Origin: Sipunculus nudus | Taxonomy: Eukaryota; Annelida; Sipuncula; Golfingiida; Sipunculidae | Assembly: GCA_026874595.1 (NCBI GenBank) | Contig: CM049313.1 | Span: forward strand, 28,518,008-28,582,007 | DNA: 64,000 nucleotides | Direction of reading: 5' to 3' | Shown: positions 1-64,000 of the stretch, piece after piece | Numbering within the stretch: the first letter of the stretch is position 1 | Layout: every line of letters begins with the position of its first letter | Program-made: the position numbers and the translations under genes | The notes under the pieces: generated by a model | What the model saw: the letters and a program-made list of their open reading frames with translations, nothing else | The model's database searches: none | What the model was told of the DNA's origin: nothing

Positions 1-716
1 GATAACACCAGTTTGGTTTGAAATATTGGTTTCAAACTTGACTTATATATGGCCCACCACTAAAGTAAGAACTGATGATTCTGGGGTCATGAGATCAAAG
101 GTCAAGATCACAGGACCCACTACTTTAGAAAGATTGTGGATGCATTTTAAGCCAAACTTTTCATCTCAATCCTTCCATCATCAACATGTTGTGCAACTTC
201 CGATAGGGGAAGATTCCTTTTGATTTTGGGGTCATAAGGTCAAAGGTTAAGGTCACAGGGCCCATCCATTCACAAATTAGTTTATGGATGATAACTCCAG
301 TTTGGGAAGACAGGTTGGCTCCAAACTGATCACAGGACCAATATTTTGGAAAACCTCATAAACACTTAAGTAAAATCATTTGATTTTCAGGGCCCAGAGA
401 TCAAAGTTTAAGGTCACAGGAGCCACATCTTTAAAACAATTGTGGATGCTCTGAAACTTTTCATCCCGAACTTTCCATCTATCGCACATGGCCTACTTGC
501 CCAAAGTGAGGAAATCTGTAGATTTTGAGGTTACTTGGTCAGAGCTCAAGGTCACTTTTTAAAAGATTGTTACAATAATCTAAATGCTGCAAGTTCAAGG
601 ATAATACGTTCTAAGCATTTTTGGTCAAGGTCACAGGACTGTCTTTCTGAAAAAAAAAATTCTTTAAATATATCCTTACAGACAGATTCTGAGCGTCGAG
701 ACCCATGGGTCCCTAG
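1..716 (+). mobile_element. Family A element, 3' part, cut by window start
   Basis: The segment consists of diverged units of the nuclear-receptor satellite (units ending GGTCACAGG followed by a conserved AGATTGTGGATGCATTTTAA block). It ends with CTGAGCGTC, the palindrome GACCCATGGGTC and CTAG at 713-716. The same 3' end occurs at 13273-13310 and 31385-31416. The 5' end lies outside the window. Assignment to a Helitron2/HINE-like group is inferred from the terminal structure. Confidence 0.7.
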
Positions 717-723
717 CTTTTGT

Positions 724-1035
724 GATGTTTGGTCCCTTTTAGAGGATGTTTGTTGTTCAATTTCCGACCTGTCAGATATCCAATATGGCCACCCGGAAGC
801 CATCTTTAAATTCATTTAGAACATATTATCTCAAGAACTATTAAAGTAAATGCAGTGGGATGTATGTTAATGTAATCTTGCATTGGGTCAAAGCTTTCTT
901 AATAAATATGACCAACATTTATGAAAGCTCAGTATAGTTGGCTTGTATTGAATAAAAATAAATACAGAAGCACCCGTTCAACAATATTCTTGTATGGATT
1001 TCCTTGATTTTTTGCTATATATTTTGATCTAATAT
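724..1035 (+). repeat. Dispersed repeat, second copy at 36690-36995
   Basis: From GATGTTTGGTCCC through the phrases CCATCTTTAAATTCATTT, AACATATTATCTCAAGAACT and GGATTTCCTTGATTTTTTG, this stretch aligns by eye with 36690-36995. In both places it sits beside family A 3' ends, so it is probably an extension or companion of that family. No coding signal is visible. Confidence 0.6.
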
Positions 1036-1135
1036 GTATAGTTCGAGACTTTAACCTACATGGGTTTTACAACGTTGTTCCGTAAGGGCCGTAGATCCTC
1101 ATTCTTCGGAAACCCATCATGAAGTGGGCCAGGTA
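1036..1135. other. Short unassigned spacer
   Basis: This lies between a dispersed repeat and the 3' side of a Penelope-type fragment on the minus strand. It may be the 3' untranslated tail of that retroelement. I see no further signal. Confidence 0.3.
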
Positions 1136-1616
1136 TTAATATTTTTGAATGTTTGATCTGGCGCATGCGTAGTTAGGCAGGAGGTGTTTCGCCCTGTGTC
1201 TGCATGTGCTCACGAGTTCGTTTCTTTTGTTTAGTGTTGACAATAGGGGTCTGTATATTATGAAGAATTTCTCTTCCAGGCAGAGATTACAGGATTTGTT
1301 AGTCGTGGAGTATGGTTTTGCTTTGCTTATAATCTTCCATTGTATTGAGTGTTGCACATGGTTGCCTTTCAGTCTCCAAATGTATTCGCTGAGAGTTGTA
1401 CTGTTACGTTTGTTTACATTCCTGAAGCTTGAAACGTGGGCATTGTACCGCGTTTTAAAAGTATTTTCCGTCAGTCCTATGTATGTTTCTGGTCTCAGGT
1501 TGTCTTTGCGTGTCACAGTAGCCTGGTATACTATATTACTGATGAGGCAGTTACCTTGTAGCGGACATTGTTGTCTATTTCTGCAGTTACAATGTATGAA
1601 ACTTGCTTTATTGGCA
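1136..1616 (-). pseudogene. GIY-YIG endonuclease end of a Penelope-like retroelement
   Basis: The minus strand is open for about 160 codons. It encodes a cysteine cluster (CNCRN...CPLQGNC), then YIGLTENTFKTRYNAH, a SEYIWRLK segment, an IQWKI strand, CNLC, EKFFIIY and a closing LNKRNELVSTCRH. This is the layout of the GIY-YIG nuclease with its cysteine-rich insertion found at the C terminus of Penelope-like elements, where it nicks target DNA for reverse transcription. The variant here reads ETYIGLT, so only the second half of the GIY-YIG name-motif is evident. The reverse transcriptase that normally precedes it is absent. Upstream, the frame runs into a tRNA-like stretch, so this is a 5'-truncated copy. 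No true start codon is needed because the piece is an internal fragment. Penelope assignment is likely; the exact clade is not determined. Confidence 0.75.
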
Positions 1617-1668
1617 TAGCGGTTGGAACGCTAGTCTTGTGTGCCACCGACATTGGTTCGAATCATCG
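1605..1668 (+). other. tRNA-like RNA polymerase III box pair
   Basis: An A-box-like TGGCATAGCGG (1612-1622) is followed 32 bases later by a B-box-like GGTTCGAATCA (1655-1665). Spacing suits a tRNA or a tRNA-derived SINE head. The T-arm and acceptor stems do not pair convincingly, so I read it as a relic rather than a working tRNA gene. Confidence 0.35.
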
Positions 1669-1847
1669 ATCAATAAATATATATTATATAGATATATTAT
1701 ATAGATATATAATTAAAGATACTTCTTAAAATAAAATACCACTTGTTTTATCATACTTAATGAAACGATGGCCAATATAACAATATCTTTGTATATTATT
1801 GCAGTTATTGTTATTCCTATACTGCTTGGTAGTATTACATCACTCAT

Positions 1848-1850
<3 letters not shown>
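1669..1850. other. AT-rich spacer, no gene seen
   Basis: The stretch contains short TATATAGA repeats around 1680-1710 and otherwise featureless AT-rich DNA. Confidence 0.5.
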
Positions 1851-1883
<33 letters not shown>

Positions 1884-1911
1884 CCCCCCCCCCCTCTCTC
1901 TCTCTCTCTCT
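1851..1911 (+). repeat. (CT)n with internal poly-C microsatellite
   Basis: About 30 bases of CT dinucleotides, a run of 14 C, and a second CT run are visible directly. Confidence 0.95.
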
Positions 1912-1982
1912 AAGGACCAGTCCTTAGAAATATAAAGATGTAAGACTAGAAATGCTTAAGTCTGGTCTGGGAGCGGTTCCTG

Positions 1983-3006
1983 ACTAGTAACCTGGTCCGT
2001 TAAATGCCGTAAAGAGAGGGGACTGGACAGGATTCAAATCAGGTCGCTTGATTGCCGTAAAGAGAGGAGACCGGACAGGATTCAAATCTGGTCCGTTATG
2101 TGCCGTAGAGAGAGGGGACAGGGCAGGATTCAAATCCAGTCCCTTAAATGCCGTAAAGACAGGGGACTGGACAGGAGTCAAATCTGGTCCCTTCAGTCCG
2201 GTAAAGAAAGGGGACCGGCCAGGATTCAAATCCGGTCCCTTAAGTCCTGTAAAGAGAGGGGACCAAACAAGATTCAAATCCGGTCCCTTGATTGCCGTAA
2301 AGAGAGGGGAACGGACAGGATTCAAATCTGGTCCCTTAAGTGCTGTAAAGAGAGGGGACCAGACAGGATTCAAATCCAGTCCCTTAAATGCCGTAAAGAC
2401 AGGGGACTGGACAGGATTCAAATCTGGTCCCTTCAGTCCGGTAAAGAAAGGGGACCGGCCAGGATTCAAATCCGGTCCCTTAAGTCCTGTAAAGAGAGGG
2501 GACCAAACAAGATTCAAATCTGGTCCCTAAAGTTCCGTAAAGAGAGGGGACCGAACAAGATTCAAATCGGGTCCGTTAAGTGCCGTAAAGAGAGGGGACT
2601 GGAAATTTCAAATCCCGTCCCTTGATTGCTGTAAAGAGAGGGGACCAGACATGATTCAAATCCAGTCCGTTAAGTGCCGTAAAAAGAGGGGACCGGACAT
2701 GATTCAAATCCGCTCCATTAAGTGCTGTAAAAAGAGGGGTCTGGACAGGATTCAAATCCGGTCCGTTAAGTGCTGTAAAAAGAGGGGACCGGACATGATT
2801 CAAATCCGCTCCATTAAGTGCTATAAAAAGAAGGGACCGGACATGATTCAAATCCAGTCCGTTAAGTGCCGTAAAGAGAGGGGACTTGACATGATTCAAA
2901 TCCGCTCCATTATAAGTCCCGTAAAGAGAGGGGACCGGACAGGATTCAAATCTGGTCCCTTAAGTGCCGTAAAGAGAGGGGATTGGACAGGATTTTAATC
3001 TGGTCC
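1983..3006 (+). repeat. 48-bp satellite array with 240-bp higher-order period
   Basis: About 21 units of 48 bp follow the pattern GGTCCCTTAAGTGCCGTAAA then GAGAGGGGACCGGACAGG then ATTCAAATCC. A five-unit block beginning near 2183 recurs near 2423, exactly 240 bases later, which shows higher-order structure. Each unit holds an inverted pair (GGTCCC and GGGGACC) and a near-palindrome GGATTCAAATCC. Because 48 is divisible by three, long open frames with a 16-residue period appear on both strands. These are best read as by-products of the satellite, not genes. Confidence 0.92.
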
Positions 3007-3043
3007 AATCTTGCCTGGTTTACTAATTACTATAAGTTCTATT

Positions 3044-5761
3044 ATTAGCTGAGCTGACCCTCAGTCATGCTGAGCTATAGTGATCACTCTTTGTCCGTCG
3101 TCCGTCTGTCTGTCTGTCCGTCCGTCTGTCCGTCCGTCCGTTAACCTGGCACAAATCGTAACCGCTGGACCTAGAAACTTGTAACTTCACATTCTGAGAG
3201 GTCCATGAAAAATCTCCTTGGAAACCAGAAATTAGGTCTCTGTTACCCATATCCTTCGAGCTATGGGGCCCCAAAGTACCCCCAAGAATAGTAAAAAATT
3301 TCATACAAAAACTTAAATATCTCATCAACTACATCACTGATGGTCATGATTTTTGGCATACATCATGAGATGTTCCATCAGTTGCTGCAGACTGGTGGTG
3401 CCACCTGTATTTTTCGATTTTTACGAATTTTTTTCTCTATTTTTGAGACCTTTAAAAATGTGAACATCTGCTAACACATGTTGATTCTGTCATTCTATGA
3501 ACATGTGTTAACAGGGCACATCTCCATATCGTAAAGACTGGACTGAGAATCTTCATTCTTGACACAGTGAGAGACCTATGAAAAGACTCCATGAAAACAA
3601 GAAATAAGGTCTCTGTTACCCATATCCTTTGAGCTGTGGGGCTCCCAGTTACCCCCCCCCCCCCCCAGAATAATGGAAAATTAAAAAAAAACTGCAACAT
3701 CTCAATAACTACAACACTGATGGTCATGATTTTTGGCATACATATTGATCAAGTGGTGTTCCATCAGTTCCTGCAGACTAATGGCGCCACCTGTATTTTT
3801 TCAAATTTTTACATTTTTTTCCCCTCTATTTTGAGACCTTTAAGGATGTGGTTATCTGTCAACACATGTTGATTCTGTCATTCTATGAACATGTGTTAAC
3901 AGGGCACAAATCGTAAAGACTGGACTGAGAATCTTCATTCTTGACACAGTGAGAGACCTATGAAAAAACTCCGTGAAAACCAATAATAAGGTCTCTGTTA
4001 GCCATATCCTTTGAGCTGTGGGGCTCCCAATTACCACATCCCCCCGCCCCCAGAATAATGGAAAATTAAAAAAAAAACTGCAACATCTCAATAACTACAA
4101 CACTGATGGTAATGATTTTGGCATACATATTGATCAAGTGGTGTTCCATCAGTTCCTGCAGACTAATGGCGCCACCTGTATTTTTTCAAAATTTTACAAT
4201 TTTTTTCCCTCTATTTTTGAGACCTTTAAGGATGTAGTTATCTGTCAACACATGTTGATTCTGTCATTCTATGAACATGTGTTAACAGGGCACAAATCGT
4301 AAAGACTGGACTGAGAATCTTCATTCTTGACACAGTGAGAGACCTATGAAAAAACTCCATGAAAACCAGAAATAAGGTCTCTGTTAGCCATATCCTTTGA
4401 GCTGTGGGGCTCCCAATTACCCCCCCCCCCCAGATTAATGGAAAATTAAAAAAAAACTGCAACATCTCAATAACTACAACACTGATGGTCATGATTTTTG
4501 GCATACATATTGATCAAGTGGTGTTCCATCAGTTCCTGCAGACTAATGGCGCCACCTGTATTTTTTCAAATTTGTACAATTTTTTTCCCTCTATTTTTGA
4601 AACCTTTAAGGATGTAGTTATCTGTCAACAGGGTACAAATCGTAACGACTGGACCTAGAATCTTAATTCTTGAAAAAAAGGGAGACCCGTGGAAAGTATC
4701 CATGGAAACATGAAATTAGGTCTCTGTTACCCATATCCTTTGAGCTATGGCACTCCAAAGTACAGCTCAGAATAATGGAAAATTTGATACAAAAGCTGAA
4801 GTATCTGAACAACTAATGCAGAGATCACCATAAGTGTTTGCATGGATATTGGTCATTGAGTATTTCATCAGTTTCTGCAGACTGGGTGCGCCACCTCTAT
4901 TTTTTCAAATTTTTACGATTTTTTTTTTCTCTATTTTTTTAGACCTTTAAAGATGTTGTTATCTGTCAACAGGGTGCAAATCGTAACAACTGGATCTAGA
5001 ATCTTCATTCTTGTTATGCAAGGAGGCCCATGAAAAGTGTCTGTGGAAACCTAAAATTAGGTCTCTGTTTCCCATATCCTTCAAGCTATAGGACTCCGAA
5101 GTATCCCTCAGAATAATGGAAAATTTGATACAAAAGATGAAGTATCTGAACAACTAATGCAGAGATCACCATGATTCTTTGCATGGAGTGTTGTATGGAG
5201 TGTTTCATAAGTTTCTGCAGACTGGTGGTGCCACCTATATTTTATTCAATTTTTCGAATTTTTTTCTCTATTTTTGAGACCTTTAAGGATGCTCTCATCT
5301 GTTAACGTGGCACAAATTGTAACAACTGGACCTAGAATCTTCATTCTTGTCATGCAAGGAGACCCATGGAAAGTGTATGTGGAAACCTGAAATTAGATCT
5401 CTGTTACCCATATCCTTCAAGCTATAGAACTCAGAAGTATCCTTCAGAATAATGGAAAATTTGACTCAAAAGCTGAAGTATCTAAACAACTAATGCAGGG
5501 ATCACCATGATTCTTTGCATGGATATTGACCATTTGTTTTTATTAGTTTCTGCAGACTCGTGGAGCCACCTGTATTTTTTTAAAGTTTACGCATTTTTTC
5601 TCTATTTTTGAGATATATAAATACAGACACAATCTTGGCCTGTTGGTTAATCTGTTTGATGCTTCAGTTGAATGGGTATGTACTACCATTCAGATGATAA
5701 AATTTTCTTTTTACGAATCTTTTCCCAGTCAGCTGAGCGTCATGACCAATGGGTCACTTGT
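3044..5761 (+). mobile_element. Family A element, complete (Helitron2/HINE-like, non-autonomous)
   Basis: The 5' end has the hairpin arms TAGCTGAGCTGAC and GTCATGCTGAGCTA (3047-3077), then (GTCCGTCC)n/(GTCTGTCT)n. The interior is built from repeated units starting AACAGGGCACAAATCGTAA and ending in a GGCGCCACCTGTATTTTTT block. The 3' end has GTCAGCTGAGC, the inverted copy of the first arm, then GACCAATGGGTC and CTTGTT. No replicase, helicase or other protein is encoded, so movement would depend on proteins supplied in trans. Family placement is by structure only. Confidence 0.75.
3452..4640 (+). repeat. Three tandem units of about 390 bp inside family A element
   Basis: The block GTTGATTCTGTCATTCTATG, GAGAATCTTCATTCTTGACA, a poly-C tract and ATGGCGCCACCTGTA recurs at roughly 400 and 386 base offsets. 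High similarity between these three units, compared with the more diverged units downstream (4640-5290), points to recent local amplification. Confidence 0.85.
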
Positions 5762-6035
5762 TTTTATTGTAAGATTCTAAACCTAACCCTTTTTAAGGGA
5801 TTTCCCGGAAGACATAAGACAAAGGGAAAGCTTTTATACACAAACAGATTTGAGTTGGTTATATAGAATGTTTACATCCAAAGGCCAAACCATGGAATTG
5901 GTGCATTCCATGGGCCATAGTTATAGAATGTGTGCATTCCATGAGTATTTCTTCCATGGGACAAGCCATGCATAGTACAGGGAAAGGGCACTATAAAATG
6001 TCTGACCGGGTTCCCCCATACATTCTGTAATCTTT
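5762..6035. other. Spacer between family A and SINE, nothing identified
   Basis: The stretch contains imperfect GTGCATTCCATGG repeats near 5898-5950 and no coding or RNA gene signal. Confidence 0.4.
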
Positions 6036-6400
6036 GGAGCGTGGTGGCGTAATGGTTAGTGCGCTGGACTGATGTTGCAAGGTTGTGGGTTCGTGTCCCG
6101 ATCTGACCGCTTTCAGCGATAAGACTCCTAGCCAAAGTCTTTACCACAAATGTGCGCTCTCTTCACCCAGGAGTGAATGGGTACTGGCCAAACATGGGTG
6201 TCAGGCAAATGTAGAACGAATAACCTTCTAGCGCCGTGTGTTGCTGCTTGGTGTATGCTCCCCAGGGAGCCGAGAAAGGCTACAAGAATGAACAGGCCCA
6301 AAAGACCAGGGAGGCAAAGTGTAAAATTAAGTCGGATGAGACAGACATCGTCGATGATATCAGACTATACACCCCCACCACCTTTACCTTTATCTTTAGA
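6036..6400 (+). mobile_element. tRNA-derived SINE
   Basis: The head GGAGCGTGGTGGCGTAATGG resembles a tRNA 5' half, with A box and B box in correct order and spacing. It is followed by a non-tRNA body (CTCTTCACCCAGGAGTGAAT region) and a short simple-sequence tail rich in CCTTTACCTTTATC. SINEs are transcribed by RNA polymerase III and mobilised by LINE proteins. The length of about 365 bp is typical for the class. Resemblance to V/Deu-type SINEs of bivalves is an impression, not a match I can confirm. Confidence 0.8.
6045..6098 (+). promoter_or_regulatory. RNA polymerase III A and B boxes of the SINE
   Basis: A box TGGCGTAATGG lies at 6045-6055 and B box GGTTCGTGTCC at 6088-6098. They are 32 bases apart, as in tRNA genes. 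Confidence 0.8.
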
Positions 6401-6656
6401 TGTATCATAATTAACGGTGGTCGCACTGGCCTTTTGCTGTGGCTACACCTCGGCGCGTTCTTGGTCTTGAACTGTCGGGAATGATGCAAAGTTTACCATA
6501 AGGGGGTCCTTATTCCTCCGTAAGTCCAGAGATATTTAATATTATTTTTCGAATTCGAATCGCAGCGCCACCTATCACCTATCGCCACCAATACGATCGT
6601 GCATCAGGGCAGGAAGCCCCTGGATAACCAACCGCTGAAGCAGTATATCTGTATAA
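6401..6656. other. Unassigned spacer
   Basis: No gene, repeat copy or RNA signal was recognised between the SINE tail and the TA microsatellite. Confidence 0.4.
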
Positions 6657-6658
6657 TA

Positions 6659-6733
<75 letters not shown>
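6657..6733 (+). repeat. (TA)n microsatellite
   Basis: More than 35 TA dinucleotides run almost without interruption. Confidence 0.97.
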
Positions 6734-6734
<1 letters not shown>

Positions 6735-7796
6735 CCTTCTTTCTCAAGAGGACAGTCCGGGTACCCACGAGTCCCAGAGAAAAATTGTCAGTAACTACGG
6801 GATAAGTCAAACACCAGTGCATCTTTTGACAAAAGATGAAGATGATATCATACACGCAGCCTTCAGAACTTTGTGTACCCATTTAACTAGAAAGTGAATT
6901 TACATGCTTTTTGCAGCACTGTAATTTATTCCCATGTCCAATAACATCGAAGCAGACTATGTAAAGTAGCTCTGTCTGTCTGGAAATGAAAACCATATTG
7001 GTCACCATAGGACACATTACATTCCTTGCAATTCGCTCTAGACCTTATTCCACTAATCTACTTTGCTTCGGTTTGCTCTATTTGTGCTGAGTATCCTGGG
7101 TCAGACCGATTCTGAAACCAAAAATAAACCTCCGCTCGCATTGGTCGGGAACATTCTTGACCCTATGACACGTTAGTAGTGGTTAAGTGGAATGAGTTTT
7201 GAACGAATGTAACGTGATCACCTTTAAAAAAACTGATAAAGAAAAAAAGACAGACTTAAGGACAAACTGTCACCAGTCAGGTCATCACACCAATACCCAA
7301 TATTTTGTATTCGAATGACACTTCAAACTGACCGCCAGGTGCGACATGCAAGTACCCAGCGCCGGATATAACATATTTCAATATGCAATTTTTTTTTCTT
7401 GTTATAAATCAGGAAGCTGAAATTCTGGACCCATGAAATTTTACAGAAATATTCAATTTATATTCATCTGTCTACCACCAACTACCAACAACGTACATAT
7501 AGTATTTATAAAATTATTAACCCCTAAGTTAGGGACTTTTTTTTCTAAATCACCCGATATATTCAAACATTCTATCTAAATTTTTTTCTCAATATGAGTA
7601 TTGCTTTCAATTACGGGTTATTTCTACACTAGCTTTCTCAATATTTTTCACAACAAGATTATTTAAACCAAGGTATACTGTATGAACTGTCATCAAATGT
7701 AAATAAAGAAAGTGAATAATAATCAAGTTTCAATATGCACTTTCCAGCTAGATTATTTTTTTCAAGGTATATTTCTACAATGTATTAACAAACTGT
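6734..7796. other. Unassigned AT-rich DNA
   Basis: No open frame of convincing composition, no known repeat and no structured RNA was seen. It may be intergenic or intronic. Confidence 0.4.
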
Positions 7797-9335
7797 ATAT
7801 GTGTTGTGCGAATAAACATTTATTAGACATATCTGCTATATTTTTTTTTATCTCAACAAGACTGATATTAGGGTACATTCAATGGACTTTAACTCGGTTT
7901 GAACCCTAGACTAGAGTGTTCACACCTATAGACATTTATATTCTATATTACAACCTATACATGTTCAATTCTATGAACCTGGTCGCGTCGTACTTACGAG
8001 TGTATTATTATATAGGGGCCTATACATCCAGCTCTTCAGAAGCCTTTAAAGAGTGGATATTGAATACAATGTATATTTGTGTGCGTCGTTTAGATGATGT
8101 GAACAATACCCAAACCCTTGCAACAGTTGAACTCCTTAATTTGCGTGTAAGGACTGTGTGTTGTGAACTGTCCGTTTTGTATTTGATAGACAAACGGGGC
8201 GGTTCAGGCCAGGTACAACCTGCTTCCTGTAAAAACCTCATATATATAAGAATCTGATGTCGTCATCAAGCCCACCGGACAGCTTCTCAACCGAACCTGC
8301 CTGATGACACGTATAACAGCAGGTTTCACCTATTCATTTCTGTTATACTGTGGCGGAGGAGTTACATTGACCAGTCTTGTTCAACAGATAACCTTTCTGT
8401 GATCAGTTATCATGTTTCAGGACAATACATGTACATGGACATGCTAATACATTTATAAGTGCATATATAGGCCATGTTATTTCAATTATCTCATTTAACC
8501 GACTTGTAATTACTTTAATTTCAGACGTCTGTTATCCAGTTGACGCTTTTAATTCAGGCCTGCCAATGTATATGTGTTGTGCGAATAAACATTTATTAGA
8601 CATATCTGCTATATTTTTTTTTATCTCAACAAGACTGATATTAGGGTACATTCAATGGACTTTAACTCGGTTTGAACCCTAGAGTGTTCACACCTATAGA
8701 CATTTATATTCTATATTACAACCTATACATGTTCAATTCTATGAACCTGGTCGCGTCGTACTTACGAGTGTATTATTATATAGGGGCCTCTACATCCAGC
8801 TCTTCAGAAGCCTTTAAAGAGTGGATATTGAATACAATGTATATTTGTGTGCGTCGTTTAGATGATGTGAACAATAACCAAACCCTTGCAACAGTTGAAC
8901 TCCTTAATTTGCGTGTAAGGACTGTGTGTTGTGAACTGTCCGTTTTGTATTTGATAGACATACGGGGCGGTACAGGCTGGGTACAACCTGCTTCCTGTGA
9001 AAACCTCATATATATAAGAATCTGATGTCGTCATCAAGCCCACCGGACAGCTTCTCAACCGAACCTGCCTGATGACACGTAACAGCAGGTTTCACTTATT
9101 CATTTCTGTTATACTGTGGCGGAGGAGTTACATTGACCAGTCTTGTTCAACAGATAACCTTTCTGTGATCAGTTATCATGTTTCAGGACAATACATGTAC
9201 ATGGACATGCTAATACATTTAAAAGTGCATATATAGGCCATGTTATTTCAATTATCTCATTAAACCGACTTGTAATTTCTTTAATTTCAGACGTCTGTTA
9301 TCCAGTTGACGCTTTTAATTCAGGCCTGCCAAATC
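7797..9335 (+). repeat. Tandem duplication of a 768-bp unit
   Basis: The unit from TGTATATGTGTTGTGCGAA to CAGGCCTGCC occurs twice head to tail (about 7797-8567 and 8568-9335), with only scattered substitutions and a few short indels. Each copy holds an open frame of 113-117 codons (7916-8257 and 8672-9025) with no recognisable family. Each also has a CATATATATAAG TATA-like site near its end. Shared frame integrity may simply reflect the recency of the duplication. I do not call a gene. Confidence 0.9.
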
Positions 9336-11631
9336 ACTTTTTTATGAGGATTTTCTGAAAATGGCATTTACTTTTTTCACTCTTTTTTTCAGCAGCACTC
9401 TTTTTTTATCTTCATTTTTTTCGTGAAAGAATTCTGATATATAAGCCTATACTCTTTCTCTCCTGTCAGTTAGAATAAGTATGGGACATTTGGCATTTTT
9501 GGGTATGCATATGAACATGTGTCACAACATGTGGAAAATTTTCATGCAGGGGTATATAAACCTGTATACAAAGTACTTTTTCATTTGATTACAATTATAT
9601 ATCCACCAATCAACGATACATATTTTATAAACCTATATATTAGTGTTCTTTTCATTTGATCACTATATGTGATTGTAAGTCGTTTTCCTTTATTATTAAT
9701 TTAATATGAACATTGATTTGATTGGCTATTTGTCTATCCCTTGATGCTAGCAATGTAAACAAGAAGTGATATACACTATAGGATGTGATTCAGCCGACCT
9801 TGACCGGTCGCACAGTGATCTGCTCAGCCTGCCGTGTCACATTTGATGAGGGTCTGTTAAACTTCGGTGTAAGGATTAAAACCTACAGGACGGTCGTGTG
9901 TATAAACAGTGCGTCCTTGTGATGTTCATCTAACTTAACATATTGTACACGTTCTGTGGGATGTTTATTAGGTACAAGCTAAAACCTATTGATTCAGAAT
10001 GCTCAACACTTTGTTGTCGGTACTTCCTTTATTGTAAAGCAGTAACTGGGGTTTTCACATTATAAGAAACGCACGGGGTTGTATCAAGTAAAACGTATAG
10101 AGTGGTAGACCGACAACAAGCGCCCACAATTAGGTCTGCTGGCAAGTGAGTTTCTTGGGGCTGGTCTGCGTCCGATTTGGCACGTACCAGGATGAATTAG
10201 AAGCGGCCCTCGAGCAACATTACCGTTGCGCCGTGCTTACAGGTCCGAACAGCTGGCAACATTCCTCCATCCCTCAAAGGAATTTCCTGGATTGGCGCCA
10301 ACCAGGCGTTGTGTTATTTGCTAAGCCAGGTTGTGTTCCGTGCAAACATTACCATGAACGAATACACACACACGCACACACACCTACCTGATGTGGCTCA
10401 CTCCTGTTATTGACTACCACCAGTTAATTATGTGGACTACCAAATGGTTAAGATTTCCAGTTAACCCGGTGGGAGTATGTAGACGGCAGTGTGAGTACAG
10501 GCGCGGTCCATCAGTTACCCTCACATGGCAAAAATTCAGGTGTCACAACAGTCACAATATTGTTGTTGTTTTTTAGTAAACGCGCCTACGATTAGTTTTG
10601 TTTATCCTCTCATCCAGACGTGATAAATTTTGCAGGATTTAAGGAATATGTGTCTGAATATTGGGATATTATAATATGATGATCAAAGACAAATGAATGA
10701 TCGTTTTGCCAATAGTCCTACTTTGCCAATACTATAGTCTATTTGTCAGCCACATAATAACTAAATAAGCATACCATACTGAATCCACTACTGAGAAAAT
10801 GGCATGACTGCAGAGATTTTTCAGTCTCAGAATATAGGTAAAATGTATAATAAATAGAAAGAAGTGACCCATGGATAATGATGCTCAGCTGACTGACGTA
10901 TTGGTATTGGATATGATCCTACATGCATTCATGTGTTTAGTACTGGTTGTCCGGAGGGCACTGTACATTAGCCTGTAATTTATCCAAATGAGGTGAGCTA
11001 ATCACCCATGCGGAGGTCCAATGATTACATTTTGTAATATACATTCACCACATGTATACTCCTGGTATATTATCACTGTACTCAAGCTGGTACATTTCTC
11101 GATCTGGTCTTAGTTGTGAGTAAGAGGTAAGAAATATGAAAACCTTGTTTCAGCTTATTGGTGCATACTAAAACACTATGTCGCCCAATGAATATTACTT
11201 CATGGTTTGGTCCGGCATTAGAAATTGTATTTAGCATAGTTAAGCTGCTTGAGTATAGAATATAATGGAAACATTTCGCTATTTATTTTATGTGATGAAA
11301 GAAATCATCTCAAGGCATCTCAATTTCATATGCAAATCAACAGATATAAAGAACATTCTTTTTCTGATAATTTGTGGACCTGTGCATAGACTTTGCAAGG
11401 CTGTATTGTTTTACAAAACGTTCATAGGGATCCCATATTAATTTATATCTGGAGATCTCAGACTTTTGCAATCTGAGTCCACACGAAGTCGGACCTCATT
11501 CCTTACGATCTCAGACTACTCGGACGCCTTCAGACCTAGTCCGGGCTCATTATACCATTGACATACACACGTATAATATAATTATAACTTATAATATTCA
11601 CACTATCAATAATGCGAGTGCTTCATTCAAG
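9336..11631. other. Long unassigned stretch
   Basis: No family was recognised. An open frame of 81 codons (10146-10391) ends in a CA microsatellite and lacks known motifs. A splice-donor-like CAAGTGAGT lies at 10143-10151. The segment 11085-11170 resembles 36070-36200 loosely (AGCTGGTACAT, then GTTGTGAGT / ATTGTGAGT), suggesting an old duplicated repeat. A host gene here cannot be excluded, but nothing supports one. Confidence 0.35.
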
Positions 11632-13310
11632 TTTTAGCTCAGCTGACTATAAGTCAAATGAGGTATAGGAATGGCGCTTTGTCCCCGTCCGTCCGGCCGT
11701 CCTGTCATTCGTTAGCAGGGCACAGATCTGGTCCTAGAAACTTCTAAGTGAACATCCAGGGAGGTCAATAAAAAATCTCCTTGAAAACCTGAAATTAGGT
11801 CACTGCGACCTATATCCTCTGAACTATGAGGCTTGTAAATACCCCCCAGAATAATCAAAAATTTGATACAAAACCTCCAATATCTTGATAATAAATGCAT
11901 GGATTGTCATTACACTTGCCTTGAATATTGACCATGACTAGTTTTGTCAGTTCCGCAAAAGTGTTTGCGCCACCTGTATTTTTTCTAATTTTTACGAATA
12001 TTTTTCCATTTTTTTACTATAAAATGACAACAATCATGTCAGTTTCTCGGCCCTGATTCCATCTAGTGTCCCAAAACCTGGTGTGTTTATTGATCACAGG
12101 TTGATTCCCTATAGTAATCACCCTGTCTGTCTGTCTGTTCATCCGTCCATCCACACAAATTTGTTTCGAGATGATAACTTCTGGTTGGATTAAAATATGG
12201 ATTTCAAACATGACTTACACATGGCCCACCACTAAAGAAAGAACCTATATGATTTTTGGGCCATGAGCTCAAGGTCAAGGTCACAAGCCTCACTTTAAAA
12301 AGATTATGGCTGCATTTTAAGCCAAGCTTTTCATCCCTAATTTTCTATCTTGCACATTTAGCTGATTTGCCAGTATAGGGAGAGCATAAATGAATTTTGG
12401 GTCACAAGGTCAAAGGTCAAGGTCACAGGGGCCAATCTGTTCACAAATTAGTTTCCAGATGGTTACTCCAGTTTAGTCTGACATATTGGTTTCAAACTTA
12501 ACTTATATTTGGCTCACCAGTAAAGTAAGAACCGTGTGGATTTTGGGGTCCAACGATCAAAGGTCATGGTCACAGGACTCATTTCTTTAAAAAAAATTGC
12601 ACATGCATTTGAAGCCAAACTTTTCATCCCAAACCTTCCATCTTCAAGATATTGCTAACCTGCCAATAGGGGAAGATTTTGTTCAATTCTGGGGTCATGA
12701 GGTCAAAGGTCAAGGTCACAGTACCAACTTATTAAGAAAGATTGTGGATGCATTTTAAGCTAAACTTTTCATCCAAAACCTTCCATCTTGTACATATAAC
12801 TTAGCTGCCAAAAGGGGAAGAAACTGATTGATTTGGGGGTCACAAGGTCAAAGGTCATCGTCACAGGGGCCCATCTGTCCACATATTTGTTTCTGGATGA
12901 TAACTCCAGTTTGGATTGACATATTGGTTTCAATTTTGACTCATATATGACCCACCAATAATGTAAGAACCTTTTTGATTTTGGGGGCATAAGACCAAAG
13001 GTCAAGGTCACAGGACCCACTTCTTTAAAAAGATTGTTGATGTATTTTTAGCCAAACTTTCTGTCCCAAACATTCTATCTTCCAGATGTTGCTCACCTGC
13101 CAATAGTGGAAGTAACTGATAGATTTTGGGGTCACAAGGTCAAGGTCATGGGGGCCATCAATTGACAAATTAGTTTATGGATGATAACTCCAGTTTGGGT
13201 AGACAGGTTGGCTTCAAACTGATCACAGGACCAATATTTTGGAAAACCTCATAAACATATATTCTTATAGACAAATGCAGCTGAGCGTCGAGACCCATAG
13301 GTCCCTAGTT
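11632..13310 (+). mobile_element. Family A element, complete
   Basis: The 5' end reads TTTTAGCTCAGCTGAC with a weaker partner arm, followed by GTCCGTCCGGCCGTCC. The interior carries one CACAGATCTGG unit and then five nuclear-receptor satellite units, with exact cores at 12407-12425 and 12700-12718. The 3' end is CAGCTGAGCGTC, a GACCCATAGGTC hairpin and CTAGTT (13305-13310). An LTR-like repeat begins at the next base. Confidence 0.78.
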
Positions 13311-14057
13311 TGTTAACAAATAATTATAATTTCTTCTTAAAACAATCCTAACATTACAATACACTAAATCAATACAATTACACAGTATAACAACAGTTCA
13401 ACAGCAAATCAATACGATTACACAGTATAATAAATAAAGTGTACAATACCTGGATACCACCACTGTCACAGCGACAACAAGTCCTTTAAAACATATAATG
13501 AACAGTTCACATAAATCTTCTCAGATAATAATAGTCCAATTCAATCACTAAATCAATCTGTTGTAATCCAAAAGTGAAATTCTGGTAGTGATCCCAAAAG
13601 CAAACTGAAGACTTTATTAAATCCGTTACAAATTTCGAGAAGATCTATTACTGCTGCAATTTTCGGAAAGGTCCACAAACTGACTCACACTATTCTGTGT
13701 ACGCTGGAATATTTCTCTCCCCTCTCTCTCGGCTCTAAAACACATCCCCTATTTATAACTTTTCATCCGAAATTCTAGAAACTTCTGTTTCACGAACAAT
13801 CCAAAGAACTCAACAATACATAATACACACGCGCCCAAAGAACAATACAAGACACGCGTTCACAGAGCGCGAATAGCCCAGAATATTCCAGATTAGAGCT
13901 GTGTCTTTACACGCCAGGCTTCCCAGTACGGATTACACCAAGCGCTGTGTCTCTACACATCAGAGTTCACACGTGGGTCATAGCTGCCATAGCAACGAGC
14001 TGTTCGTGCGCCACACGAACCAAGTGTCAACAACACATGTAACAGACATCTGTAACA
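13311..14057 (-). mobile_element. Solo-LTR-like repeat, copy 1
   Basis: The block begins TGTTAACA and ends TGTAACA, so it has TG...CA ends with short inverted termini. It recurs at 57929-58602. On the minus strand it contains TATAAATAGGGG, a strong TATA box, which suggests an LTR promoter reading leftward. No flanking coding domains belong to it. The order LTR inserted at the end of family A is inferred. I could not find a target-site duplication. Confidence 0.6.
13746..13757 (-). promoter_or_regulatory. TATA box of the LTR-like repeat
   Basis: The minus strand reads TATAAATAGGGG, followed by a GA-rich leader. The second copy keeps TATAAATAAGGGG near 58358-58370, supporting function at the time of spread. 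Confidence 0.55.
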
Positions 14058-14559
14058 GTATTTAATGTGCCTGTCTTCTGTGCCTGTCCAATATAAACAA
14101 TGCGTGCTTGGCACTTCTTGCAGAGTTTCGGGGCCATAGCACAATAACAATTCTGATAAAAATAAATACTGAGAAGTGTATAATTCTCCTTAAAGAGGTG
14201 GTGCGAAGCATCGGACTTTTACTAAACGTTTTTATCGATACACAATTAAACCTACTCAGTCACAAACAGCAACGTGTCATAAAAGTATAGATAAGAATAC
14301 TAAGATATGCAGGGCAACTCATATTACTGTTGGAAACAGGTTTGCTGGCATGCAGATTTTGTAAACTGCATGCACTTTAACATCCTATGTTCCATTAGTG
14401 TGTATTCGCTGCTGGGCATAATTATCAATAGGTACCATAAATATATACAATAGGGTATTTCTTCAGAATTATCACAGGCAACTCACGAATAGATATTTGG
14501 ATAGTTTTGTCGCCTCGTTGTACATTAAGCAAATGACCTGAAGCTGATGATGCATTGTT
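14058..14559. other. Unassigned spacer
   Basis: No gene or repeat was recognised between the LTR-like repeat and the 51-bp array. Confidence 0.4.
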
Positions 14560-14832
14560 CTTAATCCACTTTTGGTCATTGTTTGATTGTCACAAGATTA
14601 TTGGCTTTTCCTTAATCCATTTTGGGTCATTGTTTGATTGTCACAAGATTGTTGGCTTTTCCTTAATCCACTTTGGGTCATTGTTTGATTGTCACAAGAT
14701 TGTTGACTTTTCCTTAATCCATTTTGGGTCATTGTTTGATTGTCACAAGATTGTTGGCTTTTTACTTAATCCACTTTGGGTCATTGTTTCATTGTCACAA
14801 GATTGTTGGCTTTTCCCTAATCCACTTTCTTA
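14560..14832 (+). repeat. 51-bp tandem array, about five units
   Basis: Units of CTTAATCCACTTTGGGTCAT, TGTTTGATTGTCACAAGATT and GTTGGCTTTTC repeat with a 50-52 base period. A 92-codon frame across it (17-residue repeat) is a consequence of 51 being divisible by three. Confidence 0.92.
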
Positions 14833-14899
14833 ATCATATATCTGTTAAGGTCTAAGGACTTTCTCAAGTGTATGTGTAAATATATTCCTTCAGTGTTAT

Positions 14900-16359
14900 T
14901 TGTATCCGCCAAAACGAAGTTTTGCGGATACTATGTTTTTGACCGGGTTCCGCCTCCGCCGCCGCCGCCGCGTTCGTTTCCGGAGAACTCCTCTGAGACT
15001 ACTGGACAGATTTTTCTGAAACTTACACAAATTATCGGGTCACATGTGAACTGGTGCCTAACCAAGTGGCCTTGACCTCTGACCTTTCCTTTCTGCCCAG
15101 CGTCCGTTTGTGCGTCTGTTTCCACACATAAACCCACATATCTCGGGAACCGTTTGAACGATCAGGAAAAAAAATTTGTACAAATGTAGCCCTTGGATAG
15201 CTTTATAACATTCACTAAAAATGGTGGCGCCACCTGCAACCATGTTTGCACAGTGTCCATCTGTTCATCTGCCTTGAGTTAAAATCACTCATATCTCTGC
15301 AGTGGTTTGACTAATTCACCTAAAATTCGGCATGCGTATGCATCCCGCATAGCTTTCTTGATTTTATGACAGATGGCGCAACCTTCATTCACGTTCTCGC
15401 TGTAGACATCCATGCTTATATCTCCGGACTCGTTCGACCAATCAGGAAAAAAAAATTACACAAATGTAGCCCTTGGATAGCTTTATAACATACACAAAAA
15501 TGGTGGCGCCACCTGCAGCCATTTTTGCACAGCGTCCATCTGTTTGTCTGCCTTGGGTTAAAATCACTCATATCTCTGAGTGGTTTGACCAAATTACCTG
15601 AAATTCGCCATGCTTATACATCCCGCATAGCTTTCTTGATTTTATGACAGGTGACGCCACCTAAATTTACGTTCACGCTGTAGACATCCATGCTAATATC
15701 TCCTGACTCGTTCGACCAATCAGGAATTTTTTTTACACAAATGTAGCCCTTGGATAGCTTTATAACATATACAAAAATGGTGGCGCCACCTGCAGCCATT
15801 TTTGCACAGCGTCCACCTGTTTGTCTGCCTTGGGTTAAAATCACTCATATCTCTGCAGTGGTTTGACCAAATTACCTGTAATTCGGCATGCGTATACATC
15901 CTGGATAGCTTTCTTGATTTTATGACAGGTGGCGCCAGCTTCATTCACGTTCACGCTGCAGACATTAATGCTTATATCTCCGGACTCGTTTGACCAATCA
16001 GGAAAAAAAATTTACACAAATGTAGCCCTTGGATAGCTTTATAACATACACAAAAATGGTGGCTAACCTTTTGCACAGCGTCCATCTGTTTGTCTGCTGT
16101 GGGATAAAATCACTCATATCTCTGCAGTGGTTTGACTTTTTCACCTGAAACTTTGCATTTGTATACATCTTGGATAGTTTCTCGTTCAAATAACGGGTGG
16201 CGCCACCTACAATCATGTTTACGTGGCAGAGATCCATTCTAATATGTAACACATGTAACTCTATTTTCCCTTGCCACTCAATCCATGCCTCACTTCACCC
16301 GTCCTACTCTGATTTTGGCGGATACACGTAGTCGCTTGTCGACTACCTGTATTCTAGTT
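14900..16359 (+). mobile_element. Family C element, complete (Helitron2/HINE-like)
   Basis: The 5' hairpin has arms GTATCCGCCAAAAC (14902-14915) and GTTTTGCGGATAC (14919-14931) with loop GAA. The interior is four tandem units of about 280 bp, each with TGTAGCCCTTGGATAGCTTT and a GGTGGCGCCACC-type palindrome. The 3' end has TTTTGGCGGATAC (16313-16325), the inverted first arm, then a hairpin GTAGTCG-CTTGT-CGACTAC (16328-16346) and CTAGTT (16354-16359). It encodes no protein. Confidence 0.75.
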
Positions 16360-16425
16360 TTAATACCAAACTGCTGCCTTGGACCCTGAGCAACTGTCTT
16401 TTCAAGATTTTCACCACATTCTTTG

Positions 16426-17408
16426 TTGTATGCTCAGACCAAGTCGGGATACTATGGTTTAAGCACGGTCGCGCCGCCACCGAAGAGATTTAGTTTGGAC
16501 GCGATAACTCAAAAATATTTTACCGATCTTTACCATACTTGACATGTGCATAGATATGGGTGAGAGGACGAAGCCTATTTGAAATGGGGTCTTGACCTTT
16601 ACTAAGAGATTGACCTTGACCTTGAATAGTTCCATTTTGGGGGGAAATCACACAAATTCTTAACTATCTCAAAAAGTCTTTGTTGGATTGATCCAAAAAT
16701 CAACCTGACCAAAGATCTAGGACAGTGTTGTCAGATACCGGAAACTGGTAGCGCCACCTGTTATCCTTTTCTTGTTTTTGTGCTGTTAAATACCCCAATC
16801 ATTGGCACTTTACAATACTGTGAGCAATATAAGTCAAAAACTAATGGACAGATTTCTTTTATATTATGCATATATATAGACATGGGTAATGGGATGATGT
16901 ATATATATATATATTAGGGTCATGACCTTTCCTATGAGAGTGGCCTTAACCTTGAATATTGCCATAAATGGTAAAAATCACACAAAATCATTAATGTCTC
17001 AATGAGGGATGCATGGATTGGTCAAAAAATCATCTTGACCGAAGATCTTGGATAGTATTGTCATGTACCGGAAACTGGTGGCGCCACCTGTTATTCTATT
17101 ACTTGTTTTCGTGCCGTTTAATACCCCCATCATTGCCATTTAATAGTACTGTGAGCATCATAAGTCAAAAACAAGAAATATCTTTGTTTTTCTTAGATTT
17201 ATTTTTACTGAATGTCATTGTATATTATCTTATTTAAAATTTAAATATTCCCATTTACATTATTCATCACCTGCTTAGAGCCTGCAACTTTATTTATTAT
17301 GTTAGTGATTGCTGTAATTCATAATTAGGGCCCCACTTTAATAAGCGGTTGCCCTGTAGTTAATCACCCTGTCTTTCAGTCTGGCTGTCCACAAATTCGT
17401 TTTCGAAT
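16426..17408 (+). mobile_element. Family B element, 5' fragment
   Basis: It starts with GTATGCTCAGACC / GTCGGGATAC, a decayed family B hairpin. Two B units follow, each with GACCTTGACCTTGAATA or a relative and a palindrome site (GGTAGCGCCACC, 17077-17088 GGTGGCGCCACC). It ends in a scrap of family A (ATCACCCTGTCTTTCAGTC) before the next B element. Confidence 0.65.
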
Positions 17409-19838
17409 AATTGTATCCCCAGACAAAGTCGGGATACTATGGTTTCACGACGGTCCCGCCGCCGCCGCCGCAGAAAAACATTGTGAGCGGGATAACTTAA
17501 AAATTATTTCACTGATCTTTTTTCAAACTTTTCATTTGTATAGATGTAGGAAAGGGGAAGAAGCCTATTTAAAATGGGGTCATGACCTATGCTAGTAGAG
17601 GGACCTTGACCTTGAATAGGTCCATTTTTGCTGAAAATAACACAAATTCTTAAATATCTCAAGAAAGCTTGCATGGACTGGTCCAAAAATCAAGGTGACC
17701 GAAGATCTTGGATAGCCTTGTGATATACCGGAAACTGGTGGCGCCACCTATTATCCTTTTCTTTTTTTTACGCCTTTTAATACCCCCATAATTGCCACTT
17801 GACAGTACTGTAAGCATTATAAGTCAAAAACTAATGGACAGATTTCTTTCATATTATGCACATGTAGAGAAATGGGTTATTGGATGAGGTCTATTTACAT
17901 TTGGGTCATTACCATGAGAGTGGACTTATGTATGGCCCACCACTAAAGTAAGAACCCTATAGGTTATAGGGTCATGAGGCCAAAGGTCAAGGTCACTTGA
18001 CTCGCATCTTAAAAGATACTGTGGATGCATTTTAAGCCAAACTTTCATCCCAGGTCTTCCAGCTTAAATATATAGCTCACTTGCCAATAGTGGATGATCC
18101 ATATCAATTTTGGGGTCACAAGGTCAAAGGTCAAGGCCACATGAGCTATCTGTTAAAAAATTAGTTTCTGGATGATAATTCCTGCTTTTATTGATGTATT
18201 GATTTCAAACTTGACTTATATATGTCCCATTGAAAAAGCAAGACTCCAATTGATTTTGGGGTCATGAGGTCAAAGGTCAAAGTCACAGGACACATCTTTA
18301 AAAAGATTGTGGATGCATTTTCAGCCAAACATTTCATCTCAGACCTATCATCTTGCGCATATAGTTCATCTGCCAAAAGAGGAAGACCCCTATCAATTTT
18401 GAGGTCACAAGGTCCAAGGTGAAGGTCACAGGAGCCATCTGTCCAAAAATTAGTTTCTGGATGATTATTCCTGCTTTTATTGATGTATGGATTTCAAACT
18501 TGACTTGTATATGACCCATTGGAAAAGCAAGACCCGAATTGATTTTGGGGTCATGAGGTCAAAGGTCAAGGTCACAGGACACATCTTTAAAAAGATTGAT
18601 GATGCATTTTCAGCCAAACAATTCATCTCAGATCTTTCATCTTGCACATATAGTTCATCTGCCAAGAGAGGAAAACCCCTATCAATTTTGAGGTCACAAG
18701 GTCAAAGGTGAAGGCCACATGAGCTATCTGTTAAAAAATTAGTTTCTGGATGATAATTCCTGCTTTTATTGATGTATTGATTTCAAACTTGACTTATATA
18801 TGTCCCATTGAAAAAGCAAGACTCCAATTGATTTTGGGGTCATGAGGTCAAAGGTCAAAGTCACAGGACACATCTTTAAAAAGATTGTGGATGCATTTTC
18901 AGCCAAACATTTCATCTCAGACCTATCATCTTGCGCATATAGTTCATCTGCCAAAAGAGGAAGACCCCTATAAATTTTGAGGTCACAAGGTCAAAGGTGA
19001 AGGTCACAGGAGCCATCTGTCCAAAAATTAGTTTTTGGATGATTATTCCTGCTTTTATTGATGTATGGATTTCAAACTTGACTTGTATATGACCCATTGG
19101 AAAAGCAAGACCCGAATTGATTTTGGGGTCATGAGGTCAAAGGTCAAGGTCACAGGACACATCTTTAAAAAGATTGATGATGCATTTTCAGCCAAACAAT
19201 TCATCTCATATCTTTCATCTTGCACATATAGTTCACCTGCCAAGAGAGGAAAACCCCTATCAATTTTGAGGTCACAAGGTCAAAGGTGAAGGTCACAGGA
19301 GCCATCTGTCCAAAAATTAGTTTCTGGATGATAATTCCTGCTTTTATTGATGTATGGATTTCAAACTTGACTTGTATATGTCCCATTTGAAAATTAAGAC
19401 GAGAATTGATTTTTGGGTCATGAGGTCAAAGGTCAAGGTCACAGGACCCATCTTTAAAATGTGGATGCATTTCCAGCCAAACATTTCATCTCAGATCTTT
19501 CATCTTGCACGTATAGTTCACCTGCCAAGAGAGGAAGAACCCTATCAATTTTGAGGTCACAAGGTCAAAGGTGAAGGTCACAGGAGCCATCTGTCCAAAA
19601 ATTAATTTCTGGATGATAATTCCTGCTTTTATTGATGTAGCCTTGTGATGTGCCAATAGGTCAAGGTCACAGGACCAACCTCTACAAAAAGATTGTGGAT
19701 TGATAGATGGAAGAAACAATAATGGCTTGCCAAGTGTCAGTATATGCTGCTAAAATGGGGGCCTATTCTTAAAGGGGGGGGGGGGGCGTACTATGTCTGG
19801 GGATACTCTTGCACCTGCGGTGCCAAGAAATGTCTAGT
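17409..19838 (+). mobile_element. Family B element, complete, with nuclear-receptor satellite
   Basis: The 5' arm GTATCCCCAGACAA (17413-17426) pairs with GTCGGGATAC just after it. A B unit with GGTGGCGCCACC (17737-17748) is followed by the shared satellite (17930-19680), then a G-rich tract. The 3' side has GTCTGGGGATAC (19795-19806), hairpin GCACC-TGC-GGTGC and CTAGTT. No protein is encoded. Family A-like sequence continues directly after the end, so this copy appears to have landed in or beside an A element. Confidence 0.75.
18150..19640 (+). repeat. 289-bp satellite with 578-bp higher-order repeat
   Basis: Blocks recur at 289-base offsets, and blocks two steps apart (578) are nearly identical, for example 18188-18376 with 18766-18954 and 18477-18665 with 19055-19243. 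Each 289-bp unit contains two half-units, one with GGTCATGAGGTCAAAGGTCA and one with GGTCACAAGGTCAAAGGTGA. The open frames seen on the minus strand follow the period and are not genes. Confidence 0.92.
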
Positions 19839-20690
19839 TACTCCAGTTTGGTTTGACATAATGAATTCAATCTTGACTTGTATATGGCCAACCAATTATG
19901 CAAGAATCCTATTGGTTTTGGGGTCATGAGTTCAAAGGTCAAGGTCACGCGACCCATTAAAAAGATTGTGGATGTGATTACTTTTCATCTTCCACATTTG
20001 GCTCATCTGCCAGTAGAGGTAGATATTTTCAGTTTTGGGGTCAAAGGTGAAGGTCACAGTGCCCATCCGTTCACAAATTAGTTTATGGATGATAACTCCA
20101 GTTTAGGTTGACAGATTAGATTTAGGTTTGAAATATTAATGACTCACCACTAAAGTATAAATCCTCTTGATTTCGGGGTCACGAGGTCAAAGGTGCAGGC
20201 CACAGGACCCACACCTTTAGTTTCGGAATCATTGTAAACCGAACTTTTCATCTCAAACCTTCCATTTTTCACATATGGCATATTACAAAGCAGCTATAGC
20301 TTTTGAGCTTGTTGACTCATCTTTACTAAAACCTTTCATCTTTCACATATGGCTCACCTACCAATAGGGGAAGAACGCTGTCGCTGTCGCTTCACAGGTC
20401 AAGGTCACTGCACCCACTTCCCTATACAGCTTCTGGTCTCATTTAAGCCAATGTTTTAATCCTGCCCCTCCATCTTTCACATATGGCTTACATGCAAATT
20501 GGAGAAGAAACTTTTAAGTTTGAGGCTGCAAGGTAAAAGGTCAAGGTCACACAACCTACTTCTTGAAAAAGCATATGAACGCATGTTTAGCATTATTTTC
20601 ATTCCAAATCTTTCCCTTTTGGATCAACTTATAAAAGGGGAAGTACCATATTGATTTTGATATCACAATGTCAAATGTCAAGGTCACAGA
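19839..20690 (+). repeat. Decayed nuclear-receptor satellite (family A type)
   Basis: Diverged units with TCAAAGGTCAAGGTCAC and GCTCATCTGCC phrases continue to about 20690. No family ends are visible. Confidence 0.6.
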
Positions 20691-22119
20691 ACTGGTAATT
20701 GTCCCAACGATTCGTTATACCTCACAGTCCGTATATCTCCTTCAAAGTCTTTAATAAAGACTTCTTGGACCCTGGGACTGTTTTTACTCTATTTCATAAA
20801 CTGGCCACGCATGGTATCCCACGGAATACAGAGGCCAAGGCACCTGTGATACGACACGTCATTCATGCCTCTAATCGATGCCTGTTAAGGCGTGTTACAC
20901 CGGATGCGTCCGAACGATTTTTACGTCCGAACGAAAATTTTATGTACGAACGAAATTATAAAATCCTTTATTTTATGTTGGTGCATACACACCTTATGCG
21001 AACGATACTATCCGGACGAAAAAAATAGAACATGTTCTATTTTTGTCGTTCGCATCGGACAAGAATGGCTTCCTTTCACCTTCAACACAAAAGAGCTAGA
21101 ACATTTATAACCAGACTGCTTCATTTGAACGTTACCTATTTGATATATAATACTGTAAAGCAAAGAAATGGTGTTTCCTTGTCCACTGTTCTAGTATTAT
21201 GTGATAAAAGAAAAATATAAAAAGAGGGATAATTTTTATTTCAATCAAATTTATTTGATTTAAACAGATATTTATAACTTTTTAAGCTCCAATGATTTTC
21301 CGTTAAAATCAGACTTCTTTTCATTTAATAATATTTTTATTTAGGGGGAAAATTATATTTTAATCATAGGGATTTCAATCGCCGCTTGGCCACTTATTTT
21401 AATTTACAATCGAGGACAAAACATTTAGACTTTTAAATTAGGTTAAGATATAATATTTCATGGTAAATTCTAATTCTTAATATATTATTTGCAAAACATA
21501 ACAGTTATTCTCTGAAAGGTGGGGGGGCTGATTTCCCCCTAGGCCCCCCCCCCCATATTGACGCTGAATATAAGTCAGCTGTATAAGCGATATACACGCA
21601 AATAAGCAACATTATCCAGGACTTGGTGTTCAATACCCAACCCCTTCCCGAAAATAAAATGTTCCGCGATAAATTTAGAAAAAAAAATCATGAACCATTA
21701 CTTTTTTCATGTGTCATTTTTATTATTACAAAAGTATTTTTTTTTGTTAAACGTTTTGCATATAAACAGAAGTTTCAAAGGTTTGGATAGACTGTTCTAA
21801 ATCATATTGGCAGATTTGAAAATCAAATATAAATCAAACTAAACTAGTGATTCAAACTTTGATTTAACTTGAAATGCAGGAGTTGCAATGCAATCTGTTC
21901 TGTTGACACAACAGGTTGCCCAATTATTTTTAAAAGCATCTGGGAATCTGGGTCCAGTCAGTGGTAAAAATATATGTCACCTGTGAACTCATGACTATAG
22001 TTGGTACCTAGCAAGGCCAATAATTTTCAATTATACAGTCAGTACACTCAGAGATAAACTTTATTATTAATTATTATTTATTACAAAATTTATGAGAAAA
22101 TCAAGTTACAAGTTCAAAA
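20691..22119. other. AT-rich unassigned DNA
   Basis: A 109-codon open frame at 20699-21028 has no recognisable motif. The stretch 20900-21060 repeats TCCGAACGA-like words and includes a perfect palindrome (separate entry). A G/C homopolymer pair lies at 21520-21555. I see no supported gene. Confidence 0.35.
21021..21044. repeat. 24-bp perfect palindrome
   Basis: The sequence reads identically on both strands and is centred on GAACATGTTC with AAAAATA / TATTTTT flanks. It lies inside a region rich in CCGAACGA / TCGTTCG words, so it may be the centre of a larger imperfect inverted structure. Confidence 0.85.
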
Positions 22120-22149
22120 ATATTCGACATTGTTTCTGTATAGGTAGTA

Positions 22150-22871
22150 ATGTTAGAAAAGAACTGTGGTCTGTACATAATTTAAACTGCTGTCCCCTCA
22201 AGTATCAATCCCATTTTTTCACAGCCCACACACAAGCTAAAGCTTCTTTTTCTCCGACACTGTATTTTTTTCTGTTTCTGTGAGTAGTTTAGACGCGAAA
22301 GCCACAGGTCTTATTTCACCATTTTCTTGTTGCTCTGAGAGTTCAGCGCCAACTGCAAAGTTTGATGCATCACAAGTAACTATTATGGGTAAGTGAGGCT
22401 GATACAATGCTAATATTTGAGACGTAGTTACTGTGTCTCTCAACAACTGGAACGCGCATTCTTGCTCACCAGAACACTCCCAGCGTGTATCTTTATGGGT
22501 AATGCGGCGCAGTGGTTTAGAAATTTCTGCAAATTTTGGTACGAATCGCGCATAATGGCTGAATAATCCGAGTATGCTTTGAACATCTTTTACTGTAGTG
22601 AATGGTGTAAGCTGAGTGACTGCTCTGATGTTCTCACTAGTCATTCAATACCATTGGCGGAAATGTTAAATCCTAACCATTCAACTTGGTTCAATTTAAA
22701 CAGACATTTGGTTGGACTGAGTGTTAGACCATTTTCTCTAACCGGGAAAGTGCATTGCGAATATTCCTATCATGTTCATCCTCAGTCTCATCGGGAATGA
22801 CGATATCATTAAAAAAGAACATAATACACCATCGCATCCTGCGAATATAAGGTCCATCATACGCTGAAAGC
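22150..22871 (-). pseudogene. Reverse transcriptase palm to RNase H remnant
   Basis: Starting at the insertion boundary, the strand encodes FQRMMDLIFAGCDGV, then the palm region. A 135-codon open piece (22644-22237) has LGLFSHYARFVPKFA, CDASNFAVGAEL, RPVAFASKLL and TETEK. These are the connection and the RNase H start (first catalytic Asp in CDAS) of Ty3/Gypsy Pol. It continues in a shifted frame with ALACVWAV and TDHSSFLTLL to about 22150, after which similarity stops. Frame changes make it a pseudogene. Confidence 0.75.
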
Positions 22872-23504
22872 CAGACCTGGGAGTTAGCCGTTGACCTGTA
22901 AATCGGCTGGCTGGAAGAAAAAATGGCTGGCTAGCCGGCTGAGCCGGCTCAGGTCTAAGAACAATGATGATGGCTGAGTGGACAGCGTTGTGGCTGTACA
23001 AGAATATGAAACAAACTTTAAGAATATTTTGACAAGGTAATTACCCTTTGGATAAATTAATTTTATTCAATATCACGCCGGGCGTGTACAAGGACAGTGA
23101 GTGGTTACGTGAAGGATGGGGTTTCCCCCACTGTGTTTTTCAGATCTGACAACATAGCGTGTTTTGGTGATGATGAGCGCTAATTTGATCAGATGAAATT
23201 TGTTACGATTTTCCTCATTTCTTTTGACAGACGTTGACACATGCATTATTTGATCTCAACTGATATAACGTTACATTGCTAAAAGCATCTTGAAAAATCG
23301 AAGGCTTCAGTTCAGCTATTGAGATATATAGATATCATTGTTTGCATCCTCAAAGAAACTGTTTTCGTGCGCTCACTTCCATGACAGTTCAACCGGATAA
23401 TCGTTTTTCGTGTGCCAAACTTAAAGTGTCATAGCTTGACGTACTGCGTGCTTCTTTTTTTAACTGTATCACATGAGGTTTTGTGAAAGGGCAGGAAATT
23501 TTGT

Positions 23505-23572
<68 letters not shown>

Positions 23573-24822
23573 TACAGAAGGTCATGCTTCACCCGCGAGT
23601 GTGTCTAAATTAATAAAAACATTTGGTAATAATCTGTCATTTGAGGAGGGAGAGAGATGACATAATCGTACAAAATCGAACTCCAGCCCAAGAGTTTTTA
23701 TAATAATTATGAAAATTTGATTACTTCAAACATATTGTGAATTCTTCTTGACGTAATGTGAACAGACCAACTCACTGCCACAACCACGAAATCTCTATTT
23801 CTTTTTGGCCTAGCCTGTGATCAACATGTTTTTTTCCTGCGCGCTGAACTTTCCAGGTCGCAATCCTGTACGTAATTTGTCACGTGTCTTAATTGAAATA
23901 TGAATTTTGTCATGCATTTTCGCAGGTGTCAGCCTCAATCATCTGTGACCCTTAAAATGTTCATGCAGCAATATGTTTGTCAGAAGTTTAAGCAGCCGGT
24001 GTCTGCAGCTGTTTGACACTGATTTGGTCTCGCGTTTTAAATTCAAATTGCTAACCAATCAGACTCGCTTAAAAGTTTAGTTTCTACTCAAGGATTTTAT
24101 GACATTTATCCATATGTGTTTACGCGAATGACATTTGTAGCATGGTTATAATATTAGGTAGATATGAGCGGTCGCTGGCTGCCGACATCGTTTCATGGTC
24201 TTATATTGGCTGGAAACAATGATAACAAAAATGCATGCATATTTTTTCCATACATATAACAGCTTTTCCCTATGGTTTTCGTTCATTTAATCCTAAATTT
24301 TAACCGAGCAGTATATAATATTTTTTTAAATATTGCACATCGACCTCAGTAACTTTAAATGTTTAAGCATCAATATCTGACTGAATAAACTTGGGAATTA
24401 TCTGGATTCCTGCATTATTTCTCTTTATTTTGAGCTACCAGGATTAGAGAAACGCCCTTGATCAAACGGGGAATATGCCAGTTGACCGGTCTGAAAAAAG
24501 AGGCTTGCGGGAACCTTGTTAATTGTCTTACATAATGACTTACAACTTCCATAAAATTAATCATGCATTTCCATTGCGAAGCCATGCAGCTCAGTGATAT
24601 CTGCTTAAGACGAGTTCGTGTTAACATAATACTGTAGTAACTATTTACAAGCTGACAAGCTTTTTTCTTCAGCTTATCAATATTTCACCGGCGGCTTAAC
24701 CGGTGTTTAATAATCGGCGGCGCAATTCGGCGGCTCAAGAAAACTATCGGCGGCGGCTTGCTTATAAAATAAACGGCGGCGGCTGGCTCAATTCGGCGGC
24801 GGCTCCCAGGTCTGCTGAAAGC
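22864..24822. mobile_element. hAT-like DNA transposon, non-autonomous, with 8-bp target duplication
   Basis: The insert 22872-24814 (1943 bp) begins CAGACCTGGGAG and ends CTCCCAGGTCTG, a perfect 12-bp inverted pair. It is flanked on both sides by CTGAAAGC (22864-22871 and 24815-24822). An 8-bp duplication and CAG-type ends are hallmarks of hAT elements. Subterminal regions are rich in repeated GGCTGGC / GCCGGC on the left and CGGCGGCGGCT on the right, as expected for transposase-binding repeats. I found no transposase frame, so it is non-autonomous. It contains a (TA)n tract. Confidence 0.88.
23506..23569 (+). repeat. (TA)n microsatellite inside hAT-like element
   Basis: An uninterrupted AT dinucleotide run of about 64 bases. 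Confidence 0.95.
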
Positions 24823-25500
24823 TTAATTGCAGGTACATCCACTGATCCGAATGACCACGGCGAAACTGGTAGAGTCCATACATAGTTTTGCTGTATCGGG
24901 AAGCTGCAATATTTGGTAATGGATAACGGATCGGGTGAATGTTTGTATTCACAGTTTGATAACAACAGGACTAAGCTAATCAGCATGTTCTACTTACTCG
25001 ATTATTCCTTCTGCGAGGAGATTATCAATTTCATCCTGTTATTAATCCTGGAGAGCGAATGGAACAGGACGGGGATTTTGTACGACAGGCTGTGTATTGT
25101 CCAGTTCCACACTACGATGCACAAAATTTTGTTGCTTTGCCCAAACCAGTAAACACTTTAGGAAATTCCTCTGTTAAAGTGTTAAACGAAGGGATACGAT
25201 TAACCTGAGCATGGTGAGTAGTATCAGACTGTGTTGTATGGGCAGCTGTCGGTGCGACGACCAACTGCAGCTGTGTGATCAGATCTAATCCTATGAGTGA
25301 TTTGCCGCTAGGGACAATATAACATTTTGCAATAGTGTTTCGACTTTTGAAAGAAACAGGAAGATGTACAGTACCTTGAACGTCAATGCTTGTCTGGTTG
25401 TATTAGCGTAAAACAGTGTCTACAGGTTCAAGAGCACAAGTTTATTTCTGAAGGTATATCTCATTTAAGATTGAAACTTGGGAGCCTGTGCGTGTCAACT
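24823..25500 (-). pseudogene. Protease and N-terminal reverse transcriptase remnant
   Basis: A DSGS protease-like motif occurs near 25480 on the minus strand. Further on, PRPVPFAL and DEI...AEGIIE mark the fingers of a Gypsy reverse transcriptase (about 25110-25010). A PFG stretch lies directly before the break at 24815-24822. Reading frames change several times, so no continuous protein is possible. The break is where a hAT-like element entered. The catalytic palm continues on the far side at 22871. Confidence 0.6.
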
Positions 25501-25605
25501 TGGACTGAAACGGGGTTATCTGCAACTGTAAGTTCACATGTTAGTTTCCTCTATTGAGAGTCTGGCACAGAGAGGATTGTAAGTTCAGCTTGAACATTCT
25601 GATTG

Positions 25606-25821
25606 TCAGTGTCGGTTGCTGTAACATTCCGTACAGATGGCGCTGTCTGGGGGCCTAGAGGTTTTCTGTTGACCTGCTGTACTCCTGCATACACTGCTGA
25701 AATATCCGTGTTTGCCACATTTATTACACTGTTTATTGAGAGCAGGGCATTGTGGGTAACTGGCACTATGTTTAAGACTACCACACCGATAACACATATT
25801 CTTAGCACTGTCTGTGTTCAT
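25606..25821 (-). pseudogene. Zinc-knuckle (nucleocapsid) remnant
   Basis: Two cysteine clusters are visible: CYRCGSLKHSASYPQC and CNKCGKHGYFSSVC. Gag zinc knuckles are normally CX2CX4HX4C and bind element RNA. The first here has a longer last spacer (X6), and the second has tyrosine where the histidine is expected. The loss of the histidine fits general decay of this copy. It follows the capsid remnant and precedes a protease-like region, as in Ty3/Gypsy. Confidence 0.7.
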
Positions 25822-25949
25822 GGATGGTGGTGGTCTGTTATGACCAATGTGACCTGTCTGGCGAATAGGATACTGATGAGTGTTACGACTGTCTTACTTA
25901 AAACGACCCACGCTGAATTCTGTTTACATCATTTGCACCCCTGTGACCA

Positions 25950-26510
25950 CTGGCTGTAAGGCATTTGGCCTCGCGTTAGGCTGTTTCGGCTCTTGTACAT
26001 AGTTATTGTGAAGGCAAGGGTCAGATCTTGCTCAAGTAATAGCTGTTCACGAATTTTGGGTTCAGTGGTTTTTTCCACCAGTTAATCACGAATGGCCTCG
26101 TCTAGCGTATCGCCAAAATTGCAATTCCGGGCTAATTCCCGTTAGGATGTGACGTACTGTTCTATACTTTCACTGTGTGACTGTACTCTCCAGCGGAATC
26201 TGTAGCGCTCGGCACTTACATTGACTGGGGTTTTGAATCTTCGTTCAAGGGTATGCATGGCATGTTCATAAGAGTCACTAACTGGAGATAAGATATAAAG
26301 ATTATCTGTGCCTCCGTGCCGAGACAGTGAAGGAGAACTGCTTTTTTACGAGTGTCCGAGAAAGTTGTGCCGTTGGAGGCAAGCAAGTAGTTTTAAAATA
26401 ACTTTACCCATGTCTCCCAAGGGTACCGAGCGATTAGGAGGTGGCGCGTCAAGGCGAAAAGAAGCCATCTTCGTCGCCATTTTCTGCCGTGTCGGAGGTC
26501 GTAAGTGAAA
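25950..26510 (-). pseudogene. Gag capsid remnant of the Gypsy-like element
   Basis: The start region is an ATG near 26485 followed by SFRLDAPPP. After it the strand encodes LHCLGTEAQ, and in a shifted frame a segment with AERYRFRWRVQS and EQYVTS. This resembles the capsid of invertebrate Gypsy elements, where the protein assembles the particle that packages element RNA. At least one frame change and an in-frame stop after EQYVTS interrupt it. It lies next to the zinc-knuckle piece in the expected order. A 474-bp inverted-repeat element sits immediately upstream, separating gag from any leader. Confidence 0.65.
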
Positions 26511-26523
26511 CAGGGAAAGCAGG

Positions 26524-26997
26524 TTAGAGGGACCTATTTCCAGGTCCGGTCAACGTCGGCCCATTTTGTGGCGTCAAGAGTGAGCAGGCATTAAATATTG
26601 TGGGGCAGCAGAGAATGTTAGGCATTAAATGTATGAGGAAAAATCTATTGGTTCCAGATGAGCTGAGACAGGAGACTTTTATTTTTTTCTCAGAGGAAGT
26701 CAGAATTTATTGTGATGTTTGAGGAGATTGAATGTGTCAGTGCTGGTGGTGTGGGCATGGCTCGGCAGGTGGCGACATCTGTGGTGCACTATAGTAAACT
26801 TCAGATGCTGGTCTTTAGCAGAAAAACGAGATACTAAACCCCCTGTTATTCTGGAATAAAATAAAATTCCAGGTGTTGCTCTTGAGTTTGATGTATGACA
26901 TGATGCCAAACACTCGATAGAAAAACCCTTTTCCAATTGCACCCAACATGTGCACCTTATATGATAATATATAGGGCTTGGAAATAGGTCCCTCTAA
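26524..26997. mobile_element. 474-bp inverted-repeat element (MITE-like)
   Basis: The left end TTAGAGGGACCTATTTCC and right end GGAAATAGGTCCCTCTAA are exact inverted copies over 18 bases. No transposase is encoded. The element sits just upstream of the gag remnant of the minus-strand Gypsy copy. No target duplication is obvious, so the superfamily is undetermined. Confidence 0.75.
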
Positions 26998-27319
26998 TCG
27001 GAAGACAACAACGCAAGAAACATTCACATTTCTTCCGACATGGCAGTACACAGTCAATGTGTCTTATTCTACCTCAAACGCACGAGAGCGCCAACCTAAC
27101 AGTAACAGTGTCCGTCAATAGATGGCGCTAGATACCATATTCATATTAAGTAAAACATGATGTTTATCAGACCATGTGATAGCGTGTGCAATTTCTGGGC
27201 AGTTGCGAAATTAATCAAAATCTGAGATTCTGCCGAGAATGGCAATGTCATCTGCGTATTTGTGACCCCTCTGACTGTGAGGCACCCGTACTGATACTAC
27301 AGTATGGAGAAACTACACG
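26998..27319. other. Unassigned, possibly leader of the Gypsy-like element
   Basis: Moderate-complexity DNA with no clear LTR ends. It may hold the 5' untranslated or LTR part of the minus-strand Gypsy copy. Confidence 0.3.
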
Positions 27320-29853
27320 TTTTAGCTCAGCTGAGCTATATTGATGGTCCTTTGTCCGTCATCCGTCCGTCCGGCCGTTAACAGGGCACGTTTTGAAACC
27401 GTTGGACCTACTAATAAAAAAAATCATCACACAGTTAGATGTCCTAAGATCTCCTACTAAATCCAAAACTGGGGACTGCGACTTCGTTCCTATTAGAAAT
27501 TAAGGAAAAGCCTCAATTTTCTATAAAAAAAAAAACAAAACTATTTTAACCCTTTGTAACTAGACTGGGGTCCAGCTATAATATTAATTAAAGGTAGCGT
27601 GGCGGGTATATTACATGATCGTTTCCATGCATGCACGGACAATAGAACTATAAGAAAAAGAGATACGGCCAAAAGTATTTATTAAGAAGAAACTTCAAGA
27701 TTCCACAAAGATACATGCCCTGACCGATATAACATAACATATACATATCTATACGAACCAGAATGTGCCTGTCCACTTTTCCCTGGTTACTATGCAACTT
27801 ATAATGCAAGGCAGAAGCTAAGAAGGATCAAAGAAGCTCCGAGCCCGTGGGACAGACACTTCACGTCTACAGTGATCTGAGTCCCAGGCTTAAGAGAGAG
27901 AGCTAGGCTGGTACATGGCTCATGATCAGTCATTCCAGCCCTGCGTCGCTAGCTCTGTGGTCAGTTGTCAACCCCAGAGATCTGCATCTGGTGGCATTAA
28001 TACCAAGGGAATCTCCCCTGGTAGCCATGATGTCATAGGGTGTTCCCCCGGTAATACCAGGGGTAGGGCATTTGTGTAACACCTTCAAGAATGCCTAATA
28101 TCAAAACCGCAAGAGCTGTTTTGTTCTTCTTTGGCATAAATATTCCTTTTTATGTTTCCTATGTAAATGCCAGAAATGAGGTAAGTTTTGTGTAATTTCT
28201 AAAAGTTATTTGGCTGAACATAATGCACTTTGTAAAAAATCAAGAAAGATATTAACTCGCTTAACTTGATAATTGTTAAAGCTAGAGACTTTTTTCAGGG
28301 CTATAACTTTATTATCAAGATTCAATTGTACACCTAAAATTAGGTCTGAATTATGCAAATTTTTAAGTAATTAGCATGAATATAAAAACAGTGCCTTAAA
28401 TTTTGCCCAAATTTGGCCACAGCACTTTTTTTTCATGTCAGTCCTGTGGATTTTTTATTTTAACAGCATGAGCACATACGTATTTTATCTGTTAAAATCT
28501 GAAACTTGAAAATCAAAGCTCCAAAATTAGGCTTGTTATTGAATTTTTTAAGGCTCTTATTGCATTCACTTGCATTGTCAAGCAGCCCACTTTGGTCACT
28601 GCATGGATGTCATTCTCTGAACACTTACCTGATTTGTAATGGGTCAGCAAGGGAGCAGGGTATCACGGGTGTACAGTAATTCTCATATCATCCCTCCCCT
28701 CTCCCCCCCCCCCCCCCACAAAGTGTAATGCATAATTTGTTATTGTTTGAAATGTGTTTCCTTAATTGTAAAGCTGTGTCCACATTGTTTAAAACTGTTC
28801 TAAATCAAGGAGTAATCAATAATGCCATCTTGTGGTAAAATAACATTTTTTAAAAGAAATTAATTTCTTTTTAAATAATTTTAACAAATTGGAATATTAT
28901 TAAACCCATCAGGAATCATAATTTGATGATATATGAGCCATATTATTGATCAATAAAGGTGCAATTAAAATTGTTAATTCTGAATCGAGTTTTATTTACA
29001 GATATTTATTGTTTTGCAAATTTATAATATATATATATATATATTTGTGGTAAAAAATTAATATTTGTATGCATAATGTGTTGTTATCTCACAAAATTAG
29101 GGACAAATGGTGATGCAATTTAGAATTGTGACCCAGCTTATATATTCAGATACATATATTGCAAATGTATAAAAAATTTACAAACTTGAAAAAATTGATG
29201 TAATGAAAAAATGAGGATCTTATGCAAACATTTGTTCATTTTTTTCCTGCCTCAGCAGAATATGAAATAAAGTGATTGGCTTTGTTTGTCCATCTCTCTG
29301 TCTGTTTTTTAAATATTTAACAATTATGAATAAACTTTTCCTCCTTTTTTTAGTGTGTACCTTGAGTGATTTTCTTTTCTTTTATTTTATTTATATTTTT
29401 TTTTATTTTTAAACCATGTGAAGCGCATTTGAACATTACATTGTAATGGAAAATTTGCTATATATTAAATAAATTATTATTATTATTATTATTATTATAT
29501 TATTATTAAGCCCTGTTTCCTATAATTTTCCTATAATATATAATAAATAAATTATTATTATTATTATTATATAATTATTATTAAGCACTGTTTTCTATAA
29601 TTTCATATCCTGTGCGTATTTGCAGAGGTGTTGTAACTCTCACCATTAACCCCCCCCCCCCCCCACCCCTTTGCAAAAGTAGCCATTGCACCGATGGACT
29701 TGCCCTTTAGTTTTATAGCAACTGTATAAGGATTAATTAAATGAGAAAAAAAATTGGTGTAATAAAAAAATTAGGATCTAATTGAAACATATATTACATT
29801 CTTGCCTCAGCGAATGGGGCATAAAGTGATCAGCTCTGTCTGTCCATCTCTTT
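27320..29853 (+). repeat. Family A-like 5' end plus AT-rich dispersed repeat
   Basis: It starts TTTTAGCTCAGCTGAGCTAT and GTCCGTCCGTCCGGCCG, then GGGCACGTTTTGAAACCGTT, a 5' subtype also present at 33680. From about 28390 the text (AATTTGGCC, TTGCATTGTCAAG, GGTGTACAGTAAT then poly-C) matches 38440-39360. It therefore forms a dispersed repeat of over 1 kb. (TAA/ATT)n tracts lie at 29470-29580. No genes were seen. Confidence 0.6.
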
Positions 29854-31416
29854 TTAGCTCAGCTTACTGTAAGTCAACTGAGGTATAGGAATGGCGCTTT
29901 GTCCGTCGTTCGTCCGGCCGTCCGGGCGTCCGGCCGTCCGTTAGCAGGGCACAAATCGTAACTGCTGGACCTAGAAACTTCTAAGTGAATATCCAGGGAG
30001 GACAATAAAAAATCCCCATGGAAACCTGAAATTAGGTCACTGCGACCTATATCCTCCGAGCTATGGGGCTTGAAAGTACCCCCCCCCCCCCCCGGATAAT
30101 CAAAAATAAAATACAAAACCTCCAATATCTTGATAATTAATGCATGGATTGTCATAAATCTTGCCTTGAATATAAATTATGACTAGTTTTGACAGTTCCC
30201 AAAAAGTGGTGGAGCCACCTGTATTTTTTTTTTGTTATTTTAACGAATATTTAAAAAAAAATATTTCAATAAAATGACAACAATCGTGTCAGTTTCTCAG
30301 CAGAATTACATCTAGTGTCCCAAAACCTGGTGTGTTAATTGATCACAAGTGGATGCCATATAGTTATCACCCTGTCTGTCTGTCTGTCTGTGTGTTTGTC
30401 TGTCTGTCTGTCCTTCCAGACAGAATTTGTTTCCAGATTGTATTGACACATGGATTTCAAACTTGACTTACATACGGCACACCACTAAAGCAAGAACCTG
30501 TATGATTTTGGGGTCATGAGGTCAAAGGTCAAGGTCACAGGACTCATTTTTTAAAAAGATTATGGTTGCATTCTAAGCCTAGCTTTTCATCCCAAACTTT
30601 CCATTTTGCACATTTAGCTGACTTGCCAGTATGGGGAGAGCATAAATGAATTTTGGGTTACGTGGTTTTGAGGTCAAGGTCACAGGGGCCATCTGTTCAC
30701 AAATTAGTTTCTAGATGATAACTCCAGTTTAGTTTGACATATTGGTTTCAAACTTAACTTATATATGGCTCACCACTAAAGTAAGAACCCTTTATATTTT
30801 GGGGTCATAAGGCCAAAGGTCAAGGTCACAGGACCTACTTCTTTAAAAAGATTGTTGATGTATTTTTATCCAAAATTTCTGTCCCAAACATTCTATCTTC
30901 CAGATGTTGCTCACCTGCCAGTAGTGGAAGTAACTTATGGATTTTGGGGTCACAAGGTCAAGGTCATCGGGGCTATCAATCCACATATTAGTTTCCTGAT
31001 GATAATACAAGTTTGGTTTGAAATATTGGTTTCAAACTTGACTTATATATGGCCCACCACTAAAGTAAGAACTGTTGATTCTGGGGTCATGAAATTAAAG
31101 GTCAAGGTCACAGGAACCACTTATTTAGAAAGATTGTGGATGCATTTTAAGCCAAACTTTTCATCTCAATCCTTCAATCATCAACATGTGGTGCACATGC
31201 CAATAAGGGAAGTTTCCTTTTGAGTTTGGGGTCATAAGGTCAAAGGTGAAGGTCACAGGGCCCATCTATTCACAAATTAGTTTATGGATGATAACTCAAG
31301 TTTGGGTAGACAGGTTGGCTTCAAACTGATCACAGGATCAATATTTTGGAAAAACTCATAAACATATATCCTTTTATACAAATGCAGCTGAGCGTCGAGA
31401 CCAATGGGTCCCTAGT
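29854..31416 (+). mobile_element. Family A element, complete
   Basis: The 5' end is TAGCTCAGCTTAC / GTCAACTGAGGTA with GTCCGGCCGTCCGGGCGTCC. A (GTCT)n block lies near 30370-30410. The satellite units include an exact core at 30519-30537. The 3' end is CAGCTGAGCGTC, GACCAATGGGTC and CTAGTT (31412-31417). It closely parallels the copy at 11632-13310. Confidence 0.78.
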
Positions 31417-31989
31417 TATAATTAAAAATGACATAATAATGAATCAACTTTTTTCCTAAAAGCACTGTTGAAAGCTCTGTCTGTCTGTCTCTCTCTCAAT
31501 CCAGACTTATTAATAGCACTAACTTTTTTTGTCGTTAGTCAAATGAGTCCTTTCATATAACTCTTAGGCACATAATATTTTTCTTTATTGCGTTATTAAA
31601 TGGTTTCAGGCCACAATTTTCATGTAATACACAGTACAAAATATACTTATCAAATTTAGTTTATGCTCATTTGAAAATGGAACATTTTAATGTTTTACAG
31701 CATTTTATTTCAGTGAATAAAATAAATGTGTATTATTATACTTCAGCTTATCTCCACTTTCTTTCGTATTCTATAATCGACAGGTGTTCAAACATTCCCA
31801 TGGTTATTTCATGCACATATTACTGTCACATGGCTGAAATAATGATACTTCTAACAATAATTGATCATGAGAAACTCCCAAATCTTTAATATAGTCCATA
31901 AAATTGCACAGTATTAGTTCAGCGAATATATATTTAATATTTGATAATATACCAGTTAGCAGGGCCGTTTCCTCTTAGCTTTTCAAATG

Positions 31990-32025
<36 letters not shown>

Positions 32026-32425
32026 AACATATATACAATATAAACATATATATATATATATATAAAATAAATATATTTTGCATTTGCTTATATTTTCCCT
32101 AATTCAGCTGAATGGTTCCCTTGTTACTCTTACACGTTGTTTTTGGTTTGTCATAAAGTCCAGAGCTCACCTTGTAACATGAACTCGTACTAAGAGCTGT
32201 AACCATGACGCGGTTGAATGCTATTTATCTAAGTGTTCATATAATGAATGTATAAGTGTCATTAGAAAATTTCTACCCCGAAATTTGGAACAAACTCCCA
32301 GTAAATGTTCGTTTTTCGGACAAGCTGACTTTTTGAAGGAGTCATATAAAGACTCGTTTATTTAGGGAAGCGTACTTTTAGTGGTTTTTGATATTTTGGG
32401 GGATGTTCATAATTTATATGCTTTC
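31417..32425. other. AT-rich unassigned DNA with TA microsatellites
   Basis: (TA)n tracts lie around 31995-32065. A 72-codon frame at 31671-31889 has no recognisable feature. Confidence 0.4.
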
Positions 32426-32462
32426 ATAGCTCAGCTAGCTATTGGTCATTTGAGCTAAAGTC

Positions 32463-32564
32463 TGGGACGTAGCCAAGGGGGGGGGGGCCGTCCATGGCTC
32501 CCCCCCCCCCCGCCCCGGTCGCATCGAGTACTCGCCGTCCTTTCGGAATTTCACTTAATCTAAT

Positions 32565-32618
<54 letters not shown>

Positions 32619-33660
32619 TTGAATCAGTGGCGGATATATATGCTATCAGTAGATACTCCAGAGGGGGCGCCTTCGGCTCGCGGCCCCCGTTGAGCTGCAA
32701 AATCTCCCATTTTATCTAATTTCCGATTTTCGTGATTAATTGTCGTTTTACATATTTCTTATTATTAATAAGCAATTAGACTTCATTTAAGTTATCTTCA
32801 GTTACAATTACTTTCAAATTTATAGTTGAGTATAAGGGTATTTATGAACAGCTGCAGAAAACTGCTGATCGATTGAGCACCGGGCCCTGGTTGGGACTGA
32901 CCGTGAACAATCTTACGGCTCCTCTGGTGATACCGGTACTCAAACTTGCGATCTGTGCTGAGCTCTTAGGAGTCCTATGTGCTTTCGAGACCACGGAACC
33001 CGGCAAAATGCAAAGTTTAACATAATTATTCAGCTTATCAGTTATTTCACCACGAGCATTACATTTAAAAGATAATATTTTGATAGTTACAAACGTGATT
33101 GCGCTTTTGCGCCATTGTCTCGTTTGAAAACGATTGAAATTTTATATCCTCATTTTGAAGAAATTTAAATATTAAATATTGAACCTCTCTACAGTTTGAC
33201 TACATAACGCAAAGACATGTGGGAACAGTTTTTCAGGAACGGAAAACCTTATTTTTTTTGGTGAAAATTGCCCCAAAATGTCCTCTTTACATTGTATATT
33301 CAAAAATTTCCCAATATGTGAGGGGGAAACCCCCTCCCAAACCCTTCCCATGTACCTGTAACTAACCTTAATTAAACCATGGTTCATAATTGAAAATAAA
33401 AAAATATATATATTTTCATACACTATTTTATATAAGTATAGTAAAAATAAAATAATAATAATAATAATAATATTCATAATAATAATAATAATAATAAACA
33501 TAGGTATATACTTGTATATATATATATAACCGTTTTCATATTACCCATACATGCATTTTAGCGCCCCTACGCCCCCCCCCCCCCCCCCCCCCGTTTTCGA
33601 ATTTCTTGATCCGCCACTGATGATGGCCCCCTCCTCTCCCTAAATCCTGGCTACGCCCCT
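32463..33660. mobile_element. hAT-like element inside family A copy
   Basis: GCTAAAGTC occurs on both sides (32454-32462 and 33661-33669), giving an 8-9 bp target duplication. The left end is TGGGACGTAGCCAAGG and the inverted right end is AGGGGCGTAGCCAGG, the common CAGGGGCGTAGCC hAT-type terminus with decay. It has no transposase frame. A second hAT-like element lies within it. Confidence 0.75.
32625..33619. mobile_element. Second, inner hAT-like element
   Basis: It starts CAGTGGCGGATATATGC and ends GATCCGCCACTG, an inverted pair of about 11 bases typical of another hAT terminus class. No target duplication is recognisable. The region 33310-33400 resembles 59580-59640, linking it to the remnant at 59263. 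It contains (ATA)n tracts. Confidence 0.6.
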
Positions 33661-34150
33661 GCTAAAGTCATGGTTTTTGTCCGTCATCCGTTAACAAGGC
33701 ACGTTTTGAAACCGTTAGACTCCAGTCGCATGAATCCCTATTTGTTGTTGTGTTTAAAAAGAGACTGTGGTTAGACCTACGAATCTAAAATTCTTCATAC
33801 AGTTAAATGTCCTAAAATTATCCTTCCAAAACGAAAACTGGGCCACTGCAACTTCGTTCCTTTCAGAAATTGAGGAAAACTCTCCATTTTCTAGTAAAAA
33901 CCTATTGTTACATTTCTAAACTTTGAAAACAACTGGTGTTAATGTATTCATGTTTACAATAAACCATTTATACATATAATTCCTATGCACATGCCTGAAA
34001 TTAGGTCAATATTGCGTAAATCGTAGGCTCAAACAGAATGTACTTTGTCAAATATCAGAAAATATATTTACTCACCTCAAAAGATAACTGTTGATGCTAG
34101 AGACCATATTCCCGAGCATATAACCATATATAATCCTTTAAAATCAAAAT

Positions 34151-35013
34151 TCAATTGTATATCAGAAATCAGATCAGAATTTTGTAAATTTTTTTGTCTC
34201 CCCTCCCCACAGGGGCGGGGGGGGGGGGGGCATATAGTGTTTGTTCTGTCGTCGGCGTCGTCGTCCGTCTGTGTCATATCTTGTGAACACGATAACTTTT
34301 AAAACGACTTTTGATTTTAAATTGTTTCTACCAAAAATCTCGGAGGAGTTCGAAAACCGGTGACCTTGACCGTTATCATCAAGGTCAAATACGCCAAGAT
34401 TTCGACCAGAATCGAAAGTATTTGTTAACATTATATCTTTTGAACCACCCAATATATTTTCATGAAATTCGACTCGTGAACTGTTTTTACAAAATTTCGG
34501 ACAAGTTCGAAATCTGCTGACCTTGAACTTCAACATCATGGTCAAATAGACTCAAACATAAATATTTGTGAACCCCATAACTTTAGAAGCTGCGGATATT
34601 TTTTCCTCAAATTAATTTTCCTCAAACATTGTTTTAACCAAGTCTCTTTAGGAGCTCGAAAACTGGTGACCTTGGCCTTTATCTTAAAGGTCCAATCAGC
34701 AAGGAAAGATTTTTTTAATTTTTTTTTTCGTTTTGGTCGTCTCAGCTTTCAATGTATAATTTACAACTTTTTTTCGTTTTCATCATCCACGACATTTGTT
34801 GAAGATTTACATGTACAAATATAACCATATAATCATATCTAAACATATTTATACACACATGCTTATATTTACTCTTAATTGTACCCATATTGTGTACGGA
34901 AATGGGTAGAAACCTTTATATACTACCAAAATATACATATTTATATATATATGCTTATTCCCACATATTTACTTACATACGCACATATGTATGCATCTCA
35001 CGGAATTTGCATT
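34151..35013 (+). repeat. GACCTTGACC-type tandem units, then AT-rich DNA
   Basis: Units with TGACCTTGACC, AAGGTCAAAT, CATAACTTT and TTTTTCCTCAAATT repeat at 34350-34700 and reappear at 37700-38250. They hold the satellite half-site in inverted orientation. A poly-G tract lies at 34215-34230. The rest is AT-rich without gene signals. Confidence 0.55.
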
Positions 35014-36050
35014 TTTAGCTCAGCTGACTTTCAGTCATGCTGGGCTATAGCGATGGGTCTTTGTCCGTCGTCTTAGAGGTTCTTAAAAGATCTCCTTGCA
35101 AACCTGAAATTAGGTCACTGCGACCTATATTCTCGAAGTTATGGGGTGTGTTTTCACCCCCCTGAAAGAATTCTTTTAGCCAAAATTTGCATCCCAAACC
35201 TTCAATCTTTCACATACAGCTCATACCAACATGGGGAGAACCATAATTATTTTGAGGTCACAAGGTCAAAGGTCAAGGTCACAGTACCAACTTCTTTGAA
35301 AAGCCTGTGGATGCATTTTAAGCCAAACCTTTCATCCCAATTCTTTGATCTTTCACATATAGCTCACCTACTAAGTGGGAGAAGAATCCTATAGATGTTG
35401 AGGTCACAAGGTCATAGGTCAGGGTCACAGGATCCACTTCTTTGTAAAGGTTATGGACACATTTCAAGCTAGACCTATCATTCCAAACCTTTCAGCACTG
35501 ATATCGCTTCTCTGCCAACAGGGGAAAAGACCTGTTGATTTTGAGGTCAAAGGTCAAGTTCACAGCACCCTCTTCTTGCGTGGAGTCATTTTCAGGCAAA
35601 CTTTTCAATCTATACTTTCCATCTGTCATACATGGCTTACCTACCAATAGGGGAAGAAGCCTGTTGATGTTGAGTTCAAAAGGTCAAAGGTCAAGGTCAC
35701 AATATTGTTCTAAATGCTTGTGAACATATTTCAAGTGAAACTGTTCAACCCAAACCTTCAGTCTTTCACATATGCCACATCTATGCATCACTGAATGTGA
35801 TTCAAACCTCATATTTATGGGTTTTTTTGCATGAAGAAAAAACTAATTTATTTTGAGGTCAGCTGGTCAGGAGATTAAAGGTTGCAGGTCTAAGTTATTC
35901 ACTCATTGGTTGCCAAGTAATAACACCCGGCCAGATGTAATTGGTTAGTAGTTACCCATCATTTAGAAATAATCCAGTTGATATGTGGGCAAAAGGCCAA
36001 GGTCATAGGTCAGGTCAACTTATTTTGTAGACCATCTCTATTTTTCTTGT
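35014..36050 (+). mobile_element. Family A element, 3' end not found
   Basis: The 5' hairpin is TAGCTCAGCTGAC / GTCATGCTGGGCTA, with GTCCGTCGTC. Satellite units follow, with exact cores at 35263-35281 and 35681-35699. No clear hairpin-CTAG end is visible, so it is truncated or decayed. Confidence 0.65.
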
Positions 36051-36689
36051 ATATATAAGCTTGCACTCCAGCTGGTACATCTCACCGTGTGGTTGTAATT
36101 GTGAGTGACACTGGTGACATATAACTCCCTTTTGTATCAGGCTATTAAGTGATAAGGCTGAGTGATAAGTACCTCGTTACTGCATAACAAAACACTGCAG
36201 TTTATTTTATGGAATCATAGCAATAAACTTCGTTTCCTAGATATCTGAATATTTTTATATAAATCACCACATAAAAAAGCAAGTGTTTGTTCTCATAATA
36301 TGTGGATGTGTACTTGATTTAGGATGGCTTTATTTTATTACAAGACTCTTAGTCATGCTTTCTGCATTTCTTTTCTTTCAGGTTTTGCAGTTTACCAACC
36401 CTGCTGACCCCATTGAAAAGCAGAGTGATAATAAAAAATATTGGACCTACACTTTTACATTTGCTTATCTGTAAATCTGATATGAGCGCCTGAACATGCC
36501 TTTTGAATTGTTTTGGACATTCATAACTGTAACATCATTTGGAGAATTTGCCCCAAGTTTGGTCTCTTATTGGAGGATGTGTGATATCAAATGTCAGACT
36601 TGTCAGAAATCCATTATGTCTGCCAGTTAGCCACCATAGAAATCCTTTTTTTCAGTGCAGTTTCAGTAATTTACCTTCAATTTTTGGTC
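36051..36689. other. Unassigned; weak exon-like segment
   Basis: A pyrimidine-rich tract TTTCTTTTCTTTCAG at 36367-36381 precedes a frame reading VLQFTNPADPIEKQSDNKKY and stopping at 36474. The arrangement resembles a splice acceptor and a short terminal exon, but no family match is apparent and the flanks are repeats. I do not call a gene. Confidence 0.25.
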
Positions 36690-37561
36690 CGATTTAGAGG
36701 ATGGTTGTTGTGTTATTTCAGACCTGTCAGAAGTCCAAAATGGCCACCAGGCAACCATCTTTAAATTCCTTTTGATCATATTATCTCAAGAACTGTTAAA
36801 GTGAGGGCAGTCGGACGTATATTAATGTAATCTTGCAAAGGATTGGGTCAAATATTTCTTAATAAATATTATCATCATATATGAAAGTGCAGTACAGTTG
36901 GCTTGTATTGAATAAAAATTCATACAGAAGCACCTGTTTCTCAATAATTCTTGCATGGATTTCCTTGATTTTTTGTTATATAATTTGATCTTATATTTGC
37001 CCTTTGTGGTGTTCCTTTTGGGACTGACAGGTATCAAGTAAGCTATGGGAATAGTTCTGGATACCTTAACAATCATACATTTTCCTCAGACCATCAATTC
37101 ACTGTGTTTTAACCAGACATAGGTGATATATATTTCTGTTGTCGTAGAAAATTTCAACAAATTGGCAAACTGGTTCTTCAAAATTTGACTGGAAGTTGTG
37201 AATCTCAGCCAATGATGTCACACGTCATGCTTGGCAGCTGAGCGTCATGACCCGTGGGTCACTTGTTTGCTATATATTTTGATCTTATATTTGCCCTTTG
37301 TGGTGTTCCTTTTGAGACTGACAGGTATCAAGTAAGCTATGGGAATAGTTCTGGATACCTTAACAATCATACATTTTCCTCAGACAATCAATTCACTGTG
37401 TTTTAACCAGACATAGGTGATATATATTTCTGTTGTCGTAGAAAATTTCAACAAATTGGCAAATTGGTTCTTCAAAATTTGACTGGAAGTTGTGAATCTC
37501 AGCCAATGATGTCACACGTCATGCTTGGCAGCTGAGCGTCATGACCCATGGGTCACTTGTT
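36690..37561 (+). repeat. Dispersed repeat plus 294-bp tandem duplication ending in family A 3' ends
   Basis: 36690-36995 matches 724-1035. From about 36970 a 294-bp unit occurs twice almost identically. Each copy ends GGCAGCTGAGCGTCATGACC, then (A/G)TGGGTCACTTGTT (37268 and 37561), the CTTG-type family A terminus. Duplicate 3' ends in tandem are unusual. Confidence 0.8.
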
Positions 37562-39373
37562 ATTTCTGGTTACCAGTATATGCTACATTTCATTATCGAT
37601 GACCTACAATAGATATATATCTGTGTCCTCAACACTGTAATTCTATAAATACTATACTTTTATTAATATATTTTATTAATAGACAGAAATTATTTTTTAA
37701 CGTTATCACTTTTAACCACTTGATATACTTTCATGTAATTCAACTTGTGAATTGTCTCTACCAATATCTTGGACATGTTAAAATAACATCATCAAGCTGA
37801 AATAGGCCGAAATAGAATTATTTGTGAACCTCATAACTTTAGAAGTAGCGCATAATTTTTCCTCAAATTTGAATCACTTATAGTTTTAATAAAGTCACTT
37901 GTGGAGCTCGAAAACTTGTGACCTTGACCTGGATATTTAAGGTCAAATCAGCCAGAATAGAAATTATTTTCAAACGCCATAACTTTTAACAATTTGATAT
38001 ATTTTCTTGAACTTCAACTTGTGAAATATCTCGGACAAGCTTAAAATCCGTTGACTTTGACCTTCATCACCAATGTCGAATTGGGTGAAAGAAAAACATT
38101 TTGTGAACTCTCATAACTTTTTGAGTATCACGTATTTTTTCCTATAATTTGAAACACTTATTGTTTTGATCAAGTTACTTAAGAAGCTTGAAAATGACCT
38201 TCACATGGATCGTCAAGGTCAAATCAGCCAGAATAAAATATCAGATCAGTTCATAACCTGGTTGCCTTGATCATCATCATACAATGTCAAATCTTTAAAA
38301 ATCCAGGATTTAAGCTGACACCAAACTTTTTAATCGGTCCATTCATTTCCCTTAAATTTGGGAAAGTGAGGTCCGTAGTGAGGGGACACATATAGAATCG
38401 GGTCCTCTTTTTTAAATTATAAGCATAATGGTAAAATCAGTTTCTCAAATTTGGCCCAACTTGGACCGTGGCACATTTTTTCACCTATAAGCTATATTGA
38501 TTAAATTATCACATGTTGTATAAATAAGGATTAAATCTTTTAAAATCTGACAATTGAAAATAAAAGCTTAAAAATTTTAATTTGGAGGCCCCATTGTATT
38601 CAGTTGCATTGTCAAGCCCTAGCCAACCCACTTCTGGTCACTTCAGCCCTGCCTGGGTAACCTTATTGCAACACTGGTTGAACACCCCTGCTGTCACAGG
38701 TGTACAATAATTTTCATACCCCCCCCCCCACACACACACACACCGCAATATTCACCAAGTGTAAAGCAATAATTGTTATTGTTTCAACTGTATTTTCTTA
38801 ACTAAAATAACTGTTTTCACTCTAGTGTTAAAAACCTAATATGAGGTAGTAATTTCAAGGAGTAATCCAGAGGTAATGTAGCATGTCTAAAGAAATTTAA
38901 TTCATTTAAAAAAAATTAAACGAAGTAAAAAAAAATAATAAACCCATCATTATATGCATTATGTGATAATTAATGAGCCAAATTATAGATAAATAATGAT
39001 GCAATTTAGAATTGTGAATTCTAAATCAAGTTATATCTTCAGACATCTATCATTTTCAGAATATTTTGCAAAATTATAAAATCTTAATGCGATGCTGTAT
39101 GAGAAAAATAAAGGATAAATGATGATGCAATTTAATACTGTAAATCAACATATTTATTCAGATATATATGTTATACTGCAAATTTATACAATATAGAACT
39201 TGAAAACAATTTGATATAATAAAAAAAAAATGAGGATCTAATACAAAGATTTTTTTCATTATTTTAGAATGGGAAATAAAGTGATTTGTTCGTAAATATC
39301 TAATCATCATGAATCATTTTTTTTCCTCTAAGCAATGTTGGATAAAATTCCATATCCTGTATGTATATGCAGA
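37562..39373 (+). repeat. AT-rich dispersed repeat region
   Basis: 37700-38250 holds GACCTTGACC-type units like 34350-34700. 38440-39360 matches 28390-29630. A poly-C/CA tract lies at 38720-38744. No gene was seen. Confidence 0.5.
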
Positions 39374-39545
39374 GGTGTCGAATCTGGTATAGAAATTGTT
39401 CCTGTAATCCCGGTCGAATCTGGCATAGAAATTGTTCCTGTAATCCTGGTCGTATATGGCATAGAAATAGTTCCTGTAATCCTGGTCGAATCTGGCATAA
39501 AAATTGTTCCTGTAATCCTGGTCGAATCTGGCATAGAATTGGTTA
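39374..39545 (+). repeat. 36-bp tandem array, about five units
   Basis: Units of GTCGAATCTGGCATAGAAAT and TGTTCCTGTAATCCTG repeat every 36 bases. Open frames of 61-87 codons on both strands follow from the period being divisible by three. Confidence 0.93.
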
Positions 39546-39598
39546 AGTTCCCTAGCAAAACCAGCTTGGTCAATTACTTCTTGTTTAAAAACCAGTAG

Positions 39599-42339
39599 GG
39601 CTGGATATCGCTACAAATTTCGTATTGCAACATATTACGATATGTGGTAGCGTACTGCGATATATATTGCGATATTTTCATTGTATTTCACTTTATTGAA
39701 ATAAGTGTGTGAGCTATATATCATATTATATATATAAATTATTAATGTTATTATTATTAATAATTCTTTATCATGTAACATTTACTGACACAAAAACAGT
39801 TTAAGCAGTTTATTTCAAACACAAAATATGGCAATTCTGGACTGTGGTTCAGCACAGAGAGGGACAGATGGCGCCCACAATCACAGCCGTGCACGTCGCA
39901 AGGCTACCGTTTTTAAACAAAAATACTGTAAACATGACACTTGACCTTCCTACAGTTATCATATATACATATAAGATGTGAGGACAAAATGTTAATGAAT
40001 GATTGATTATTGTATCCCCAGACAAAGTCGGGATACTATGGTTTCAAACTTTACATTTGTATAGATATAGGTAAGAGGACGAAGCCTATTTCAAAGGGGG
40101 GTCATGACCTTTGCTGGGAGAGTTAACTTGACCTTTAATAGGTCCATTTTTGCTGAAAATAACACAAATTCTTGAATATCTCAAGAAAACTTGAATGGAC
40201 TGGTCCAAAAATCAAGGTGCCCGAAGAACTTGGATAGCCATGTGATATGCTAGAAACTGGTGGCGCCACCTATTATCCTTTTCTTTGTTTTTACGCCTTT
40301 TAATACCCCCATTATTGCCACTTAACAGTACTGTGAGCATTATAAGACAAAAACTATTGGACAGATTTCTTTCATATTATGAACATGTAGAGAGATAGGT
40401 TATGCGATGAGGTTTTTTTTATATTTGGGTCATGACCTTTACCATGAGAGTGGCCTTGACCTTAAATATTTCCATCTTTGGTGAAAATCACACACCTCTT
40501 ATGATATCTCCAGTGTTGATAGCCATATGGATTTCAAACGTGACTTATGTATGGCCAACCACTAAAGTAAGAACCCTATAGGGTCTAGGGTCATGAGGTC
40601 AAAGGTCAAGGTACTGGACTCACATCTTTATAGATATTGTGGATGCATTTTAAGCAGAACTTTCCATCCCAGATCTTCCATCTTGAAAATATAGCTCACG
40701 TGCCAATAATGGATGATACATATCAATTTTTTGGGGTCACAAGGTCAATGGTCAAGGCCACCGGAGCTATCTGTCAAAAATTTAGTTTCCGGTTGATAAT
40801 TCCAGCTTTTTTTATGTATGGATTTCAAACTTGACTTATATGTCCCATTAAAAAACAAGATCCCAATTGATTTTGGGGTCATGAGGTAAAAGGTCAAGTT
40901 CACAGGACAGACATCTTTAAAAATATTGTGGATGCATTTTAAGCCAAACTTTTCATTTCAGATCATTTATCTTGAACATATTGTTCGCCTGCTAATATAG
41001 GAAGACCCCTTTTCATTTTGAGGGCACAAGGTCAAAGGTGAAGGTCACAGGAGTCATCTGTCCAAAAATTCATTTCGTGATGATTACTCCAGCTTAGATT
41101 TAATAATGGGTATCAAACTTGACTTATATATGACCCATCAATAAAACAAGATTCCTAATGATTTTGAGGTCATGAGGTCAAAGGTCAAAGTCACAGGACA
41201 ACCAGTTTTGAAAAGATTGTGGATGCATTTTCAGCCAAACTTTATATCTCAGACCTTTTACCATACACATATAGTTCACCTGCCAATAGAGGAAGACCTC
41301 TATCAATTTTTAGGTCACAAGTTCATAGGTGAAGGTCACAGGAGCCACCTGTCCTAAAATTCATTTCCTGATGATACTCCAGCTTGGATTGATATATGGG
41401 TTTCAAACTTGACTTATATATGTCCACCATCTTGGAAAGTTTTCTCATAAACCATACGGATGGCGCCGCCTACCTTCCAGTTCTTGTAGAATAAATTAGT
41501 ACCCTTTTCTGAGGTGTGATTTGCCCTATAGGCCTGAAAATGTGCTTATCCATAGATCTTGGACTCCTACATTTTGTTCTCAAGACTGGTGGCGCCATCA
41601 GCTATCATTTTAGCGTGAGGTCAATCTGTACGTGTGCTTTGGGTGATTATTGCTCATATCTCTAGAGTGGTTTAAGGTATTGGTCTTAAATTTGGCATGT
41701 CTATCCATCTTGGAAAATTTTCTTGAAAACCAGACAGGTTGCGCCACCTACCCGCCTGATTCTGTAAAATAAATTAATGCTCTTTTCTCAAGAGAGATTC
41801 AACATATTGGCCCTCATGAACAAAATTATTGTTTCTCAAGCTGTAAATGGAAGAAACCGTAGGCGCTTGCTAAGTGTCAGTATATGCTGCTGAAGATGGG
41901 GGGGGGGCCTGTTCTTAAAGGGGGGGGGGGGGATTAATTGTCTGGGGATACCAAGGCACCTGCGGTGCCAAGATATATCTAGTTATGACCGTCTTCAGCA
42001 CGTCTTCTTTTTGCTATATGGAACTATTTCTCGTGCATCAATACGTCATCCAGCAGTTTTGCAAATTTAATGGGACGGATCTGAGCTTATCAGGCCTACA
42101 TTTCCTAGTAACGGTTCTAAAGACACGGTAGCGGCTTTCACTTTATGCCTGTCGTTAATCCCAGCCCATTAAGATGTCCAAATTTGTAACTGAAACATCA
42201 GATTTACAAAAATCAATTTTATGCACGTTAGACAAAATATTGAAATGTATTGATTTTTGACAACTGTATTGCGATACACAATATGCAAATCACTGTATCG
42301 CGGTTTACCGATATATCGATAATATCTCGCACCCCTAAT
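39599..42339. mobile_element. hAT-like element carrying a nested family B element
   Basis: The left side reads TAGGGCTGGATATCGC with repeated CGATAT/GCGATA words. The right side, inverted, reads TAGGGGTGCGAGATAT followed by ATCGATATATCGG. Such ATATCG-rich ends with TAGGG termini are known from non-autonomous hAT elements. The flanking 8-mers agree only partly, so the boundaries are tentative. Most of the interior is a family B insert. Confidence 0.5.
40010..41984 (+). mobile_element. Family B element, complete
   Basis: The 5' arm GTATCCCCAGACAA (40012-40025) has its exact 14-base inverted copy TTGTCTGGGGATAC at 41938-41951. The interior has a B unit with GGTGGCGCCACC (40259-40270), satellite units (40520-41440), two GCGCC-palindrome remnants and a G-rich tract. 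It closes with hairpin GGCACC-TGC-GGTGCC and CTAGTT (41979-41984). This is the clearest family B copy in the window. Confidence 0.82.
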
Positions 42340-43619
42340 TAACAGTTATCCGTTGTAATCCTTGCCAAGCCATTCGGGTATTATTTGAATTAAACACACC
42401 TAATTAATTTTTGTACTGTCTCCTGCACGTTTTATTTCAGAATCTATTTGAAGATGTAGCTCCTTGTGCTTAATGCTGTCACCATCATAAAAAGGCCTTC
42501 CTCTTTTCGACTAGTATTTGTTTCCAATCATTTGTTATTAGGAAAAATTGTTATATCTTTGCTTTTAACACAGAAGTCAAAATGAAACGTTATGCAGTCT
42601 GTGATTATTCATTAATCTCTGAACAGTCTTCATTAAACAGAGTGCAGTCTGTACATCCATTACTCTGTCCTTTGTTTATTAATTCCAGATCTTGACAACC
42701 TTAGCTGCTTTTGAGGCCCGCTGAAGCAGCTGTTTGTACACTGGCACCAGAGTACATTGATGTACTCTAACTTTCCAAGAGCTGGTAGTTTCTGACATTT
42801 ATATGCATCTGTTGCCAAAAAATAAGTCCAATATTGAGTCAAACTGGGTGTTGCAATTGACATACTGCGTGAGGTCAAGTAAATTTGTCTTCAACACGAA
42901 TGAAGTCGACTAATACAATCCTGGCAGAATCTGGTTTGTTATTTTTCAACCCAGTGCACATCCAATAAGCTTTTCTGAGATATTACGCCTGTCTGATTTA
43001 TCTCATATATACTATAATGGACATATGTTCAATCAATTCAGTACATATATAGGGTTGATATTACAGTGCAGTTGGTACACCAGTTGACATTGACATACAT
43101 GCACAGACTCTAGAGGTGCGGACCGGACTGCTTGGAACGGACCGGTCCAAAATTTTGGACTGGACCGGACAGCTAACACAAAATACCGGACCGCTTATCC
43201 CTGGACTGCACCGGTCTAGACTGCTCTGTCTAATCTTTAAAGGTTTAAGCTAAAGAGATGACCTTGGTGTCAACCTATAAATTTTTGTTATGAACAATTT
43301 ACCTCTCAAAGAAAGACCGTTTAGCAATGTAAAATGTATTTAAAGCAATGGCAGCTGCAATAGCATAATTTTATACGTGAATTATTACATATAGTTGTTG
43401 TCTGAGTAGGCTAACAGTAATGGGTCATTTTTTTGTTAATAACTTATGACTGAATTGACATGTACAGCATTAGAATCAATGTCCTCTGCTGCTTTGAACA
43501 ATGCAGATCCTTTTCCCTTATCCACTGTGTATCAAAGTATATTAAACACAATTTTTACACATTAAATATATACTCCTATATATAATCTATGAATTAAATC
43601 ATTAACATCTGATTAATAA
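42340..43619. other. Unassigned; possible hAT-type end near 43110
   Basis: TAGAGGTGCGGACCGG at about 43111, followed by repeated GGACCGG words, resembles the start of a hAT-like element, but no matching right end was found. A 72-codon minus frame (42660-42878) has no recognisable family. Confidence 0.35.
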
Positions 43620-44414
43620 TTTTAGCTCAGCTGGCTGAAAGTCATCTTAGCTATAGCGATCACTCTTTGTCCGTCGACCGTCTGTCTGTATATCTGTCCG
43701 TTAAACGGGGCACAAATCGTAACCGCTAGACCTAGAAACGCCTATCTGAAAACCCATAGAGCTCCATGAAAAATCTCCTTGGAAACTAGGTCATTGTGAC
43801 CTATATCCTCCCGAGCTATGGGGCTCGAAAGTACCCCCAGAATAATTAGAAATTTAAATACAAAAGCTCCAATACCTGGATAACTAATCAGCATTAGTAT
43901 TTCAACAATTCTTGAAGACTGGTGGCGCCACCCGTATTTTTGACGCATTTTTTTCTGTATTTTTGAAACCTTCAACTGAAGCAGTCCGTCCAATAACAGG
44001 GCACAAATTGTAAAGGTTAGATCTTAAAACTTCTAACTGTACATCCAGGGAGGTCCAAGGCAAATCTCCTAAGAAACCTGAAATTAGATGGTGACCTATA
44101 TTTTGTGACTACAGGCTGAAAACAACTAATGCAGCTAGTCTGCTGATACCCATATCTGGCTACTGAAACAATGTTTTATGAGCAACATCATGGTATGCAG
44201 GGCACTTGAAAGAGAAGCCGCATTGGCTACCATTTTTGATTTTACAAAATGCGGCCACATTGTTATTCTGACAAAATCTTAAATGTGTTAAAAGGCAATG
44301 TCGGGACCAAGAAAGCTTCATTTGATTAAGTCATGTTGGAGGGCCATGACGCACATCTTAGTTCTCCATCTTTATGAAAACAAGGGACCTATGAGTCACG
44401 GCGCTCAGCTGATT
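43620..44414. mobile_element. Family A fragments in opposite orientations
   Basis: A plus-strand 5' end (TTTAGCTCAGCTGG, GTCCGTCGACCGTCTGTC) with one unit containing GGTGGCGCCACC (43921-43932) runs to about 44110. At 44381-44414 the minus strand shows CAGCTGAGCGCC, then GTGACTCATAGGTC and CCTTGTTTT, a minus-oriented 3' end. Two copies have thus been joined tail to tail. Confidence 0.6.
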
Positions 44415-45405
44415 GTGAAGGACTATAATTGTATCACGATTGTGGTACTATATTGAATCAATGAACATCATGGATATAGTGGGCTATGATTAAGGACTAT
44501 AGTGTAACACGTGAGAGAACGATATATTTAATAACCTGATTTAAGGAGTAATATGATGAGTGTATTATTGAATAATTTTGGAGGGGTATAACATAGAGGT
44601 ATATTTGAGCAAATATGAAGGCAATGACAGCATACTAAGGTGTGGTAGAATGAAGATAAGGATATTTTTGAAGGATCTATAGTGTATGGAGATCTGCAAG
44701 ATTTCAAGTTGACAGATATTATGTTTTGGTTAACTATGTAGATGAGGGGATTGATAATTTGATGACAGAATGGCATGCGTAATATTTATCATGTTAAATG
44801 TTCAGTATTATTTAGATATCATATATTGTCACATACACCGTGTGTGTGATATATTGTAATATTTTGTGTACTGGATGTTCTGTGTAGTAATGTGATGAAG
44901 TGGGGAAGTTATGAGGTAGTAGTATGGGGAGGAGGTTGTAACAATATATTACTAAGCATTGATAATATGATAAACAACGGCGTAGGAATGCATTAGAGGC
45001 CATATTGAATATGGAATAGTGGGTCAATTGAATTGTCCAAATGAATAGGAAACTGATGCTGATAATATCTTGTGATCTGACCAGGAACTTTCTAAAGTTG
45101 ATACTGATGCATTGGGATAATTAGAAAACATGAGATTTATCATATTGCCACGATTATTGGTTGGTTCTGTGACAAGTTGTTGACATTTGAACAGTTCAGA
45201 TATGTGTTAATTTGGCATTATTTTCAGCATTTGACTTGGCTTTTATAACTTTATCTACATTGCAGTAGAAGTATTTGAAAAAAATGTCCACTATAAGTCA
45301 TGTTAATTATGCTGTTTACAAATGAGTCAATTGTTATTCATTAATTTCAGGTTATCCCTACCCAAGAGTAGCACTAGCACAAATAATAAAAGGGTTTAAC
45401 TATTT
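44415..45405. other. AT-rich unassigned DNA
   Basis: Minus-strand frames of 71-82 codons at 44528-45027 have low complexity and no motifs. No repeat copy was recognised. Confidence 0.4.
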
Positions 45406-46671
45406 ATTGTATCCCAAGAAAAGAGTTGGGATACTATGGCTTAAGCATGGTCACGCCGCCGCTGCAGAGATTTTGTTTTGACACAATAACTCAAAAAATA
45501 TTTAACGGATCCTTACCAAACTTGACATGTGCATAGATATGGGTGAGAGGACGAAGCCTTTTTTAAAATGGGGTCATGACCTTTATTAGGAGAGTGACCT
45601 TGATCTTGAATATGTCCATATTTGGGGAAAACCACACAGATTCTTAAATATCTAAAGTCTTGGATTGATCCAAGAATCAACTTGGCCAAAGATCCTGGAT
45701 AGTGTTGTCATGTACCGGAAACTGGTGGCGCCACCTATTATCCTTTTCTTGTTTTTTGTGCAGTTTAATACCCCCATCATTGCCACATAACTGTAATGTG
45801 AGTATTATAAGTCAAAAACTAATTGACAGATTTCTTTTATATTATGCATATACATAGACATGGGTTATGGGATGATGTATATTTAAATTGGGGTCATGAC
45901 CTTTCCTATGAGAGTAGCCTTGACCTAGAATATTGCCATATATGGTGAAAATCACACAAAATCATAAATATCTCAATAAGGGATGCATGGATTGGTCAAC
46001 AAATCAAATTGACCGAAGATCTTTGATAGCTTTGTCTTCTGCAGAAGACAGGTGGTGCCACCTTCTGTTCTTTTCTTGTTTTCGCGCCTTTAAATACCCC
46101 ATTATTGCAACTTGACAGTACTGTGAGCATTATAAGTCTAAAACTGATGGACAGTTTTGGCTAAAATTGTGCATGTCCATTGATCTGGGATACCTCCATC
46201 ATGAATTTAAGACTGGTAGCGCTATCTGCAATCGTTATTGCGTGGCGTCCACCCGTACGTTTGCTTTCGGTGAAAATTGCTCCTATCTCTGGAGTGGTTC
46301 AAGGTATTGTTCTGAAATTTGGCATATGTCCATCCATCTTGAAAAGTTTTCTCGTAAACCAGACAGGTGGCGCCACCTATCTTACCGTGTAGAATAAATT
46401 AATGCCCTTTTCTCAGGACTGATTTGCCCTATTGGCCTGAAATTGTGCATATCCATGGATCTTTGACTTCTCCATCTTGTACTCAAGACTGGTGGCGTCA
46501 TCTGCCATTATTTGTGTGTGGTGTCGATCCGTACATTTGTTTCAGGTGAAAATTGCTCATATCTGAGGAGTCCTTCAATGTGTTGGTCTCCAATTTGGCA
46601 TGTACATCCATTTTGGAGAGTTTTCTCGTCAACCAGACATTTACCATTTTTATAGTATAACCTTACCATTT
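45406..46671 (+). mobile_element. Family B element, 5' part
   Basis: It starts GTATCCCAAGAAAAGAGTTGGGATAC with GGTCACGCCGCCGC. B units follow, with GGTGGCGCCACC at 45724-45735 and 46366-46377. It is cut at 46672 by the start of a family A element. The family B 3' end is not seen beyond it. Confidence 0.7.
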
Positions 46672-47395
46672 TTTAGCTCAGCTGACTGTAAGTCATCTGA
46701 GGTATAGGTATGGCGCTTTGTCCGGCCGTCCGTCCGGGCGTCTGGCTGTCCGGTCCTCCGTTAGAACGGCACATATCGAAACCGCTGAACCTAGAAGCCT
46801 GTAACTAAAGACCTAGGAAGGTCAATAAAAAAATCTCCTTGGATACCTGAAATTAGGTCACTGCAGCCTATATCCTCCGAGCTATGGAGCTCGTGGGTAC
46901 CCCCCAGAATAATAAAAAAATATTGTACAATACCTCCAATATCGTGATAAATAATGCATGGATTGTCATGAATTTGCCTTGAGTATTGACCATGACCATG
47001 ACTTTTCAATCTTGCACATACATGACAACTACCAACAGGGAACCATCTCTATCAATCTTGGGGTCACAAGTTCAAAGGTCAAGGTCACAGGAGCCATCTG
47101 TCCACATATTCATTTCAAGATGATAACTCCAGTTGGGATTCACATATGGATTTCAAATAGGACTTTTACATGGCCCACCGCTTAGACAAACATCCTTCCT
47201 CATTTAGGGACATGAGGTCAAGGTTACAGTCCCCACATCTTTAAAAAGATTGTGAATGCATTTTTAGCAAAACCTTTCATACCAGAGGTTCTATCTTACA
47301 CATACAGCTCACATGCCAATAGGCAAATATCTCTTTTACCTATTGAGGTCAAAAGGTCAAGGTCACAGGAGTCATCTGTATAACGCATTAAGTTG
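46672..47395 (+). mobile_element. Family A element, 5' part
   Basis: The 5' arms TAGCTCAGCTGAC and GTCATCTGAGGTA pair at 11 of 13 positions and are followed by GTCCGGCCGTCCGTCCGGGC. Satellite units continue to about 47385. The 3' terminus is missing. Confidence 0.65.
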
Positions 47396-49230
47396 GGGGG
47401 GGGGGATTAAAGTGATCATAACATCGGTATATTTGTTTAAAATAAGAAATGTACATCGGCAATCCGCCGGTGTCAAATTGGACATCGCAGTTATGAATAT
47501 GCTCCTATCATTTATCGCCGTTATATAAAAAAAATATCGCCAAAAATGAATGTTCATCACGTGTTACCGCCAAATTTGCGTTTAACTTTTCGTTAAACGA
47601 CCGGCCAACGTTCATTAAATCGTTCGTTTTTACTCCTGCCAGCGCCCGAGCGCAGGTTCAGGTGGTCATTGACGGAACAAATACGGGTACATATGTACCC
47701 GAATAGGTAACCACGGTTACATACAGTGACGAAACGTCATGTCGTTGGTTCATTTCAACTCATTTGCATAGCCGAAGATGGCACTCACTTCCGAATATTG
47801 CCGACTAGCGACCGTGCATACAATCGGGTAGACATGTACCCCGCTCTATTATGGCACAGCTGCTCTTGGCCAATCATAGAGACTGGTTCCAACTCCGGTA
47901 TGTCTTACATATGATAAAAATAAGCATTTCGTTTGCTCAGAGAAGTTGTCAAAAGTTTGCTGTACATTTCGTGTGACATTTATGATTAGATTAATAGATA
48001 TTGATAATAAACCAATGCCACGTACAGTGAAATATCAAAGATTTAGTATATCGTGTCATCTACACATCCATCAGTCAATTTTTGTGCAACAACTCATTTT
48101 CAATATTTGGAAACTTTAAATAACTAGAGAAAGTAATTTATAAGAAATCTTCACGGATAACCAGTCAGGATCGCATGAACGTTCATGACAATCGGTATGA
48201 GCGTGGATACTGGAGTTGGAACCAGTCTACAGGTAAGTCAGGAGTTGCAACTGGGAGTACTAAAGATGGAGTTGTACGCCTGTCTCTATGCATGGCTGAT
48301 GACCATAATAGAGCTGGGTACCAGTCTAACGAGCGGACCATTAATGAGGCCTTACGGAAGATGCAAATTTTCGGGGCTTAGAGCAAATTTGAACGATCTC
48401 GAATCAGTTCTCAGACGGGTCACGGCTATCAGACATTCGCGGATGAGGCCACGTTCATAGCTTGAAAGAAGCTGCTTATTTCTCCAGTGGAACACTTTTG
48501 ATATTTATCTGTTTCCTATAAATTAAAAAAAGTTGTTGGGCAGAACTACGTTCTAAGCTGACGAACCCGCTTATGAATATGACCGTCCACACGCCGTTTT
48601 CGCGGGTATATTTGAAATGTCAGTGACGATCTCACAACATCGTAATTTGTATCTGTATGACAGATTAAAGTTGTCGAAATAAAGTCGTACTTCACCTAAA
48701 AATTTCACGCGCAAACCTCGACTTTCACTGGGTTTGCAATCAGAATCCAAATAAAAATTTTAGGGTCGCACTGTAAATCTAGGGTCGGTCGGGTAACCGG
48801 AAACAAAGACTTTTTTTACGCATAAGTTTTGTGTACACGATATCACGGACAATATACCTGTTATGTCCTGTTGTCCAGAAAGTGACTGGTTCTCCAAGGT
48901 AAAGTGCTGACATTCTATGCCCATTATAAGTCAGACACGGTCTGATATATCTATCATCAATAAATTACGAACTTTATCACTGATAGTTTCACGTGACACC
49001 AGGAGGTGGCGCTCTGGTCACCAAACTCACGAACTTTAAAACCCAAATAGACCCTTTGCATGAGACGTCACACAGGCTGGCAAGCCAGCCCAGCATCCAT
49101 ACTGGAGTACACGCTATGCTGCCCAGCTGACCTCCACATGGCCCAGCAGGTCTACTTGACAGTGCATGCTGTGTTCTCCAAACTAGCATACATTACTTAT
49201 GTTTGCAGTATTGTAAACTTTTAATGCTGT
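47396..49230. other. Low-repeat region, unassigned
   Basis: This is one of the few stretches without family A/B text. It holds a run of short palindromes (47684-47720 and ATGAACGTTCAT at 48176-48187). A strong splice-donor-like CTACAGGTAAGT lies near 48227-48238. Overlapping frames at 48175-48460 have no known domain. A host exon is possible but unsupported. Confidence 0.3.
47684..47701. repeat. 18-bp perfect palindrome
   Basis: CGGGTACATATGTACCCG is its own reverse complement. It is followed within 10 bases by GTAACC-AC-GGTTAC. Confidence 0.85.
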
Positions 49231-49382
49231 AATTAACTGTGGAATTAGGGATAAGAAATCATTTTAACCTGGTGAACAAAGCAAAGGACCAGCAGGAACC
49301 CTGTGAGCTGGTGACTGGCCAAGATAGTGAGGATGACAGTCCCCATCAAACCCATCCCCCTAAAACTGCACAGCTGGATTAA
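49231..49382 (+). CDS. Possible 3' terminal exon, hypothetical
   Basis: A frame opens after a stop at about 49228 and ends at TAA 49380-49382. It encodes VNKAKDQQEPCELVTG then QDSEDDSPHQTHPPKTAQLD. The mixed, acidic, non-repetitive composition and coding-like codon use distinguish it from the surrounding AT-rich DNA. An acceptor-like AATTAG lies at about 49243-49248. There is no in-frame ATG, so if real it would be a final exon spliced from upstream. I recognise no family. The alternative is chance or an old processed fragment. Confidence 0.25.
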
Positions 49383-49743
49383 ACTCTAAAACCTTGTCTA
49401 TTCCTATTTTGTGATGAAAGATTATGTTATTTTTCTAACCTTCACTGGACTTCAATTTGTTTTCCCAAATATGGACATATTCTCTTGAGCAGTGGAAGAA
49501 TATTTAGTGATATATAATTATCAAATACCATATTTACCATGGTTTATTCTGATATGTGTTCCTTCTTCATACATATATTTAGACCTGTTTCGGATGTGTC
49601 AGTGTCTTATGAAGTAAAAATAATCAACAAGGCTATTTTGCTTTTTAAAGTCTAATAATAGTGCCAAAGTGAAACATGAAACATTTCAGTTAAATGATTC
49701 AATGGACTTGATATTTGTAAATATGTGTAAACATACATATAAG

Positions 49744-49798
<55 letters not shown>

Positions 49799-49935
49799 AC
49801 ATTAAGTACATTATGTATTTAGCTCTACATGGATGGACGGCTCAAGTGCCAGCAACTTACAAGGCCTCATACATGAAATTATGTACAAATTTTCATTTAA
49901 CACTAGTAAATAAGAAAGCTTGTAAGTAAAATGTG

Positions 49936-49991
<56 letters not shown>

Positions 49992-50111
49992 CTTCAATAT
50001 TTTATCAGTTTTATTGAATATTAAAATCCAACTGAGATCAAAGCTTAAATACTTAAAAGAATATTATCATTATATTTTTCTTGTGATAACTTTATAATGC
50101 ATGCAAATGAC
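49383..50111. other. AT-rich DNA with two (TA)n microsatellites
   Basis: TA tracts lie near 49748-49797 and 49949-49989. No gene was recognised. It could be the 3' flank of the preceding putative exon. Confidence 0.5.
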
Positions 50112-50450
50112 TTTTTTATATTTAAACATCAGACTGGCATTATTTTTCTTTTAAATGTGATCTAAACAACACAAATGTTACCTTCATTTTAAGAACATCT
50201 CTTACCTATACACCTGCACTGAGAATAAGATAAATAAAAATTTCCACACCACCTTTCATAGATAGACAACAGTCTGATTTTTTATATTTAAACATCAGAC
50301 TGGCATTCTTTTTCTTTTAAATGTGATCTAAACAACACAGATGTTACCTTCATTTTAAGAACATCTCTAACCTATACACCTGCACTGAGAATAAGATAAA
50401 TAAAAATTTCCACACCACCTTTCATAGATAGACAACAGTCTGATTTTCTG
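50112..50450 (+). repeat. 166-bp tandem duplication
   Basis: A unit beginning TTTATATTTAAACATCAGAC and ending GATAGACAACAGTCTGATTT occurs twice with almost no differences, offset by 166 bases. Confidence 0.93.
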
Positions 50451-50681
50451 AGACTGGAGAGACCTATATTCTCAGTCATACTGATTTTACCGGCCCATAT
50501 TCCATTGTACTTCTAAGTTCAACATCTAAGACTTCCATTACTGCTGAGCTGTATCTCAAGCAAGTGACTATCTAAAGACTCGCTGGCAACTTCAAAATAT
50601 GGATTTGATGTAAGATAAAGGCATCTTGATTGTCAGTGTAATGTATATATGTTACATTACTGAACATGTCATGATCAACTG
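50451..50681. other. Flank of Gypsy-1, nothing identified
   Basis: Unique-looking DNA precedes the LTR. No gene was seen. Confidence 0.4.
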
Positions 50682-50880
50682 TGTGGTGTATATTGGACTC
50701 TCTGACCAGTTGCTCAGCGAGTTGTACTGAGGTATGAGTTGTACCTGAATGTATGGTCGAAATGGCATGGGGCCGACGTAGGTTTCCGGTGGCCATATTG
50801 GTTTGGTTGGTGAATTAAACTGTCGGCATAAGACACGTGTTCTGTCTCTTAACGGTTAATACGTGGTATAAGACACCACA
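50682..50880 (+). repeat. 5' LTR of Gypsy-1
   Basis: It begins TGTGGTG and ends CACCACA, perfect inverted ends. Its first ~40 bases recur at 55235. Length is 199 bp. Confidence 0.85.
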
Positions 50881-50881
50881 C

Positions 50882-50895
50882 TGGCGACAGGATGG
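50882..50895 (+). promoter_or_regulatory. Primer-binding site candidate
   Basis: TGGCGACAGGATGG starts two bases after the LTR and begins with TGG, as expected for pairing with a tRNA 3' CCA end. The priming tRNA is not identified. Confidence 0.6.
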
Positions 50896-51791
50896 CTTGA
50901 CGACCGCCCTTTGACGAGTTCGACGCCGGTACGACGGATATAGAAAGTTATTTGGAGCGGCTGGACGAGTATTTCATCGCATATGACATTGCGGATACGG
51001 CCGACAACGCAGCCAAGCGCCGCGCCATTTTGTTAATCTCGCTCGGTGCGAACACGTACAGGATTGTTAAAGATCTGGCGTTTTCTGACCCACCAGCATC
51101 AAAAACTTTTGAAGAATTAGTGATACTGTTGAGAGGACATTTCAAACCGGCACATCTTAAGGTGGCTGAACGATACAGGTTTCATTCAGCAACACAACGT
51201 CCAGGTCAGTCAATTGCCGATTTTGTCAGGGAGCTAAAAAAGTTAGCCAGTACGTGCGAGTTTTCCAATGCCCAGGTAAACGATAGTCTTCGAGACCGTT
51301 TTATATGCGGTATACGTTCGGAGCAAGTAAAGAGAAAGCTTTTAGCTCGGAATTATACATTCCAGGAAGCTGTGGATGCAGCTTTAGCGCACGAAACGGC
51401 ACAGAAAGATGTTAGAGACATTGCTACATGTAGTGCTGGTCCTAGTGACACTTCTGTCAATAAAATCAGACATTATACCCCACGTCGGCCACAAGGCACG
51501 GCAGTTGGTCCGAGAACTACAGGGCCAGGTCCAACACAAAAAAAGAGCCGCTGTGATAGATGTGGCCTGCATAACCACACCCGTGAGAACTGTAGACACA
51601 AAAATGGTGAGTGTTATCGTTGCCACAAGACTGGACATTTACAACCCGAGTGTCGTAGCAAGCCAAATCGTACCCAGCGCCCTGTAAGACAGCGTAGGGT
51701 CCATTATGCAGCGGAGGACTCTGATTCTCAGCCTGAGGAGAGGGATGAGATACTAAATTTCTCAGTGTTTTTCCTTGTGCCACAGCCATAA
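50892..51791 (+). pseudogene. Gag of Gypsy-1 (capsid plus two CCHC knuckles), nonsense at codon 3
   Basis: Gag builds the particle around element RNA. The frame from 50892 gives ATG GCT and then TGA at 50898, after which it stays open for nearly 300 codons to TAA at 51789-51791. Counting from 50952, residues 1-150 match a Gypsy capsid (FEELVILLRGHFKP, VAERYRFHSA, FVRELKKLA, LRDRFICGI). Two knuckles, C201-C204-H209-C214 and C221-C224-H229-C234, both fit CX2CX4HX4C and should bind RNA. The start at 50892 overlaps the primer-binding region, which is common in this group. The third-codon TGA is best explained by decay. The 3' end contains a slippery heptamer that would shift ribosomes into protease. 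Confidence 0.88.
51755..51761 (+). promoter_or_regulatory. -1 frameshift slippery heptamer
   Basis: A AAT TTC lies in the gag frame 30 bases before the gag stop. It fits the X XXY YYZ rule. The -1 frame is open from the next codon into the protease, so it is a plausible Gag-Pol frameshift site. Confidence 0.6.
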
Positions 51792-52195
51792 GGGCTATTG
51801 AGTCAGACCAGCCTGGTATACCGGCACCAGCTGTTAAAGTCCCAGTGATAATTGAGGATACAAATTTTGAGATGGAGGTAGATACAGGGTCGGCAGTATC
51901 AATTATGAATTACTCAGACTATGAACACTATTTTAAGTATTTGGCTCTTCGTCCGGTAGAGAGATCATTCCATGCCTACGCAGGTACTCCACTAGATATT
52001 GCGGGTCAAATTATGGTGGACATTGAGTATGGTAACCAGAAAGCAACATTGCCACTTATGATTGTACGGGCTAGTAAGTACGCTCCACCGCTCTTTGGTC
52101 GATCATTGTTAGCAAGGATCCGGTTGGACTGGAAAAAATCTATATCCTACAGGTTTGTGTCCCCAAGGTCAGTTTGCAGTAGCAGATTCGGATAG
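51761..52195 (+). pseudogene. Aspartic protease of Gypsy-1
   Basis: The frame lies -1 relative to gag and is open from the slippery site to TAG at 52193-52195. It encodes a retropepsin-like domain with the active-site stretch MEVDTGSAVSIM, a GTPLDIAGQIMV flap region and a PPLFGRSLL segment near its end, then LDWKK. Retropepsins act as dimers and process Gag-Pol. The active-site triad DTG is intact. The protein would be translated only as a Gag-Pro fusion by frameshifting. After LDWKK the frame runs off into noise while reverse transcriptase continues in another frame, implying a one-base indel near 52140-52155 (or, less likely, a second programmed shift). Confidence 0.8.
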
Positions 52196-53726
52196 CTTGA
52201 ATCCAGACACTAAGGTGGCCCAGTTGAAAGAACAGTACACAGATATTTTTAAACCAGATTTAGGTACGGTTAAGGTAACAAAGGCCTCATTACACTTGAA
52301 GAGCAATGCTACACCGGTTTTCCGGAGAGCGCGTCCAGTACCCATCGCTCTTCGCTCAGCAGTTGAAGCAGATTTGCAACGGATGGAAAGAGAAGGGATC
52401 ATCAAATCAGTAGACTTTAGTGATTGGGCTACACCCTTAGTCTGCGTCCAAAAAACAGATGGATCGGTTCGCCTCTGTGGCGATTATAAAGACACCGTCA
52501 ATCCAGCAATCCAGACGGAATACTTCCCCATTCCCACACTGGAGGAGATCAGAGGTAGGGTAGCTTCATGGACTAAGTTTACAAAGATTGATCTCCGTTG
52601 TGCATATCAACAATTGTTGCTTGATGAGGAGTCGCAAAAACTGTGTACAATAAACACTCATAAAGGTCTTTTCCAGTATACGCGATTGCCATTTGGAATC
52701 TCTTCAAGCCCAGCCATTTGGCAGAGGTTTATTGATCAAGTACTTTCGGGAGTTAAGGGAGTATGTGTGATCATGGACTATGTTTTAGCAGGAGATTCCA
52801 ATGATGACGAGCACTCAGAGAATTTGAGAACAGTGTTTGAGCGTTTTGACAAAGACGGGTTGAGAGCAAAATTTGAAAAATGTGCATTCATGGTCCCATC
52901 AGTTGTGTATTACGGTGTTCGCTTTTTGGGACAAAGATTTCAACCGACAGATGATAAGGTTAACGCGATCAACAAAGCACCAACTCCCCGGAATGTTTCA
53001 GAGTTGCGGTCATTCCTGGGCATGTTAGCAGCCATGACAGGATTTATACCCAGGTTATCGACACTGGCACATCCACTTTATGATTTGCTAGGCAACAAGC
53101 CATGGAAATGGACATCTGAATGTAGCAGAGCTTTCCGAGAGGTCAAGCAAGCTCTTACAGCAGAAACAGTATTGTCTCATTATGACCCAAACCTGCCTGT
53201 TGAGTTGTCAGTAGATGCATCACCATATGGACTAGGGGCTGTAATACAGCATGTGTTCCCTAATAAAACCTGTCGTCCCATTGCATATGCATCGCGAACG
53301 TTGAATAGCCATGAGAAAGGCTACGGTCAGATTGACAAAGAGGGATTGGCCATTATGTTTGGCTTGAAGCGGTTCCATAATTATTTGTACGGGAGACACT
53401 TTACAATTAATACGGATCACAAACCGTTGGAACGGATCTTTGGCGCAAAACATTCAATACCGTCACTGGCAGCCTCTCGCTTACAACGTTGGGCCATAAC
53501 ATTGTCTGCATTTGACTATGACATCAAGTTTGTGCCATCGAAACAGAATGCGGTGGCTGACGCACTCTCGCGCTTACCTGTCAGTTCAACACATGGTGGT
53601 GAGGATGACATATTTCGTGTCGAGGAGCGTGTTGTGGACTGTTTGCCGATTACCCACAAACAAATCAGTTTGGCTACACGTAGAGATCCAGTCTTGTCGA
53701 AGGTCCTCGCGTTTGTGCGGAATTGA
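52155..53726 (+). pseudogene. Reverse transcriptase and RNase H of Gypsy-1, catalytic Asp replaced
   Basis: This copies element RNA into DNA and removes the RNA strand. About 523 residues are open (the first codon is TTG, so it is an internal part of Pol). Fingers and palm motifs are clear: PVPIALR at 61-67, VRLCGDYK at 105-112, KIDLRCAYQQ with catalytic D146, LPFG at 178-181. The box that should carry two adjacent aspartates reads IMDYVLAG, so D208 is followed by Tyr209 (codon TAT, 52779-52781). RNase H motifs LSVDAS (D354), DKEGLA (E396) and NTDHKPL (D421) are intact. A TGA at 53724-53726 ends the frame in the linker to integrase, which continues in the same frame. The Tyr substitution removes a metal-binding residue, so the enzyme should be inactive. 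Confidence 0.92.
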
Positions 53727-55028
53727 TGGCCACAACAGCTCAGTGATTTGAGATTCCGCCCATATTTGGATAAGAAGTTCCAATTATCTTTCGAGCAGGA
53801 TTGTCGGTTATGGGGATTGCGCGTGGTTATCCCTGCCTGCTATCGCGATGAACTGTTGCAAGAACTCCATATTGGCCACCCCGGGATGGTACGAATGAAG
53901 GAAATGGCCAGAAGTTTCCTCTGGTGGCCACACATTGATTTAGACATTGAGCACGCGGTGCAGCACTGTGCAAGCTGTCAACAGGTGAGGAAAGCCCCTC
54001 CATTAGCTCCATTGGTCCCCTGGATGTGGCCTAGTATGCCTTGGCACCGGATTCACGTTGACTATGCTGAACATGAAGGCAAGCATTACGTGATCGTGGT
54101 GGATGTTCACTCCAGGTGGCCAGAGGTCTTCTATATGCCCAACGACACGACGGCTGTATCCACAATCACGATTCTTCGCAACTTGTTTGCGGCATATGGA
54201 TGTCCAGTTCAGTGCGTTAGTGATAACGGACCACAGTTTCGCAGTGAGGAGTTTGGTACGTTTTTGCGCATGAATGGGGTAAAACACGTGCGCGTTGCAC
54301 CTTACCATGCCGCTAGTAATGGCCTTGCAGAGCGCATGGTTCAATCATTTAAGGCTTATATGAAAACGTCAAAAGGCAGCAGGCTTTCGGTGCAGCAACG
54401 CCTGGCAAACTTTCTTCTTCTGTACCGTACAATGAAACACGCCACCACTGGTTCAACCCCGTCTGCTCTCTTTTTGGGCCGTGAACTGCGTACCCGTCTA
54501 TCCCTTCTTCGGCCAAGCGTGGGCAAACATGTGCTGGATGCACAAGCCAATCAGAAGGCCCAACATGATATGCATGCTCGGAATCGTCAGTTCAGTGTGG
54601 ACGACCAGGTTTACGTCCACAATTTTACCAAAGGTCCGACGTGGTTGGAGGGAGTTGTTACCCAAATACGAGGGCCATTGTCCTATGGTGTCAGATTGTC
54701 TGATGGCCGAATTATCCAGCGACATGTGGACCATTTGCGGGAACGACATAGTGTTAGTGATAGTCCACTAGACCAGGAGGGGGAGGAGTTCCCAGAGCCG
54801 GAGGTGCCTTTTCCAAAACCTGTCGGAGATGACAACCGTGTCAGAGATGACAACGTCCCAGGGTCAGCAGAGATAACACTGATGCCCCTCGGGGAAGGTT
54901 AGCTCACGAGCGCTGACAATGATGATGCTCATCCAGAGGTTAGAGTAGTTCCGGTTAAAGCGCAGCATGCTTCATCACCCCGGAGATCACAACGAAACCG
55001 TAAGGTGCCAGATCGTTTAGGTTTGTGA
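53727..55028 (+). pseudogene. Integrase of Gypsy-1
   Basis: Integrase inserts element DNA into the genome. The frame continues that of reverse transcriptase past TGA 53724. Counting from 53748, the zinc-binding HHCC domain uses H41, H44, C74 and C77 (HIGHPG, CASC). The catalytic core has D105 (HVDYAE), D159 (SDNGPQF) and E195 (NGLAERM), all present. A GPY-type module (GPLSYGVRL) lies near residue 310. A TAG at 54900-54902 interrupts the tail, but the frame continues with a basic RRSQRNRKVPDRL end to TGA at 55026-55028, typical of Gypsy Pol C termini. Both stops look like late decay because the flanking domains are otherwise well preserved. Confidence 0.92.
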
Positions 55029-55220
55029 TATCAGTTGTTGGTAAGGGTGCATTACGGGGCAGAATAATCCCCGCACCGTCTGACTGAGTTTTCAGGGTAG
55101 TCTACCGCTGTACCCTTTATGTGTTATCTCAATTGTTCGTCAGTACCATATATTTAAATGTGTTTTATGAATGCCGCAGACTGTTTAACCTGTAATTGCT
55201 GAGAATGTGTTTTTTTTTAC

Positions 55221-55234
55221 TGGTGTGGGGGAGA
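55221..55234 (+). promoter_or_regulatory. Polypurine tract of Gypsy-1
   Basis: TGGTGTGGGGGAGA lies immediately before the 3' LTR start TGTGGTG. It primes plus-strand DNA in LTR elements. Confidence 0.7.
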
Positions 55235-55500
55235 TGTGGTGTATAATGGACTCTCTGACCAGTTGCTCAGCGTACTGAGGTAGTACCCATTTGACTGATA
55301 TCTAGATAGCCCAGGCTGGGGTACTGGCCAGCGACAGCCTGTACTCCAGCTGTGTTTATCCTCCAGCATGGTTCAGTGAGGCTGTCGCCTGGGATGCTGT
55401 GACGTCAGTGCAAAGGGGCTATAACGCCCGGGTACCGTTACTTCTTGCATTATCGCTACGTCAGTGAGGACGTTCCTTATAATAAATATCGCTGACCACA
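55235..55500 (+). repeat. 3' LTR of Gypsy-1, true for first 48 bases, chimeric after
   Basis: 55235-55282 matches the 5' LTR with one substitution and a 5-base gap. Beyond this the text is unrelated to the 5' LTR, yet the block still ends GACCACA at 55500, an inverted partner of TGTGGT. It may be a different LTR subtype, a recombinant, or the join with Gypsy-2. Confidence 0.55.
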
Positions 55501-55541
55501 GTGTATTACGTAGTAGCTAGTAAGTCTGTGAACCTGTCAGT

Positions 55542-56267
55542 ATGTCTAGATACCCCGTGATGGACTGGTCACATGGTGACCACGCAGAGATGTTCAAGCT
55601 CTCCAAACAACGTATGAACTTATATTTTGATGATGAGGGTGTCACTGACCCGGCTAAGCAAACCACTAAGATTCAGATCGCTGCTGGCATTGAAAGACTG
55701 AAACGAATAAACGCTTCAGCATTGACTGAGGCAGACAAGAAAAAACCAGAAAAATTGTTCAAACTTTTTGAAGATCAGTTTGATATCAAGATCAACTTGC
55801 GTATACACAGGATGGTTCGAATTGATGCAGTATAAACAGCAACAAGGGGAAACTATTGATGATTTTGTGAACCGCTGTACTGAAAAGGGCCAACTTTGTG
55901 ATTTTCAATCTACTGAGCTCACCGAGAGGATAATAGAGCTTGTTATAGTCAGCACCCCTTTTGAAGCCTTTCAGAAATACCTTTTGGACAGAGACAAAGC
56001 AAAGGTATGAAGCCAGATGAATTACTCGCAGAAGGACGCAAATACGAAGCTATCATGAAAGGAAAAGAATCTCTTAAAAAACTAGAAAACAGCTCTGCTG
56101 ACATTCACACTGTTAGATTGTCATGTGAAAACTGGGGTCTTACACACAAACCAAGAAGCTGTCCAGCGTACAGAGACAAGTGCAAGAATTGCGGCAAACT
56201 TGGTCACTGGGCGAAATGTTACGGCAAATCTAAATTTTGTGGAAACCCCCGAGGTTGCAGCAAATAA
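55542..56267 (+). pseudogene. Gag-like protein of Gypsy-2, frameshifted
   Basis: An ATG at 55542 begins MSRYPVMDWSHGDHAE, and the segment LFEDQFDIKINLRIHR follows in the same frame. Similarity then moves to a second frame (QQGETIDDFVNRC, TELTERIIELVIVST) and to a third (KPDELLAEGRKYEAI), so at least two frame changes have occurred near 55815 and 56005. Near the end are CKNCGKLGHWAKC, a CCHC zinc knuckle with spacing CX2CX4HX4C, and SCPAYRDK before it. This pattern (gag with a single knuckle preceded by CPA) is common in invertebrate Gypsy elements. It stops at TAA 56265-56267. Confidence 0.8.
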
Positions 56268-56514
56268 AGACAGAGGTTCTATCAGAGAGCCAGAAGCCCA
56301 TCAAGAGAACGACATTTCAACAGACAGCACAACAGAGACAGAAATGTTAGCACAGTCTCAGATCTCACCAGTGATGAAACTGACAGTTGTGAAACAGATG
56401 GTGAACAATACACACAGACTTTCAGTATCATACAGGTATCCGACCTGTTTATGGACGCGGTATGTGTTAGAAATGAAGCTTACACCACCTTGAATATAGT
56501 CTGCCCTGATAAAA

Positions 56515-57504
56515 GTGGTAAACATAAGTTACGAGATCCCAGGTGTTCCTTGGACAAAACTAGCCAGTGATATGTTTGAACTTAACAACTCCCAGTATAT
56601 GATACTTGTGGATTACTACTCAAAGTTTCCATATGTTAAGAGAATGAGCCAGACAAGAAGCTGCGATAAAGCAAATGAAACCTCTGAGTGTTTTAGCATA
56701 TTTGGTCCACCGCTCGAAATAGTGACTGACAATGGGCCACACTATAGTGGAAAACCCTACAAAGATATGTGCACGAAATGGAACATCAAACATACAATAC
56801 ATCACCAAAGACAAATAAGAACAATCAAGGGTGTGCTTAAAAAGTGTACAAAGACAAGTAATGATATAATTATAGCCATGCAACACCTTAGGTGTACCCC
56901 AATCGACTCGAACCTACCTAGCCCAAGTGAGATACTATTCAACAGACAGATTCGCACAAATCTGCCAAGCAACCAGTCACTGGCAGGCCATAAATACCAA
57001 TACATTACCAGTCATCTGCAAGAACGCACACAGCGGATGACACAGAGATACAATCAGTCAGCTGGGCCGGACCTTCCACCATTGAGAGAAGGACAGCACG
57101 TCACCATATTACACAAAGACAAGGGCAGGTGGATGCCTGGGGAGGTGGTTACGGTATGTAGGGAGCCCAGGTCATATAGGGTACATACACAACAAGGTTA
57201 CATAGTTAGGAGAAACAGAAGGGATATACGAGAACAACCCCTGGACAGAAAAAGTATGAAACATGCACAACAAATGAACCCAACACGACGTGTTCATTTC
57301 GCAGACGAATTTCCAATTCGCCATTACGCAGAAGCCAACCAGCAAAACCAACCAAACCAAGATATTGTTGAGCAAGGTGAACCTCAACCAGCTGAGCAGA
57401 TACGACCCAATGCGCAGCCGCAACCAGATATCCAGCCCAAGCACAGACAGAAGACAACACGTTATGGCAGAGAAATCAAGAAGCCATCTAGATATCTCGA
57501 CTAA
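56515..57504 (+). pseudogene. Integrase of Gypsy-2, catalytic Glu missing
   Basis: A 329-codon frame encodes an integrase core: WTKLASDMFEL (D19), VDYYSKFPY and TDNGPHYS (D72). The segment that should contain the catalytic glutamate is replaced by HHQRQIRTIKGVLKK (residues 96-110), so D,D-35-E is incomplete, apparently through a short deletion. The C-terminal domain (GQHVTILHKDKGRWMPGEV, YRVHTQQG, residues 193-240) and a basic Pol tail (TTRYGREIKKPSRYL) are present. The N-terminal zinc domain is absent, consistent with the larger internal deletion. It should be inactive as an integrase, although its frame is long and open. Confidence 0.88.
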
Positions 57505-57649
57505 CTTAATCTCACACTTATAGACATTCTCTTAAGTATTAGAAGTTTACATTGACCTTCTCTTAAATATTAGAGGTTTAACTTTGCGGACATTTTTACT
57601 ATAAACTGTAACACCTTTTAAATTTAACTTCCAATAAGGAAGAGGGAGA

Positions 57650-57825
57650 TGTTGGGAACTATGTCGTACCGCGCATAACCCCGTTGTACCGCGTATGAGG
57701 CGGAGTGATATTTGGTCACATAGTTCTGAGTGATGTATCTAAAAACATGGTTGTTCTACTCCATGTCTTGAGTTCATTTATTCTCATGAATTGCTTGTGT
57801 CTGAGTGCATCATCTTATCACAACA
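57650..57825 (+). repeat. 3' LTR of Gypsy-2
   Basis: It starts TGTTGGG directly after GGAAGAGGGAGA and ends CACAACA, giving TGTTG / CAACA inverted ends. Confidence 0.7.
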
Positions 57826-57928
57826 GTGACGAGCATAAATTTTGTTATGGAGATAAATAAAATCAGATTCTGTAACACTAGGCATCGTGAAATGTCTAGG
57901 GGAATAAATAAGGAAGTCAGTGGTTTTT

Positions 57929-58602
57929 TGTTTACAAATAATTATAATTTATTCTTAAAACAACCCTAACATTACAATACACTTAATCAATACAATTTCA
58001 CAGTATAACAACAGTACAACAGCAAATCAATACAATTACACAGAATAATAAATAAAGTGTACAGTACCTGGATACCACCACTGTCACAGCGACAACAAGT
58101 CCTTTAAGATTTATAATCCAGATGAACAGTCTACATAAATCTTCTCAGAGAATAATAGTCCATTTCAATCACAGAATCAGTTTGTTGTAATCCAAAAGTG
58201 AAGCTCTGATAGTGATCCCAAAGACTATATAAAATCCGTTACAAATTCGAAGAAGATCTATAACTGCTGCAATTAGTGGATAGGTCCGAAAACTGACCCA
58301 CACTCTTCCGTGTCCGCTGGAATATTTTTCTCTCCTCCCTCTCGGCTCTAAACACAGCCCCTTATTTATAACTTTTCACCTCAAGCCGAGAACTTTCCAT
58401 TTCACGAACAATCCACAGAACCCAACAATACATAATACACACGCCCAAAGAACATACTAGAACAAAGAACGCTGTGTTTCTACACGTCAGACCCTACACG
58501 TGGGCCGGGCCAGCTCGCGCGTCTCCCATGGCAACGGACAATGCTAGCGCTACACAGACACATGTAAGACTGCTGCACACAATGAAAGAGACATCTGTCA
58601 CA
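57929..58602 (-). mobile_element. Solo-LTR-like repeat, copy 2
   Basis: It aligns along its length with 13311-14057, including TACCTGGATACCACCACTGT, CAGCGACAACAAGTCCTTT and the minus-strand TATA box TATAAATAAGGGG. Ends are TGTTTACA and TGTCACA. It is about 70 bases shorter than copy 1. The right flank continues as a minus-strand family A 5' end, so it appears to have inserted into a family A copy. Confidence 0.65.
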
Positions 58603-58715
58603 ATATTTACTTAGAAGTTTCTAGAGTCAGCGGTTAAGATTGTGCCTTACTAACGAACGCCCAAACAGCCGGACAGACGATAGTCAAGGCGCCATATCCA
58701 GCTGAGCTAAAAATG
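58603..58715 (-). mobile_element. Family A 5' end, minus orientation
   Basis: The minus strand reads TTTTAGCTCAGCTGG, GGCGCCTTGAC, GTCTGTCCGGC, then TCTAGAAACTTCTAAGTAAA. The last phrase matches AGAAACTTCTAAGTGAATAT at 29973, exactly where the LTR-like copy interrupts it. Confidence 0.65.
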
Positions 58716-59262
58716 AAGAAAAATAGAGCAGCCAGTCCTTCAGAACTGTTGACGATACAAATGGGAAATACTAAATACTTTTTTGAAGAAAATCTGTCCA
58801 ACAATTTTCACAGCGGCTGCAGACAAATTTGCAAAAATACAGATCAGGCTGCCCCTTTTACCTGAAATTCACTGTAAATGTTGAAATTTGATAAGTTTAT
58901 AAATCTTGGTCAGCTCTTTCAGGTTTGCAAGACTCGATGTTCCATCTTCATTTGCTTCATATTTACTCATTTTTGGTGTTTTTGTTTGAACTCAGATATT
59001 ACGACTGGTCAGTTGTCAACAAATCACTAATCGTAAAGCTAGGTCAGTAGTAAATATTCTTGCATGCATACAAGAAATCATGTCACTCTGACATGTATTC
59101 TGTGAGTTTTGCATATTTGAGTGTTTTAAGCATTAGCACCTATATAAAAATATTGTATTCACCCTCAAATCGGCCCAGCCAGTGCTTCAGAACTTGTTTG
59201 GGTTGTTGATAAATACTTTACAAAACAAATTCTTACATTAGATACAATATCTTAGTTTCCAG
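58716..59262. other. Unassigned spacer
   Basis: No gene or recognisable repeat was seen. Confidence 0.4.
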
Positions 59263-59694
59263 TGACGGATCCGGGGGGGGGGGGGGGGGGGCCTTGAGCC
59301 GTTATATTTCTTATGTTATCTATTTCTTTTCCCATTTATTCGTAATTAATTTTCATTCGGCATTTTTATTTTTATTTATTAACAATTAGATTATTTAGTT
59401 ATCCACAGTTGAACCCTTTTTATTCATAGGTGGAAGATATCAATGAACAGCAGTGTTTAGTCCTTTCGTTATTATACTCTGCTTGGTCATAATACTGAGG
59501 AACCCCCTAAATCGCATTTTCTTTGAGTAAGGCATGGCCTTCCTGTTATCTGTTGGAGCCCTTGGATGGGTATCCAAATATATTTTTGATGGGACCCTTC
59601 CCATACCCTCCCAATGTACTTGTCATTAACTTTAATAAAAACAAATATTTATAATTTTCATAGCCTGGCTTTTTTATTGGAGACAAAGGGAAAT
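59263..59694. mobile_element. hAT-like remnant
   Basis: CAGTGACGGATCCGGGG at 59264 resembles the CAGTGGCGGAT terminus at 32625. The text CAATGTACTTGTCATTAACT at about 59612 matches 33341-33370. The right terminus is not recognisable. It abuts the point where the LINE reverse transcriptase breaks off. Confidence 0.5.
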
Positions 59695-61110
59695 TATTTG
59701 TTGAAAATCCATTATTCAAGACACAACTTTGCAACCCTGTGTGTATTATCTTAATCCATTTTATAAACATTGGTCCAAATCCAGAACGTTTTTACACAGA
59801 AATAATAAAAGTGTGATCTATAGAATCAAAAGCTGCTGAAAAATCAGCCCCGGCCAAGTAAAATTCCAGTCTTGTTTTCAGTATTACAATAATCAACGAT
59901 GTCCATAACTGAGTTTCCAATATATCTTCCATGTACAAAAGCATTTTGATCTACATGAACAAGTTTATCTATAACTTTGCTTAAACGAGCCACTAATAAT
60001 TTACTCTGCACCTTGGTGTCCACATTTATTAAACAAATTGGACGCCATGGCTGTATGAGTTTGACATCCTTCCCTGCTTTCTCTATCAGAGTAATTATAT
60101 TCTGTTTTTGACTTGTAGTTAACTCTCCAGCAATAAAACATTTATTGAGACATGTTGTCAATTCTTTTCCTAATACACTGAAAAAAAACATACAACTCCT
60201 TACTAAGACCATCATTTCCTGGTGTCTTATTATTCCCTATAGCTTCCAAAGCTTTGTATACAGAATTCAATGTCATCATACCTTCACACAGTAAAGCATC
60301 ATCTGTATCTAATAATAGCAAATTATCTATGCTATTTAACCAATCATTGCATTCCTCATGATTTTTACCTCCTTGCCCTTTAAATCTTTCAGAAAAGAAA
60401 TTAGTAATATGTAATAATATATCCTTTTGGTATGTAAGTTCCTTACCATTATCTAGCAATTTTCTAATACAGGATTTATTATTGTTTCTTTTTTCAAGAT
60501 TTACAAAATATTTACTATTACGCTCACCATGGTCAAACCATTTTGGTGGATAGCGAATCCTCCAAATAACGCAGAGATCTAAGGCTTCCATGATGTTATT
60601 AACAGTCTAAATTGTCTTGTAAGGTTGCCTCCAGCTGCATCTTCTAAAGCAAAACAAAAGTTGAAATCCCCTCCCCAAATGATTTCAGTGTTTTCTTCAA
60701 GTTCAAAATTTTCAACAATAGAGCTGTAAATTTCCTTATAACATAAATTTTGTTCCGTTTCAGTGTTTGATCCATATACATTAATCCGTAAAAATTGTGT
60801 TCCCTGAATAGTACAGTACAACATCTTCCATCTGTGTCAAATTTACTTTTTATTAACGACAATTCAAGTTTAGAACCAACTAAAGTGAGTGTACCTTTTG
60901 ATTTATTTGTCCCATGAGAAAAGTAAGAGTGACCCCTCCATTGATGTTTCCATACCTGTTCACACTTAGCATCAGAATGTGACATCTGAATAAAGCAAAT
61001 ACCTTTATCCATCTCATGTTTATAACACCAGTTAAATAAGTTTCTTCTTTTTTCACATAATTCGAAATTCCATTGGCATTTATACTAAGAACTTTAAAGT
61101 TCAAAAATGT
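59695..61110 (-). pseudogene. LINE ORF2: endonuclease and partial reverse transcriptase
   Basis: The endonuclease start LSINANGIS is at about 61085-61110, and EIIWGGDFNFC (the GGDFN endonuclease motif) at about 60665-60700. Between domains lie WFDHGERNSKYFVNLEKR and IGNNKTPGNDGLSKELY (start of reverse transcriptase, about 60240). Then come KLIQPWRPICLINVDTK, DQNAFVHGRYIG and a DFSAAFD-type stretch (first catalytic Asp region) near 59830. It ends after GFGPMFIKWIKII and SCVLNNGFSTNNF. The F/YADD box is absent. A shift near 60180-60190 coincides with a run of eight A on the plus strand, and other shifts lie in the endonuclease. The product would nick DNA and prime reverse transcription; this copy cannot. 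Confidence 0.85.
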
Positions 61111-61718
61111 ATCTTTCGTTGAAGTTGTAACACTCACTTGACTACAGACTGAAGGATTATATACACTGTCAATGAATTCAAATCCCAAAGTATAAATTTA
61201 CATTTACGTATACACATGCAAAAACAAATGTTTTTATATATTGCTGCATATTTAATATAGACCATCAAATATAACATAACCAATGTATTACCTTGTTCAG
61301 TATTATATGCATCTAAAGTAGATGTTGTATTGTATGAGACACAGATAAGTGAATATAGAAGACTGAAAAACAAACACTGACATCGGATACACAGATGACT
61401 AAAATAAAACAATAATACAATATAAGAATAATATAGTGAGATATCAGGCATAGTGGTACCTTACTAATGACCTGGACCAGTTCACTTGATTCATTTATAT
61501 ACATACATATACAATTTGCGAATTTTCCCAAATATTAAGGTTTCTTTGTCACATTTCAGGTAACATTTCATAAAATTATACAGTTATAAATGAACTCTTG
61601 CTTATAATTATTTACTATGTTTTCAAGACATCATCCAACTGCTGACCATATTTTACCTTGAAAACCTTGTCTTTATGATCTTTGACAAAGACCTTTCCAT
61701 TCCATGTCCATGGGTCTT
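61111..61718 (-). other. ORF1-ORF2 spacer of the LINE
   Basis: This AT-rich stretch contains a hydrophobic open frame (61134-61451) with no motif. L1 elements usually have shorter spacers, so an insertion here is possible. Confidence 0.4.
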
Positions 61719-62433
61719 TCACCTGTTTATCATTTTCACTCTATTATATAGCTTTTCCATTTCAATGCACATGTCATCCATCAATATAACACTTGTGTTT
61801 TTTAGTCTCTTTCTTGCTTTCATAACCTTTAGATAATTATCTCTGGACATAAATTTTACAATTATACCTCTGTTAAGGTCTCTCCGAGGAGGTCCTACCC
61901 TGTGTGCTGTATCAATGGCATCTGGTTTTATAGCTACATTCAACTTGCTTTGAAATATAGATATAGCAACATGTTTTGCATCTTCCTATTTTCCCTGTTC
62001 ACTGACACCCATATTCTAATATTTGACCTCCTTGAATACTGTTCATTATTAATAGCATGAACCCTACCCTCTGTTGCTTGATGGTAAGCCACCTCACATT
62101 CTCCAACAAGAACTTTGTTAGCTTCTTTCAAGCTATGTATTTCTTTCTCTGACTCGTTGACTTTTTTCCAGAGGCTTAACGCATTTTTATCTAACTGTAT
62201 CTTCTATTTCTGCCAAAATCAACTTCCTAATATCTGCTATCAGATCTCTTGAAGCCCTCTAGTATTTCTAACAACCTGTTCTCTGTTAAGCTGACCTGAC
62301 TCTCCTCTGTATCACAGTCTAAAGACTCGCATGACAGTACCTGATTAATTTTTTTCTGAGACAACATTGGGGAATCCGAGGATGATGAACTTGACATGTC
62401 TGATCTAGTCCTCTTTGTATCTTCTTTTGACAT
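61719..62433 (-). pseudogene. LINE ORF1 (RNA-binding, RRM-like)
   Basis: An ATG at 62433 starts MSKEDTKRTRSDMSSSSSSD, then a heptad-like stretch (ENRLLEILEGF and, in another frame, SLKEANKVLVGE). The next piece has NNEQYSRRSNIRI, then IDTAHRVGPPRRD and RGIIVKFMSRDNYLKVMKAR, the conserved core of L1-type ORF1 RRM proteins that coat element RNA. At least two frame changes (near 62230 and 61950-62000) break it. Position upstream of ORF2 on the same strand matches L1 organisation, so the first ATG is taken as the true start. Confidence 0.82.
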
Positions 62434-62440
62434 TATATCA

Positions 62441-62845
62441 TATTATAACAGCAATTTACTTTCACCTGTGAACTGGCCCAAGATTGTTAACCTTTTACTT
62501 TGTCATGTTATAACCAAAGTACACACAGATACACAAGTACCACCCTACCTCTGGCGTGCACTAGCTGGCCTTTTGTGCCGGCTGATGCATTGAGGCACCT
62601 ATTGTAATTAAGCTCTCTCCCAGGACAAAGGGCTGGAATATTCCCTCTCCTCACAACTAAGAAAACAATTTTAAAGTTACAAAAACTACAAAATGACTAA
62701 ACTTTTAGATTCCATATTTTCATCACTTGTAAACAAGATCACTATAAGTGCCTGTGCAAATTTTTGTGGAGAAACACTGTCTCGAACCTGTCTAAAACTC
62801 TAAAAATTTCTCCCCTTACCTAGCCCTGACTTGCCTGCACAAGTG
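62441..62845. other. LINE 5' flank or leader
   Basis: No gene was seen. Part may be the LINE 5' untranslated region. Confidence 0.35.
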
Positions 62846-63213
62846 CTCACCAGTGCCATTGTGGTGTTCATCTGTACATTTGTTTTAGATGAAAATTGCT
62901 CATATCTGAGGAGTCCTTCAATATGTTGGTCTCCAATTTGGCATGTACATCCATCTTGGAGAGTTTTCTTGTCAACCAGACAGGTGGCGCCACCTACCTT
63001 ACAATTTTTATAGTATAAATTTATCCCCTTTTCGTAAGAGTGATTCTCTATATTGGGCCCCATAATTGGTGAAAAATATTGTTTCTCAAGTTGATAGATG
63101 TTCCATAATCGCTTTCAGTATATGCTGCTGAAGATGGGGGGAGGGGACTATTCTTAAAGGGGGGATTAATTGTCTGGCGATACTATGGCACCTGCACCAA
63201 GAAATACCTAGTT
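62846..63213 (+). mobile_element. Family B element, 3' part
   Basis: One B unit with GGTGGCGCCACC (62983-62994), a G-rich tract, TTGTCTGGCGATAC, a reduced GGCACCTGC hairpin and CTAGTT (63208-63213). The text 62850-63000 matches 46500-46640. Confidence 0.75.
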
Positions 63214-63220
63214 CTAATTG

Positions 63221-63941
63221 TTGCTTGCCGGAAATCTCCGATTTCGGCAAGCTGGTTGGTCAGTCGCGGATGTCTGTTTGTTGCTTGCCGGAAATCTCCG
63301 ATTTTGGCAAGCCGGTTGGTCAGTCGCGGATGTCTGTTTGTCTGTCTGTCCTTGTGCATCTACAAGACTCAGCTTTTACCATTCTGAAAATGGTAAATCT
63401 TATGTCTTGCTATAATATCTAGAATGTGATTTTTCAAATTCTGGATATGGCTGCTAGGAGGCACTGCAGTCCAACTATTTCACCATATAATTTTTTTTGC
63501 CATATCTCCAAAACTAAAATTTTTATTGCATAAATTATAGCTAAATTAATTCCTCTGGGTCTTTTCCATATTCTGGTAAAGTCATCTTGTCTCAACCTTT
63601 TGGCACCTTGTCAGTATGTCTGTCTGTTTGTCAGTCATCCTCAATTTGCCCTGCTTACTGGTGCTTGCATCTTACATATAACAATCTACAAGCTACAGTT
63701 TTGCATTAATCCTTTTGAAACTGGTACATCTAATGTCTTGCAATAATACCTAGATAGTTATTTTTCATTTTCTGGGTATAGTGGCTAGTGGGCGCTGCAG
63801 TCGAACCACTTAAATATATCAGTGTTGGCCTATTGTTGGTCAGACTGCTTAATTGTAGCGTGTTTTCTTCCACTTCTTCATTGCTCGTTCACTTTTTGTT
63901 TCCACATCATTTCCGGCAAGCGCTCGACCTATGGTCATCTA

Positions 63942-63943
<2 letters not shown>
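63221..63943 (+). mobile_element. Family D element, complete (Helitron2/HINE-like)
   Basis: The 5' hairpin has arms GCTTGCCGGAAATC and GATTTCGGCAAGC with loop TCC (63223-63252), and the whole start is duplicated 60 bases downstream. A (GTCT)n block follows. The 3' side has ATTTCCGGCAAGC (63909-63921), the exact 13-base inverted copy of the first arm, then hairpin GACC-TAT-GGTC (63926-63936) and CTAGT (63939-63943). No coding capacity. Confidence 0.75.
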
Positions 63944-63983
<40 letters not shown>

Positions 63984-63993
63984 TCCTTCTCTA
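63943..63993 (+). repeat. (GTCT)n microsatellite
   Basis: About 12 GTCT/CTGT units directly follow the family D end. Confidence 0.95.
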
Positions 63994-64000
63994 CAGGTCG

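Follow-up and report, generated by a model that had tools for sequence, protein, structure and literature searches.

Four repeat families with Helentron-type termini in Sipunculus nudus and a Rep-helicase element that carries the ends of one of them

A 64,000-nucleotide stretch of the Sipunculus nudus genome (GCA_026874595.1, contig CM049313.1, positions 28,518,008–28,582,007 of the forward strand), hereafter the window, contains four repeat families, A to D, whose ends follow one plan. Does this plan reflect one mobilisation system acting on diverse cargo, as the initial annotation proposed, and which proteins would move such elements? We conclude that A–D are copy-and-paste DNA parasites of an already known type, namely Helentrons and gene-less passengers. 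Specifically, the four families are very probably non-autonomous Helentrons (HINEs, Helitron2 type), with family A served by a Rep-helicase lineage represented on C17 and family D perhaps by a second, antisense lineage.

The elements lie on the plus strand of the window unless stated otherwise. A family A HINE at 3045..5760 consists of a 5' subterminal inverted repeat (subTIR) with its partner arm, a GTCY/GTCC microsatellite, 340–386-bp central repeats, a 3' subTIR, a hairpin and the boundary CTTG/TT, where the slash marks the element end. Three more A-ended elements contain a 145/289-bp satellite. In the element at 11634..13308, the satellite follows an A unit and the end is CCTAG/TT; the element at 29854..31415 has the same end and a 5' end with 9 mismatches to the search pattern; and the element at 35015..37265 has its 3' end repeated at 37529–37559 by a 294-bp tandem duplication. 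Additional A ends are found at 46673..46708 (5' end) and, on the opposite strand, at 44381..44411 (3' end) and 10861..10891 (degenerate 3' end). The family B HINE at 40012..41982 comprises a 5' hairpin (GTATCCC..GGGATAC), a satellite centre, a 3' subTIR, a hairpin (GGCACC..GGTGCC) and CTAG/TT. A second complete B element, B2, spans 17413..19837, an additional B 5' end lies at 16428..16457, and a degenerate B 3' end (63172..63211) immediately precedes the D element. The family C HINE (14902..16357) contains a 5' hairpin, a CCG microsatellite, 278-bp repeats, a 3' subTIR, a hairpin (GTAGTCG..CGACTAC) and CTAG/TT. The family D HINE (63221..63942) begins with a duplicated 5' hairpin (60-bp unit), followed by a TCTG microsatellite, a 3' subTIR, a short hairpin and CTAG/T, after which comes a TCTG array.

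The inverted arms described for B, C and D are confirmed by direct comparison, pairing at 14/14 positions in B (40012–40025 with 41938–41951), 13/13 in C (14902–14914 with 16313–16325) and 13/13 in D (63223–63235 with 63909–63921). The 11-base match claimed for A does not hold in the copy at 3045, where 5' GCTGAGCTGAC and 3' GTCAGCTGAGC agree at 10/11 positions; in the gene-bearing C17 element described below, the arms match at 11/11. When the first 50 bases of each element were compared with its last 80, the longest inverted runs of B, B2, C and D measured 14, 13, 14 and 13, respectively, and were equalled by 0/2000 dinucleotide shuffles each; random pairs of places within this AT-repeat-rich window gave runs of at least 13 in 6/5000 cases. 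The runs of three A copies in the window measured 7, 9 and 9 and were equalled by 268, 23 and 15 of 2000 shuffles, so the A inverted arm is weak here. Thus, the arm upstream of the 3' hairpin pairs at every base in B, C and D and weakly in the A copies of the window. As read from the sequences, the 5' subTIR forms a hairpin with adjacent sequence in all four families. The 3' hairpin was counted in family A, where 93.3% of cells pair versus 20–56% in slid controls. Covariation in this hairpin is slight, with one pair changed on both sides in two distinct sequences from a single related group; shuffles gave as many such pairs in 127/500 trials and as high a score in 6/500.

The termini are abundant throughout the 1.43-Gb genome to which the window belongs. 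Exact 3'-end patterns occur 8014 times for A, 2645 for B, 4866 for C and 424 for D, and exact 5'-end patterns 30668 times for A, 583 for B and 5306 for D, whereas the reversed-pattern control returned 0 matches for every end searched. The description of the boundary in the initial annotation as CTAG followed by T is accurate for B, C, D and two of the A copies (11634 and 29854). The A copy named there, at 3045, ends in CTTG/TTT instead, and across all genome matches the family A rule is CTTGTT (7036/8014 3' ends). The D boundary is CTAGT in 321/424 of all matches. Among roughly 100 matches listed for each end, inspected by eye at the low ends of the first chromosomes, the C 3' boundary is CTAGTT in all but 7, and TT precedes the A 5' end in all but 2 and the B 5' end in all but 2. 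In 20 fetched B loci plus the two window copies, TT stands before 17/17 of the B 5' ends found and after 12/13 of the B 3' ends found. Families A, B and C therefore sit at TT, and D, with its CTAG/T boundary, at a T-rich site.

Empty sites were identified for B (two) and C (one); none was found for A or D. The joined flanks of the B copy L025 align with window positions 45815–45951 (139 bp, 91.4% identity), interrupted by a 2-nt gap where the flanks meet. Those of the B copy L017 align with L069, L073 and L074 at 74–75%; there the gap measures 5 nt and falls on or next to the junction. In the C comparison, between a copy on C3 and its relative on C8, the differences are confined to the T run and one A. 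In each case, the joined flanks depart from the empty site by a few junction bases, and no target-site duplication was seen at the B and C sites. Cut-and-paste transposons were rejected on the grounds of this lack of duplication, the 5' hairpins and the TT site. Canonical Helitron1 elements, which end in CTAG (CTRR), would account for the CTAG/T ends and 3' hairpins of B, C and D, yet we assign them almost no probability: the elements lack a 5' TC, insert at TT rather than between A and T, and possess 5' hairpins and subTIRs, and the partner of A has a weak endonuclease match. The original guess of the Helitron2/Helentron–HINE class was right, as judged from the TT boundaries, the empty sites of B and C and the Rep-helicase partner of A.

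This partner is a 14,888-bp element at C17:35625479-35640366 on the minus strand. It has both A ends, 5' and 3', together with A repeats and an open frame of 2342 amino acids. Over the 2100 amino acids scanned, the protein contains Helitron_like_N, PIF1 and DUF6570 domains, and its C-terminal part has two endonuclease matches below the Pfam cut-offs: PF14529 (E 7.4e-5; 23.0 bits, cut-off 27.4) and PF03372 (E 8.4e-5; 22.9 bits, cut-off 24.5). The last ~25 residues of the frame diverge from a relative on C13, so the C17 copy may lack full function. For the sister frame on C13, 3.7 kb of downstream sequence contain no good A 3' end. The search for Rep loci gave at least 143 matches. We also inspected ten more Rep loci, chosen by alignment to PF14214 and each a putative member of the C17 lineage. 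In the 2 kb fetched per locus at the expected 3' end, an A-type 3' end (up to 3 mismatches against a 30-place pattern) was present in the orientation of Rep in 6/10 and in the opposite orientation in 0/10; a good A 3' end was not seen in L070, L075, L076 and L078. Because the A 5' end is so common (30668 matches), its presence less than 10 kb from a Rep gene counts for little by itself.

Could the A 3' ends beside Rep genes belong to neighbouring or nested A HINEs rather than to the Rep elements? Family A is very abundant, a second A 3' end lies past the first in L069 and L071, and other HINEs sit nested in Rep loci. The positions at which homology stops, however, make this explanation very improbable. 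Identity to C17 is 98.6% over 1031 bp in L071 and 98.9% over 1047 bp in L072, and in all three elements it ends at the same terminus, ..CACTTG/TTT, beyond which the flanks differ. A second group (L069 and L074, 96.6% identical; L073, 77–80% to both) stops at its own variant terminus, and the six-to-none bias in orientation also argues for ends that belong to the Rep elements. Under the rules of Thomas et al. (2014, PMC4067079), elements of one Helentron family have an identical subTIR of at least 11 bp, and a subfamily is set at 80% identity. When their final 60 bp are compared with C17, the six A ends of the window show 70–78% identity, below the subfamily limit. C17, L071, L072 and L077 all have the 3' arm GTCAGCTGAGC without a mismatch, as does one of the six window ends; in five window copies, 10 or 11 of the 11 positions of the 5' arm match. 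At the level of sequence, the high-copy family A is tied to a Rep-helicase lineage by its termini, common repeats and several gene-bearing copies, and a C17-type gene-bearing element probably moves it.

The search for a full-length Rep-helicase element with matching termini thus succeeded for A, gave a suggestive candidate for D and, among the Rep loci read, none that itself terminates in B or C ends. D ends seem to bracket 20.9 kb on C8 around a Y-type Rep gene, the 3' end with 7 mismatches to a 28-place pattern; this partner is only suggestive because D 5' ends also occur in tandem arrays. A copy on C3, walked outward for the D partner, no longer has the ends that belonged to it. C ends also lie close to Rep genes on C3, on C17 and in L078; these were considered as own termini and rejected, as they look like nested insertions. 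The X and Y loci, Rep genes on C11 and C4, have no A–D termini in the flanks read (~2 kb downstream).

Would a single enzyme then move all four families, with interchangeable termini? Families A–D have the plan and a T-rich target in common, one satellite occurs in both A- and B-ended elements, and the B and C subTIRs both start with GTATCC. Nonetheless, A, B/C and D have dissimilar subTIRs, A ends accompany the C17 lineage, the Rep apparently bracketed by D ends has a Rep segment only 31–36% identical to that of this lineage, and among the loci read no Rep gene is itself terminated by B or C ends. We regard a single enzyme as improbable. At 31–36% Rep identity, and if the D association is real, "one system" is true of the superfamily and not of one enzyme. 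The proposal of one mobilisation system on diverse cargo fits the A-type ends, which carry at least three cargo types, but is countered by the link of A and, with less certainty, of D to two different Rep lineages.

Cargoes under A ends include the 145-bp satellite with its AGGTCA repeats, the different 340–386-bp repeat and the Rep gene. The families were initially called unrelated, which is not wholly the case: the 145/289-bp B satellite recurs in A-ended elements, and there is resemblance between part of B and the C units (69% over 169 bp). Similarity to B2 is 76.6% over 513 bp for the element at 11634, 75.2% over 879 bp for that at 29854 and 71.3% over 477 bp for that at 35015. This comparison excluded 45400–47000, which contains an A 5' end, and its control of 160 shuffled sequences gave one match. 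The motif GGTGGCGCCACC is present in A, B and C units. Termini and satellite cargo may recombine freely among separately mobilised Helentron lineages, with motifs such as GGTGGCGCCACC kept by selection through binding of a host or element protein, an idea we consider rather unlikely and put forward tentatively. The presence of a single satellite in elements of two end types is relevant to the spread of satellite arrays in animal genomes.

By analogy with the named families, we infer how these elements would move. An autonomous Helentron would supply the Rep-helicase(-endonuclease) protein, which would nick the CTTG or CTAG 3' boundary beside the 3' hairpin and also the 5' boundary beside the 5' hairpin. 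One strand would be peeled off and copied by rolling-circle replication, and the copied strand would enter the target at TT without duplicating it. For the subTIR, pairing could occur inside the 5' hairpin or, alternatively, with the inverted copy close to the 3' end, a pairing proposed to mark the replication end point (PMC3627910).

The mixture of terminal features is not new: a 5' arm that pairs with adjacent sequence, its inverted copy towards the 3' end, a 3' hairpin and TT insertion are already published for Helitron2/Helentron and HINE elements (PMC3627910, PMC4067079, PMC7492417). Helitron2, as defined by Bao and Jurka (2013, PMC3627910), has a 5' ATIR that forms the 5' hairpin and a 3' ATIR just upstream of the 3' hairpin. 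The elements described here resemble it in both respects, and in the T-rich target mostly without target duplication, and differ in the weak endonuclease match of the A partner (Helentron branch) and in the satellite arrays of many copies. Like the DINE-1/HINE and Helentron elements described by Thomas et al. (2014, PMC4067079), they have a subTIR with a neighbouring inverted repeat, a microsatellite, central repeats, a 3' stem-loop and TT insertion. The Rep/helicase/endonuclease partner with common ends has its counterpart in the A partner, where the endonuclease match is weak, and at least one partner with a reverse-oriented gene would have one in the suggestive D element. The partners named in that paper are >95% or >98% identical to their HINEs, whereas here the partner shares mainly the terminal 30-odd bp with the window copies and its repeats at 68–82%. 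Among oyster HINEs, Vojvoda Zeljko et al. (2020, PMC7492417) describe 11 elements with the Helitron2 plan, some unrelated by sequence, and the Cg_HINE/Pearl elements match ours in plan, satellite centres, GTCY microsatellites and T-rich targets. In the oyster study, each repeat cluster has one flank pair, unlike the satellite found here under A and B flanks. As reported there, none of 10 autonomous Helentrons could be related to a Cg_HINE, leaving the autonomous partner of such HINEs unresolved; here, one is tied to family A, which makes the mobilisation model testable in cells.

Families A, B, C, and D share a common layout, in which a 5' arm and its partner arm are followed by central repeats, a further occurrence of the arm, a second hairpin, and a terminus placed before T. 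A short microsatellite lies after the 5' arms of A, C, D, and one B copy. The inverted arms named in the initial annotation match fully in B (14/14), C (13/13), and D (13/13), but the named A copy matches at 10 of 11 positions. None of 2000 shuffles matched the arm run of B, the second B copy, C, or D, versus 268, 23, and 15 of 2000 that reached it for three window A copies. Support for family A therefore comes from the genome-wide pattern, not from the window copies. A 294-bp tandem duplication (97% matches; window 36972–37561) doubles an A 3' end, giving one element two potential 3' ends, and 21 tandem copies of a 48-bp unit (1994–3006) immediately precede the first A element.

The search for each terminus proposed in the initial annotation was carried out in the window's own 1.43-Gb genome, using exact end patterns and a reversed control per pattern, and the ends of all four families recur genome-wide. 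We counted 8014 3' and 30668 5' ends for A, 2645 and 583 for B, and 424 and 5306 for D, together with 4866 3' ends for C, all against 0 in the reversed controls; these counts are lower bounds, not comparable between ends or families, since totals vary with the strictness of each pattern. CTTGTT continues the A 3' ends in 7036/8014 of all matches and CTAGT the D 3' ends in 321/424. Judged by eye among the matches listed, CTAGTT continues all but 7 of about 100 C 3' ends, and TT precedes all but 2 of about 100 5' ends in A and likewise in B. Across 20 fetched B loci and the two window copies, TT precedes 17/17 of the 5' ends found and follows 12/13 of the 3' ends found.

Comparison with empty sites, suggested earlier as a way to fix the boundaries, succeeded for B (two sites) and C (one), but none was found for A or D. 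The joined flanks of one B copy (L025) match the uninterrupted window sequence at 45815–45951 (91.4% across 139 bp), interrupted at the junction by a 2-nt gap. Those of another (L017) match the Rep loci L069, L073, and L074 at 74–75%, and here a 5-nt gap falls at the junction or next to it. On chromosome C3, a C copy lying upstream of the Rep gene is flanked by GTCAGATATTT and TTTTTTGTAATTTTAT, and the C8 relative reads GTCAGATATTTTTTAGTAATTTTAT. No target duplication beyond the junction bases was seen in these B and C comparisons.

Pfam PF14214 matched at least 143 places in the genome. Walking out from one match with an open 2342-aa frame identified a 14,888-bp element on the minus strand of C17 (35625479–35640366) with A-type 5' and 3' ends, a well-supported gene-bearing partner of A and the full-length Rep-helicase element with the same termini that the initial annotation had sought. 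Its 5' side carries the A 5' end, the partner arm, and a GTCC/GTCT microsatellite, with another A 5' end lying 0.7 kb further in; its repeats are A-type (68–82% versus the window copy), its 3' end is GTCAGCTGAGCATCATGACCCATGGGTCACTTG|TTT, and one C-family HINE is nested within it. The protein contains DUF6570, Helitron_like_N, and PIF1 domains (2100 aa scanned), and a separate scan of the final 333 aa of that stretch gave endonuclease matches slightly under the Pfam cut-offs. The frame diverges from its C13 relative in the final 25 or so residues. At this C13 sister locus an A-like 5' end lies 9.0 kb from the Rep match, versus 9.7 kb in C17, and no A 3' end was found in 3.7 kb.

The C17 geometry predicted the 3'-end position at 10 further Rep loci, and 2 kb were fetched at each. 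Six (L069, L071, L072, L073, L074, and L077) contain an A-type 3' end oriented like the Rep gene, none of the ten has one in the opposite orientation, and L070, L075, L076, and L078 lack a good A-type 3' end in the fetched 2 kb. By arithmetic, 8014 A 3' ends on both strands amount to roughly one in every 356 kb of each strand, which puts the expectation for a 2-kb window at 0.6% with the exact pattern, rising to a few per cent once variants are counted. L071 and L072 share 98.6% and 98.9% identity with C17, and the similarity ceases past CTTGTTT. A second group, made up of L069, L073, and L074, ends in ..TGGCCCATGGGCCACTAG|T, with the hairpin changed on both sides; overall, the 3'-hairpin covariation signal is slight. 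The C17 element has the terminal 30-odd bp in common with the window A ends, and at 70–78% identity over 60 bp the two are not one subfamily by the Thomas rule.

For D, a 5' end (1 mismatch) at about 80149700 and a 3' end (7 mismatches of 28, 11-bp arm exact) at about 80128800 enclose 20.9 kb of C8, both on the opposite strand from the Rep gene, with D repeats adjoining the 5' end. As a Rep-bearing partner this stretch is only suggestive, since D 5' ends are found in tandem arrays too and the C3 relative no longer has ends of its own. The arrays combine D 5' ends with other sequence in units of about 1.26–1.29 kb (L084, C8:80121500–80130450; C1:290–306 kb) and appear to be a satellite made from a Helentron 5' end plus flank. 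TCTG microsatellites directly adjoin some D 3' ends (window 63942–63983, elsewhere among D 3'-end matches, and on C3), as if D had inserted into the microsatellite just inside the 5' end of another D element. Between this Rep lineage and that of C17, identity over the Rep segment is 31–36%; neither lineage fits well for another two Rep loci (L029 and L030), and the Rep loci read yielded no partner for B or C.

The families also have internal sequence in common. The 145/289-bp satellite of B is present in three A-ended elements (11634, 29854, and 35015), and a stretch of B is similar to C units (69% across 169 bp). The palindrome GGTGGCGCCACC has 31 matches at ≤2 mismatches versus 0.59 expected (window 3394–5570, 15223–17748, 40259–46502, and 62983), and AGGTCAAAGGTCAAGGTCA, within the 145-bp satellite, has 42 at ≤3 mismatches versus 0.01 expected (92–47087); neither set of counts is independent, as the motifs sit in tandem repeats. 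What stands out for GGTGGCGCCACC is its recurrence in the otherwise unlike central units of A (with 1 or 2 mismatches), B, and C. The AGGTCA-type repeats of the satellite units (AGGTCAAAGGTCAAGGTCA) resemble nuclear-receptor half-sites. Separately, three successive frames at 50952–54902, named by eye, resemble those of a Gypsy-like retrotransposon for gag (with zinc knuckles), reverse transcriptase/RNase H, and integrase, and a further integrase-like frame, also named by eye, spans 56515–57504.

The initial annotation regarded the terminal plan as a mixture of features of different Helitron types. The plan is not new, as several papers already describe it. Helitron2 is defined by a 5' ATIR that forms a hairpin with its downstream neighbour, together with a 3' ATIR lying immediately before the 3' hairpin (Bao and Jurka, PMC3627910), exactly the plan of A–D. 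It is also described for DINE-1/HINE elements and Helentrons, with TT targets (Thomas et al., PMC4067079), and for 11 oyster elements, some mutually unrelated in sequence (Vojvoda Zeljko et al., PMC7492417); a Fusarium paper (PMC5148889) and an oyster satellite paper (PMC11136912) agree with it. In the same sources, a proto-Helentron with a CTAG 3' end (PMC4067079) and Rep genes in reverse orientation (PMC4067079, PMC3627910) are likewise on record. Families A–D are ordinary Helentron/HINE biology with well-defined ends.
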